Origin: Mycteria americana
Lineage: Eukaryota > Chordata > Aves > Ciconiiformes > Ciconiidae
DNA length: 64,000 nucleotides
Assembly: GCF_035582795.1 (NCBI RefSeq)
Contig: NC_134367.1
Location: 117,266,062 to 117,330,061, forward strand
Direction of reading: 5' to 3'
The position numbers and the translations under genes were made by a program. Shown here piece after piece: positions 1 to 64,000 of this stretch; positions within the stretch are counted from its first letter, which is position 1; every line of letters begins with the position of its first letter. Under the pieces are notes generated by a model that was not told the DNA's origin, did no database searches, and was given only the letters and a program-made list of their open reading frames with translations.

Positions 1-57
1 CCCCTCAGCCACTCCTCAGACTCCTATTTGTATGCGACAGTAACTCTTAATGCAACA
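1..57 (+). repeat. ERV-A 5' LTR, last 57 bp only
   Basis: Bases 1-57 match 5592-5648 at 56 of 57 positions (the only difference is T51 against C5642) and end in CA six bases before a primer binding site. This is therefore the 3' end (U5) of the 5' LTR of the element whose 3' LTR ends at 5648. The rest of the LTR lies outside the window. The near identity suggests a fairly recent insertion, but 57 bp is too little to date it. Confidence 0.9.
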
Positions 58-63
58 GAAAAT

Positions 64-82
64 TGGTGTAGGCGGCAGGATT
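64..82 (+). other. ERV-A primer binding site, tRNA-Ser type
   Basis: The stretch starts with TGG, as required to pair with a tRNA CCA end, and continues GTAGGCGGCAGGATT. It differs at two positions from the complement of the 3' end of vertebrate tRNA-Ser (recalled, not searched). It lies six bases after the LTR end, the same gap as in the ENS-like proviruses of this window. Confidence 0.75.
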
Positions 83-85
83 ACC

Positions 86-995
86 ATGGATAAACTGCTG
101 CAAAAATACAAATGTGCCCCTTCCCAGGCTGGGAAGGAGTGGGCTCAAAAATTTTGGAAGGATGAAGAGAAAGTGATAGAACGCATTGAGCAGTGTCAGG
201 CTGCTCAACTGTTTGGAGTGAAAAAAGGTAAACGTGTGGTTTGTGCGGTGTTAGGAGCCTGTTTGTCTTGTGCTCAGCAAGAAGCTAAGAAAACCCCTGC
301 TCCCCGACTAATTTCCAATGTGGAATATTCAGCTTTAGAATCGGAAAATGGGATGTTGAAGTCATCATTGGCCTTTGAGAGGGAGACAGGAAAAACTCTT
401 AAGAACCCGAGTTGATAATCTCGTGAGTGAGAATGGTAAACTTGTGTGTGAAAATGACACCCTTGCAAGTGAGAATGGTAAACTCGTGAGTGAAAATGGT
501 AAGCTTGTAAATGAGAACAGTAAACTTGTGCGTGAGAATAATAGATGTGTAAATGAGAATAACAGATGTGTAAATGAGAATAATACTCGTGAGTGAGAAT
601 AATCGTCTTAATTGCTGGAAAGGGTTAATCAGCTGCTAGATAAAATACAGCCTTCTGCTCCAGTTGAGCAGATTCGTAGATTAATGCATGGTGCAAACCC
701 TGAAATTGGGGATGGTGATCTTTGGTTTGACGGTGATGATCATGAGGTCAAAGGTACCTCCGATTCCAAGCCTCAATTGATTTCCTTACGATCTTTGGTC
801 AAAACTGAGACCGCTGTTGACGACAATGATGAAATCTACACCACTGTGCAAACAATTCCATGGTCACCATTGGTCCAATCTCTGGGTAAAAAGAATAACC
901 CAGCTGGGGAGAATTGCCTAGCTGGAAAACCCCCAACCCACAAGGAAAGTGCACCTTCTGCACCAGGTGTAATTGACAAGGTGGAATCTCAATGA
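86..995 (+). pseudogene. ERV-A gag, frameshifted
   Basis: The first ATG after the primer site (86) opens a basic, lysine-rich N-terminus that runs to 415. A heptad-repeat coiled-coil section (about 417-596) follows in another frame, then a C-terminal part (612-995) in the same frame as the coiled coil. At least one indel near 375-415 and a pair near 585-612 (stops TGA, TAA, TAA) break the frame. The C-terminal part holds LRSLVKTE followed by an acidic stretch and TIPWS, which parallels LRPLTKTE ... EIPYS in the ENS-like ORF and so supports a gag identity. The final TGA (993-995) is in frame with the protease downstream, which fits gag-pro readthrough. No zinc knuckle was seen. A non-functional structural protein gene. 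Confidence 0.75.
417..600 (+). repeat. 21-bp minisatellite encoding heptads in gag
   Basis: About eight imperfect copies of a 21-bp unit of the type GTGAGTGAGAATGGTAAACT. Each encodes seven residues around V-S-E-N-G-K-L, so the DNA period equals one coiled-coil heptad. Later copies drift to NNRCVNE. It probably forms a coiled coil in Gag. An indel in the last copy causes one of the frameshifts. Confidence 0.8.
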
Positions 996-1022
996 AAAAA
1001 ACTTTCATCCCCAGGGAGGGCA

Positions 1023-1484
1023 GTGAGCCACTCTGCTCAGCAGGTATTAGCAATTCAATGGCTCTCTGATGAATACTCTGACCCTATCATTGCCATTCCC
1101 ATTGGACCCCAAAAAATATTGGTAAACTTTCTTATTGACACTGGGGTCCAAATATCAGTAATTACCCATGAAACAACACAAGCCCTGGGCATAAGACCTG
1201 GCCGACGCAGGGTTGAATTCACAGGAATTGAAAAGGAATGCACCGCCGAAAAAAAATCACCCTGGTTGCTAGAAGAACGAAGATTAACCAAGACAGAGGT
1301 ATTAGCCAGTGCTGCATATACTAACATTCTAGGATTTGACATACTGCGTGGGCGTATGTGGAAACTCCCAGATGGAACTGTGTGGAGTTTTGCAAGAGGT
1401 AAAAAGGAATCAGGCATAGTGAAACTGAGTCTGTTACAAACACCTATACCCTTACCCCCCTCTAAAATCACTAATGTTCGTTAA
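1023..1484 (+). pseudogene. ERV-A retroviral aspartic protease (pro)
   Basis: The open frame contains the catalytic triad LIDTG (Asp codon at 1137-1139) and, about 65 residues on, ILGFDILRG, the second conserved protease block. The frame is shared with the upstream gag end and the downstream RT, with no credible ATG at its start, so it was made as part of a Gag-Pro-Pol polyprotein. The TAA at 1482-1484 lies between protease and RT in the same frame and looks like a single nonsense mutation. Residues between flap and helix look intact, so the protease domain itself may be complete. Confidence 0.85.
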
Positions 1485-1793
1485 TATCCATCTCCAGCAG
1501 CAGCGCTTATGGGGATTGATGGGGTGGTAACGAAATTGGAAAAAAGAAGCATCATTAAAAGGACTCATTCGCCCTATAATTCACTGGTGTGTCCAGTAAA
1601 GAAACCAACCGGCCAATGGCATTTTACAGTGGATTACCGACAGTTAAACGCTAACACTGCACCTTTGACTGTTGCAGTTCCAAACATGGCAAAAATAGTG
1701 ACACTGATACAGGGAGCTGCTCATCCCTGGATGGCTGCCTTGGCAGGAAAAGTACACCGGATTAGCACCTGGTGCATCTCACCCTCTTTTTAA
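1485..1793 (+). pseudogene. ERV-A reverse transcriptase N-terminal stub
   Basis: Continuing in the protease frame, the sequence shows the RT fingers: LEKRSIIKRTHSPYNS, PVKKPTGQW and VDYRQLN, then AVPNMAKI. These are the conserved first RT blocks. The frame then passes abruptly into unrelated residues after AALAGK (about 1750) and stops at 1793. The YxDD active site, RNase H and almost all of integrase are absent, so a deletion of most of pol joins the RT start to the pre-env region. A short hydrophobic reading at 1755-1840 could be an integrase tail, but I cannot support that. Confidence 0.85.
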
Positions 1794-1821
1794 CCCTGCC
1801 GGTTAAATACAACCGAGCACG

Positions 1822-1845
1822 TTTGTTTTCTTTTTGTGTTCACAG
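1822..1845 (+). promoter_or_regulatory. Candidate env splice acceptor
   Basis: A nearly pure pyrimidine run (1822-1840, TTTGTTTTCTTTTTGTGTT) is followed by CACAG (AG at 1844-1845), 35 bases before the env ORF ATG. This is the expected place for the subgenomic env acceptor. A possible donor is AAG|GTAAAC at 225-233 within gag, because almost no leader exists between primer site and gag. Confidence 0.6.
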
Positions 1846-1879
1846 GAATCCTGAAAGAAGACGACTCCAATTGAGGTAG

Positions 1880-4351
1880 ATGTCTGCAAAATGCGGCAAG
1901 GGGAGTTGTATTGGAATCAAAGTATACTTCAAAGTCGGCAGCATTTTGCAGACAACTCCTTTAATATGTAGCCAGAAAGACCCAGCATGGCCGTGGTCCC
2001 AAGCCCATATTAAATACAATGGGATTATGGGAACATGTGCCATCAAGGAAAGGCTAAATTTGGCTACTGTAGTCATGCATGGAGTCGAGGTGTTCTCGAG
2101 GCACGAGTGGAGCTGGGACAAAGGATGGCTTCCACTCCTGAAGGGAAAAGCAGGAGAAGAGGTCCGGGTAGGGTGTAGAATGATCAATGGGTCAACCCAT
2201 GAAAGGGTCACATCTATGACAATATCCAGCATTTCTAGAAGTCCAATAGCATTAAAGTCTTGTGTTACCGACGAATGGGATTGCTGGTATAACTTTACTC
2301 TAGTGAGACCCACTATTGTAGCCTGTGTATGGCAACAACACTGCATGGGGCCAGGGATGTCAATGCGACAATGTATAGGCCTGTCATTCCGGTTCAAAAT
2401 AGATATGGTTGAACCTGATCCAACTACACCACCCGACCTAACCTCACCCACTCCATTTGACACACTGCAAGATGGAGTTAGGAATATACCTCTCCTTGCC
2501 ACGGAACTTCACGATGACCCTTGGGACCGTGCATTGTCACGATACAGTGCAAGCACTAGGACACAACAGAACAGAAGGAACTTAAGTCTCTCTGTTCTAG
2601 TTATGCATGGAAATGAAGCATACTCAAAGGATGAATGGAGTTGGAATGACTCTCTTCGGATGGCTAGACTTCAAGCCATTCCAGGGCAGACAATACAGAT
2701 TAGCTGCCGAGTAACTAATGGGTCTACTTACCACAGGCCGACTGAAATTAAAACAGTCTATACTGACTCTTCCAGACCGGAAAATTATAAGGCTGAGTGT
2801 TACACAATAACTGAACCAAATTCAGATTGCTGGTACAATCTTACCTTTACCAACCCTATAACTGTGTACTGTCTTTGGGGTTACAGAGCCACTGAATTAC
2901 TATTTGAATTTGTGATTGATACAGCAACATCTGTGCCAGTTGCAAAGGATAAGGAACCTCTGCCCCTGCAAACATCTGAAAATGTACCGACTCGGCCTCC
3001 CATTAGTCTAACTCCTTTCATCTTCAACACAGGCCCTTACATAATTAAAAATACAGGTCAGCAACAAGTGCTGTTTAATCCGTCATACTCCCTCAAACGG
3101 GTGGAATTAGCAATGCAGACTAATATCTCTGCAATTAAACCTACCTGTTCACCATTCCTGAGCACATCTTACGCAGGATGGTCAGCATGGTTGCATAAAT
3201 GGACTCTCCTTTCTCCAAAACGACGAAAGAGAGATGTGACTGGTGTCTTAGGAACAGGACTGGGAGTCTTAAACAGCATAGATGCTGAAGTACTTGCTAA
3301 TAAATTAGCCACAGTAACCAATGACTTGAGTGCCCTGAAACACCCTTTACAATCTTCTCTTTCAGCTCTGGGAGCTAACCAATGGCTCTTATTGGATATG
3401 TTGCCTCAGTGGGGAAAGGTGAATGAGAAGGACCACCAGTTAATTGTGGATGCACTTGGTGCAGCCCAAAACAATGTTTCTTTAGCTCTCAGTTGTATCC
3501 AAGCTCAACTGTGGATGCAATTTATAGTAGCTGCAATTATACGGGAGGGCAAGGAAGGCACCATGCCCACTGAAATTTGCAAAGTAATTTGGGATAATGC
3601 AACTGAATTTGAGAAAGAATTCCAATGCTGGTGGTATCCAGTTAATTTCACCTACGACCCTACTGACGGCAAAGCCACAGCTTTTGTCTTAACAATATGC
3701 AATGCTTCAGTACACACCATAGACCCAATCATTGCGTTGGGGTTAAATCACAATGGAGCCATACTCTATCCATTAGAACATAGAGTATGGGCCCAACAAA
3801 ATGGGAACCTATGGCAGACTATTGATGTGAGTGCGTGCGTTGTACGGGAACAACAAGGATTTATTTGTGAGAGTAACACCCTCAAAGCCCAAGACATTTG
3901 TTTTGACACTGAACAAAATGTTTGCCATTTTGAAGTACAACCAGATGAAGCCCCTGAAACTGTACTTGTATATATTGGGAAAGGATGTGTTTGCATGAGA
4001 ACCTTTTGTGATTCTGTATTTGTAGATAATACCTCTGTAGATATAGGTAATCACTCAAATATTTGTGTTTGCAATTTTACCAAAATTATGGGATGTGACT
4101 TCAACTATTCAGCTCCTGTCACAACTCACCAACTGCTGCAAGCTGACTATACGCTGCATCAAGATTTATTACCTGCCCCTATTAGAATGAACCTCACACT
4201 GGTGAGAAAACTACTGCAACACGATGACCTGAATCAACTGCTGGAACGCATCCGAAATAATGGACATAAAATGTTAGTTACCGTCCACCATGATGCGGAA
4301 GAGATACATCGCGTCTTAGAACGAGTGAAGCAGGATGGAAGACACCATTAG
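1880..4351 (+). CDS. ERV-A envelope glycoprotein ORF, ends at in-frame TAG before anchor
   Basis: This 823-codon ORF encodes surface and transmembrane subunits. The surface part holds two related cysteine-rich modules (residues about 59-152 and 234-333). They share VMHG, EWSW, a Cys, NGST, another Cys, DCWYN and a final C-x-W, which implies internal duplication. A linker rich in Pro leads to the basic furin-type site KRRKR (residues 447-451, nt 3218-3232). A Gly-rich fusion-peptide-like stretch (GVLGTGLGVL) and a heptad helix region follow. The C-terminal half is cysteine-rich with several N-x-S/T sites, and no CX6CC motif was seen. No convincing signal peptide follows the first ATG, and an in-frame TAG lies directly upstream (1877-1879), so a spliced leader or a lost 5' end is likely. 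The ORF stops before the membrane anchor, so as it stands it would yield an unanchored ectodomain. Confidence 0.85.
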   Translation: MSAKCGKGSCIGIKVYFKVGSILQTTPLICSQKDPAWPWSQAHIKYNGIMGTCAIKERLNLATVVMHGVEVFSRHEWSWDKGWLPLLKGKAGEEVRVGCRMINGSTHERVTSMTISSISRSPIALKSCVTDEWDCWYNFTLVRPTIVACVWQQHCMGPGMSMRQCIGLSFRFKIDMVEPDPTTPPDLTSPTPFDTLQDGVRNIPLLATELHDDPWDRALSRYSASTRTQQNRRNLSLSVLVMHGNEAYSKDEWSWNDSLRMARLQAIPGQTIQISCRVTNGSTYHRPTEIKTVYTDSSRPENYKAECYTITEPNSDCWYNLTFTNPITVYCLWGYRATELLFEFVIDTATSVPVAKDKEPLPLQTSENVPTRPPISLTPFIFNTGPYIIKNTGQQQVLFNPSYSLKRVELAMQTNISAIKPTCSPFLSTSYAGWSAWLHKWTLLSPKRRKRDVTGVLGTGLGVLNSIDAEVLANKLATVTNDLSALKHPLQSSLSALGANQWLLLDMLPQWGKVNEKDHQLIVDALGAAQNNVSLALSCIQAQLWMQFIVAAIIREGKEGTMPTEICKVIWDNATEFEKEFQCWWYPVNFTYDPTDGKATAFVLTICNASVHTIDPIIALGLNHNGAILYPLEHRVWAQQNGNLWQTIDVSACVVREQQGFICESNTLKAQDICFDTEQNVCHFEVQPDEAPETVLVYIGKGCVCMRTFCDSVFVDNTSVDIGNHSNICVCNFTKIMGCDFNYSAPVTTHQLLQADYTLHQDLLPAPIRMNLTLVRKLLQHDDLNQLLERIRNNGHKMLVTVHHDAEEIHRVLERVKQDGRHH

Positions 4352-4606
4352 TGGGATACTTTGCTAGGATGGTCGCCGACTGCAACGGGAATCCTCAATA
4401 AGATGCTACATCCCGTTGTTGTTCTGCTAATGCTCACTATGTTATGCTTCATTCTAACCATTGCGCTGTATGTTAGACTCTGGGCTATGGTAAAGCGATT
4501 GTCCCATCAAATATCCCCGCAAGACATGTATGTACTCGATAATCCTCGCCCTGAGAATGTGTGTGACACACCCGAGGCATCCCAAGGCACCGTGAAGCTT
4601 GAGTGA
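4352..4606 (+). pseudogene. ERV-A env membrane anchor and tail, cut off by the TAG
   Basis: Directly after the TAG at 4349-4351, and in the same frame, the sequence encodes a short linker, about 21 hydrophobic residues (nt about 4412-4474, PVVVLLMLTMLCFILTIALY), then a basic stop-transfer (VRLWAMVKRL) and a cytoplasmic tail ending at TGA 4604-4606. Frame and order show it is the end of env. Only the single stop separates it from the ectodomain. It has no plausible start of its own. Confidence 0.85.
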
Positions 4607-4836
4607 CTACAGTCATGGGGTGGATTATGTGGGATAATGGATAAGGTGACTTAAAAATTAGAACTTATATTCACACTTAAGGCACAGCATTGAAGAAGCT
4701 TCCCAGGTGGAACGCGGCTGACATGTCAAGGAATCCATTGCATGGGAGTTCCCTAGGCCTGCAACCTTAGATGTTGGTAACGCCAGGGGAACTTGGTGTG
4801 CTGACTCTAAGGGGCACTACCCAGAGGGTGGAGGGG
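4607..4836 (+). other. ERV-A env-LTR spacer with polypurine tract
   Basis: Non-coding stretch between the env stop and the 3' LTR. The last bases (about 4824-4836, AGAGGGTGGAGGGG) are the best polypurine tract, immediately followed by TGTGG. A second purine-rich spot near 4617-4626 is followed by TTATGTGGG and would place the LTR start about 210 bp earlier. I see nothing else here. Confidence 0.6.
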
Positions 4837-5112
4837 TGTGGAGATGCCGCGGCCAGGCTCTGCAATAATAGGGGAACTTAAAGCTGTCAAAGAACTGATA
4901 AGCTGCATATTTACTACCCTGGGCCAACAGCCTGCCACGTTTTTGACAAAATGCTGTCCTTTTGGTGAACTTTGCTCATTATAACATCCTTTGGGTGAGA
5001 AGCCTTTAACTAGCCTTTGGGTAAGAGTCGAACACTTGGCTATACCAAGTGCCTCCCCAGGAAACTTAGAAATCTCTATAGAGTCGCTTTATTATTTTCT
5101 TTTAATGTGTTT

Positions 5113-5246
5113 GTGTCCGGCCGTGTTACTCATAATCTTCCGGCCGTGTTATATACATGTTTGTGTCTGGCCGTGTTACCCATATTTTTTGATATACACG
5201 TTGTGTCCGGCCGTGTTATATACATGTTTGTGTCCAGCCGTGTTAT
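5113..5246 (+). repeat. Direct repeats in ERV-A U3
   Basis: Five copies of a motif near GTGTCCGGCCGTGTTA occur at about 5113, 5139, 5163, 5203 and 5230, separated by AT-rich segments such as TATATACATG. Most hold the palindrome CGGCCG or a one-base variant. Position in U3 and repeat form suggest enhancer-type elements. No factor can be assigned. Confidence 0.7.
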
Positions 5247-5334
5247 TCATACTCATATTCTTGACATTTGTATGTGCTTTGCAGACAGTTAATTTATCAC
5301 CGGTAATCCAAAGAATCTGTGTGTCTGTTGCTCT

Positions 5335-5340
5335 AATAAA
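5335..5340 (+). terminator. ERV-A poly(A) signal AATAAA
   Basis: Perfect AATAAA in the 3' LTR, followed by a G/T-rich run (ACTGGGGGGGTG, about 5388-5400) that could serve as downstream element. A second AATAAA lies at 5470-5475. Confidence 0.5.
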
Positions 5341-5648
5341 CTGCACTCTTCACTGCTCTGGCAGTGATAGTTCCTTCAACACGACCAGACTGGGGGGGTG
5401 TAAAAGTTAATGCTGTCTCCTTAGTGAAAATTCTGAACCAATAAGTGGCTACACACACAGTCCTTAGAAAATAAACTGTTGACCAGGTCTGAGACTAAGA
5501 CTGGACCTAGGCGCACCTAGACTCCTCTCTGAGAAGGAGTTTAGAAAGCAAGGGGGCCCTGTCAGAACCTCGTGACTCAACGGGAGGGTTCCCCCTCAGC
5601 CACTCCTCAGACTCCTATTTGTATGCGACAGTAACTCTTAACGCAACA

Positions 5649-6156
5649 CTCCCTCGTCTCGGCTGCGGAGAAACTGTCCCGGGAGGTCCAGCAACTCAAA
5701 GAGGATAGGTCCTCCTCTCCACCTGGACCAGTATCTCAGCTATTAGGCATTAACGTTCTTCTGCTCAAGAGAGAATATATAGGGGGTACACAGCACGGGG
5801 CACCCTATGGTTTTACCTGCGTGGCCATGGAAAGAATATGAGGAAGCGGGTAACGAATACTGTGACCAGAACAAGAGGGGCCCTGCTTCCAGCCAGGTGG
5901 AGGAAAGGGACAACCAGGTTTACTGGACTGTGTGGATTCTATGGCCTGTCACATGAGACCCACAGAAGTATAAGGCTGTAGTAGACACCAGTGCACAACG
6001 TAGCCTAATGCTATCATCATTATCAAGCTATCATCACATCAAGCTATACAGGGGCAGAACCCATCTGTATTTCTGGAGAGACAGGGGGATCCCAACAGTT
6101 AAATGTATTGGAGGCAGAAGTGAGCCGAACTAGGAATGACTGGAAAAAGCACCCCA
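5649..6156 (+). pseudogene. ERV-B fragment: gag tail and protease start
   Basis: A frame from 5650 reads SLVSAAEKLSREVQQLKED, a coiled-coil-like gag or linker piece, and stops at about 5842. A second frame from about 5918 reads VYWTVW ... YKAVVDTSAQRSLM. This is the start of a retroviral protease, but the catalytic DTG is DTS (nt 5984-5992), and a TGA interrupts it just upstream (5954-5956). After a frameshift, ICISGETGGSQQLNVLEAEV continues the protease flap region to about 6150. The copy is then cut off by the satellite at 6157. It is a different family from ERV-A. ERV-A ends exactly where this begins, so ERV-A probably inserted into it. Confidence 0.75.
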
Positions 6157-8626
6157 CTCTCGCAGAGCCCGGCTGCCAAATTCGAAATGTCCAGCGATTG
6201 CGCCCACATGAAAGCTGCCAGCACGGAAAGCTGTAGCTGGTTTTCACTGTCCCTTGGAACTGCATTCGCTGGTAGACAGACATTCGCGTTCTGCAAAAGC
6301 TTTGGTTCGTAATAGGGCAACACTGTGTATTTCTCTCTCGGAGAGCCCGGCTGCCAAATTCGAAACGTCCAGCGATTGCGCCCACAGGAAAGCTGCCAGC
6401 ACGGAAAGCTGTAGCTGGTTTTCACTGTCCCTTGGAACTGCATTCGCTGGTAGACGGACATTCGCGTTCTGCAAAAGCTTTCGTTCGTAAAGGGGCAGCA
6501 CTGTGTATTTCTCTCTCACAGAGTCCGGCTGCCAAATTCAAACGTCCAGCGATTGCACCCACAGGAAAGCTGCCAGCACGTAAAGCTGTAGCTGGTTTTC
6601 ACTGTCCCTTGGAACTGCATTCGCTGGTAGACAGACATTTGCATTCTGCAAAAGCCTTCGTTCGTAAAGGGGCAACACTGTGTATTTCTCTCTCGGAGAA
6701 CCCAGCTGCCAAATTCGAAACGTCCAGCGATTACGCCCACAGGAAAGCTGCCAGCACGGAAAGCTGTAGCTGGTTTTCACTGTCCCTTGGAACTGTATCG
6801 CTGCTACAGAGACATTCGCGTTCTGCAAAAGCTTTGGTTGGTAATGGGGCAACACTGTGTATTTCTCTGTGGCAGAGCCCGGCTGCCAAATTCGAAACGT
6901 CTAGCGATTGCGCCCACAGGAAATCTGCCAGCACGGAAAGCTGTAGCTGGTTTTCACTGTCCCTTGGAATTGCATTCGCTGGTAGACAGACATTTCCGTT
7001 CTGCGACAGCCTTCGTTCGTAAAGGGGCAACACTGTGTATTTCTCTCTCTGAGAGCCCGGCTGCCAAATTTGAAACGTCCAGCGATTGCGCCCACAGGAA
7101 AGCTCCCAGCACGGAAAGCTGTAGCTGGTTTTCACTGTCCCTTGGACCTGCATCGCTGCTACACAGACATTCGCGTTCTGCAAAAGCTTTCGTTCGTAAT
7201 GAGGCAACACTGTGTATTTCTCTCTCGCAGATCCCGGCTGCCAAATCCGAAACGTCCAGCGATTGCACCCACAGGAAAGCTCCCAGCACGGAAAGCTGTA
7301 GCTGGTTTTCACTGTCCCTTGGAACTGCATTCGCTGGTACACAGACATTCGCGTTCTGCAAAAGCTTTGGTTGGTAATGGGGCAACACTGTGTATTTCTC
7401 TCTCGCAGAGCCCGGCTGCCAAATTCGAAACGTCCAGCGATTGCGCCCACAGGAAAGCTGCCAGCACGGAAAGCTGTAGCTGGTTTTCACTGTCCCTTGG
7501 AACTGCATTCGCTGGTAGACAGACATTTGCGTTCTGCAAAAGCCTTCGTTCGTAAAGGGGCAACACTGTGTATTTCTCTCTCGCAGAGCCCGGCTGCCAA
7601 ATTCGAAACGTCCAGCGATTGCGCCCACAGGAAAGCTGCCAGCACGGAAAGCTGTAGCTGGTTTTCACTGTCCCTTGGAACTGCATTCGCTGGTAGACGG
7701 ACATTCGCGTTCTGCAAAAGCTTCCGTTCGTAATGGGGCAACAATGTGTATTTCTCTCTCGCAGAGCCCGGCTGCCAAATTCGAAACGTCCAGCGATTGC
7801 GCCCACAGGAAAGCTCCCAGCACGGAAAGCTGTAGCTGGTTTTCACTGTCCCTTGGAACTGCATTCGCTGGTAGACGGACATTCGCGTTCTGCAAAACTT
7901 TGGTTGGTAATGGGGCAACACTGTGTATTTCTCTGTGGCAGAGCCCGGCTGCCAAATTCGAAACGTCTAGCGATTGCGCCCACAGGAAATCTGCCAGCAC
8001 GGAAAGCTGTAGCTGGTTTTCACTGTCCCTTGGAATTGCATTCGCTGGTAGACAGACATTTCCGTTCTGCGACAGCCTTCGTTCGTAAAGGGGCAACACT
8101 GTGTATTTCTCTCTCTGAGAGCCCGGCTGCCAAATTTGAAACGTCCAGCGATTGCGCCCACAGGAAAGCTCCCAGCACGGAAAGCTGTAGCTGGTTTTCA
8201 CTGTCCCTTGGACCTGCATCGCTGCTACACAGACATTCGCGTTCTGCAAAAGCTTTGGTTGGTAATGGGGCAACACTGTGTATATCTCTCTCGGAGAGCC
8301 CAGCTGCCAAGTTCGAAACGTCCAGCGATTGCGCCCAAAGGAAAGCTGCCAGCACGGAAAGCTGTAGCTGGTTTTTACTGTCCCTTGGAACTGCATCGCT
8401 GCTACACAGACATTCGCGTTCTGCAAAAGCTTTCGTTCGTAATGAGGCAACACTGTGTATTTCTCTCTCGCAGAGCCCGGCTGCCAAATTCAAAACGTCC
8501 AGCGATTGCGCCCACAGGAAAGCTGCCAGCACGGAAAGCTGTAGCTGGTTTTCACTGTCCCTTGAAACTGCATTCGCTGCTACACAGACATTCGCGTTCT
8601 GCAAAAGCTTTCGTTCGTAATGAGGC
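6157..8626. repeat. 178-bp satellite, left arm (about 14 monomers)
   Basis: Tandem head-to-tail copies of a 178-bp unit. Landmarks in order are CTGCATTCGCTGGTAGACAG, GCGTTCTGCAAAAGCTTT, GGGGCAACACTGTGTATTTC, a short hairpin, GCCCGGCTGCCAAATTCG, GCGATTGCGCCCACAGG and AGCTGTAGCTGGTTTTCACT. The array begins in mid-monomer at the ERV-B junction, and its first monomers carry private changes (AATGTCC, CACATGAAAG). It includes a segmental copy: about 6830-7180 recurs at about 7896-8246 (offset 1,066 bp, six monomers less two bases). It is interrupted at 8626 by the provirus array. Open frames on both strands are by-products of the composition. The family is not recognised. Confidence 0.95.
8622..8626 (+). 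other. Target site duplication, left copy (GAGGC)
   Basis: GAGGC directly before the first LTR base (TGTCTCG at 8627). The same five bases follow the last LTR base at 32686-32690. The uninterrupted satellite reads AATGAGGCATCACTG in other monomers (for example near 35353), which shows the pre-insertion site. Confidence 0.9.
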
Positions 8627-8776
8627 TGTCTCGTCCCACTCGGTGGGTTGCGAGATGAGTGAATCTTTTCGATTCCCCGACTGTTTGAGTACCGACAAAA
8701 GCCGATCTCTGCTCGGCAGAGCCGCGTGGTCGGCAGAGTCACGACAATGACCCAGAGGAACAGTCTGGCCAGCAAC

Positions 8777-8782
8777 TTTATT
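8777..8782 (-). terminator. Provirus poly(A) signal AATAAA in LTR
   Basis: TTTATT on the plus strand, AATAAA on the minus, in the R/U5 half of the LTR and repeated in every LTR. In the array, transcripts from one unit would meet this signal in the next LTR downstream. Confidence 0.5.
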
Positions 8783-8904
8783 AACTGGCAAATCCCACAG
8801 ATGGACAAACTTCACGACCTGACGAGTTTAACGAACGAACAAAGGCGATTTGGCAATGGAGCTATTTTGCGGGCTTCCCGATCCCAAACTTGCATATATA
8901 TATT

Positions 8905-8975
8905 GGAAAAGCAGAGGAAGAGAGAAGAGAAGCAAGAAAAGGAAAGAAGGAGAGAGGAGAAAAGAGAAAGAAAAA
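8905..8975 (+). other. Homopurine tract within LTR
   Basis: About 70 bases of A and G with only two C interruptions on the plus strand (pyrimidine-rich on the transcribed minus strand). It occurs in all eight LTRs. Such tracts can form triplex DNA or slow replication. No other function is evident. Confidence 0.7.
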
Positions 8976-9334
8976 GTATCACCACCCTTGGATCCCGCGA
9001 TGACGATGACACACGTGGCAATCCTCCGGTGGTGGGCGTGCGCGCGCTTCCCTGGGGGGGCCCAAGCCTTTTATTGGCTAATCCCCGCCTCCAGGTACGC
9101 CCTTTCAGGGCTTATATGGTTCTTGTTCTAGAAAGTTCTCAATCTTCTGCGCAGGCGCTGGGGGAGGGGGGTGGTTGTGAGGGGTCTCTGGGGCGGTTGC
9201 AAGCCCCTTTCTCAGATGACCGCTGTCCATACATGGTCAGGTTTGGCAGAACCTGGAACCGCGCATCCTCCGACGCGCTCTCCACATCCCGCTCTTGCTC
9301 TCCCCCACCCCATGCTCGCAGACCTGCTGTCGCC

Positions 9335-9342
9335 ATGCAAAT
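9335..9342 (-). promoter_or_regulatory. POU octamer ATTTGCAT in LTR U3
   Basis: Perfect octamer on the minus strand, about 54 bases into U3, present in all eight LTRs (last copy at 32625-32632). It binds POU-family factors such as OCT4-type proteins in pluripotent cells. That matches the early-embryo expression described for the ENS family, but binding here is inferred. Confidence 0.6.
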
Positions 9343-9359
9343 AGCGCCTCAAATCGCCA

Positions 9360-9417
9360 CAATGTTTGAGACATTAACCCTTTCAGTCTCTCACACCACC
9401 CCGTGTCTCAAACATTG
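9360..9417. repeat. 14-bp perfect inverted repeat across U3 edge and polypurine tract
   Basis: CAATGTTTGAGACA (9360-9373, in U3) and its exact complement TGTCTCAAACATTG (9404-9417, internal) enclose the LTR start and the polypurine tract (plus 9396-9403 CCACCCCG). Present at all seven internal-LTR 3' junctions. In unit 4 the spacer differs by one base. LTR 8 has no partner arm and also has GAGGCA in place of GAGACA. Confidence 0.85.
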
Positions 9418-9434
9418 TCTATACAGTCTTCGTT

Positions 9435-10025
9435 TCACATAGAGAAGATTGAGAAGACACAGTTCACGAAATCTTCAACAAGAGTTGGCAGAGGGTCTTT
9501 GATTTTGTCTTCCAGGGTGGTGATATGAACATGAGAACAGCAGGAGAAAAGAGAATGAAAGCAGAAGCAAGCAGATAAACAATAGCTATGCCAGTCATAA
9601 GGAACAGAAATCAGGGTTATTCCAATTTGAATTAACCATTTCCCCCACCCTGTGAGTCCCCAGGATTGTAGGAGGGAAGCGAACGAAGATCTGGGGGCAC
9701 GCCCGTCGAAACAGTCTTTCGGCTGGAGTGATCGAAGTACTGACGTTGTGAGTGTAGTAGTAGTAGAGTGCAGTAGCAGAGTGCAGTAGTACTGGAGTTG
9801 TGAGATGGACAATGTTATACAACATTCTCCATCACTTAAATTCAACATCGAGTTTTTTGGGGCTTCTGCCACTTCCCAGCACACTCGCCAGGGAGGGGCA
9901 GTGAAACTGAAAACACGAGATGGACATAAGGATGGGATGACTAATCCACATTTCAGACCAGCGTGATCTTTCAATGCTAAGCAGGAATAAAATTTCCCAT
10001 TAGAACATCCCCAAACTAGTCCCAA
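9435..10025 (-). pseudogene. Env anchor remnant, unit 1
   Basis: The 3' part of the internal region has an open frame of 196 codons. Within it, WGKWLIQIGITLIS (nt 9647-9606) looks like the pre-anchor segment of a retroviral Env. The following hydrophobic anchor (about 22 residues ending in a basic tail) is read only in the next frame (nt about 9600-9530), so a frameshift has broken the gene. Nothing of the surface subunit was seen. The upstream half of this frame is low in recognisable features. The region 10026-10352 holds a GT-rich trinucleotide run and no gene. Confidence 0.5.
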
Positions 10026-10352
10026 GGGGGCTGGGGATATTCTAATTTTACAGGTATGTCAGGTTTTGCAGTGAGCGGCAGGCTCTGCAAAGGGTAGTGT
10101 GTACAGGGTATGAGAACATATATCTGTGGGAAGGATAACCACAACAAATACACATGTCCCTTACTCTCTCCAAGAGCCAGGTTTTTTTGGGGGGGTCCCC
10201 AGGACCAGTGTTATAGTTAAGAACTTTTTCAAGTTATACATAATATTGGGTAATGCAACAAAAACCACCACCACCACCAACAAAATCTCAATCCTTGTTC
10301 GGTTGATTGGAGAAGGGTAACACATATCCCTTGGTCAGTTCTACTCCAGATT

Positions 10353-11837
10353 CTAGTAAACACATGAATTGGTTCCCACACAAGCTTCTAAGGAATATGC
10401 CTTCCACTCCCCCCCGTGTCCTCCTTTCCCGGGGGAGAGGAGGACCATTGTCCACATGAAAAATCGTAAATACATATTAGGACTATTATTGCAATATTGG
10501 CAGTATTCATCGAGGTCCGACATTCCTCCGACGAGATTGCTATGTTTTAGCAGGCAACGGTCTGGTTCTCCCCCTGCAAAAGAGAAAGAAAACTCGGTCC
10601 CCTTTCGGACCGGTTTTAAAAGCAAGGGATTATCAGGAGGTCTTCCGACAGGTAGGCCTTTTAAAAGCTGATTGTCTAATCCCGTTCTCCTAACCGCAGC
10701 TTTACCCCTTTGTTCCCCTCCGGAGATTCCCACATTGCAGCTATAACTGATCAGCTCCTGCGCAACCCCTCCCCAGGTGAGGGGGAATTCCGCCAAAGTG
10801 GACTGCGTTTGGCTTCTCCGGGGTGTTAGCATTTCTGTTAAACGCTCCTGAATTGGGAGCGCTGCCCTTAGGTGGTCCTGGATTTGTATGGCATGTAGCT
10901 TTAGGGGGTCAGGGAGGCCCTTTACCAGGGTTTTCATTCGACTGGGGTCGGCTTTTAGCAACATCGGGGAGGGCTGATGGGGTGTTAAGTGCCGGTCATG
11001 CAGGAGCTGGAGGCAGGCGGCTTTCTGCACGCTCTCGGTAATCTGATCCAGTCCCGGAGTGGGGATGGTCACCGGATCTCCCCGTTCCAAGGGGTCCAGC
11101 CCTCCAGCCCTTTGAGTGAGGGACCAGGGGGCTCGAGTGTCGGGGACGGTTAGAAACACGCCTGGACCCCAGTATCCATGCGCCTCCTCCTCAGAAAGTT
11201 TAATTCTGTCCTCCCCCGTGAGGGAGACCCTCCACACATATTCTGTCTCCGTTTCTCTAGGGAGCCTACTATATCCATCATGTAATTTCACCAATTCAGT
11301 TGCACTATAGGGTATTTCTTTTGTTATGATTTCTGGCGCGGTATCGGCACCCCCTTCATATTGGAATTCTGTTTTAGTAAGTGGGCGAAGTTGGGGAGCA
11401 GTTCTCTCATCATGTTGGCACTTTGCCCGTTCCATTTCCTCCCAGGGGTAGCGGCCAGCTACCCCTCTGTCAGCCAGCTCGCGTTCCTTGAAGAGACCGC
11501 AGCGCCCACATTCGCTCACCAAATCCTCCCTCCGCGCCTCCGCTAGCGCCCACCGCAATTCGCGCTCCCTGACAAAAGCGTCGCGCAACTGATTCTGCAA
11601 CCTAATTTCCGATCGCACCCATTTTTCCCGCTCAGCTTCCAGCTCCGCTTGCAAACTTTTACCCGAATCTTGGGACGATTCGCTCGCGTCTCGCTTAACC
11701 CATTCTACCGTGCACTTATATTTCTGCGCTGCCGTCAGCGCAGCTACCAAAACACCCAAAACAACAGCTTTTAACAACTCTAACAACAAAGGGGAGCAGT
11801 CCAGATCAGGCTGAACCCAGGAAGCCATGATCATCAT
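10353..11837 (-). CDS. ENS-1: ENS-1/ERNI-like gag-derived protein, unit 1
   Basis: 494 codons from ATG at 11837, with other in-frame ATGs at codons 2 and 4. The third gives 491 residues, close to the 490 recalled for chicken ENS-1/ERNI. Residues 17-37 are hydrophobic (LLLELLKAVVLGVLVAALTA) and may anchor the protein or act as a signal. Residues about 57-115 are a charged coiled coil (SLQAELEAEREKWVRSEIRL and on). From about 150 the chain looks gag-like: RPLTKTE, TETEYVWRVSLTG, GYWGPGVFLT, then ESVQKAACLQLLHDR and KGLPDP (capsid-like). The C-terminal 70 residues lack zinc knuckles and may read across a deletion. The ENS family is reported in early embryo and stem cells, and ERNI in neural induction. 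Driven presumably by the LTR at 11955. This copy has His322. The ORF is fully open. Confidence 0.72.
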   Translation of the reverse strand: MMIMASWVQPDLDCSPLLLELLKAVVLGVLVAALTAAQKYKCTVEWVKRDASESSQDSGKSLQAELEAEREKWVRSEIRLQNQLRDAFVRERELRWALAEARREDLVSECGRCGLFKERELADRGVAGRYPWEEMERAKCQHDERTAPQLRPLTKTEFQYEGGADTAPEIITKEIPYSATELVKLHDGYSRLPRETETEYVWRVSLTGEDRIKLSEEEAHGYWGPGVFLTVPDTRAPWSLTQRAGGLDPLERGDPVTIPTPGLDQITESVQKAACLQLLHDRHLTPHQPSPMLLKADPSRMKTLVKGLPDPLKLHAIQIQDHLRAALPIQERLTEMLTPRRSQTQSTLAEFPLTWGGVAQELISYSCNVGISGGEQRGKAAVRRTGLDNQLLKGLPVGRPPDNPLLLKPVRKGTEFSFSFAGGEPDRCLLKHSNLVGGMSDLDEYCQYCNNSPNMYLRFFMWTMVLLSPGKGGHGGEWKAYSLEACVGTNSCVY

Positions 11838-11930
11838 CTGCCGGAGGACTCGGACTCAGCCGATTCACGTCCTCCCTTCTCGACTCAATCGATATCCCCT
11901 CCCTGTTCCTCTCACTGATCAAGTCAGGGA

Positions 11931-11948
11931 ATCCCACTTCTGACACCA
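11931..11948 (-). other. Provirus primer binding site, tRNA-Leu type (unit 1)
   Basis: On the minus strand TGGTGTCAGAAGTGGGAT starts six bases after the LTR end. It matches the usual tRNA-Leu primer site. Other copies: 15259-15276, 18587-18604, 21912-21929, 25237-25254, 28565-28582, 31893-31910. The leader between here and the ORF is about 93 bases. Confidence 0.85.
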
Positions 11949-11954
11949 AATTAA

Positions 11955-12723
11955 TGTCTCGTCCCACTCGGTGGGTTGCGAGATGAGTGAATCTTTTCGA
12001 TTCCCCGACTGTTTGAGTACCGACAAAAGCCGATCTCTGCTCGGCAGAGCCGCGTGGTCGGCAGAGTCACGACAATGACCCAGAGGAACAGTCTGGCCAG
12101 CAACTTTATTAACTGGCAAATCCCACAGATGGACAAACTTCACGACCTGACGAGTTTAACGAACGAACAAAGGCGATTTGGCAATGGAGCTATTTTGCGG
12201 GCTTCCCGATCCCAAACTTGCATATATATATTGGAAAAGCAGAGGAAGAGAGAAGAGAAGCAAGAAAAGGAAAGAAGGAGAGAGGAGAAAAGAGAAAGAA
12301 AAAGTATCACCACCCTTGGATCCCGCGATGACGATGACACACGTGGCAATCCTCCGGTGGTGGGCGTGCGCGCGCTTCCCTGGGGGGGCCCAAGCCTTTT
12401 ATTGGCTAATCCCCGCCTCCAGGTACGCCCTTTCAGGGCTTATATGGTTCTTGTTCTAGAAAGTTCTCAATCTTCTGCGCAGGCGCTGGGGGAGGGGGGT
12501 GGTTGTGAGGGGTCTCTGGGGCGGTTGCAAGCCCCTTTCTCAGATGACCGCTGTCCATACATGGTCAGGTTTGGCAGAACCTGGAACCGCGCATCCTCCG
12601 ACGCGCTCTCCACATCCCGCTCTTGCTCTCCCCCACCCCATGCTCGCAGACCTGCTGTCGCCATGCAAATAGCGCCTCAAATCGCCACAATGTTTGAGAC
12701 ATTAACCCTTTCAGTCTCTCACA
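11955..12723 (-). repeat. Provirus LTR 2
   Basis: 769 bp, shared between unit 1 (as its 5' LTR) and unit 2 (as its 3' LTR). Same elements as LTR 1. I saw no private change. Confidence 0.9.
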
Positions 12724-12762
12724 CCACCCCGTGTCTCAAACATTGTCTATACAGTCTTCGTT

Positions 12763-13353
12763 TCACATAGAGAAGATTGAGAAGACACAGTTCACGAAAT
12801 CTTCAACAAGAGTTGGCAGAGGGTCTTTGATTTTGTCTTCCAGGGTGGTGATATGAACATGAGAACAGCAGGAGAAAAGAGAATGAAAGCAGAAGCAAGC
12901 AGATAAACAATAGCTATGCCAGTCATAAGGAACAGAAATCAGGGTTATTCCAATTTGAATTAACCATTTCCCCCACCCTGTGAGTCCCCAGGATTGTAGG
13001 AGGGAAGCGAACGAAGATCTGGGGGCACGCCCGTCGAAACAGTCTTTCGGCTGGAGTGATCGAAGTACTGACGTTGTGAGTGTAGTAGTAGTAGAGTGCA
13101 GTAGCAGAGTGCAGTAGTACTGGAGTTGTGAGATGGACAATGTTATACAACATTCTCCATCACTTAAATTCAACATCGAGTTTTTTGGGGCTTCTGCCAC
13201 TTCCCAGCACACTCGCCAGGGAGGGGCAGTGAAACTGAAAACACGAGATGGACATAAGGATGGGATGACTAATCCACATTTCAGACCAGCGTGATCTTTC
13301 AATGCTAAGCAGGAATAAAATTTCCCATTAGAACATCCCCAAACTAGTCCCAA
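12763..13353 (-). pseudogene. Env anchor remnant, unit 2
   Basis: Copy of the unit 1 remnant without visible change, with the same frameshift before the hydrophobic segment. Confidence 0.5.
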
Positions 13354-13680
13354 GGGGGCTGGGGATATTCTAATTTTACAGGTATGTCAGGTTTTGCAGT
13401 GAGCGGCAGGCTCTGCAAAGGGTAGTGTGTACAGGGTATGAGAACATATATCTGTGGGAAGGATAACCACAACAAATACACATGTCCCTTACTCTCTCCA
13501 AGAGCCAGGTTTTTTTGGGGGGGTCCCCAGGACCAGTGTTATAGTTAAGAACTTTTTCAAGTTATACATAATATTGGGTAATGCAACAAAAACCACCACC
13601 ACCACCAACAAAATCTCAATCCTTGTTCGGTTGATTGGAGAAGGGTAACACATATCCCTTGGTCAGTTCTACTCCAGATT

Positions 13681-15165
13681 CTAGTAAACACATGAATTGG
13701 TTCCCACACAAGCTTCTAAGGAATATGCCTTCCACTCCCCCCCGTGTCCTCCTTTCCCGGGGGAGAGGAGGACCATTGTCCACATGAAAAATCGTAAATA
13801 CATATTAGGACTATTATTGCAATATTGGCAGTATTCATCGAGGTCCGACATTCCTCCGACGAGATTGCTATGTTTTAGCAGGCAACGGTCTGGTTCTCCC
13901 CCTGCAAAAGAGAAAGAAAACTCGGTCCCCTTTCGGACCGGTTTTAAAAGCAAGGGATTATCAGGAGGTCTTCCGACAGGTAGGCCTTTTAAAAGCTGAT
14001 TGTCTAATCCCGTTCTCCTAACCGCAGCTTTACCCCTTTGTTCCCCTCCGGAGATTCCCACATTGCAGCTATAACTGATCAGCTCCTGCGCAACCCCTCC
14101 CCAGGTGAGGGGGAATTCCGCCAAAGTGGACTGCGTTTGGCTTCTCCGGGGTGTTAGCATTTCTGTTAAACGCTCCTGAATTGGGAGCGCTGCCCTTAGG
14201 TGGTCCTGGATTTGTATGGCATGTAGCTTTAGGGGGTCAGGGAGGCCCTTTACCAGGGTTTTCATTCGACTGGGGTCGGCTTTTAGCAACATCGGGGAGG
14301 GCTGATGGGGTGTTAAGTGCCGGTCATGCAGGAGCTGGAGGCAGGCGGCTTTCTGCACGCTCTCGGTAATCTGATCCAGTCCCGGAGTGGGGATGGTCAC
14401 CGGATCTCCCCGTTCCAAGGGGTCCAGCCCTCCAGCCCTTTGAGTGAGGGACCAGGGGGCTCGAGTGTCGGGGACGGTTAGAAACACGCCTGGACCCCAG
14501 TATCCATGCGCCTCCTCCTCAGAAAGTTTAATTCTGTCCTCCCCCGTGAGGGAGACCCTCCACACATATTCTGTCTCCGTTTCTCTAGGGAGCCTACTAT
14601 ATCCATCATGTAATTTCACCAATTCAGTTGCACTATAGGGTATTTCTTTTGTTATGATTTCTGGCGCGGTATCGGCACCCCCTTCATATTGGAATTCTGT
14701 TTTAGTAAGTGGGCGAAGTTGGGGAGCAGTTCTCTCATCATGTTGGCACTTTGCCCGTTCCATTTCCTCCCAGGGGTAGCGGCCAGCTACCCCTCTGTCA
14801 GCCAGCTCGCGTTCCTTGAAGAGACCGCAGCGCCCACATTCGCTCACCAAATCCTCCCTCCGCGCCTCCGCTAGCGCCCACCGCAATTCGCGCTCCCTGA
14901 CAAAAGCGTCGCGCAACTGATTCTGCAACCTAATTTCCGATCGCACCCATTTTTCCCGCTCAGCTTCCAGCTCCGCTTGCAAACTTTTACCCGAATCTTG
15001 GGACGATTCGCTCGCGTCTCGCTTAACCCATTCTACCGTGCACTTATATTTCTGCGCTGCCGTCAGCGCAGCTACCAAAACACCCAAAACAACAGCTTTT
15101 AACAACTCTAACAACAAAGGGGAGCAGTCCAGATCAGGCTGAACCCAGGAAGCCATGATCATCAT
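13681..15165 (-). CDS. ENS-1: ENS-1/ERNI-like protein, unit 2
   Basis: Intact 494-codon copy with the same protein as unit 1, including His322. Units 1 and 2 also share the silent-strand marker CTTAGGTGG (units 3-7 have CTTAGGCGG), which is the codon change behind His/Arg322. Confidence 0.72.
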   Translation of the reverse strand: MMIMASWVQPDLDCSPLLLELLKAVVLGVLVAALTAAQKYKCTVEWVKRDASESSQDSGKSLQAELEAEREKWVRSEIRLQNQLRDAFVRERELRWALAEARREDLVSECGRCGLFKERELADRGVAGRYPWEEMERAKCQHDERTAPQLRPLTKTEFQYEGGADTAPEIITKEIPYSATELVKLHDGYSRLPRETETEYVWRVSLTGEDRIKLSEEEAHGYWGPGVFLTVPDTRAPWSLTQRAGGLDPLERGDPVTIPTPGLDQITESVQKAACLQLLHDRHLTPHQPSPMLLKADPSRMKTLVKGLPDPLKLHAIQIQDHLRAALPIQERLTEMLTPRRSQTQSTLAEFPLTWGGVAQELISYSCNVGISGGEQRGKAAVRRTGLDNQLLKGLPVGRPPDNPLLLKPVRKGTEFSFSFAGGEPDRCLLKHSNLVGGMSDLDEYCQYCNNSPNMYLRFFMWTMVLLSPGKGGHGGEWKAYSLEACVGTNSCVY

Positions 15166-15282
15166 CTGCCGGAGGACTCGGACTCAGCCGATTCACGTCC
15201 TCCCTTCTCGACTCAATCGATATCCCCTCCCTGTTCCTCTCACTGATCAAGTCAGGGAATCCCACTTCTGACACCAAATTAA

Positions 15283-16051
15283 TGTCTCGTCCCACTCGGT
15301 GGGTTGCGAGATGAGTGAATCTTTTCGATTCCCCGACTGTTTGAGTACCGACAAAAGCCGATCTCTGCTCGGCAGAGCCGCGTGGTCGGCAGAGTCACGA
15401 CAATGACCCAGAGGAACAGTCTGGCCAGCAACTTTATTAACTGGCAAATCCCACAGATGGACAAACTTCACGACCTGACGAGTTTAACGAACGAACAAAG
15501 GCGATTTGGCAATGGAGCTATTTTGCGGGCTTCCCGATCCCAAACTTGCATATATATATTGGAAAAGCAGAGGAAGAGAGAAGAGAAGCAAGAAAAGGAA
15601 AGAAGGAGAGAGGAGAAAAGAGAAAGAAAAAGTATCACCACCCTTGGATCCCGCGATGACGATGACACACGTGGCAATCCTCCGGTGGTGGGCGTGCGCG
15701 CGCTTCCCTGGGGGGGCCCAAGCCTTTTATTGGCTAATCCCCGCCTCCAGGTACGCCCTTTCAGGGCTTATATGGTTCTTGTTCTAGAAAGTTCTCAATC
15801 TTCTGCGCAGGCGCTGGGGGAGGGGGGTGGTTGTGAGGGGTCTCTGGGGCGGTTGCAAGCCCCTTTCTCAGATGACCGCTGTCCATACATGGTCAGGTTT
15901 GGCAGAACCTGGAACCGCGCATCCTCCGACGCGCTCTCCACATCCCGCTCTTGCTCTCCCCCACCCCATGCTCGCAGACCTGCTGTCGCCATGCAAATAG
16001 CGCCTCAAATCGCCACAATGTTTGAGACATTAACCCTTTCAGTCTCTCACA
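15283..16051 (-). repeat. Provirus LTR 3
   Basis: 769 bp. No private change seen relative to LTR 1. Confidence 0.9.
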
Positions 16052-16090
16052 CCACCCCGTGTCTCAAACATTGTCTATACAGTCTTCGTT

Positions 16091-16681
16091 TCACATAGAG
16101 AAGATTGAGAAGACACAGTTCACGAAATCTTCAACAAGAGTTGGCAGAGGGTCTTTGATTTTGTCTTCCAGGGTGGTGATATGAACATGAGAACAGCAGG
16201 AGAAAAGAGAATGAAAGCAGAAGCAAGCAGATAAACAATAGCTATGCCAGTCATAAGGAACAGAAATCAGGGTTATTCCAATTTGAATTAACCATTTCCC
16301 CCACCCTGTGAGTCCCCAGGATTGTAGGAGGGAAGCGAACGAAGATCTGGGGGCACGCCCGTCGAAACAGTCTTTCGGCTGGAGTGATCGAAGTACTGAC
16401 GTTGTGAGTGTAGTAGTAGTAGAGTGCAGTAGCAGAGTGCAGTAGTACTGGAGTTGTGAGATGGACAATGTTATACAACATTCTCCATCACTTAAATTCA
16501 ACATCGAGTTTTTTGGGGCTTCTGCCACTTCCCAGCACACTCGCCAGGGAGGGGCAGTGAAACTGAAAACACGAGATGGACATAAGGATGGGATGACTAA
16601 TCCACATTTCAGACCAGCGTGATCTTTCAATGCTAAGCAGGAATAAAATTTCCCATTAGAACATCCCCAAACTAGTCCCAA
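16091..16681 (-). pseudogene. Env anchor remnant, unit 3
   Basis: As in unit 1, with the TTG triplet near 16402 retained that units 4 and 5 lack. Confidence 0.5.
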
Positions 16682-17008
16682 GGGGGCTGGGGATATTCTA
16701 ATTTTACAGGTATGTCAGGTTTTGCAGTGAGCGGCAGGCTCTGCAAAGGGTAGTGTGTACAGGGTATGAGAACATATATCTGTGGGAAGGATAACCACAA
16801 CAAATACACATGTCCCTTACTCTCTCCAAGAGCCAGGTTTTTTTGGGGGGGTCCCCAGGACCAGTGTTATAGTTAAGAACTTTTTCAAGTTATACATAAT
16901 ATTGGGTAATGCAACAAAAACCACCACCACCACCAACAAAATCTCAATCCTTGTTCGGTTGATTGGAGAAGGGTAACACATATCCCTTGGTCAGTTCTAC
17001 TCCAGATT

Positions 17009-18493
17009 CTAGTAAACACATGAATTGGTTCCCACACAAGCTTCTAAGGAATATGCCTTCCACTCCCCCCCGTGTCCTCCTTTCCCGGGGGAGAGGAGGA
17101 CCATTGTCCACATGAAAAATCGTAAATACATATTAGGACTATTATTGCAATATTGGCAGTATTCATCGAGGTCCGACATTCCTCCGACGAGATTGCTATG
17201 TTTTAGCAGGCAACGGTCTGGTTCTCCCCCTGCAAAAGAGAAAGAAAACTCGGTCCCCTTTCGGACCGGTTTTAAAAGCAAGGGATTATCAGGAGGTCTT
17301 CCGACAGGTAGGCCTTTTAAAAGCTGATTGTCTAATCCCGTTCTCCTAACCGCAGCTTTACCCCTTTGTTCCCCTCCGGAGATTCCCACATTGCAGCTAT
17401 AACTGATCAGCTCCTGCGCAACCCCTCCCCAGGTGAGGGGGAATTCCGCCAAAGTGGACTGCGTTTGGCTTCTCCGGGGTGTTAGCATTTCTGTTAAACG
17501 CTCCTGAATTGGGAGCGCTGCCCTTAGGCGGTCCTGGATTTGTATGGCATGTAGCTTTAGGGGGTCAGGGAGGCCCTTTACCAGGGTTTTCATTCGACTG
17601 GGGTCGGCTTTTAGCAACATCGGGGAGGGCTGATGGGGTGTTAAGTGCCGGTCATGCAGGAGCTGGAGGCAGGCGGCTTTCTGCACGCTCTCGGTAATCT
17701 GATCCAGTCCCGGAGTGGGGATGGTCACCGGATCTCCCCGTTCCAAGGGGTCCAGCCCTCCAGCCCTTTGAGTGAGGGACCAGGGGGCTCGAGTGTCGGG
17801 GACGGTTAGAAACACGCCTGGACCCCAGTATCCATGCGCCTCCTCCTCAGAAAGTTTAATTCTGTCCTCCCCCGTGAGGGAGACCCTCCACACATATTCT
17901 GTCTCCGTTTCTCTAGGGAGCCTACTATATCCATCATGTAATTTCACCAATTCAGTTGCACTATAGGGTATTTCTTTTGTTATGATTTCTGGCGCGGTAT
18001 CGGCACCCCCTTCATATTGGAATTCTGTTTTAGTAAGTGGGCGAAGTTGGGGAGCAGTTCTCTCATCATGTTGGCACTTTGCCCGTTCCATTTCCTCCCA
18101 GGGGTAGCGGCCAGCTACCCCTCTGTCAGCCAGCTCGCGTTCCTTGAAGAGACCGCAGCGCCCACATTCGCTCACCAAATCCTCCCTCCGCGCCTCCGCT
18201 AGCGCCCACCGCAATTCGCGCTCCCTGACAAAAGCGTCGCGCAACTGATTCTGCAACCTAATTTCCGATCGCACCCATTTTTCCCGCTCAGCTTCCAGCT
18301 CCGCTTGCAAACTTTTACCCGAATCTTGGGACGATTCGCTCGCGTCTCGCTTAACCCATTCTACCGTGCACTTATATTTCTGCGCTGCCGTCAGCGCAGC
18401 TACCAAAACACCCAAAACAACAGCTTTTAACAACTCTAACAACAAAGGGGAGCAGTCCAGATCAGGCTGAACCCAGGAAGCCATGATCATCAT
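17009..18493 (-). CDS. ENS-1: ENS-1/ERNI-like protein, unit 3
   Basis: Intact 494-codon copy with Arg322, the form shared by units 3-7. Confidence 0.72.
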   Translation of the reverse strand: MMIMASWVQPDLDCSPLLLELLKAVVLGVLVAALTAAQKYKCTVEWVKRDASESSQDSGKSLQAELEAEREKWVRSEIRLQNQLRDAFVRERELRWALAEARREDLVSECGRCGLFKERELADRGVAGRYPWEEMERAKCQHDERTAPQLRPLTKTEFQYEGGADTAPEIITKEIPYSATELVKLHDGYSRLPRETETEYVWRVSLTGEDRIKLSEEEAHGYWGPGVFLTVPDTRAPWSLTQRAGGLDPLERGDPVTIPTPGLDQITESVQKAACLQLLHDRHLTPHQPSPMLLKADPSRMKTLVKGLPDPLKLHAIQIQDRLRAALPIQERLTEMLTPRRSQTQSTLAEFPLTWGGVAQELISYSCNVGISGGEQRGKAAVRRTGLDNQLLKGLPVGRPPDNPLLLKPVRKGTEFSFSFAGGEPDRCLLKHSNLVGGMSDLDEYCQYCNNSPNMYLRFFMWTMVLLSPGKGGHGGEWKAYSLEACVGTNSCVY

Positions 18494-18610
18494 CTGCCGG
18501 AGGACTCGGACTCAGCCGATTCACGTCCTCCCTTCTCGACTCAATCGATATCCCCTCCCTGTTCCTCTCACTGATCAAGTCAGGGAATCCCACTTCTGAC
18601 ACCAAATTAA

Positions 18611-19379
18611 TGTCTCGTCCCACTCGGTGGGTTGCGAGATGAGTGAATCTTTTCGATTCCCCGACTGTTTGAGTACCGACAAAAGCCGATCTCTGCTCGG
18701 CAGAGCCGCGTGGTCGGCAGAGTCACGACAATGACCCAGAGGAACAGTCTGGCCAGCAACTTTATTAACTGGCAAATCCCACAGATGGACAAACTTCACG
18801 ACCTGACGAGTTTAACGAACGAACAAAGGCGATTTGGCAATGGAGCTATTTTGCGGGCTTCCCGATCCCAAACTTGCATATATATATTGGAAAAGCAGAG
18901 GAAGAGAGAAGAGAAGCAAGAAAAGGAAAGAAGGAGAGAGGAGAAAAGAGAAAGAAAAAGTATCACCACCCTTGGATCCCGCGATGACGATGACACACGT
19001 GGCAATCCTCCGGTGGTGGGCGTGCGCGCGCTTCCCTGGGGGGGCCCAAGCCTTTTATTGGCTAATCCCCGCCTCCAGGTACACCCTTTCAGGGCTTATA
19101 TGGTTCTTGTTCTAGAAAGTTCTCAATCTTCTGCGCAGGCGCTGGGGGAGGGGGGTGGTTGTGAGGGGTCTCTGGGGCGGTTGCAAGCCCCTTTCTCAGA
19201 TGACCGCTGTCCATACATGGTCAGGTTTGGCAGAACCTGGAACCGCGCATCCTCCGACGCGCTCTCCACATCCCGCTCTTGCTCTCCCCCACCCCATGCT
19301 CGCAGACCTGCTGTCGCCATGCAAATAGCGCCTCAAATCGCCACAATGTTTGAGACATTAACCCTTTCAGTCTCTCACA
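18611..19379 (-). repeat. Provirus LTR 4
   Basis: 769 bp. Carries GGTACACCC in place of GGTACGCCC (near 19080), a variant otherwise found only in the outermost LTR 8. Confidence 0.9.
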
Positions 19380-19418
19380 CCACCCCATGTCTCAAACATT
19401 GTCTATACAGTCTTCGTT

Positions 19419-20006
19419 TCACATAGAGAAGATTGAGAAGACACAGTTCACGAAATCTTCAACAAGAGTTGGCAGAGGGTCTTTGATTTTGTCTTCCAGG
19501 GTGGTGATATGAACATGAGAACAGCAGGAGAAAAGAGAATGAAAGCAGAAGCAAGCAGATAAACAATAGCTATGCCAGTCATAAGGAACAGAAATCAGGG
19601 TTATTCCAATTTGAATTAACCATTTCCCCCACCCTGTGAGTCCCCAGGATTGTAGGAGGGAAGCGAACGAAGATCTGGGGGCACGCCCGTCGAAACAGTC
19701 TTTCGGCTGGAGTGATCGAAGTACTGACGTGAGTGTAGTAGTAGTAGAGTGCAGTAGCAGAGTGCAGTAGTACTGGAGTTGTGAGATGGACAATGTTATA
19801 CAACATTCTCCATCACTTAAATTCAACATCGAGTTTTTTGGGGCTTCTGCCACTTCCCAGCACACTCGCCAGGGAGGGGCAGTGAAACTGAAAACACGAG
19901 ATGGACATAAGGATGGGATGACTAATCCACATTTCAGACCAGCGTGATCTTTCAATGCTAAGCAGGAATAAAATTTCCCATTAGAACATCCCCAAACTAG
20001 TCCCAA
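19419..20006 (-). pseudogene. Env anchor remnant, unit 4
   Basis: One codon shorter: a TTG triplet present in other units (GACGTTGTGAG) is missing near 19730. The polypurine region reads CACCCCATG here and CACCCCGTG elsewhere. Confidence 0.5.
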
Positions 20007-20333
20007 GGGGGCTGGGGATATTCTAATTTTACAGGTATGTCAGGTTTTGCAGTGAGCGGCAGGCTCTGCAAAGGGTAGTGTGTACAGGGTATGAGAACAT
20101 ATATCTGTGGGAAGGATAACCACAACAAATACACATGTCCCTTACTCTCTCCAAGAGCCAGGTTTTTTTGGGGGGGTCCCCAGGACCAGTGTTATAGTTA
20201 AGAACTTTTTCAAGTTATACATAATATTGGGTAATGCAACAAAAACCACCACCACCACCAACAAAATCTCAATCCTTGTTCGGTTGATTGGAGAAGGGTA
20301 ACACATATCCCTTGGTCAGTTCTACTCCAGATT

Positions 20334-21818
20334 CTAGTAAACACATGAATTGGTTCCCACACAAGCTTCTAAGGAATATGCCTTCCACTCCCCCCCGTGT
20401 CCTCCTTTCCCGGGGGAGAGGAGGACCATTGTCCACATGAAAAATCGTAAATACATATTAGGACTATTATTGCAATATTGGCAGTATTCATCGAGGTCCG
20501 ACATTCCTCCGACGAGATTGCTATGTTTTAGCAGGCAACGGTCTGGTTCTCCCCCTGCAAAAGAGAAAGAAAACTCGGTCCCCTTTCGGACCGGTTTTAA
20601 AAGCAAGGGATTATCAGGAGGTCTTCCGACAGGTAGGCCTTTTAAAAGCTGATTGTCTAATCCCGTTCTCCTAACCGCAGCTTTACCCCTTTGTTCCCCT
20701 CCGGAGATTCCCACATTGCAGCTATAACTGATCAGCTCCTGCGCAACCCCTCCCCAGGTGAGGGGGAATTCCGCCAAAGTGGACTGCGTTTGGCTTCTCC
20801 GGGGTGTTAGCATTTCTGTTAAACGCTCCTGAATTGGGAGCGCTGCCCTTAGGCGGTCCTGGATTTGTATGGCATGTAGCTTTAGGGGGTCAGGGAGGCC
20901 CTTTACCAGGGTTTTCATTCGACTGGGGTCGGCTTTTAGCAACATCGGGGAGGGCTGATGGGGTGTTAAGTGCCGGTCATGCAGGAGCTGGAGGCAGGCG
21001 GCTTTCTGCACGCTCTCGGTAATCTGATCCAGTCCCGGAGTGGGGATGGTCACCGGATCTCCCCGTTCCAAGGGGTCCAGCCCTCCAGCCCTTTGAGTGA
21101 GGGACCAGGGGGCTCGAGTGTCGGGGACGGTTAGAAACACGCCTGGACCCCAGTATCCATGCGCCTCCTCCTCAGAAAGTTTAATTCTGTCCTCCCCCGT
21201 GAGGGAGACCCTCCACACATATTCTGTCTCCGTTTCTCTAGGGAGCCTACTATATCCATCATGTAATTTCACCAATTCAGTTGCACTATAGGGTATTTCT
21301 TTTGTTATGATTTCTGGCGCGGTATCGGCACCCCCTTCATATTGGAATTCTGTTTTAGTAAGTGGGCGAAGTTGGGGAGCAGTTCTCTCATCATGTTGGC
21401 ACTTTGCCCGTTCCATTTCCTCCCAGGGGTAGCGGCCAGCTACCCCTCTGTCAGCCAGCTCGCGTTCCTTGAAGAGACCGCAGCGCCCACATTCGCTCAC
21501 CAAATCCTCCCTCCGCGCCTCCGCTAGCGCCCACCGCAATTCGCGCTCCCTGACAAAAGCGTCGCGCAACTGATTCTGCAACCTAATTTCCGATCGCACC
21601 CATTTTTCCCGCTCAGCTTCCAGCTCCGCTTGCAAACTTTTACCCGAATCTTGGGACGATTCGCTCGCGTCTCGCTTAACCCATTCTACCGTGCACTTAT
21701 ATTTCTGCGCTGCCGTCAGCGCAGCTACCAAAACACCCAAAACAACAGCTTTTAACAACTCTAACAACAAAGGGGAGCAGTCCAGATCAGGCTGAACCCA
21801 GGAAGCCATGATCATCAT
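20334..21818 (-). CDS. ENS-1: ENS-1/ERNI-like protein, unit 4
   Basis: Intact 494-codon copy with Arg322, protein identical to unit 3. Confidence 0.72.
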   Translation of the reverse strand: MMIMASWVQPDLDCSPLLLELLKAVVLGVLVAALTAAQKYKCTVEWVKRDASESSQDSGKSLQAELEAEREKWVRSEIRLQNQLRDAFVRERELRWALAEARREDLVSECGRCGLFKERELADRGVAGRYPWEEMERAKCQHDERTAPQLRPLTKTEFQYEGGADTAPEIITKEIPYSATELVKLHDGYSRLPRETETEYVWRVSLTGEDRIKLSEEEAHGYWGPGVFLTVPDTRAPWSLTQRAGGLDPLERGDPVTIPTPGLDQITESVQKAACLQLLHDRHLTPHQPSPMLLKADPSRMKTLVKGLPDPLKLHAIQIQDRLRAALPIQERLTEMLTPRRSQTQSTLAEFPLTWGGVAQELISYSCNVGISGGEQRGKAAVRRTGLDNQLLKGLPVGRPPDNPLLLKPVRKGTEFSFSFAGGEPDRCLLKHSNLVGGMSDLDEYCQYCNNSPNMYLRFFMWTMVLLSPGKGGHGGEWKAYSLEACVGTNSCVY

Positions 21819-21935
21819 CTGCCGGAGGACTCGGACTCAGCCGATTCACGTCCTCCCTTCTCGACTCAATCGATATCCCCTCCCTGTTCCTCTCACTGAT
21901 CAAGTCAGGGAATCCCACTTCTGACACCAAATTAA

Positions 21936-22704
21936 TGTCTCGTCCCACTCGGTGGGTTGCGAGATGAGTGAATCTTTTCGATTCCCCGACTGTTTGAGTA
22001 CCGACAAAAGCCGATCTCTGCTCGGCAGAGCCGCGTGGTCGGCAGAGTCACGACAATGACCCAGAGGAACAGTCTGGCCAGCAACTTTATTAACTGGCAA
22101 ATCCCACAGATGGACAAACTTCACGACCTGACGAGTTTAACGAACGAACAAAGGCGATTTGGCAATGGAGCTATTTTGCGGGCTTCCCGATCCCAAACTT
22201 GCATATATATATTGGAAAAGCAGAGGAAGAGAGAAGAGAAGCAAGAAAAGGAAAGAAGGAGAGAGGAGAAAAGAGAAAGAAAAAGTATCACCACCCTTGG
22301 ATCCCGCGATGACGATGACACACGTGGCAATCCTCCGGTGGTGGGCGTGCGCGCGCTTCCCTGGGGGGGCCCAAGCCTTTTATTGGCTAATCCCCGCCTC
22401 CAGGTACGCCCTTTCAGGGCTTATATGGTTCTTGTTCTAGAAAGTTCTCAATCTTCTGCGCAGGCGCTGGGGGAGGGGGGTGGTTGTGAGGGGTCTCTGG
22501 GGCGGTTGCAAGCCCCTTTCTCAGATGACCGCTGTCCATACATGGTCAGGTTTGGCAGAACCTGGAACCGCGCATCCTCCGACGCGCTCTCCACATCCCG
22601 CTCTTGCTCTCCCCCACCCCATGCTCGCAGACCTGCTGTCGCCATGCAAATAGCGCCTCAAATCGCCACAATGTTTGAGACATTAACCCTTTCAGTCTCT
22701 CACA
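21936..22704 (-). repeat. Provirus LTR 5
   Basis: 769 bp. Has the common GGTACGCCC form, unlike neighbouring LTR 4. Confidence 0.9.
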
Positions 22705-22743
22705 CCACCCCGTGTCTCAAACATTGTCTATACAGTCTTCGTT

Positions 22744-23331
22744 TCACATAGAGAAGATTGAGAAGACACAGTTCACGAAATCTTCAACAAGAGTTGGCAG
22801 AGGGTCTTTGATTTTGTCTTCCAGGGTGGTGATATGAACATGAGAACAGCAGGAGAAAAGAGAATGAAAGCAGAAGCAAGCAGATAAACAATAGCTATGC
22901 CAGTCATAAGGAACAGAAATCAGGGTTATTCCAATTTGAATTAACCATTTCCCCCACCCTGTGAGTCCCCAGGATTGTAGGAGGGAAGCGAACGAAGATC
23001 TGGGGGCACGCCCGTCGAAACAGTCTTTCGGCTGGAGTGATCGAAGTACTGACGTGAGTGTAGTAGTAGTAGAGTGCAGTAGCAGAGTGCAGTAGTACTG
23101 GAGTTGTGAGATGGACAATGTTATACAACATTCTCCATCACTTAAATTCAACATCGAGTTTTTTGGGGCTTCTGCCACTTCCCAGCACACTCGCCAGGGA
23201 GGGGCAGTGAAACTGAAAACACGAGATGGACATAAGGATGGGATGACTAATCCACATTTCAGACCAGCGTGATCTTTCAATGCTAAGCAGGAATAAAATT
23301 TCCCATTAGAACATCCCCAAACTAGTCCCAA
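22744..23331 (-). pseudogene. Env anchor remnant, unit 5
   Basis: Shares the 3-bp deletion of unit 4 (near 23054), so the two units are related by a recent copy event. Confidence 0.5.
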
Positions 23332-23658
23332 GGGGGCTGGGGATATTCTAATTTTACAGGTATGTCAGGTTTTGCAGTGAGCGGCAGGCTCTGCAAAGGG
23401 TAGTGTGTACAGGGTATGAGAACATATATCTGTGGGAAGGATAACCACAACAAATACACATGTCCCTTACTCTCTCCAAGAGCCAGGTTTTTTTGGGGGG
23501 GTCCCCAGGACCAGTGTTATAGTTAAGAACTTTTTCAAGTTATACATAATATTGGGTAATGCAACAAAAACCACCACCACCAACAACAAAATCTCAATCC
23601 TTGTTCGGTTGATTGGAGAAGGGTAACACATATCCCTTGGTCAGTTCTACTCCAGATT

Positions 23659-25143
23659 CTAGTAAACACATGAATTGGTTCCCACACAAGCTTCTAAGGA
23701 ATATGCCTTCCACTCCCCCCCGTGTCCTCCTTTCCCGGGGGAGAGGAGGACCATTGTCCACATGAAAAATCGTAAATACATATTAGGACTATTATTGCAA
23801 TATTGGCAGTATTCATCGAGGTCCGACATTCCTCCGACGAGATTGCTATGTTTTAGCAGGCAACGGTCTGGTTCTCCCCCTGCAAAAGAGAAAGAAAACT
23901 CGGTCCCCTTTCGGACCGGTTTTAAAAGCAAGGGATTATCAGGAGGTCTTCCGACAGGTAGGCCTTTTAAAAGCTGATTGTCTAATCCCGTTCTCCTAAC
24001 CGCAGCTTTACCCCTTTGTTCCCCTCCGGAGATTCCCACATTGCAGCTATAACTGATCAGCTCCTGCGCAACCCCTCCCCAGGTGAGGGGGAATTCCGCC
24101 AAAGTGGACTGCGTTTGGCTTCTCCGGGGTGTTAGCATTTCTGTTAAACGCTCCTGAATTGGGAGCGCTGCCCTTAGGCGGTCCTGGATTTGTATGGCAT
24201 GTAGCTTTAGGGGGTCAGGGAGGCCCTTTACCAGGGTTTTCATTCGACTGGGGTCGGCTTTTAGCAACATCGGGGAGGGCTGATGGGGTGTTAAGTGCCG
24301 GTCATGCAGGAGCTGGAGGCAGGCGGCTTTCTGCACGCTCTCGGTAATCTGATCCAGTCCCGGAGTGGGGATGGTCACCGGATCTCCCCGTTCCAAGGGG
24401 TCCAGCCCTCCAGCCCTTTGAGTGAGGGACCAGGGGGCTCGAGTGTCGGGGACGGTTAGAAACACGCCTGGACCCCAGTATCCATGCGCCTCCTCCTCAG
24501 AAAGTTTAATTCTGTCCTCCCCCGTGAGGGAGACCCTCCACACATATTCTGTCTCCGTTTCTCTAGGGAGCCTACTATATCCATCATGTAATTTCACCAA
24601 TTCAGTTGCACTATAGGGTATTTCTTTTGTTATGATTTCTGGCGCGGTATCGGCACCCCCTTCATATTGGAATTCTGTTTTAGTAAGTGGGCGAAGTTGG
24701 GGAGCAGTTCTCTCATCATGTTGGCACTTTGCCCGTTCCATTTCCTCCCAGGGGTAGCGGCCAGCTACCCCTCTGTCAGCCAGCTCGCGTTCCTTGAAGA
24801 GACCGCAGCGCCCACATTCGCTCACCAAATCCTCCCTCCGCGCCTCCGCTAGCGCCCACCGCAATTCGCGCTCCCTGACAAAAGCGTCGCGCAACTGATT
24901 CTGCAACCTAATTTCCGATCGCACCCATTTTTCCCGCTCAGCTTCCAGCTCCGCTTGCAAACTTTTACCCGAATCTTGGGACGATTCGCTCGCGTCTCGC
25001 TTAACCCATTCTACCGTGCACTTATATTTCTGCGCTGCCGTCAGCGCAGCTACCAAAACACCCAAAACAACAGCTTTTAACAACTCTAACAACAAAGGGG
25101 AGCAGTCCAGATCAGGCTGAACCCAGGAAGCCATGATCATCAT
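23659..25143 (-). CDS. ENS-1: ENS-1/ERNI-like protein, unit 5
   Basis: Intact 494-codon copy with Arg322. Just beyond its 3' end (about 23570-23590) the CCA trinucleotide run reads ACCAACAAC where other units read ACCACCAAC. Confidence 0.72.
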   Translation of the reverse strand: MMIMASWVQPDLDCSPLLLELLKAVVLGVLVAALTAAQKYKCTVEWVKRDASESSQDSGKSLQAELEAEREKWVRSEIRLQNQLRDAFVRERELRWALAEARREDLVSECGRCGLFKERELADRGVAGRYPWEEMERAKCQHDERTAPQLRPLTKTEFQYEGGADTAPEIITKEIPYSATELVKLHDGYSRLPRETETEYVWRVSLTGEDRIKLSEEEAHGYWGPGVFLTVPDTRAPWSLTQRAGGLDPLERGDPVTIPTPGLDQITESVQKAACLQLLHDRHLTPHQPSPMLLKADPSRMKTLVKGLPDPLKLHAIQIQDRLRAALPIQERLTEMLTPRRSQTQSTLAEFPLTWGGVAQELISYSCNVGISGGEQRGKAAVRRTGLDNQLLKGLPVGRPPDNPLLLKPVRKGTEFSFSFAGGEPDRCLLKHSNLVGGMSDLDEYCQYCNNSPNMYLRFFMWTMVLLSPGKGGHGGEWKAYSLEACVGTNSCVY

Positions 25144-25260
25144 CTGCCGGAGGACTCGGACTCAGCCGATTCACGTCCTCCCTTCTCGACTCAATCGATA
25201 TCCCCTCCCTGTTCCTCTCACTGATCAAGTCAGGGAATCCCACTTCTGACACCAAATTAA

Positions 25261-26029
25261 TGTCTCGTCCCACTCGGTGGGTTGCGAGATGAGTGAATCT
25301 TTTCGATTCCCCGACTGTTTGAGTACCGACAAAAGCCGATCTCTGCTCGGCAGAGCCGCGTGGTCGGCAGAGTCACGACAATGACCCAGAGGAACAGTCT
25401 GGCCAGCAACTTTATTAACTGGCAAATCCCACAGATGGACAAACTTCACGACCTGACGAGTTTAACGAACGAACAAAGGCGATTTGGCAATGGAGCTATT
25501 TTGCGGGCTTCCCGATCCCAAACTTGCATATATATATTGGAAAAGCAGAGGAAGAGAGAAGAGAAGCAAGAAAAGGAAAGAAGGAGAGAGGAGAAAAGAG
25601 AAAGAAAAAGTATCACCACCCTTGGATCCCGCGATGACGATGACACACGTGGCAATCCTCTGGTGGTGGGCGTGCGCGCGCTTCCCTGGGGGGGCCCAAG
25701 CCTTTTATTGGCTAATCCCCGCCTCCAGGTACGCCCTTTCAGGGCTTATATGGTTCTTGTTCTAGAAAGTTCTCAATCTTCTGCGCAGGCGCTGGGGGAG
25801 GGGGGTGGTTGTGAGGGGTCTCTGGGGCGGTTGCAAGCCCCTTTCTCAGATGACCGCTGTCCATACATGGTCAGGTTTGGCAGAACCTGGAACCGCGCAT
25901 CCTCCGACGCGCTCTCCACATCCCGCTCTTGCTCTCCCCCACCCCATGCTCGCAGACCTGCTGTCGCCATGCAAATAGCGCCTCAAATCGCCACAATGTT
26001 TGAGACATTAACCCTTTCAGTCTCTCACA
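25261..26029 (-). repeat. Provirus LTR 6
   Basis: 769 bp. Carries CCTCTGGTGG in place of CCTCCGGTGG (near 25660), shared only with LTR 7. Confidence 0.9.
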
Positions 26030-26068
26030 CCACCCCGTGTCTCAAACATTGTCTATACAGTCTTCGTT

Positions 26069-26659
26069 TCACATAGAGAAGATTGAGAAGACACAGTTCA
26101 CGAAATCTTCAACAAGAGTTGGCAGAGGGTCTTTGATTTTGTCTTCCAGGGTGGTGATATGAACATGAGAACAGCAGGAGAAAAGAGAATGAAAGCAGAA
26201 GCAAGCAGATAAACAATAGCTATGCCAGTCATAAGGAACAGAAATCAGGGTTATTCCAATTTGAATTAACCATTTCCCCCACCCTGTGAGTCCCCAGGAT
26301 TGTAGGAGGGAAGCGAACGAAGATCTGGGGGCACGCCCGTCGAAACAGTCTTTCGGCTGGAGTGATCGAAGTACTGACGTTGTGAGTGTAGTAGTAGTAG
26401 AGTGCAGTAGCAGAGTGCAGTAGTACTGGAGTTGTGAGATGGACAATGTTATACAACATTCTCCATCACTTAAATTCAACATCGAGTTTTTTGGGGCTTC
26501 TGCCACTTCCCAGCACACTCGCCAGGGAGGGGCAGTGAAACTGAAAACACGAGATGGACATAAGGATGGGATGACTAATCCACATTTCAGACCAGCGTGA
26601 TCTTTCAATGCTAAGCAGGAATAAAATTTCCCATTAGAACATCCCCAAACTAGTCCCAA
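26069..26659 (-). pseudogene. Env anchor remnant, unit 6
   Basis: Full-length form with the TTG triplet retained, as in units 1-3 and 7. Confidence 0.5.
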
Positions 26660-26986
26660 GGGGGCTGGGGATATTCTAATTTTACAGGTATGTCAGGTTT
26701 TGCAGTGAGCGGCAGGCTCTGCAAAGGGTAGTGTGTACAGGGTATGAGAACATATATCTGTGGGAAGGATAACCACAACAAATACACATGTCCCTTACTC
26801 TCTCCAAGAGCCAGGTTTTTTTGGGGGGGTCCCCAGGACCAGTGTTATAGTTAAGAACTTTTTCAAGTTATACATAATATTGGGTAATGCAACAAAAACC
26901 ACCACCACCACCAACAAAATCTCAATCCTTGTTCGGTTGATTGGAGAAGGGTAACACATATCCCTTGGTCAGTTCTACTCCAGATT

Positions 26987-28471
26987 CTAGTAAACACATG
27001 AATTGGTTCCCACACAAGCTTCTAAGGAATATGCCTTCCACTCCCCCCCGTGTCCTCCTTTCCCGGGGGAGAGGAGGACCATTGTCCACATGAAAAATCG
27101 TAAATACATATTAGGACTATTATTGCAATATTGGCAGTATTCATCGAGGTCCGACATTCCTCCGACGAGATTGCTATGTTTTAGCAGGCAACGGTCTGGT
27201 TCTCCCCCTGCAAAAGAGAAAGAAAACTCGGTCCCCTTTCGGACCGGTTTTAAAAGCAAGGGATTATCAGGAGGTCTTCCGACAGGTAGGCCTTTTAAAA
27301 GCTGATTGTCTAATCCCGTTCTCCTAACCGCAGCTTTACCCCTTTGTTCCCCTCCGGAGATTCCCACATTGCAGCTATAACTGATCAGCTCCTGCGCAAC
27401 CCCTCCCCAGGTGAGGGGGAATTCCGCCAAAGTGGACTGCGTTTGGCTTCTCCGGGGTGTTAGCATTTCTGTTAAACGCTCCTGAATTGGGAGCGCTGCC
27501 CTTAGGCGGTCCTGGATTTGTATGGCATGTAGCTTTAGGGGGTCAGGGAGGCCCTTTACCAGGGTTTTCATTCGACTGGGGTCGGCTTTTAGCAACATCG
27601 GGGAGGGCTGATGGGGTGTTAAGTGCCGGTCATGCAGGAGCTGGAGGCAGGCGGCTTTCTGCACGCTCTCGGTAATCTGATCCAGTCCCGGAGTGGGGAT
27701 GGTCACCGGATCTCCCCGTTCCAAGGGGTCCAGCCCTCCAGCCCTTTGAGTGAGGGACCAGGGGGCTCGAGTGTCGGGGACGGTTAGAAACACGCCTGGA
27801 CCCCAGTATCCATGCGCCTCCTCCTCAGAAAGTTTAATTCTGTCCTCCCCCGTGAGGGAGACCCTCCACACATATTCTGTCTCCGTTTCTCTAGGGAGCC
27901 TACTATATCCATCATGTAATTTCACCAATTCAGTTGCACTATAGGGTATTTCTTTTGTTATGATTTCTGGCGCGGTATCGGCACCCCCTTCATATTGGAA
28001 TTCTGTTTTAGTAAGTGGGCAAAGTTGGGGAGCAGTTCTCTCATCATGTTGGCACTTTGCCCGTTCCATTTCCTCCCAGGGGTAGCGGCCAGCTACCCCT
28101 CTGTCAGCCAGCTCGCGTTCCTTGAAGAGACCGCAGCGCCCACATTCGCTCACCAAATCCTCCCTCCGCGCCTCCGCTAGCGCCCACCGCAATTCGCGCT
28201 CCCTGACAAAAGCGTCGCGCAACTGATTCTGCAACCTAATTTCCGATCGCACCCATTTTTCCCGCTCAGCTTCCAGCTCCGCTTGCAAACTTTTACCCGA
28301 ATCTTGGGACGATTCGCTCGCGTCTCGCTTAACCCATTCTACCGTGCACTTATATTTCTGCGCTGCCGTCAGCGCAGCTACCAAAACACCCAAAACAACA
28401 GCTTTTAACAACTCTAACAACAAAGGGGAGCAGTCCAGATCAGGCTGAACCCAGGAAGCCATGATCATCAT
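26987..28471 (-). CDS. ENS-1: ENS-1/ERNI-like protein, unit 6
   Basis: Intact 494-codon copy with one private change, Cys in place of Arg151 (plus strand GGGCAAAG near 28019, GGGCGAAG elsewhere), at the start of the gag-like RPLTKTE motif. Confidence 0.72.
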   Translation of the reverse strand: MMIMASWVQPDLDCSPLLLELLKAVVLGVLVAALTAAQKYKCTVEWVKRDASESSQDSGKSLQAELEAEREKWVRSEIRLQNQLRDAFVRERELRWALAEARREDLVSECGRCGLFKERELADRGVAGRYPWEEMERAKCQHDERTAPQLCPLTKTEFQYEGGADTAPEIITKEIPYSATELVKLHDGYSRLPRETETEYVWRVSLTGEDRIKLSEEEAHGYWGPGVFLTVPDTRAPWSLTQRAGGLDPLERGDPVTIPTPGLDQITESVQKAACLQLLHDRHLTPHQPSPMLLKADPSRMKTLVKGLPDPLKLHAIQIQDRLRAALPIQERLTEMLTPRRSQTQSTLAEFPLTWGGVAQELISYSCNVGISGGEQRGKAAVRRTGLDNQLLKGLPVGRPPDNPLLLKPVRKGTEFSFSFAGGEPDRCLLKHSNLVGGMSDLDEYCQYCNNSPNMYLRFFMWTMVLLSPGKGGHGGEWKAYSLEACVGTNSCVY

Positions 28472-28588
28472 CTGCCGGAGGACTCGGACTCAGCCGATTC
28501 ACGTCCTCCCTTCTCGACTCAATCGATATCCCCTCCCTGTTCCTCTCACTGATCAAGTCAGGGAATCCCACTTCTGACACCAAATTAA

Positions 28589-29357
28589 TGTCTCGTCCCA
28601 CTCGGTGGGTTGCGAGATGAGTGAATCTTTTCGATTCCCCGACTGTTTGAGTACCGACAAAAGCCGATCTCTGCTCGGCAGAGCCGCGTGGTCGGCAGAG
28701 TCACGACAATGACCCAGAGGAACAGTCTGGCCAGCAACTTTATTAACTGGCAAATCCCACAGATGGACAAACTTCACGACCTGACGAGTTTAACGAACGA
28801 ACAAAGGCGATTTGGCAATGGAGCTATTTTGCGGGCTTCCCGATCCCAAACTTGCATATATATATTGGAAAAGCAGAGGAAGAGAGAAGAGAAGCAAGAA
28901 AAGGAAAGAAGGAGAGAGGAGAAAAGAGAAAGAAAAAGTATCACCACCCTTGGATCCCGCGATGACGATGACACACGTGGCAATCCTCTGGTGGTGGGCG
29001 TGCGCGCGCTTCCCTGGGGGGGCCCAAGCCTTTTATTGGCTAATCCCCGCCTCCAGGTACGCCCTTTCAGGGCTTATATGGTTCTTGTTCTAGAAAGTTC
29101 TCAATCTTCTGCGCAGGCGCTGGGGGAGGGGGGTGGTTGTGAGGGGTCTCTGGGGCGGTTGCAAGCCCCTTTCTCAGATGACCGCTGTCCATACATGGTC
29201 AGGTTTGGCAGAACCTGGAACCGCGCATCCTCCGACGCGCTCTCCACATCCCGCTCTTGCTCTCCCCCACCCCATGCTCGCAGACCTGCTGTCGCCATGC
29301 AAATAGCGCCTCAAATCGCCACAATGTTTGAGACATTAACCCTTTCAGTCTCTCACA
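28589..29357 (-). repeat. Provirus LTR 7
   Basis: 769 bp with the CCTCTGGTGG variant of LTR 6. Confidence 0.9.
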
Positions 29358-29396
29358 CCACCCCGTGTCTCAAACATTGTCTATACAGTCTTCGTT

Positions 29397-29987
29397 TCAC
29401 ATAGAGAAGATTGAGAAGACACAGTTCACGAAATCTTCAACAAGAGTTGGCAGAGGGTCTTTGATTTTGTCTTCCAGGGTGGTGATATGAACATGAGAAC
29501 AGCAGGAGAAAAGAGAATGAAAGCAGAAGCAAGCAGATAAACAATAGCTATGCCAGTCATAAGGAACAGAAATCAGGGTTATTCCAATTTGAATTAACCA
29601 TTTCCCCCACCCTGTGAGTCCCCAGGATTGTAGGAGGGAAGCGAACGAAGATCTGGGGGCACGCCCGTCGAAACAGTCTTTCGGCTGGAGTGATCGAAGT
29701 ACTGACGTTGTGAGTGTAGTAGTAGTAGAGTGCAGTAGCAGAGTGCAGTAGTACTGGAGTTGTGAGATGGACAATGTTATACAACATTCTCCATCACTTA
29801 AATTCAACATCGAGTTTTTTGGGGCTTCTGCCACTTCCCAGCACACTCGCCAGGGAGGGGCAGTGAAACTGAAAACACGAGATGGACATAAGGATGGGAT
29901 GACTAATCCACATTTCAGACCAGCGTGATCTTTCAATGCTAAGCAGGAATAAAATTTCCCATTAGAACATCCCCAAACTAGTCCCAA
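29397..29987 (-). pseudogene. Env anchor remnant, unit 7
   Basis: Same as unit 1, frameshift included. Confidence 0.5.
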
Positions 29988-30314
29988 GGGGGCTGGGGAT
30001 ATTCTAATTTTACAGGTATGTCAGGTTTTGCAGTGAGCGGCAGGCTCTGCAAAGGGTAGTGTGTACAGGGTATGAGAACATATATCTGTGGGAAGGATAA
30101 CCACAACAAATACACATGTCCCTTACTCTCTCCAAGAGCCAGGTTTTTTTGGGGGGGTCCCCAGGACCAGTGTTATAGTTAAGAACTTTTTCAAGTTATA
30201 CATAATATTGGGTAATGCAACAAAAACCACCACCACCACCAACAAAATCTCAATCCTTGTTCGGTTGATTGGAGAAGGGTAACACATATCCCTTGGTCAG
30301 TTCTACTCCAGATT

Positions 30315-31799
30315 CTAGTAAACACATGAATTGGTTCCCACACAAGCTTCTAAGGAATATGCCTTCCACTCCCCCCCGTGTCCTCCTTTCCCGGGGGAGA
30401 GGAGGACCATTGTCCACATGAAAAATCGTAAATACATATTAGGACTATTATTGCAATATTGGCAGTATTCATCGAGGTCCGACATTCCTCCGACGAGATT
30501 GCTATGTTTTAGCAGGCAACGGTCTGGTTCTCCCCCTGCAAAAGAGAAAGAAAACTCGGTCCCCTTTCGGACCGGTTTTAAAAGCAAGGGATTATCAGGA
30601 GGTCTTCCGACAGGTAGGCCTTTTAAAAGCTGATTGTCTAATCCCGTTCTCCTAACCGCAGCTTTACCCCTTTGTTCCCCTCCGGAGATTCCCACATTGC
30701 AGCTATAACTGATCAGCTCCTGCGCAACCCCTCCCCAGGTGAGGGGGAATTCCGCCAAAGTGGACTGCGTTTGGCTTCTCCGGGGTGTTAGCATTTCTGT
30801 TAAACGCTCCTGAATTGGGAGCGCTGCCCTTAGGCGGTCCTGGATTTGTATGGCATGTAGCTTTAGGGGGTCAGGGAGGCCCTTTACCAGGGTTTTCATT
30901 CGACTGGGGTCGGCTTTTAGCAACATCGGGGAGGGCTGATGGGGTGTTAAGTGCCGGTCATGCAGGAGCTGGAGGCAGGCGGCTTTCTGCACGCTCTCGG
31001 TAATCTGATCCAGTCCCGGAGTGGGGATGGTCACCGGATCTCCCCGTTCCAAGGGGTCCAGCCCTCCAGCCCTTTGAGTGAGGGACCAGGGGGCTCGAGT
31101 GTCGGGGACGGTTAGAAACACGCCTGGACCCCAGTATCCATGCGCCTCCTCCTCAGAAAGTTTAATTCTGTCCTCCCCCGTGAGGGAGACCCTCCACACA
31201 TATTCTGTCTCCGTTTCTCTAGGGAGCCTACTATATCCATCATGTAATTTCACCAATTCAGTTGCACTATAGGGTATTTCTTTTGTTATGATTTCTGGCG
31301 CGGTATCGGCACCCCCTTCATATTGGAATTCTGTTTTAGTAAGTGGGCGAAGTTGGGGAGCAGTTCTCTCATCATGTTGGCACTTTGCCCGTTCCATTTC
31401 CTCCCAGGGGTAGCGGCCAGCTACCCCTCTGTCAGCCAGCTCGCGTTCCTTGAAGAGACCGCAGCGCCCACATTCGCTCACCAAATCCTCCCTCCGCGCC
31501 TCCGCTAGCGCCCACCGCAATTCGCGCTCCCTGACAAAAGCGTCGCGCAACTGATTCTGCAACCTAATTTCCGATCGCACCCATTTTTCCCGCTCAGCTT
31601 CCAGCTCCGCTTGCAAACTTTTACCCGAATCTTGGGACGATTCGCTCGCGTCTCGCTTAACCCATTCTACCGTGCACTTATATTTCTGCGCTGCCGTCAG
31701 CGCAGCTACCAAAACACCCAAAACAACAGCTTTTAACAACTCTAACAACAAAGGGGAGCAGTCCAGATCAGGCTGAACCCAGGAAGCCATGATCATCAT
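30315..31799 (-). CDS. ENS-1: ENS-1/ERNI-like protein, unit 7
   Basis: Intact 494-codon copy with Arg322 and Arg151. It is the first unit in the direction of transcription, downstream of the outermost 5' LTR. Confidence 0.72.
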   Translation of the reverse strand: MMIMASWVQPDLDCSPLLLELLKAVVLGVLVAALTAAQKYKCTVEWVKRDASESSQDSGKSLQAELEAEREKWVRSEIRLQNQLRDAFVRERELRWALAEARREDLVSECGRCGLFKERELADRGVAGRYPWEEMERAKCQHDERTAPQLRPLTKTEFQYEGGADTAPEIITKEIPYSATELVKLHDGYSRLPRETETEYVWRVSLTGEDRIKLSEEEAHGYWGPGVFLTVPDTRAPWSLTQRAGGLDPLERGDPVTIPTPGLDQITESVQKAACLQLLHDRHLTPHQPSPMLLKADPSRMKTLVKGLPDPLKLHAIQIQDRLRAALPIQERLTEMLTPRRSQTQSTLAEFPLTWGGVAQELISYSCNVGISGGEQRGKAAVRRTGLDNQLLKGLPVGRPPDNPLLLKPVRKGTEFSFSFAGGEPDRCLLKHSNLVGGMSDLDEYCQYCNNSPNMYLRFFMWTMVLLSPGKGGHGGEWKAYSLEACVGTNSCVY

Positions 31800-31916
31800 C
31801 TGCCGGAGGACTCGGACTCAGCCGATTCACGTCCTCCCTTCTCGACTCAATCGATATCCCCTCCCTGTTCCTCTCACTGATCAAGTCAGGGAATCCCACT
31901 TCTGACACCAAATTAA

Positions 31917-32685
31917 TGTCTCGTCCCACTCGGTGGGTTGCGAGATGAGTGAATCTTTTCGATTCCCCGACTGTTTGAGTACCGACAAAAGCCGATCTCT
32001 GCTCGGCAGAGCCGCGTGGTCGGCAGAGTCACGACAATGACCCAGAGGAACAGTCTGGCCAGCAACTTTATTAACTGGCAAATCCCACAGATGGACAAAC
32101 TTCACGACCTGACGAGTTTAACGAACGAACAAAGGCGATTTGGCAATGGAGCTATTTTGCGGGCTTCCCGATCCCAAACTTGCATATATATATTGGAAAA
32201 GCAGAGGAAGAGAGAAGAGAAGCAAGAAAAGGAAAGAAGGAGAGAGGAGAAAAGAGAAAGAAAAAGTATCACCACCCTTGGATCCCGCGATGACGATGAC
32301 ACACGTGGCAATCCTCCGGTGGTGGGCGTGCGCGCGCTTCCCTGGGGGGGCCCAAGCCTTTTATTGGCTAATCCCCGCCTCCAGGTACACCCTTTCAGGG
32401 CTTATATGGTTCTTGTTCTAGAAAGTTCTCAATCTTCTGCGCAGGCGCTGGGGGAGGGGGGTGGTTGTGAGGGGTCTCTGGGGCGGTTGCAAGCCCCTTT
32501 CTCAGATGACCGCTGTCCATACATGGTCAGGTTTGGCAGAACCTGGAACCGCGCATCCTCCGACGCGCTCTCCACATCCCGCTCTTGCTCTCCCCCACCC
32601 CATGCACGCAGACCTGCTGTCGCCATGCAAATAGCGCCTCAAATCGCCACAATGTTTGAGGCATTAACCCTTTCAGTCTCTCACA
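31917..32685 (-). repeat. Provirus LTR 8 (outermost 5' LTR)
   Basis: 769 bp, ending at TCTCACA directly before the right target duplication. It is the most diverged LTR: CATGCACGCAG (CATGCTCGCAG elsewhere), TTTGAGGCATT (TTTGAGACATT elsewhere) and the GGTACACCC form shared with LTR 4. As the end copy it has only one neighbour for exchange. Confidence 0.92.
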
Positions 32686-32690
32686 GAGGC
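32686..32690 (+). other. Target site duplication, right copy (GAGGC)
   Basis: GAGGC after the last LTR base, followed by ATCACTGTGTATTTC, the satellite continuation in the same phase as the left side. Confidence 0.9.
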
Positions 32691-32974
32691 ATCACTGTGT
32701 ATTTCTCTCTCGCAGAGCCCGGCTGCCAAATTCGAAACGTCCAGCGACTGCGCCCACAGGAAAGCTGCCAGCACGGAAAGCTGTAGCTGGTTTTCACTGT
32801 CCCTTGGAACTGCATTCGCTGGTAGACAGACATTCGCGTTCTGCAAAAGCTTTGGTTCGTAATAGGGCAACACTGTGTATTTCTCTCTCGGAGAGCCCGG
32901 CTGCCAAATTCGAAACGTCCAGCGATTGCGCCCACAGGAAAGCTGCCAGCACGGAAAGCTGTAGCTGGTTTTCA

Positions 32975-35900
32975 CTGTCCCTTGGAACTGCATTCACTGC
33001 TACACAGACATTCGCGTTCTGCAAAAGCTTTGGTTGGTAATGAGGCAACACTGTGTATTTCTCACTTGCAGTGCCCGGCTGCCAAATTCGAAACGTCCAG
33101 CGATTGCGCCCACAGGAAAGCTGCCAGCACGGAAAGCTGTAGCTGGTTTTCACTGTCCCTTGGAACTGCATTCGCTGGTAGACAGACATTCGCGTTCTGC
33201 AAAAGCTTCCGTTCGTAAAGGGGCAACACTGTGTATTTCTCTCTCGGAGAGCCAGGCTGCCAAATTCGAAATGTCCAGCGATTGCGCCCACAGGAAAGCT
33301 GCCAGCACGGAAAGCTGTAGCTGGTTTTCACTGTCCCTTGGAACTGCATTCGCTGGTAGACAGACATTCGCGTTCTGCAAAAGCTTCCGTTCGTTATGAG
33401 GCAACACTCTATATTTCTCTCTCGCAGAGCCTGGCTGCCAAATTCGAAACGTCTAGCGATTGCGCCCACAGAAAAGCTCCCAGCACGGAAAGCTGTAGCT
33501 GGTTTTCACTGTCCCTTGGAACTGCATTCGCTGGTAGACAGACATTCGCGTTCTGCAAAAGCTTTGGTTGGTAATGGGGCAACACTGTGTATTTCTCACT
33601 TGCAGTGCCCGGCTGCCAAATTCGAAACGTCCAGCGATTGCGCCCACAGGAAAGCTGCCAGCACGGAAAGCTGTAGCTGGTTTTCACTGTCCCTTGGAAC
33701 TGCATTCGCTGCTACACAGACATTCGCGTTCTGCAAAAGCTTTGTTTCGTAATGGGGCAACACTGTGTATTTCTCTCTCGGAGAGCCCGGCTGCCAAATT
33801 CGAAACGTCCAGCGATTGCGCCCACAGGAAAGCTGCCAGCACGGAAAGCTGTAGCTGGTTTTCACTGTCCCTTGGAACTGCATTCGCTGGTACACAGACA
33901 TTCGCGTTCTGCAACAGCTTTCGTTCGTAAAGGGGCAACACTGTGTATTTCTCTCTCGGAGAGCCCGGCTGCCAAATTCGAAACGTCCAGCGATTGCGCC
34001 CACAGGAAAGCTGCCAGCACGGAAATCTGAAGCTGGTTTTCACTGTCCCTTGGAACTGCATTCGCTGGTAGACAGACATTCGCGTTCTGCAAAAGCTTTG
34101 GTTGGTAATGGGGCAACACTGTGTATTTCTCTCTCGGAGAGCCCGGCTGCCAGATTAGAAACGTCCAGCGATTGTGCCCACGTGAAAGCTGCCAGCACGG
34201 AAAGCTGTAGCTGGTTTTCACTGTCCCTTGGAACTGCATCGCTGCTACACAGTCATTCGCGTTCTGCAAAAGCTTTCGTTCGTAAAGGGGCAACACTGTG
34301 TATTTCTCTCTCGCAGAGCCCGGCTGCCAAATTCGAAACGTCCAGCGATTGCGCCCACAGGAAAGCTGCCAGCACGGAAAGCTGTAGCTGGTTTTCACTG
34401 TCCCTTGGAACTAGATTCGCTGGTAGACAGACATTCGCGTTCTGCAACAGCTTCCGTTCGTTATGAAGCAACACTCTATATTTCTCTCTCGCAGAGCCCG
34501 GCTGCCAAATTCGAAACGTCTAGCGATTGCGCCCACAGAAAAGCTGCCAGCACGGAAAGCTGTAGCTGGTTTTCACTGTCCCTTGGAACTGCATTCGCTG
34601 CTACACAGACATTCGCGTTCTGCAAAAGCTTTCGTTCGTAAAGGGGCAACACTGTGTATTTCTCTCTGGGAGAGCCCGGCTGCCAAATTCGAAACGTCCA
34701 GCGATTGCGCCCACAGGAAAGCTCCCAGCACGGATAGCTGTAGCTGGTTTTCACTGTCCCTTGGAACTGCATTCGCTGCTACACAGACATTCGCGTTCTG
34801 CAAAAGCTTTGGTTGGTAATGGGGCAATACTGTGTATTTCTCTCTCGGAGAGCCCGGCTGCCAAATTCGAAACGTCCAGCGAATGCGCCCAAAGGAAAGG
34901 TTCCAGCACGGAAATCTGAAGCTGGTTTTCACTGTCCCTTGGAACTGCATTCGCTGGTAGACAGACATTCGCGTTCTGCAAAAGCTTTGGTTGGTAATGG
35001 GGCAACGCTGTGTATTTCTCTCTCGGAGAACCCAGCTGCCAAATTCGAAACGTCCAGCGATTACGCCCACAGGAAAGCTGCCAGCACGGAAAGCTGTAGC
35101 TGGTTTTCACTGTCCCTTGGAACTGCATTCGCTGCTACACAGACATTCGCGTTCTGCAAAAGCTTTCGTTCGTAATGAGGCAACACTGTGTATTTCTCTC
35201 TCGGAGAGCCCGGCTGCCAAATTCGAAACGTCCAGCGATTGCGCCCACAGGAAAGCTGCCAGCACGGAAAGCTGTAGCTGGTTTTCACTGTCCCTTGGAA
35301 CTGCATTCGCTGGTAGACAGACATTCGCGTTCTGCAACAGCTTTCGTTCGTAATGAGGCATCACTGTGTATTTCACTCTCGGAGAGCCCGGCTGCCAAAT
35401 TTGAAACGTCCAGCGATTGCGCCCACAGGAAAGCTGCCAGCACGGAAAGCTGTAGCTGGTTTTCACTGTCCCTTGGAACTGCATTCGCTGGTAGACAGAC
35501 ATTCGCGTTCTGCAAAAGCTTTGGTTGGTAATGGGGCAACACTGTGTATTTCTCTCTCGGAGAGCCCAGCTGCCAAATTCGAAACGTCCAGCGATTGCGC
35601 CCACAGGAAAGCTGCCAGCACGGAAAGCTGTAGCTGGTTTTCACTGTCCCTTGGAACTGCATTCGCTGGTAGACAGACATTCGCGTTCTGCAAAAGCTTT
35701 GGTTGGTAATGGGGCAACACTGTGTATTTCTCTGTGGCAGAGCCCGGCTGCCAAATTCGAAACGTCCAGCGATTGCACCCACAGGAAAGCTGCCAGCACG
35801 GAAAGCTGTAGCTGGTTTTCACTGTCCCTTGGAACTGCATTCGCTGGTAGGCAGACATTCGCGTTCTGCAAATGCTTTGGTTGGTAATGGGGAAGCACTG

Positions 35901-38900
35901 TGTTTCTGTCTCGCAGAGCCTGGCTGCCAAATTTGAAACATCCAGCGATTGCGCCCACAGGAAAGCTGCCAGCATGGAAAGTTGAAGCTGGTTTTCACTG
36001 TCCCTTGGAACTGCATTCGCTGCTACACAGACATTCGCGTTCTGCAAAAGCTTTGGTTCGTAATGAGGCAACACTCTATATTTCTCTCTCGCAGAGCCCG
36101 GCTGCCAAATTCGAAACGTCTAGCGATTGCGCCCACAGGAAAGCTCCCAGCACGGAAAGCTGTAGCTGGCTTTCACTGTCCCTTGGAACTGCATTCGCTG
36201 CTACACAGACATTCGCGTTCTGTAAAAGCTTTGGTTGGTAATGAGGCAACACTGTGTATTTCACTCTCGGAGAGCCCGGCTGCCAAATTCGAAACGTCCA
36301 GCGATTGCGCCCACAGGAAAGCTGCCAGCACGGAAAGCTGTAGCTGGTTTTCACTGTCCCTTGGAACTGCATCGCTGCTACACAGACATTCGCGTTCTGC
36401 AAAAGCTTTCGCTCGTAATGAGGCAACACTGTGTATTTCTCTCTCGCAGAGCCCGGCTGCCAAATTCGAAACGTCCAGCGATTGCGCCCACAGGAAAGCT
36501 GCCAGCACGGAAAGCTGTAGCTGGTTTTCACTGTCCCTTGGAACTGCATTCACTGCTACACAGACATTCGCGTTCTGCAAAAGCTTTGGTTGGTAATGAG
36601 GCAACACTGTGTATTTCTCACTTGCAGTGCCCGGCTGCCAAATTCGAAACGTCCAGCGATTGCGCCCACAGGAAAGCTGCCAGCACGGAAAGCTGTAGCT
36701 GGTTTTCACTGTCCCTTGGAACTGCATTCGCTGGTAGACAGACATTCGCGTTCTGCAAAAGCTTCCGTTCGTAAAGGGGCAACACTGTGTATTTCTCTCT
36801 CGGAGAGCCAGGCTGCCAAATTCGAAATGTCCAGCGATTGCGCCCACAGGAAAGCTGCCAGCACGGAAAGCTGTAGCTGGTTTTCACTGTCCCTTGGAAC
36901 TGCATTCGCTGGTAGACAGACATTCGCGTTCTGCAAAAGCTTCCGTTCGTTATGAGGCAACACTCTATATTTCTCTCTCGCAGAGCCTGGCTGCCAAATT
37001 CGAAACGTCTAGCGATTGCGCCCACAGAAAAGCTCCCAGCACGGAAAGCTGTAGCTGGTTTTCACTGTCCCTTGGAACTGCATTCGCTGGTAGACAGACA
37101 TTCGCTTTCTGCAAAAGCTTTGGTTGGTAATGAGGCAACACTGTGTATTTCACTCTCGCAGAGCCCGGCTGCCAAATTCGAAACGTCCAGCGATTGCGCC
37201 CACAGGAAAGCTCCCAGCACGGAAATCTGAAGCTGGTTTTCACTGTCCCTTGGAACTGCATTCGCTGGTAGACAGACATTCGCGTTCTGCAAAAGCTTTG
37301 GTTGGTAATGGGGCAACACTGTGTATTTCTCACTTGCAGTGCCCGGCTGCCAAATTCAAAACGTCCAGCGATTGCGCCCACAGGAAAGCTGCCAGCACGG
37401 AAAGCTGTAGCTGGTTTTCACTGTCCCTTGGAACTGCATTCGCTGCTACACAGACATTCGCGTTCTGCAAAAGCTTTGTTTCGTAATGGGGCAACACTGT
37501 GTATTTCTCTCTCGGAGAGCCCGGCTGCCAAATTCGAAACGTCCAGGGACTGCGCCCAAAGGAAAGCTTCCAGCACGGAAAGCTGTAGCTGGTTTTCACT
37601 GTCCCTTGGAACTGCATTCGCTGGTAGACAGACATTCGCGTTCTGCAAAAGCTTTGGTTGGTAATGGGGCAACACTGTGTATTTCTCTGTGGAAGAGCCC
37701 AGGTGCCAAATTCGAAACGTCCAGCGATTGCGCCCACAGGAAAGCTGCCAGCACGGAAAGCTGTAGCTGGTTTTCACTGTCCCTTGGAAATGCATTCACT
37801 GCTAAGCAGACATTTGCGTTCTGCAAAAGCTTTGCTGGTAATGGGGCAACACTGTGTATTTCTCTCTCGCAGAGCCCGGCTGCCAAATTCGAAACGTCCA
37901 GCGATTGCGCCCACAGGAAAGCTGCCAGCACGGAAAGCTGTAGCTGGTTTTCACTGTCCCTTGGAACTGCATTCGCAGCTAGACAGACATTCGCGTTCTG
38001 CAAAAGCTTTGGTTGGTAATGAGGCAACACTGTGTATTTCTCACTTGCAGTGCCCGGCTGCCAAATTCGAAACGTCCAGCGATTGCGCCCACAGGAAAGC
38101 TGCCAGCACGGAAAGCTGTAGCTGGTTTTCACTGTCCCTTGGAACTGCATTCGCTGGTACACAGACATTCGCGTTCTGCAACAGCTTTCGTTCGTAAAGG
38201 GGCAACACTGTGTATTTCTCTCTCGGAGAGCCCGGCTGCCAAATTCGAAACGTCCAGCGATTGCGCCCACAGGAAAGCTGCCAGCACGGAAATCTGAAGC
38301 TGGTTTTCACTGTCCCTTGGAACTGCATTCGCTGGTAGACAGACATTCGCGTTCTGCAAAAGCTTTGGTTGGTAATGGGGCAACACTGTGTATTTCTCTC
38401 TCGGAGAGCCCGGCTGCCAGATTAGAAACGTCCAGCGATTGTGCCCACGTGAAAGCTGCCAGCACGGAAAGCTGTAGCTGGTTTTCACTGTCCCTTGGAA
38501 CTGCATCGCTGCTACACAGTCATTCGCGTTCTGCAAAAGCTTTCGTTCGTAAAGGGGCAACACTGTGTATTTCTCTCTCGCAGAGCCCGGCTGCCAAATT
38601 CGAAACGTCCAGCGATTGCGCCCACAGGAAAGCTGCCAGCACGGAAAGCTGTAGCTGGTTTTCACTGTCCCTTGGAACTAGATTCGCTGGTAGACAGACA
38701 TTCGCGTTCTGCAACAGCTTCCGTTCGTTATGAAGCAACACTCTATATTTCTCTCTCGCAGAGCCCGGCTGCCAAATTCGAAACGTCTAGCGATTGCGCC
38801 CACAGAAAAGCTGCCAGCACGGAAAGCTGTAGCTGGTTTTCACTGTCCCTTGGAACTGCATTCGCTGCTACACAGACATTCGCGTTCTGCAAAAGCTTTC

Positions 38901-40627
38901 GTTCGTAAAGGGGCAACACTGTGTATTTCTCTCTGGGAGAGCCCGGCTGCCAAATTCGAAACGTCCAGCGATTGCGCCCACAGGAAAGCTCCCAGCACGG
39001 ATAGCTGTAGCTGGTTTTCACTGTCCCTTGGAACTGCATTCGCTGCTACACAGACATTCGCGTTCTGCAAAAGCTTTGGTTGGTAATGGGGCAACACTGT
39101 GTATTTCTCTCTCGGAGAGCCCGGCTGCCAAATTCGAAACGTCCAGCGAATGCGCCCAAAGGAAAGGTTCCAGCACGGTAATCTGAAGCTGGTTTTCACT
39201 GTCCCTTGGAACTGCATTCGCTGGTAGACAGACATTCGCGTTCTGCAAAAGCTTTGGTTGGTAATGGGGCAACGCTGTGTATTTCTCTCTCGGAGAACCC
39301 AGCTGCCAAATTCGAAACGTCCAGCGATTACGCCCACAGGAAAGCTGCCAGCACGGAAAGCTGTAGCTGGTTTTCACTGTCCCTTGGAACTGCATTCGCT
39401 GCTACACAGACATTCGCGTTCTGCAAAAGCTTTCGTTCGTAATGAGGCAACACTGTGTATTTCTCTCTCGGAGAGCCCGGCTGCCAAATTCGAAACGTCC
39501 AGCGATTGCGCCCACAGGAAAGCTGCCAGCACGGAAAGCTGTAGCTGGTTTTCACTGTCCCTTGGAACTGCATTCGCTGGTAGACAGACATTCGCGTTCT
39601 GCAACAGCTTTCGTTCGTAATGAGGCATCACTGTGTATTTCACTCTCGGAGAGCCCGGCTGCCAAATTTGAAACGTCCAGCGATTGCGCCCACAGGAAAG
39701 CTGCCAGCACGGAAAGCTGTAGCTGGTTTTCACTGTCCCTTGGAACTGCATTCGCTGGTAGACAGACATTCGCGTTCTGCAAAAGCTTTGGTTGGTAATG
39801 GGGCAACACTGTGTATTTCTCTCTCGGAGAGCCCAGCTGCCAAATTCGAAACGTCCAGCGATTGCGCCCACAGGAAAGCTGCCAGCACGGAAAGCTGTAG
39901 CTGGTTTTCACTGTCCCTTGGAACTGCATTCGCTGGTAGACAGACATTCGCGTTCTGCAAAAGCTTTGGTTGGTAATGGGGCAACACTGTGTATTTCTCT
40001 GTGGCAGAGCCCGGCTGCCAAATTCGAAACGTCCAGCGATTGCACCCACAGGAAAGCTGCCAGCACGGAAAGCTGAAGCTGGTTTTCACTGTCCCTTGGA
40101 ACTGCATTCGCTGGTAGGCAGACATTCGCGTTCTGCAAATGCTTTGGTTGGTAATGGGGAAGCACTGTGTTTCTGTCTCGCAGAGCCTGGCTGCCAAATT
40201 TGAAACATCCAGCGATTGCGCCCACAGGAAAGCTGCCAGCATGGAAAGTTGAAGCTGGTTTTCACTGTCCCTTGGAACTGCATTCGCTGCTACACAGACA
40301 TTCGCGTTCTGCAAAAGCTTTGGTTCGTAATGAGGCAACACTCTATATTTCTCTCTCGCAGAGCCCGGCTGCCAAATTCGAAACGTCTAGCGATTGCGCC
40401 CACAGGAAAGCTCCCAGCACGGAAAGCTGTAGCTGGCTTTCACTGTCCCTTGGAACTGCATTCGCTGCTACACAGACATTCGCGTTCTGCAAAAGCTTTG
40501 GTTGGTAATGAGGCAACACTGTGTATTTCACTCTCGGAGAGCCCGGCTGCCAAATTCGAAACGTCCAGCGATTGCGCCCACAGGAAAGCTGCCAGCACGG
40601 AAAGCTGTAGCTGGTTTTCACTGTCCC
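32975..40627. repeat. Satellite block duplication A (about 19 and 23 monomers)
   Basis: About 32975-36360 recurs at about 36531-40627. The offset is 3,556 bp at the left, 3,734 bp after one added monomer (37124-37302), and 4,267 bp from 33862 on, so the second copy gained about four monomers. Both copies keep rare variants such as GAACTAGATTCG, GTGCCCACGTGAAAG and CAGATTAGAAACG in the same order. Confidence 0.85.
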
Positions 40628-41929
40628 TTGGAACTAGATTCGCTGGTAGACAGACATTCGCGTTCTGCAACAGCTTCCGTTCGTTATGAAGCAACACTCT
40701 ATATTTCTCTCTCGCAGAGCCCGGCTGCCAAATTCGAAACGTATAGCGATTGCGCCCACAGAAAAGCTGCCAGCACGGAAAGCTGTAGCTGGTTTTCACT
40801 GTCCCTTGGAACTGCATTCGCTGCTACACAGACATTCGCGTTCTGCAAAAGCTTTCGTTCGTAAAGGGGCAACACTGTGTATTTCTCTCTCGGAGAGCCC
40901 GGCTGCCAAATTCGAAACGTCCAGCGATTGCGCCCACAGGAAAGCTGCCAGCACGGAAAGCTGTAGCTGGTTTTCAATGTCCCTTGGAACTGCATTCGCT
41001 GGTAGACAGACATTCGCGTTCTGCAACAGCTTTCGTTCGTAAAGGGGCAACACTGTGTATTTCTCTCTCGCAGAGCGCGGCTGCCAAATTCGAAACGTGC
41101 AGCGATTGTGCCCACAGGAAAGCTGCCAGCACGGAAAGCTGTAGCTGGTTTTCACTGTCCCTTGGAACTGCATTCGCTGGTAGACAGACATTCGCGTTCT
41201 GCAAATCTTTGGTTGGTAATGGGGCAACACTGTGTATTTCTCTCTCGCAGAGCCCGGCTGCCAAATTCGAAACGTCCAGCGATTGCGCCCACAGGAAAGC
41301 TGCCAGCACGGAAAGCTGTAGCTGGTTTTCACTGTCCCTTGGAACTGCATTCGCTGCTACACAGACATTCGCGTTCTGCAAAAGCTTTCGTTCGTAATGG
41401 GGCAACACTGTGTATTTCTCTCTCTCAGAGCCCGGCTGCCAAATTCGAAACGTCCAGCGATTGCGCCCACAGGAAAGCTCCCAGCACGGAAAGCTGTAGC
41501 TGGTTTTCACTGTCCCTTGGAACTGCATTCGCTGGTAGACATACATTCGCGTTCTGCAAAAGCTTTGGTTGGTAATGGGGCAACACTGTGTATTTCTCTC
41601 TCGCAGAGCCCGGCTGCCAAATTCGAAACGTCCAGCGATTGCGCCCACAGGAAAGCTGCCAGCACGGAAAGCTGTAGCTGGTTTTCACTGTCCCTTGGAA
41701 CTGCATTCGCTGGTAGACAGACATTCGCGTTCTGCAAAAGCTTTCGTTCTTAAAGGGGCAACACTGTGTATTTCTCTCTCGCAGAGCCCGGCTGCCAGAT
41801 TCGAAACGTCCAGCGATTGCACCCACAGGAAAGCTGCCAGCACGGAAAGCTGTAGCTGGTTTTCACTGTCCCTTGGAACTGCATTCGCTGGTAGACAGAC
41901 ATTCGCGTTCTGCAACAGCTTTCCTTCGT

Positions 41930-44900
41930 AAAGGGGCAACACTGTGTATTTCTCTCTCGGAGAGCCCGGCTGCCAAATTCGAAACGTCCAGCGATTGCGC
42001 CCACAGGAAAGCTGCCAGCACGGAAAGCTGTAGCTGGTTTTCACTGTCCCTTGGAACTAGATTCGCTGGTAGACAGACATTCGCGTTCTGCAACAGCTTC
42101 CGTTCGTTATGAAGCAACACTCTATATTTCTCTCTCGCAGAGCCCGTCTGCCAAATTCGAAACGTCTAGCGATTGCGCCCACAGGAAAGCTGCCAGCACG
42201 GAAAGCTGTAGCTGGTTTTCACTGTCCCTTGGAACTGCATTCGCTGATAGACAGACATTCGTGTTCTGCAAAAGCTTTCGTTCGTAAAGGGGCAACACTG
42301 TGTATTTCACTCTCGGAGAGCCCGGCTGCCAAATTCGAAACGTCCAGGGATTGCGCCCAAAGGAAAGCGTCCAGCACGGAAATCTGAAGCTGGTTTTCAC
42401 TGTCCCTTGGAACTGCATTCGCTGGTAGACAGACATTCGCGTTCTGCAAAAGCTTTGGTTGGTAATGGGGCAACACTGTGTATTTCTCTGTGGAAGAGCC
42501 CAGGTGCCAAATTCGAAACGTCCAGCGATTGCGCCCACAGGAAAGCTGCCAGCACGGAAAGCTGTAGCTGGTTTTCACTGTCCCTTGGAACTGCATTCGC
42601 TGCTACACAGACATTCGCGTTCTGCAAAAGCTTCCGTTCGTTATGAGGCAACACTCTATATTTCTCTCTCGCAGAGACCGGCTGCCAAATTCGAAACGTC
42701 TAGCGATTGCGCCCACAGAAAAGCTCCCAGCACGGAAAGCTGTAGCTGGTTTTCACTGTCCCTTGGAACTGCATTCGCTGGTAGACAGACATTCGCGTTC
42801 TGCAAAAGCTTTCGTTCGTAATGAGGCAACACTGTGTATTTCACTCTCGCAGAGCCCGGCTGCCAAATTCGAAACGTCCAGCGATTGCGCCCACAGGAAA
42901 GCTCCCAGCACGGAAATCTGAAGCTGGTTTTCACTGTCCCTTGGAACTGCATTCGCTGGTAGACAGACATTCGCGTTCTGCAAAAGCTTTGGTTGGTAAT
43001 GGGGCAACACTGTGTATTTCTCACTTGCAGTGCCCGGCTGCCAAATTCGAAACGTCCAGCGATTGCGCCCACAGGAAAGCTGCCAGCACGGAAAGCTGTA
43101 GCTGGTTTTCACTGTCCCTTGGAACTGCATTCGCTGGTAGACAGACATTCGCGTTCTGCAAAAGCTTTGTTTCGTAATGGGGCAACACTGTGTATTTCTC
43201 TCTCGGAGAGCCCGGCTGCCAAATTCGAAACGTCCAGCGATTGCGCCCACAGGAAAGCTGCCAGCACGGAAAGCTGTAGCTGGTTTTCACTGTCCCTTGG
43301 AACTGCATTCGCTGGTAGACAGACATTCGCGTTCTGCAAAAGCTTTGGTTGGTAATGGGGCAACACTGTGTATTTCTCTCTCGGAGAGCCCGGCTGCCAA
43401 ATTCGAAACGTCCAGTGATTGCGCCCACAGGAAAGCTCCCAGCACGGAAAGTAGTAGCTGGTTTTCACTGTCCCTTGGAACTGCATTCGCTGCTACACAG
43501 ACATTCGCGTTCTGCAACAGCTTTCGTTCGTAAAGGGGCAACACTGTGTATTTCTCTCTCGGAGAGCCCGGCTGCCAAATTCGAAACGTCCAGCGATTGC
43601 GCCCACAGGAAAGCTGCCAGCACGGAAAGCTGTAGCTGGTTTTCACTGTCCCTTGGAACTGCATTCGCTGGTAGACAGACATTCGCGTTCTGCAAAAGCT
43701 TTGGTTGGTAAAGGGGCAACACTGTGTATTTCTCTCTCGGAGAGCCCGGCTGCCAAATTCGAAACGTCCAGCGATTGCGCCCACAGGAAAGCTGCCAGCA
43801 CGGAAAGCTGTAGCTGGTTTTCACTGTCCCTTGGAACTGCATTCGCTGCTACACAGACATTCGCGTTCTGCAACAGCTTTCGTTCGTAATGGGGCAACAC
43901 TGTGTATTTCTCTCTCGTGGAGTCCGGCTGCCAAATTCAAACGTCCAGCGATTGCGCCCACAGGAAAGCTGCCAGCACGGAAAGCTGTAGCTGGTTTTCA
44001 CTGTCCCTTGGAACTGCATTCGCTGGTAGACAGACATTCGCGTTCTGCAAAAGCTTTGGTTCGTAATGGGGCAACACTGTGTATTTCTCTCTCGTGGAGT
44101 CCGGCTGCCAAATTCAAACGTCCAGCGATTGCGCCCACAGGAAAGCTGCCAGCACGGAAAGCTGTAGCTGGTTTTCACTGTCCCTTGGAACTGCATTCGC
44201 TGGTAGACAGACATTCGCGTTCTGCAACAGCTTTCGTTCGTAAAGGGGCAACACTGTGTATTTCTCTCTCGGAGAGCCCGGCTGCCAAATTCGAAACGTC
44301 CAGCGATTGCGCCCACAGGAAAGCTGCCAGCACGGAAAGCTGTAGCTGGTTTTCACTGTCCCTTGGAACTAGATTCGCTGGTAGACAGACATTCGCGTTC
44401 TGCAACAGCTTCCGTTCGTTATGAAGCAACACTCTATATTTCTCTCTCGCAGAGCCCGTCTGCCAAATTCGAAACGTCTAGCGATTGCGCCCACAGGAAA
44501 GCTGCCAGCACGGAAAGCTGTAGCTGGTTTTCACTGTCCCTTGGAACTGCATTCGCTGATAGACAGACATTCGTGTTCTGCAAAAGCTTTCGTTCGTAAA
44601 GGGGCAACACTGTGTATTTCACTCTCGGAGAGCCCGGCTGCCAAATTCGAAACGTCCAGGGATTGCGCCCAAAGGAAAGCGTCCAGCACGGAAATCTGAA
44701 GCTGGTTTTCACTGTCCCTTGGAACTGCATTCGCTGGTAGACAGACATTCGCGTTCTGCAAAAGCTTTGGTTGGTAATGGGGCAACACTGTGTATTTCTC
44801 TGTGGAAGAGCCCAGGTGCCAAATTCGAAACGTCCAGCGATTGCGCCCACAGGAAAGCTGCCAGCACGGAAAGCTGTAGCTGGTTTTCACTGTCCCTTGG

Positions 44901-46630
44901 AACTGCATTCGCTGCTACACAGACATTCGCGTTCTGCAAAAGCTTCCGTTCGTTATGAGGCAACACTCTATATTTCTCTCTCGCAGAGACCGGCTGCCAA
45001 ATTCGAAACGTCTAGCGATTGCGCCCACAGAAAAGCTCCCAGCACGGAAAGCTGTAGCTGGTTTTCACTGTCCCTTGGAACTGCATTCGCTGGTAGACAG
45101 ACATTCGCGTTCTGCAAAAGCTTTCGTTCGTAATGAGGCAACACTGTGTATTTCACTCTCGCAGAGCCCGGCTGCCAAATTCGAAACGTCCAGCGATTGC
45201 GCCCACAGGAAAGCTCCCAGCACGGAAATCTGAAGCTGGTTTTCACTGTCCCTTGGAACTGCATTCGCTGGTAGACAGACATTCGCGTTCTGCAAAAGCT
45301 TTGGTTGGTAATGGGGCAACACTGTGTATTTCTCACTTGCAGTGCCCGGCTGCCAAATTCGAAACGTCCAGCGATTGCGCCCACAGGAAAGCTGCCAGCA
45401 CGGAAAGCTGTAGCTGGTTTTCACTGTCCCTTGGAACTGCATTCGCTGGTAGACAGACATTCGCGTTCTGCAAAAGCTTTGTTTCGTAATGGGGCAACAC
45501 TGTGTATTTCTCTCTCGGAGAGCCCGGCTGCCAAATTCGAAACGTCCAGCGATTGCGCCCACAGGAAAGCTGCCAGCACGGAAAGCTGTAGCTGGTTTTC
45601 ACTGTCCCTTGGAACTGCATTCGCTGGTAGACAGACATTCGCGTTCTGCAAAAGCTTTGGTTGGTAATGGGGCAACACTGTGTATTTCTCTCTCGGAGAG
45701 CCCGGCTGCCAAATTCGAAACGTCCAGTGATTGCGCCCACAGGAAAGCTCCCAGCACGGAAAGTAGTAGCTGGTTTTCACTGTCCCTTGGAACTGCATTC
45801 GCTGCTACACAGACATTCGCGTTCTGCAACAGCTTTCGTTCGTAAAGGGGCAACACTGTGTATTTCTCTCTCGGAGAGCCCGGCTGCCAAATTCGAAACG
45901 TCCAGCGATTGCGCCCACAGGAAAGCTGCCAGCACGGAAAGCTGTAGCTGGTTTTCACTGTCCCTTGGAACTGCATTCGCTGGTAGACAGACATTCGCGT
46001 TCTGCAAAAGCTTTGGTTGGTAAAGGGGCAACACTGTGTATTTCTCTCTCGGAGAGCCCGGCTGCCAAATTCGAAACGTCCAGCGATTGCGCCCACAGGA
46101 AAGCTGCCAGCACGGAAAGCTGTAGCTGGTTTTCACTGTCCCTTGGAACTGCATTCGCTGCTACACAGACATTCGCGTTCTGCAACAGCTTTCGTTCGTA
46201 ATGGGGCAACACTGTGTATTTCTCTCTCGTGGAGTCCGGCTGCCAAATTCAAACGTCCAGCGATTGCGCCCACAGGAAAGCTGCCAGCACGGAAAGCTGT
46301 AGCTGGTTTTCACTGTCCCTTGGAACTGCATTCGCTGGTAGACAGACATTCGCGTTCTGCAAAAGCTTTGGTTCGTAATGGGGCAACACTGTGTATTTCT
46401 CTCTCGTGGAGTCCGGCTGCCAAATTCAAACGTCCAGCGATTGCGCCCACAGGAAAGCTGCCAGCACGGAAAGCTGTAGCTGGTTTTCACTGTCCCTTGG
46501 AACTGCATTCGCTGGTAGACAGACATTCGCGTTCTGCAACAGCTTTCGTTCGTAAAGGGGCAACACTGTGTATTTCTCTCTCGGAGAGCCCGGCTGCCAA
46601 ATTCGAAACGTCCAGCGATTGCGCCCACAG
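41930..46630. repeat. Satellite 13-mer higher-order repeat, 2,312 bp x2
   Basis: Every rare variant in about 41930-44318 reappears 2,312 bp later (13 monomers less two bases), for example GCAGAGCCCGTCTGCC, GCTGATAGACAGAC and GAAAGTAGTAGCTGG. I saw no difference within the copies apart from the left edge (CCTTCGTAAAG at 41924), so this is a very recent direct tandem duplication. Confidence 0.88.
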
Positions 46631-49600
46631 GAAAGCTCCCAGCACGGAAAGCTGTAGCTGGTTTTCACTGTCCCTTGGAACTGCATTCGCTGCTACACAG
46701 ACATTCGCGTTCTGCAACAGCTTTCGTTCGTAATGAGGCAACACTGTGTATTTCTCTCTCGCAGAGCCCGGCTGCCAAATTCGAAACGTCCAGCGATTGC
46801 GCCCACAGGAAAGCTGCCAGCACGGAAAGCTGTAGCTGGTTTTCACTGTCCCTTGGAACTGCATTCGCTGGTAGACAGACATTTGCGTTCTGCAAAAGCT
46901 TTGTTTCGTAATGGGGCAACACTGTGTATTTCTCTCTCGGAGAGCCCGGCTGCCAAATTCGAAACGTCCAGCGATTGTGCCCACAGGAAAGCTCCCAGCA
47001 CGGAAAGCTGTAGCTGGTTTTCACTGTCCCTTGGAACTGCATTCGCTGGTAGACAGACATTCGCGTTCTGCAACAGCTTTCGTTCGTAATGAGGCAACAC
47101 TGTGTATTTCTCTCTCGGAGAGCCCGGCTGCCAAATTCGAAACGTCCAGCGATTGCGCCCACAGGAAAGCTGCCAGCACGGAAAGCTGTAGCTGGTTTTC
47201 ACTGTCCCTTGGAACTGCATTCGCTGGTAAACAGACATTCGCGTTCTGCAAAAGCTTTCGTTCGTAAAGGGGCAACACTGTGTATTTCTCTCTGGGAGAG
47301 CCCGGCTGCCAAATTCGAAACGTCCAGCGATTGCGCCCACAGGAAAGCTCCCAGCACGGAAAGCTGTAGCTGGTTTTCACTGTCCCTTGGAACTGCATTC
47401 GCTGGTAGACAGACATTCGCGTTCTGCAACAGCTTTCGTTCGTAAAGGGGCAACACTGTGTATTTCTCTCTCGGAGAGCCCGGCTGCCAAATTCGAAACG
47501 TCCAGCGATTGCGCCCACAGGAAAGCTGCCAGCACGGAAAGCTGTAGCTGGATTTCACTGTCCCTTGGAACTGCATTCGCTGCTACACAGACATTCGCGT
47601 TCTGCAACAGCTTTCGTTCGTAATGAGGCAACACTGTGTATTTCTCTCTCGGAGAGCCCGGCTGCCAAATTCGAAACGTCCAGCGATTGCGCCCAGAGGA
47701 AAGCTGCCAGCACGGAAAGCTGTAGCTGGTTTTCACTGTCCCTTGGAACTGCATTCGCTGGTAGACAGACATTCGCGTTCTGCAAAAGCTTTGGTTCGTA
47801 ATGGGGCAACACTGTGTATTTCTCTCTCGGAGAGCCCGGCTGCCAAATTCGAAACGTCCAGCGATTGCGCCCACACGAAAGATGCCAGCACGGAAAGCTG
47901 TAGCTGGTTTTCACTGTCCCTTGGAACTGCATTCGCTGGTAGACGGACATTCGTGTTCTGCAAAAGCTTTCGTTCGTAATGAGGCAACACTGTGTATTTC
48001 TCTCTCGGAGAGCCCGGCTGCCAAATTCGAAACGTCCAGCGATTGCGCCCACAGGAAAGCTGCCAGCACGGAAAGCTGTAGCTGGCTTTCACTGTCCCTT
48101 GGAACTGCATTCGCTGCTACACAGACATTCGCGTTCTGCAACAGCTTTCGTTCGTAAAGGGGCAACACTGTGTATTTCTCTCTCGGAGAGCCCGGCTGCC
48201 AAATTCGAAACGTCCAGCGATTGCGCCCACAGGAAAGCTCCCAGCACGGAAAGCTGTAGCTGGTTTTCACTGTCCCTTGGAACTGCATTCGCTGGTAGAC
48301 AGACATTCGTGTTCTGCAAAAGCTTTCGTTCGTAATGAGGCAACACTGTGTATTTCTCTCTCGGAGAGCGCGGCTTCCAAATTCGAAACGTCCAGCGATT
48401 GCGCCCACAGGAAAGCTGCCAGCACGGAAAGCTGTAGCTGGTTTTCACTGTCCCTTGGAACTGCATTCGCTGCTACACAGACATTCGTGTTCTGCAAAAG
48501 CTTTCGTTCGTAATGAGGCAACACTGTGTATTTCTCTCTCGCAGAGCCCGGCTGCCAAATTCGAAACGTCCAGCGATTGCGCCCACAGGAAAGCTGCCAG
48601 CACGGAAAGCTGTAGCTGGTTTTCACTGTCCCTTGGAACTGCATTCGCTGGTAGACAGACATTCGCGTTCTGCAAAAGCTTTGGTTCGTAATGGGGCAAC
48701 ACTGTGTATTTCTCTCTCGTGGAGTCCGCCTGCCAAATTCAAACGTCCAGCGATTGCGCCCACAGGAAAGCTGCCAGCACGGAAAGCTGTAGCTGGTTTT
48801 CACTGTCCCTTGGAACTGCATTCGCTGGTAGACAGACATTCGCGTTCTGCAACAGCTTTCGTTCGTAAAGGGGCAACACTGTGTATTTCTCTCTCGGAGA
48901 GCCCGGCTGCCAAATTCGAAACGTCCAGCGATTGCGCCCACAGGAAAGCTCCCAGCACGGAAAGCTGTAGCTGGTTTTCACTGTCCCTTGGAACTGCATT
49001 CGCTGCTTCACAGACATTCGCGTTCTGCAACAGCTTTCGTTCGTAATGAGGCAACACTGTGTATTTCTCTCTCGGAGAGCCCGGCTGCCAAATTCGAAAC
49101 GTCCAGCGATTGCGCCCACAGGAAAGCTGCCAGCACGGAAAGCTGTAGCTGGTTTTCACTGTCCCTTGGAACTGCATTCGCTGCTACACAGACATTCGCG
49201 TTCTGCAAAAGCTTTGGTTGGTAATGGGGCAACACTGTGTATTTCTCTCTCGGAGAGCCCGGCTGCCAAATTCGAAACGTCCAGCGATTGCGCCCACAGG
49301 AAAGCTGCCAGCACGGAAAGCTGTAGCTGGCTTTTTACTGTCCCTTGGAACTGCATTCGCTGCTACACAGACATTCGCGTTCTGCAACAGCTTTCGTTCG
49401 TAATGGGGCAACACTGTGTATTTCTCTCTCGGAGAGCCCGGCTGCCAAATTCGAAACGTCCAGCGATTGCGCCCACAGGAAAGCTGCCAGCATGGAAAGC
49501 TGTAGCTGGTTTTCACTGTCCCTTGGAACTGCATTCGCTGGTAGACAGACATTCGCGTTCTGCAAAAGCTTTGGTTGGTAATGGGGCAACACTGTGTATT

Positions 49601-50819
49601 TCTCTCTCGGAGAGCCCGGCTGCCAAATTCGAAACGTCCAGTGATTGCGCCCACAGGAAAGCTCCCAGCACGGAAAGTAGTAGCTGGTTTTCACTGTCCC
49701 TTGGAACTGCATTCGCTGCTACACAGACATTCGCGTTCTGCAACAGCTTTCGTTCGTAAAGGGGCAACACTGTGTATTTCTCTCTGGGAGAGCCCGGCTG
49801 CCAAATTCGAAACGTCCAGCGATTGCGCCCACAGGAAAGCTGCCAGCACGGAAAGCTGTAGCTGGTTTTCACTGTCCCTTGGAACTGCATTCGCTGGTAG
49901 ACAGACATTCGCGTTCTGCAAAAGCTTTGGTTGGTAATGGGGCAACACTGTGTATTTCTCTCTCGTGGAGTCCGGCTGCCAAATTCAAACGTCCAGCGAT
50001 TGCGCCCACAGGAAAGCTGCCAGCACGGAAAGCTGTAGCTGGTTTTCACTGTCCCTTGGAACTGCATTCGCTGGTAGACAGACATTCGCGTTCTGCAACA
50101 GCTTTCGTTCGTAAAGGGGCAACACTGTGTATTTCTCTCTCGGAGAGCCCGGCTGCCAAATTCGAAACGTCCAGCGATTGCGCCCACAGGAAAGCTCCCA
50201 GCACGGAAAGCTGTAGCTGGTTTTCACTGTCCCTTGGAACTGCATTCGCTGCTACACAGACATTCGCGTTCTGCAACAGCTTTCGTTCGTAATGAGGCAA
50301 CACTGTGTATTTCTCTCTCGCAGAGCCCGGCTGCCAAATTCGAAACGTCCAGCGATTGCGCCCACAGGAAAGCTGCCAGCACGGAAAGCTGTAGCTGGTT
50401 TTCACTGTCCCTTGGAACTGCATTCGCTGGTAGACAGACATTCGCGTTCTGCAAAAGCTTTGTTTCGTAATGGGGCAACACTGTGTATTTCTCTCTCGGA
50501 GAGCCCGGCTGCCAAATTCGAAACGTCCAGCGATTGCGCCCACAGGAAAGCTGCCAGCACGGAAAGCTGTAGCTGGTTTTCACTGTCCCTTGGAACTGCA
50601 TTCGCTGCTACACAGACATTCGCGTTCTGCAACAGCTTTCGTTCGTAATGAGGCAACACTGTGTATTTCTCTCTCGGAGAGCCCGGCTGCCAAATTCGAA
50701 ACGTCCAGCGATTGCGCCCACAGGAAAGCTGCCAGCACGGAAAGCTGTAGCTGGTTTTCACTGTCCCTTGGAACTGCATTCGCTGGTAGACAGACATTCG
50801 CGTTCTGCAAAAGCTTTGG

Positions 50820-53800
50820 TTGGTAATGGGGCAACACTGTGTATTTCTCTCTCGGAGATCCCGGCTGCCAAATTCGAAACGTCCAGTGATTGCGCCCACA
50901 GGAAAGCTCCCAGCACGGAAAGCTGTAGCTGGTTTTCACTGTCCCTTGGAACTGCATTCGCTGGTAAACAGACATTCGCGTTCTGCAAAAGCTTTCGTTC
51001 GTAAAGGGGCAACACTGTGTATTTCTCTCTGGGAGAGCCCGGCTGCCAAATTCGAAACGTCCAGCGATTGCGCCCACAGGAAAGCTCCCAGCACGGAAAG
51101 CTGTAGCTGGTTTTCACTGTCCCTTGGAACTGCATTCGCTGGTAGACAGACATTCGCGTTCTGCAACAGCTTTCGTTCGTAAAGGGGCAACACTGTGTAT
51201 TTCTCTCTCGGAGAGCCCGGCTGCCAAATTCGAAACGTCCAGCGATTGCGCCCACAGGAAAGCTGCCAGCACGGAAAGCTGTAGCTGGTTTTCACTGTCC
51301 CTTGGAACTGCATTCGCTGGTAGACAGACATTCGCGTTCTGCAAAAGCTTTGGTTGGTAATGGGGCAACACTGTGTATTTCTCTCTCGGAGAGCCCGGCT
51401 GCCAAATTCGAAACGTCCAGCGATTGCGCCCACAGGAAAGCTGCCAGCACGGAAAGCTGTAGCTGGTTTTCACTGTCCCTTGGAACTGCATTCGCTGGTA
51501 GACAGACATTCGCGTTCTGCAACAGCTTTCGTTCGTAAAGGGGCAACACTGTGTATTTCTCTCTCGCAGATTCCGGCTGCCAAATTCAAACGTCCAGCGA
51601 TTGCGCCCACAGGAAAGCTGCCAGCACGGAAAGCTGTAGCTGGTTTTCACTGTCCCTTGGAACTGCATTCGCTGCTACACAGACATTCGCGTTCTGCAAC
51701 AGCTTTCGTTCGTAAAGGGGCAACACTGTGTATTTCTCTCTCGTGGAGCCCGGCTGCCAAATTCGAAACGTCCAGCGATTGCGCCCACAGGAAAGCTGCC
51801 AGCACGGAAAGCTGTAGCTGGTTTTCACTGTCCCTTGGAACTGCATTCGCTGCTACACAGACATTCGTGTTCTGCAAAAGCTTTCGTTCGTAATGAGGCA
51901 ACACTGTGTATTTCTCTCTCGCAGAACCCGGCTGCCAAATTCGAAACGTCCAGCGATTGCGCCCACAGGAAAGCTCCCAGCACGGAAAGCTGTAGCTGGT
52001 TTTCACTGTCCCTTGGAACTGCATTCGCTGCTACACAGACATTCGCGTTCTGCAAAAGCTTTGGTTGGTAATGGGGCAACACTGTGTATTTCTCTCTCGT
52101 GGAGTCCGGCTGCCAAATTCAAACGTCCAGCGATTGCGCCCACAGGAAAGCTGCCAGCACGGAAAGCTGTAGCTGGTTTTCACTGTCCCGTGGAACTGCA
52201 TTCGCTGGTAGACAGACATTCGCGTTCTGCAACAGCTTTCGTTCGTAAAGGGGCAACACTGTGTGTTTCTCTCTCGGAGAGCCCGGCTGCCAAATTCGAA
52301 ACGTCCAGCGATTGCGCCCACAGGAAAGCTCCCAGCACGGAAAGCTGTAGCTGGCTTTCACTGTCCCTTGGAACTGCATTCGCTGGTAGACAGACATTCG
52401 CGTTCTGCAAAAGCTTTGGTTGGTAATGGGGCAACACTGTGTATTTCTCTCTCGGAGATCCCGGCTGCCAAATTCGAAACGTCCAGTGATTGCGCCCACA
52501 GGAAAGCTCCCAGCACGGAAAGTAGTAGCTGGTTTTCACTGTCCCTTGGAACTGCATTCGCTGGTAAACAGACATTCGCGTTCTGCAAAAGCTTTCGTTC
52601 GTAAAGGGGCAACACTGTGTATTTCTCTCTGGGAGAGCCCGGCTGCCAAATTCGAAACGTCCAGCGATTGCGCCCACAGGAAAGCTGCCAGCACGGAAAG
52701 CTGTAGCTGGTTTTCACTGTCCCTTGGAACTGCATTCGCTGGTAGACAGACATTCGCGTTCTGCAAAAGCTTTGTTTCGTAATGGGGCAACACTGTGTAT
52801 TTCTCTCTCGGAGAGCCCGGCTGCCAAATTCGAAACGTCCAGCGATTGCGCCCACAGGAAAGCTCCCAGCACGGAAAGCTGTAGCTGGTTTTCACTGTCC
52901 CTTGGAACTGCATTCGCTGCTACACAGACATTCGCGTTCTGCAAAAGCTTTGGTTTGTAATGGGGCAACACTGTGTATTTCTCTCTCGGAGAGCCCGGCT
53001 GCCAAATTCGAAACGTCCAGCGATTGCGCCCACAGGAAAGCTGCCAGCACGGAAAGCTGTAGCTGGTTTTCACTGTCCCTTGGAACTGCATTCGCTGGTA
53101 GACAGACATTCGCGTTCTGCAACAGCTTTCGTTCGTAAAGGGGCAACACTGTGTATTTCTCTCTCGCAGATTCCGGCTGCCAAATTCAAACGTCCAGCGA
53201 TTGCGCCCACAGGAAAGCTGCCAGCACGGAAAGCTGTAGCTGGTTTTCACTGTCCCTTGGAACTGCATTCGCTGCTACACAGACATTCGCGTTCTGCAAC
53301 AGCTTTCGTTCGTAAAGGGGCAACACTGTGTATTTCTCTCTCGTGGAGCCCGGCTGCCAAATTCGAAACGTCCAGCGATTGCGCCCACAGGAAAGCTGCC
53401 AGCACGGAAAGCTGTAGCTGGTTTTCACTGTCCCTTGGAACTGCATTCGCTGCTACACAGACATTCGTGTTCTGCAAAAGCTTTCGTTCGTAATGAGGCA
53501 ACACTGTGTATTTCTCTCTCGCAGAGCCCGGCTGCCAAATTCGAAACGTCCAGCGATTGCGCCCACAGGAAAGCTCCCAGCACGGAAAGCTGTAGCTGGT
53601 TTTCACTGTCCCTTGGAACTGCATTCGCTGCTACACAGACATTCGCGTTCTGCAACAGCTTTCGTTCGTAATGAGGCAACACTGTGTATTTCTCTCTCGC
53701 AGAGCCCGGCTGCCAAATTCGAAACGTCCAGCGATTGCGCCCACAGGAAAGCTCCCAGAACGGAAAGCTGTAGCTGGTTTTCACTGTCCCTTGGAACTGC

Positions 53801-56800
53801 ATTCGCTGGTAGACAGACATTCGCGTTCTGCAACAGCTTTCGTTCGTAATGAGGCAGCACTGTGTATTTCTCTCTCGGAGAGCCCGGCTGCCAAATTCGA
53901 AACGTCCAGCGATTGCGCCCACAGGAAAGCTGCCAGCACGGAAAGCTGTAGCTGGTTTTCACTGTCCCTTGGAACTGCATTCGCTGGTAGACAGACATTC
54001 GCGTTCTGCAAAAGCTTTGGTTGGTAATGGGGCAACACTGTGTATTTCTCTCTCGGAGATCCCGGCTGCCAAATTCGAAACGTCCAGTGATTGCGCCCAC
54101 AGGAAAGCTCCCAGCACGGAAAGTAGTAGCTGGTTTTCACTGTCCCTTGGAAGTGCATTCGCTGGTAAACAGACATTCGCGTTCTGCAAAAGCTTTCGTT
54201 CGTAAAGGGGCAACACTGTGTATTTCTGTGGGAGAGCCCGGCTGCCAAATTCGAAACGTCCAGCGATTGCGCCCACAGGAAAGCTCCCAGCACGGAAAGC
54301 TGTAGCTGGTTTTCACTGTCCCTTGGAACTGCATTCGCTGGTAGACAGACATTCGCGTTCTGCAACAGCTTTCGTTCGTAAAGGGGCAACACTGTGTATT
54401 TCTCTCTCGTGGAGTCCGGCTGCCAAATTCGAAACGTCCAGCGATTGCGCCCACAGGAAAGCTGCCAGCACGGAAAGCTGTAGCTGGTTTTCACTGTCCC
54501 TTGGAACTGCATTCGCTGGTAGACAGACATTCGCGTTCTGCAAAAGCTTTGGTTGGTAATGGGGCAACACTGTGTATTTCTCTCTCGGAGAGCCCGGCTG
54601 CCAAATTCGAAACGTCCAGCGATTGCGCCCACAGGAAAGCTGCCAGCACGGAAAGCTGTAGCTGGTTTTCACTGTCCCTTGGAACTGCAGTCGCTGGTAG
54701 ACAGACATTCGCGTTCTGCAACAGCTTTCGTTCGTAAAGGGGCAACACTGTGTATTTCTCTCTCGCAGATTCCGGCTGCCAAATTCAAACGTCCAGCGAT
54801 TGCGCCCACAGGAAAGCTGCCAGCACGGAAAGCTGTAGCTGGTTTTCACTGTCCCTTGGAACTGCATTCGCTGCTACACAGACATTCGCGTTCTGCAACA
54901 GCTTTCGTTCGTAAAGGGGCAACACTGTGTATTTCTCTCTCGTGGAGCCCGGCTGCCAAATTCGAAACGTCCAGCGATTGCGCCCACAGGAAAGCTGCCA
55001 GCACGGAAAGCTGTAGCTGGTTTTCACTGTCCCTTGGAACTGCATTCGCTGCTACACAGACATTCGTGTTCTGCAAAAGCTTTCGTTCGTAATGAGGCAA
55101 CACTGTGTATTTCTCTCTCGCAGAGCCCGGCTGCCAAATTCGAAACGTCCAGCGATTGCGCCCACAGGAAAGCTCCCAGCACGGAAAGCTGTAGCTGGTT
55201 TTCACTGTCCCTTGGAACTGCATTCGCTGCTACACAGACATTCGCGTTCTGCAAAAGCTTTGGTTGGTAATGGGGCAACACTGTGTATTTCTCTCTCGTG
55301 GAGTCCGGCTGCCAAATTCAAACGTCCAGCGATTGCGCCCACAGGAAAGCTGCCAGCACGGAAAGCTGTAGCTGGCTTTCACTGTCCCTTGGAACTGCAT
55401 TCGCTGGTAGACAGACATTCGTGTTCTGCAAAAGCTTTGGTTGGTAATGGGGCAACACTGTGTATTTCTCTCTCGGAGATCCCGGCTGCCAAATTCGAAA
55501 CGTCCAGTGATTGCGCCCACAGGAAAGCTCCCAGCACGGAAAGTAGTAGCTGGTTTTCACTGTCCCTTGGAACTGCATTCGCTGGTAAACAGACATTCGC
55601 GTTCTGCAAAAGCTTTCGTTCGTAAAGGGGCAACACTGTGTATTTCTCTCTGGGAGAGCCCGGCTGCCAAATTCGAAACGTCCAGCGATTGCGCCCACAG
55701 GAAAGCTGCCAGCACGGAAAGCTGTAGCTGGTTTTCACTGTCCCTTGGAACTGCATTCGCTGCTACACAGACATTCGCGTTCTGCAAAAGCTTTGGTTTG
55801 TAATGGGGCAACACTGTGTATTTCTCTCTCGGAGAGCCCGGCTGCCAAATTCGAAACGTCCAGCGATTGCGCCCACAGGAAAGCTGCCAGCACGGAAAGC
55901 TGTAGCTGGTTTTCACTGTCCCTTGGAACTGCATTCGCTGGTAGACAGACATTCGCGTTCTGCAACAGCTTTCGTTCGTAAAGGGGCAACACTGTGTATT
56001 TCTCTCTCGCAGATTCCGGCTGCCAAATTCAAACGTCCAGCGATTGCGCCCACAGGAAAGCTGCCAGCACGGAAAGCTGTAGCTGGTTTTCACTGTCCCT
56101 TGGAACTGCATTCGCTGCTACACAGACATTCGCGTAATGCAACAGCTTTCGTTCGTAAAGGGGCAACACTGTGTATTTCTCTCTCGTGGAGCCCGGCTGC
56201 CAAATTCGAAACGTCCAGCGATTGCGCCCACAGGAAAGCTGCCAGCACGGAAAGCTGTAGCTGGTTTTCACTGTCCCTTGGAACTGCATTCGCTGCTACA
56301 CAGACATTCGTGTTCTGCAAAAGCTTTCGTTCGTAATGAGGCAACACTGTGTATTTCTCTCTCGCAGAGCCCGGCTGCCAAATTCGAAACGTCCAGCGAT
56401 TGCGCCCACAGGAAAGCTCCCAGCACGGAAAGCTGTAGCTGGTTTTCACTGTCCCTTGGAACTGCATTCGCTGCTACACAGACATTCGCGTTCTGCAAAA
56501 GCTTTGGTTGGTAATGGGGCAACACTGTGTATTTCTCTCTCGTGGAGTCCGGCTGCCAAATTCAAACGTCCAGCGATTGCGCCCACAGGAAAGCTGCCAG
56601 CACGGAAAGCTGTAGCTGGTTTTCACTGTCCCTTGGAACTGCATTCGCTGGTAGACAGACATTCGCGTTCTGCAACAGCTTTCGTTCGTAAAGGGGCAAC
56701 ACTGTGTATTTCTCTCTCGGAGAGCCCGGCTGCCAAATTCGAAACGTCCAGCGATTGCGCCCACAGGAAAGCTCCCAGCACGGAAAGCTGTAGCTGGCTT

Positions 56801-56870
56801 TCACTGTCCCTTGGAACTGCATTCGCTGGTAGACAGACATTCGCGTTCTGCAACAGCTTTCGTTCGTAAA
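50820..56870. repeat. Satellite 9-mer higher-order repeat, about 1,600 bp x3-4
   Basis: The marker CGCAGATTCCGGCTGCC recurs at about 51566, 53166, 54765 and 56009 and GGAGATCCCGG with CCAGTGATTG at about 50855, 52455, 54056 and 55476. Spacings are about 1,600, 1,600 and 1,244-1,420 bp, so two full 9-mers and one shortened version can be followed. Confidence 0.8.
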
Positions 56871-57690
56871 GGGGCAACACTGTGTATTTCTCTCTCGGAG
56901 AGCCCGGCTGCCAAATTCGAAACGTCCAGCGATTGCGCCCACAGGAAAGCTCCCAGCACGGAAAGCTGTAGCTGGTTTTCACTGTCCCTTGGAACTGCAT
57001 TCGCTGGTAGACAGACATTCGTGTTCTGCAAAAGCTTTCGTTCGTAATGAGGCAACACTGTGTATTTCTCTCTCGGAGAGCGCGGCTTCCAAATTCGAAA
57101 CGTCCAGCGATTGCGCCCACAGGAAAGCTGCCAGCACGGAAAGCTGTAGCTGGTTTTCACTGTCCCTTGGAACTGCATTCGCTGCTACACAGACATTCGC
57201 GTTCTGCAACAGCTTTGTTTCGTAATGGGGCAACACTGTGTATTTCTCTCTCGGAGAGCCCGGCTGCCAAATTCGAAACGTCCAGCGATTGCGCCCACAG
57301 GAAAGCTGCCAGCACGGAAAGCTGTAGCTGGTTTTCACTGTCCCTTGGAACTGCATTCGCTGGTAGACAGACATTCGCGTTCTGCAAAAGCTTTGGTTCG
57401 TAATGGGGCAACACTGTGTATTTCTCTCTCGGAGAGCCCGGCTGCCAAATTCGAAACGTCCAGCGATTGCGCCCACAGGAAAGCTCCCAGCACGGAAAGC
57501 TGTAGCTGGTTTTCACTGTCCCTTGGAACTGCATTCGCTGCTACACAGACATTCGTGTTCTGCAAAAGCTTTCGTTCGTAATGAGGCAACACTGTGTATT
57601 TCTCTCTGGGAGATCCCGGCTGCCAAATTCGAAACGTCCAGCGATTGCGCCCACAGGAAAGCTCCCAGCACGGAAAGCAGTAGCTGGTTT

Positions 57691-60600
57691 TCACTGTCCC
57701 TTGGAACTGCATTCGCTGGTAGACAGACATTCGCGTTCTGCAAAAGCTTTCGTTCGTAAAGGGGCAACACTGTGTATTTCTCTCTGGGAGAGCCCGGCTG
57801 CCAAATTCGAAACGTCCAGCGATTGCGCCCACAGGAAAGCTCCCAGCACGGAAAGCTGTAGCTGGTTTTCACTGTCCCTTGGAACTGCATTCGCTGGTAG
57901 ACAGACATTCGCGTTCTGCAACAGCTTTCGTTCGTAAAGGGGCAACACTGTGTATTTCTCTCTCGGAGAGCCCGGCTGCCAAATTCGAAACGTCCAGCGA
58001 TTGCGCCCACAGGAAAGCTGCCAGCACGGAAAGCTGTAGCTGGTTTTCACTGTCCCTTGGAACTGCATTCGCTGGTAGACAGACATTCGCGTTCTGCAAA
58101 AGCTTTCGTACGTAAAGGGGCAACACTGTGTATTTCTCTCTGGGAGAGCCCGGCTGCCAAATTCGAAACGTCCAGCGATTGCGCCCACAGGAAAGCTGCC
58201 AGCACGGAAAGCTGTAGCTGGTTTTCACTGTCCCTTGGAACTGCATTCGCTGGTAGACAGACATTCGCGTTCTGCAAAAGCTTTGGTTGGTAATGGGGCA
58301 ACACTGTGTATTTCTCTCTCAGAGAGCCCGGCTGCCAAATTCGAAACGTCCAGCGATTGCGCCCACAGGAAAGCTCCCAGCACGGAAAGCTGTAGCTGGT
58401 TTTCACTGTCCCTTGGAACTGCATTCCCTGCTACACAGACATTCGTGTTCTGCAAAAGCTTTCGTTCGTAATGAGGCAACACTGTGTATTTCTCTCTGGC
58501 AGAGCCCGGCTGCCAAATTCGAAACGTCCAGCGATTGCGCTCACAGGAAAGCTCCCAGCACGGAAAGCTGTAGCTGGTTTTCACTGTCCCTTGGAACTGC
58601 ATTCGCTGCTACACAGACATTCGCGTTCTGCAACAGCTTTCGTTCGTAAAGGGGCAACACTGTGTATTTCTCTCTCGGAGAGCCCGGCTGCCAAATTCGA
58701 AACGTCCAGCGATTGTGCCCACAGGAAAGCAGCCAGCACGGAAAGCTGTAGCTGGTTTTCACTGTCCCTTGGAACTGCATTCGCTGCTACACAGACATTC
58801 GCGTTCTGCAACAGCTTTCGTTCGTAAAGGGGCAACACTGTGTATTTCTCTCTCGCAGAGCCCGGCTGCCAAATTCGAAACGTCCAGCGATTGCGCCCCC
58901 AGGAAAGCTGCCAGCACGGAAAGCTGTAGCTGGTTTTCACTGTCCCTTGGAACTGCATTCGCTGGTAGACGGACATTCGTGTTCTGCAAAAGCTTTCGTT
59001 CGTAATGAGGCAACACTGTGTATTTCTCTCTCGGAGAGCCCGGCTGCCAAATTCGAAACGTCCAGCGATTGCGCCCACAGGAAAGCTGCCAGCACGGAAA
59101 GCTGTAGCTGGTTTTCACTGTCCCTTGGAACTGCATTCGCTGGTAGACGGACATTCGTGTTCTGCAAAAGCTTTCGTTCGTAATGAGGCAACACTGTGTA
59201 TTTCTCTCTCGGAGAGCGCGGCTTCCAAATTCGAAACGTCCAGCGATTGCGCCCACAGGAAAGCTGCCAGCACGGAAAGCTGTAGCTGGTTTTCACTGTC
59301 CCTTGGAACTGCATTCGCTGGTAGACGGACATTCGTGTTCTGCAAAAGCTTTCGTTCGTAATGAGGCAACACTGTGTATTTCTCTCTCGGAGAGCGCGGC
59401 TTCCAAATTCGAAACGTCCAGCGATTGCGCCCACAGGAAAGCTGCCAGCCCGGAAAGCTGTAGCTTGTTTTCACTGTCCCTTGGAACTGCATTCGCTGGT
59501 AGACAGACATTCGCGTTCTGCAACAGCTTTCGTTCGTAAAGGGGCAACACTGTGTATTTCTCTCTCGGAGAGCCCGGCTGCCAAATTCGAAACGTCCAGC
59601 GATTGCGCCCACAGGAAAGCTGCCAGCACGGAAAGCTGTAGCTGGTTTTCACTGTCCCTTGGAACTGCATTCGCTGGTAGACAGACATTCGCGTTCTGCA
59701 AAAGCTTTGGTTCGTAATGGGGCAACACTGTGTATTTCTCTCTCAGAGAGCCCGGCTGCCAAATTCGAAACGTCCAGCGATTGCGCCCACAGGAAAGCTC
59801 CCAGCACGGAAAGCTGTAGCTGGTTTTCACTGTCCCTTGGAACTGCATTCCCTGCTACACAGACATTCGTGTTCTGCAAAAGCTTTCGTTCGTAATGAGG
59901 CAACACTGTGTATTTCTCTCTGGGAGAGCCCGGCTGCCAAATTCGAAACGTCCAGCGATTGCGCCCACAGGAAAGCTGCCAGCACGGAAAGCTGTAGCTG
60001 GTTTTCACTGTCCCTTGGAACTGCATTCGCTGGTAGACAGACATTCGCGTTCTGCAAAAGCTTTGGTTCGTAATGGGGCAACACTGTGTATTTCTCTCTC
60101 AGAGAGCCCGGCTGCCAAATTCGAAACGTCCAGCGATTGCGCCCACAGGAAAGCTCCCAGCACGGAAAGCTGTAGCTGGTTTTCACTGTCCCTTGGAACT
60201 GCATTCCCTGCTACACAGACATTCGTGTTCTGCAAAAGCTTTCGTTCGTAATGAGGCAACACTGTGTATTTCTCTCTGGCAGAGCCCGGCTGCCAAATTC
60301 GAAACGTCCAGCGATTGCGCCCACAGGAAAGCTGCCAGCACGGAAAGCTGTAGCTGGTTTTCACTGTCCCTTGGAACTGCATTCGCTGGTAGACAGACAT
60401 TCGCGTTCTGCAAAAGCTTTGTTTCGTAAAGGGGCAACACTGTGTATTTCTCTCTCGGAGAGCCCGGCTGCCAAATTCGAAACGTCCAGCGATTGTGCCC
60501 ACAGGAAAGCTGCCAGCACGGAAAGCTGTAGCTGGTTTTCACTGTCCCTTGGAACTGCATTCGCTGGTAGACAGACATTCGCGTTCTGCAAAAGCTTTGG

Positions 60601-63600
60601 TTGGTAATGGGGCAACACTTGTATTTCTCTCTCGGAGAGCCCGGCTGCCAAATTCGAAACGTCCAGCGATTGCGCCCACAGGAAAGCTCCCAGCACGGAA
60701 AGCTGTAGCTGGTTTTCACTGTCCCTTGGAACTGCATTCGCTGGTAGACAGACATTCGCGTTCTGCAAAAGCTTTCGTTCGTAAAGGGGCAACACTGTGT
60801 ATTTCTCTCTCGGAGAGCCCGGCTGCCAAATTCGAAACGTCCAGCGATTGCGCCCACAGGAAAGCTCCCAGCACGGAAAGCTGTAGCTGGTTTTCACTGT
60901 CCCTTGGAACTGCATTCCCTGCTACACAGACATTCGTGTTCTGCAAAAGCTTTCGTTCGTAATGAGGCAACACTGTGTATTTCCCTCTGGGAGAGCCCGG
61001 CTGCCAAATTCGAAACGTCCAGCGATTGCGCCCACAGGAAAGCTGCCAGCACGGAAAGCTGTAGCTGGTTTTCACTGTCCCTTGGAACTGCATTCGCTGG
61101 TAGACAGACATTCGCGTTCTGCAAAAGCTTTGGTTGGTAATGGGGCAACACTTGTATTTCTCTCTCGGAGAGCCCGGCTGCCAAATTCGAAACGTCCAGC
61201 GATTGCGCCCACAGGAAAGCTCCCAGCACGGAAAGCAGTAGCTGGTTTTCACTGTCCCTTGGAACTGCATTCGCTGGTAGACAGACATTCGCGTTCTGCA
61301 AAAGCTTTCGTTCGTAAAGGGGCAACACTGTGTATTTCTCTCTCGGAGAGCCCGGCTGCCAAATTCGAAACGTCCAGCGATTGCGCCCACAGGAAAGCTC
61401 CCAGCACGGAAAGCTGTAGCTGGTTTTCACTGTCCCTTGGAACTGCATTCGCTGGTAGACAGACATTCGCGTTCTGCAACAGCTTTCGTTCGTAAAGGGG
61501 CAACACCTTGTATTTCTCTCTCGGAGAGCCCGGCTGCCAAATTCGAAACGTCCAGCGATTGCGCCCACAGGAAAGCTGCCAGCACGGAAAGCTGTAGCTG
61601 GTTTTCACTGTCCCTTGGAACTGCATTCGCTGGTAGACAGACATTCGCGTTCTGCAAAAGCTTTCGTACGTAAAGGGGCAACACTGTGTATTTCTCTCTG
61701 GGAGAGCCCGGCTGCCAAATTCGAAACGTCCAGCGATTGCGCCCACAGGAAAGCTGCCAGCACGGAAAGCTGTAGCTGGTTTTCACTGTCCCTTGGAACT
61801 GCATTCGCTGGTAGACAGACATTCGCGTTCTGCAAAAGCTTTCGTACGTAAAGGGGCAACACTGTGTATTTCTCTCTGGGAGAGCCCGGCTGCCAAATTC
61901 GAAACGTCCAGCGATTGCGCCCACAGGAAAGCTGCCAGCACGGAAAGCTGTAGCTGGTTTTCACTGTCCCTTGGAACTGCATTCGCTGCTACACAGACAT
62001 TCGCGTTCTGCAACAGCTTTCGTTCGTAAAGGGGCAACAATGTGTATTTCTCTCTCGGAGAGCCCGGCTGCCAAATTCGAAACGTCCAGCGATTGTGCCC
62101 ACAGGAAAGCAGCCAGCACGGAAAGCTGTAGCTGGTTTTCACTGTCCCTTGGAACTGCATTCGCTGCTACACAGACATTCGCGTTCTGCAACAGCTTTCG
62201 TTCGTAAAGGGGCAACACTGTGTATTTCTCTCTCGCAGAGCCCGGCTGCCAAATTCGAAACGTCCAGCGATTGCGCCCCCAGGAAAGCTGCCAGCACGGA
62301 AAGCTGTAGCTGGTTTTCACTGTCCCTTGGAACTGCATTCGCTGGTAGACGGACATTCGTGTTCTGCAAAAGCTTTCGTTCGTAATGAGGCAACACTGTG
62401 TATTTCTCTCTCGGAGAGCCCGGCTGCCAAATTCGAAACGTCCAGCGATTGCGCCCACAGGAAAGCTGCCAGCACGGAAAGCTGTAGCTGGTTTTCACTG
62501 TCCCTTGGAACTGCATTCGCTGGTAGACGGACATTCGTGTTCTGCAAAAGCTTTCGTTCGTAATGAGGCAACACTGTGTATTTCTCTCTCGGAGAGCGCG
62601 GCTTCCAAATTCGAAACGTCCAGCGATTGCGCCCACAGGAAAGCTGCCAGCACGGAAAGCTGTAGCTGGTTTTCACTGTCCCTTGGAACTGCATTCGCTG
62701 GTAGACGGACATTCGTGTTCTGCAAAAGCTTTCGTTCGTAATGAGGCAACACTGTGTATTTCTCTCTCGGAGAGCCCGGCTGCCAAATTCGAAACGTCCA
62801 GCGATTGCGCCCACAGGAAAGCTGCCAGCCCGGAAAGCTGTAGCTGGTTTTCACTGTCCCTTGGAACTGCATTCGCTGGTAGACAGACATTCGCGTTCTG
62901 CAACAGCTTTCGTTCGTAAAGGGGCAACACTGTGTATTTCTCTCTCGGAGAGCCCGGCTGCCAAATTCGAAACGTCCAGCGATTGCGCCCACAGGAAAGC
63001 TGCCAGCACGGAAAGCTGTAGCTGGTTTTCACTGTCCCTTGGAACTGCATTCGCTGGTAGACAGACATTCGCGTTCTGCAAAAGCTTTGGTTCGTAATGG
63101 GGCAACACTGTGTATTTCTCTCTCAGAGAGCCCGGCTGCCAAATTCGAAACGTCCAGCGATTGCGCCCACAGGAAAGCTCCCAGCACGGAAAGCTGTAGC
63201 TGGTTTTCACTGTCCCTTGGAACTGCATTCCCTGCTACACAGACATTCGTGTTCTGCAAAAGCTTTCGTTCGTAATGAGGCAACACTGTGTATTTCTCTC
63301 TGGGAGAGCCCGGCTGCCAAATTCGAAACGTCCAGCGATTGCGCCCACAGGAAAGCTGCCAGCACGGAAAGCTGTAGCTGGTTTTCACTGTCCCTTGGAA
63401 CTGCATTCGCTGGTAGACAGACATTCGCGTTCTGCAAAAGCTTTGGTTGGTAATGGGGCAACACTTGTATTTCTCTCTCGGAGAGCCCGGCTGCCAAATT
63501 CGAAACGTCCAGCGATTGCGCCCACAGGAAAGCTCCCAGCACGGAAAGCTGTAGCTGGTTTTCACTGTCCCTTGGAACTGCATTCGCTGGTAGACAGACA

Positions 63601-63808
63601 TTCGCGTTCTGCAAAAGCTTTCGTTCGTAAAGGGGCAACACTGTGTATTTCTCTCTCGGAGAGCCCGGCTGCCAAATTCGAAACGTCCAGCGATTGCGCC
63701 CACAGGAAAGCTCCCAGCACGGAAAGCTGTAGCTGGTTTTCACTGTCCCTTGGAACTGCATTCGCTGGTAGACAGACATTCGCGTTCTGCAACAGCTTTC
63801 GTTCGTAA
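57691..63808. repeat. Satellite block duplication D (about 13 monomers, offset 3.4-3.6 kb)
   Basis: About 57691-58115 matches 61249-61673 (offset 3,558), and 58541-60065 matches 61921-63445 (offset 3,380), sharing CGTACGTAAAG, GCGCGGCTTCC, GCCCCCAGGAAAG, GAAAGCAGCCAGC and CATTCCCTGC. In addition 60716-61495 matches 63029-63808 (offset 2,313), so blocks overlap. Confidence 0.8.
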
Positions 63809-64000
63809 AGGGGCAACACTCTGTATTTCTCTCTCGGAGAGCCCGGCTGCCAAATTCGAAACGTCCAGCGATTGCGCCCACAGGAAAGCTGCCAGCACGG
63901 AAAGCTGTAGCTGGTTTTCACTGTCCCTTGGAACTGCATTCGCTGCTACACAGACATTCGCGTTCTGCAAAAGCTTTTTTTCGTAAAGGGGCAACACTGT

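Follow-up and report, generated by a model that had tools for sequence, protein, structure and literature searches.

Results

Organisation of the locus

In the window, that is the whole stretch of 64,000 nucleotides analysed here, positions 8627..32685, as read from the one assembly available, are occupied by eight LTRs alternating with seven internal regions of an endogenous retrovirus (ERV). The units lie head-to-tail on the minus strand and neighbouring units share the LTR between them. A full LTR is found at both ends of the array, and a 178-bp satellite on either flank. The features are as follows.

6157..8626, unstranded: 178-bp satellite, left block, about 14 copies
8622..8626, unstranded: target-site duplication GAGGC, left copy
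8627..9395, minus: LTR1, outer proviral 3' LTR
9396..11954, minus: internal region 1, 2559 bp; gag ORF 10353-11855
11955..12723, minus: LTR2
12724..15282, minus: internal region 2, 2559 bp, identical to region 1; gag ORF 13681-15183
15283..16051, minus: LTR3
16052..18610, minus: internal region 3, 2559 bp; gag ORF 17009-18511, 500 codons stop to stop
18611..19379, minus: LTR4, chimeric
19380..21935, minus: internal region 4, 2556 bp (3-bp deletion); gag ORF 20334-21836
21936..22704, minus: LTR5
22705..25260, minus: internal region 5, 2556 bp (3-bp deletion as in region 4); gag ORF 23659-25161
25261..26029, minus: LTR6
26030..28588, minus: internal region 6, 2559 bp; gag ORF 26987-28489
28589..29357, minus: LTR7, column 401 variant in common with LTR6
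29358..31916, minus: internal region 7, 2559 bp, identical to region 3; gag ORF 30315-31817
31893..31910, minus: primer binding site by the outer proviral 5' LTR, inferred from identical junctions and read beside LTR4
31917..32685, minus: LTR8, outer proviral 5' LTR, most diverged of the eight
32686..32690, unstranded: target-site duplication GAGGC, right copy
32688..64000, unstranded: 178-bp satellite, right block, about 176 copies to the window end (Tandem Repeats Finder limits)

All eight LTRs are 769 bp long and, read on the plus strand, begin with TGTCTC and end with TCACA. A 20-base query taken from the LTR start gave eight matches, all exact (0 in 100 shuffles), at plus-strand positions 8627, 11955, 15283, 18611, 21936, 25261, 28589 and 31917. 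The 14 boundaries between LTRs and internal regions are all identical. The initial annotation, made from the letters alone, had described seven head-to-tail proviruses sharing LTRs, in a block starting and ending with a full LTR; the count, both edges (8627 and 32685, exact to the base) and the completeness of LTR1 and LTR8 agree with our results. It had also equated a period of 3,328 bp with one LTR plus one internal region. This composition is correct, but the period is not uniform: LTR spacing is 3328 in five units and 3325 in two, owing to a 3-bp deletion in internal regions 4 and 5, so that the internal regions measure 2,559 bp in five cases and 2,556 bp in two. As the spacing is 3328 or 3325 throughout, two-LTR junctions were ruled out, and between the units we found no satellite, no LTR-LTR junction and no target-site duplication. 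With seven tandem units of 3.3 kb, the array falls among macrosatellites as defined by a tandem unit of more than 1 kb.

Satellite flanks and insertion site

Divergence is greater in the left satellite block, where 7 monomers (18 of 21 pairs kept) have a mean pairwise identity of 0.847, than in the right one, where 147 monomers (10,532 of 10,731 pairs kept) average 0.936. A single 5-bp target-site duplication, GAGGC, serves the whole array and is found on its outer sides only. When the array and one GAGGC copy were removed, the satellite came into phase: lag-178 identity at the junction was 0.949, and 0.202 when the second copy was left in place; 174 stretches of the right block, used as a reference, gave a median of 0.944 (range 0.247-1.0). 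The array thus has a single insertion site, and the outer-only duplication together with the in-phase empty site points to one insertion followed by amplification through the LTRs.

A derivation of the satellite from this ERV was ruled out, because unit 3 shares no 18-base word with either strand of the window beyond about 8601-32690. Compared with 3.3 kb of satellite, the internal region gave one 21-base match (86%, E 0.30) and the LTR none.

Variants among the units

Nine places vary among the units, and four of them carry a variant common to exactly two copies, so that exchange or duplication must have continued after insertion. Units 1 and 2 are identical across 3,328 bases, as are internal regions 3 and 7 over their length. 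Sharing between neighbours is seen for internal regions 1/2 and 4/5 and for LTRs 6/7; adjacent pairs account for three of the four two-copy variants (chance of 3 or more = 0.061), and adjacency by itself is weak evidence. In simulations with equal rates among CpGs, 1 of 200,000 trials reached all three shared CpG changes by repeated mutation, a figure that is too small because real CpG rates are uneven.

LTR4 is of the LTR1 type at columns 690 and 745 and of the LTR8 type at column 473. At the three sites separating the outer LTRs, five of the six inner LTRs read BBB and one reads BBA, and none of the six has an order forbidden by a 3' LTR-then-5' LTR exchange. The LTR4 chimera has the order predicted by unequal crossing-over, as read from one CpG site. 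In this sole informative inner LTR, the shared base results from a CpG change, for which two independent origins are possible, and the two LTR8-only changes may be younger than the array, which would make the order test uninformative.

Nature of the element and of its host

The gag frame of 500 codons is open in all seven units. We rejected this as a sign of selection, since the frames differ at two sites only (giving three protein versions) and have hardly had time to decay. No pol, env or reverse transcriptase was recognised in the unit; a Pfam search with 13 ORFs of unit 3, a part of its ORFs, gave sub-cut-off matches only, and tRNA and Rfam scans gave 0 matches. P0050 from Excalfactoria, which carries the HP1 box GLPTVRLE published in PMC3958431, matches the ERNI-type Gag core at 42% identity over 70% of the query. 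Missing from the array Gag are an N-terminal stretch and the HP1-box tail, the latter being replaced: an HP1 box is absent near the C-terminal end, the sole P.V.[LM] match in the unit 3 ORF being PGVFL, inside the core. Some stork relatives (P0002, P0009, P0011 and P0018) retain the tail region in an altered form. An N-terminal coiled coil is predicted by the structure model (helix 20-116; blocks of residues 21-110 with pLDDT 80-97), which is uncertain as a whole (mean pLDDT 58.6; residues 194-264 under 50). With regard to a retroviral capsid fold, sequence comparison of Gag with solved structures gave eight matches, all weak (best E 0.6). The element belongs to the avian ENS-1/ERNI retrovirus family; it is gag-only and probably non-autonomous.

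The primer binding site beside the outer 5' LTR also adjoins LTRs 2-7 and is putatively of the tRNA-Leu type. A 5-bp target-site duplication is a mark of ERV-L-like (class III) ERVs, and the GAGGC duplication fits this class; chicken ENS-3 has been placed beside ERV-L (PMC10996621).

Protein matches 1-10 of the array Gag are from Mycteria americana and match 11 is from Ciconia boyciana. A neighbouring env-like ORF matches a protein of Ciconia boyciana at 90% identity over 79%. The nearest proteins being those of storks, the galliform host assumed in the initial annotation was ruled out.

Discussion

Origin of the array

The initial annotation attributed the array to recombination between LTRs. 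This is still the best explanation, in view of the single duplication, the in-phase empty site, the two-copy variants and the chimeric LTR, and we consider it probable that one insertion followed by out-of-register LTR exchange built the seven units. A provirus would have integrated once, on the minus strand, into the 178-bp satellite about 2.5 kb inside its edge. Sister chromatids or homologues would then have paired out of register through its two LTRs and exchanged, every such event adding or removing one LTR-plus-internal unit without altering the satellite, the target-site duplication or the ends of the outer LTRs. Repeated rounds could then have led to seven units and kept them nearly identical. 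Crossing-over between LTRs, and not the capture of circular DNA, is presumably how the exchange took place, and the amplification would have been a germline process of several steps.

The same outer LTRs and single 5-bp duplication would also be expected from a multimer made before integration, by joining one-LTR circles or by reverse transcription of a tandem transcript, and inserted whole by integrase; the rice study keeps both this route and recombination possible (PMC11899658). Its units should have diverged independently, yet 4 of the 9 variable places are common to two copies, and we regard this route as unlikely. Even with a pre-formed multimer, these shared variants would require exchange after insertion; such a multimer with later exchange yields the same picture, which counts against the explanation that we prefer. 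Rather less probable is homologous recombination of one-LTR circular DNA into a resident provirus. It would give the same unit boundaries and near-identical copies, and an integrase-independent route in yeast is cited in PMC11899658; the variants shared by neighbours (regions 1/2, regions 4/5, LTRs 6/7) are, however, more simply explained by local duplication.

The array itself, or the count of seven, might be an assembly artefact, as units 1/2 and regions 3/7 are identical and an assembler could therefore miscount them. We judge this improbable: the other units carry differing variants, the satellite flanks are in phase, and a false join would need to invent the pattern of variant sharing. 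Satellites are able to collect insertions and to recombine, which would speak for separate insertions, nested insertions or duplication through misaligned satellite. Separate or nested insertions were rejected on the absence of inner duplications and of satellite between units, and duplication through misaligned satellite because satellite would remain there; with all 14 boundaries the same, this whole group of explanations can be practically dismissed.

Significance

An early step that is often invoked to explain how retroelements give rise to satellites is cleanly illustrated at this locus, where a single insertion has kept its edges intact. Its units are young enough for single variants to reveal part of the exchange history, and arrays of this sort could be used to ask how quickly units are gained and lost through LTR exchange within satellite DNA, from the comparison of individuals at a given site. 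In a bird lineage distant from the chick, a gag of the ENS-1/ERNI type, known from work on chick development, has been amplified at its insertion site. The statement in the initial annotation that a retrovirus is turning into a tandem repeat family is more than a single locus can support. It is very improbable that the array is both a satellite in the making and a gene cluster whose Gag dose is set by LTR exchange and whose copy number is under selection. If it were, seven shortened ERNI-like Gag copies, each with its own LTR, would be free to vary in number, and the dose would concern a relative of a protein controlling HP1-gamma and neural timing in the chick.

Comparison with known systems

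Two-unit tandem proviruses are known, as the initial annotation stated, but this account was overstated, leaving out the shared-LTR tandems of rice and of kangaroo centromeres (PMC11899658). In rice and other plants, as here, internal regions alternate with shared LTRs and an LTR stands at each end. A perfect 5-nt target-site duplication was found in 10 of 28 clear rice cases, and the two loci studied in detail were explained by a single insertion (PMC11899658). The rice TLI2 is a plant element with two internal regions and three LTRs, whereas the stork array has seven vertebrate ERV units and lies inside a satellite, a location that the available text does not describe for the two detailed rice loci (PMC11899658). 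The kangaroo endogenous retrovirus, a centromeric element for which LTR recombination was proposed, resembles the array as a vertebrate retroelement in tandem units with common internal LTRs and differs in retrovirus and host (cited in PMC11899658).

The human HERV-K tandems at 7p22.1 and 6q14.1 likewise share their internal LTR (three LTRs and two internal regions) and are polymorphic with a single form; they have two units against seven here, and a satellite location is unmentioned in the text available (PMC11807958). K111 and K222 are, similarly, ERVs that inserted into human centromeric and pericentromeric repeats and were then copied by recombination, but they spread among loci and chromosomes and are not described, in the available text, as one shared-LTR array (PMC4425911).

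Chicken ENS-1/ERNI and ENS-3 (Soprano) have in common with the array an ERNI-type Gag core and a long N-terminal coiled coil, predicted in the array Gag, the chicken motif PLIKTEY corresponding to PLTKTEF in the array Gag, and chicken ENS-1 is a non-autonomous form (PMC3362752, PMC3958431, PMC10996621). Unlike chicken ENS-1/ERNI, the array Gag is without the N-terminal stretch and the HP1-box tail, and the element is in tandem, in the stork lineage. A limited search of the open-access literature, covering the titles and opening abstract lines of the papers listed, found no shared-LTR ERV array in a bird, which does not prove absence. Shared-LTR arrays being already known from rice, kangaroo centromeres and human HERV-K, the present array is a new, long and clean case.

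Structure of the array

Between 8627 and 32685, eight LTRs of 769 bp each strictly alternate with seven internal regions, with a full LTR at both ends, and the element is oriented on the minus strand.

6157-8626, left block of 178-bp satellite
8627, 11955, 15283, 18611, 21936, 25261, 28589 and 31917, minus strand, starts of LTR1 to LTR8
32688-64000, right block of 178-bp satellite

The 20-base LTR start was found eight times, against no match in 100 shuffles. Read on the minus strand, the LTR starts with TGTGAG and finishes with GAGACA, and six bases past this end lies an 18-base primer binding site, TGGTGTCAGAAGTGGGAT, which is presumably the complement of a tRNA-Leu 3' end. The outer target-site duplication is GAGGC, five bases long; a tRNA-Leu-type primer site and a 5-base duplication presumably both fit ERV-L-like elements. 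The initial annotation had described seven units sharing LTRs with a full LTR at each end, which the eight LTRs and seven internal regions bear out in one assembly. Its period of 3,328 bp holds for the LTR-start spacing of five units but not for the other two, spaced at 3325, since a 3-bp deletion shortens internal regions 4 and 5. Over their 3,328 bases, units 1 and 2 show no difference, and the copy number is taken from one assembly.

Insertion into the satellite

For an empty-site test, the array was excised together with one of the two GAGGC copies, and the satellite flanks were joined. The identity of the joined flanks at lag 178 was 0.949, the median of the right block being 0.944 (174 stretches, range 0.247-1.0). 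When the second GAGGC was retained, the identity at lag 178 fell to 0.202 and the peak shifted to lag 183. The joint is in phase at lag 178, and the satellite was therefore interrupted once, within one monomer.

Divergence and exchange between the units

Four columns vary among the eight LTRs, and four substitution columns and one 3-bp deletion among the seven internal regions. Of the eight substitutions that distinguish the units (8627-32685), five change CG to TG or CA, a pattern that suggests germline methylation of the locus and would be expected from it. Satellite monomers were compared when they carried an exact 15-base anchor, pairs below 0.6 identity being discarded as out of register. 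Mean pairwise identity reached 0.936 within the right block (147 monomers, with 10,532 of 10,731 pairs retained) and 0.847 within the left block, at 6157-8626 (7 monomers, with 18 of 21 pairs retained); comparison across the two blocks gave 0.882 (939 of 1,029 pairs retained). Greater divergence, as in the left block (0.847 versus 0.936), would be expected close to where a satellite array ends. Since the monomers differ far more than the units, the array is either far younger than the sequence around it or far more thoroughly homogenised. The two outer LTRs show 3 differences in 769 bases, giving ages of 2.0, 1.0 and 0.65 million years at rates that we assumed to be 1.0, 1.9 and 3.0e-9 per site per year, respectively; such ages would be too low under exchange between LTRs.

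Had the seven units been co-inserted and then left undisturbed, mostly private mutations would be expected. Four of the nine variable places are common to exactly two copies (internal regions 1 and 2, internal regions 4 and 5, LTRs 6 and 7, LTRs 4 and 8), which argues for exchange after insertion and against co-insertion without later exchange. Three of these four pairs are adjacent, but adjacency is only suggestive, the probability of this or more by chance being 0.061. In trials simulated with equal rates among CpGs, repeated mutation accounted for all three shared CpG changes once in 200,000, and the true figure is higher because real CpG rates are uneven. Unequal exchange would pair the 3' LTR of one chromatid with the 5' LTR of the other, and the resulting inner LTR would be of 3'-LTR type in its 5' part and of 5'-LTR type in its 3' part. 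Three diagnostic sites, at proviral positions 25, 80 and 297, distinguish the outer LTRs (LTR1, the proviral 3' LTR, and LTR8, the 5' LTR). At all three, five of the six inner LTRs carry the 3' type, and LTR4 reads 3', 3', 5'; the order forbidden under unequal exchange occurs in none of the six at these positions. The LTR4 chimera fits unequal exchange, but it is a single informative LTR, the base it shares with LTR8 is a CpG change, and the two bases unique to LTR8 may be later than array formation.

Coding capacity and lineage

A 500-codon frame, measured stop to stop, is open in all seven units and encodes three versions of a protein that differ at two sites; at the age of the array, its being open throughout is no evidence of selection. 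Pfam gave nothing above cut-off for this protein. Among the best 120 of its 164 matches, the top ten come from Mycteria americana, with 72-91% identity over 71-96% of the query length, followed in eleventh place by one from Ciconia boyciana (82% over 53%). Galliform relatives among the matches listed mostly show 41-44% over 69-73%, with one of them, the matched protein P0081, at 52% over 48%. The Excalfactoria match P0050 carries GLPTVRLE, given as the HP1 box of chicken ENS-1/ERNI (PMC3958431), and these relatives therefore identify the ORF as an ERNI-type Gag. In an alignment of the query with 22 matches, a segment close to the N-terminus is absent from the array Gag and likewise from the matched proteins P0001, P0002, P0003 and P0006; the tail of the array Gag, the site of the HP1 box, is replaced. 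The structure model has a long confident N-terminal helix and an uncertain remainder (mean pLDDT 58.6), compatible with, but not proving, the coiled coil and capsid described for ERNI (PMC10996621).

To the left lies a second ENS-like ERV, on the strand opposite to the array.

44-4606, plus strand, second ENS-like ERV, with a retroviral protease (PF00077, E 3.9e-05), a short reverse-transcriptase-like start followed by a gap, and past the gap an open frame of 823 codons, some relatives of which are named envelope glycoprotein
95-283, matches resembling the ERNI N-terminus
416-585, 21-base tandem repeat that would encode heptads
5192-5246, short imperfect repeat (period 27, 2.1 copies) between this ERV and the satellite edge

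The env-like ORF of this neighbour matched P0122, a Ciconia boyciana protein, with 90% over 79%. The galliform reading implied earlier is not supported, both ORFs being nearest to Ciconiidae proteins; on sequence similarity, in searches scoring only the 7,998 and 7,994 candidates with most words in common, both point to Ciconiidae.

When internal region 3 was compared with 199 fetched proteins, 124 matched, in 128 stretches, of which 126 fell in the gag part and its tail. The other two, of 21 and 18 residues, come from Mycteria proteins P0007 and P0010 and are located in the interval separating gag from the 3' LTR. The env-like query had supplied 79 of the proteins, and the four of these that matched did so within gag; Pfam gave nothing above cut-off for ten further ORFs of the unit. 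P0010 joins such a Gag to a reverse transcriptase (by Pfam labels) and matches the internal region at its far end as well, which suggests that the unit is a deletion derivative. It is comparable to chicken ENS-1, described as a non-autonomous form of ENS-3 (PMC10996621).

Comparison with known tandem elements

Tandem LTR-retrotransposons of the same anatomy are reported in rice, with 266 candidates in a pangenome and, in one reference genome, 28 clear structures, of which 10 show perfect 5-nt duplications. The two loci studied each go back to a single insertion according to the authors, who do not decide on a mechanism (PMC11899658). That paper also cites tandems with shared LTRs from kangaroo centromeres. 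In humans, two-unit HERV-K tandems at 7p22.1 and 6q14.1 occur in part of the population (PMC11807958), and recombination spread copies of K111 and K222 through centromeric repeats (PMC4425911). A review places LTR recombination among the routes from elements to satellites and, citing McGurk and Barbash, mentions a 16-copy hobo array in Drosophila (PMC12628747). Given these precedents in rice, kangaroo, human and Drosophila, the kind is already known. The present array is one locus in one assembly, and does not establish a macrosatellite family; what is new, beside these known systems, is the locus itself, the length and clean history of the array, and the family to which the element belongs.
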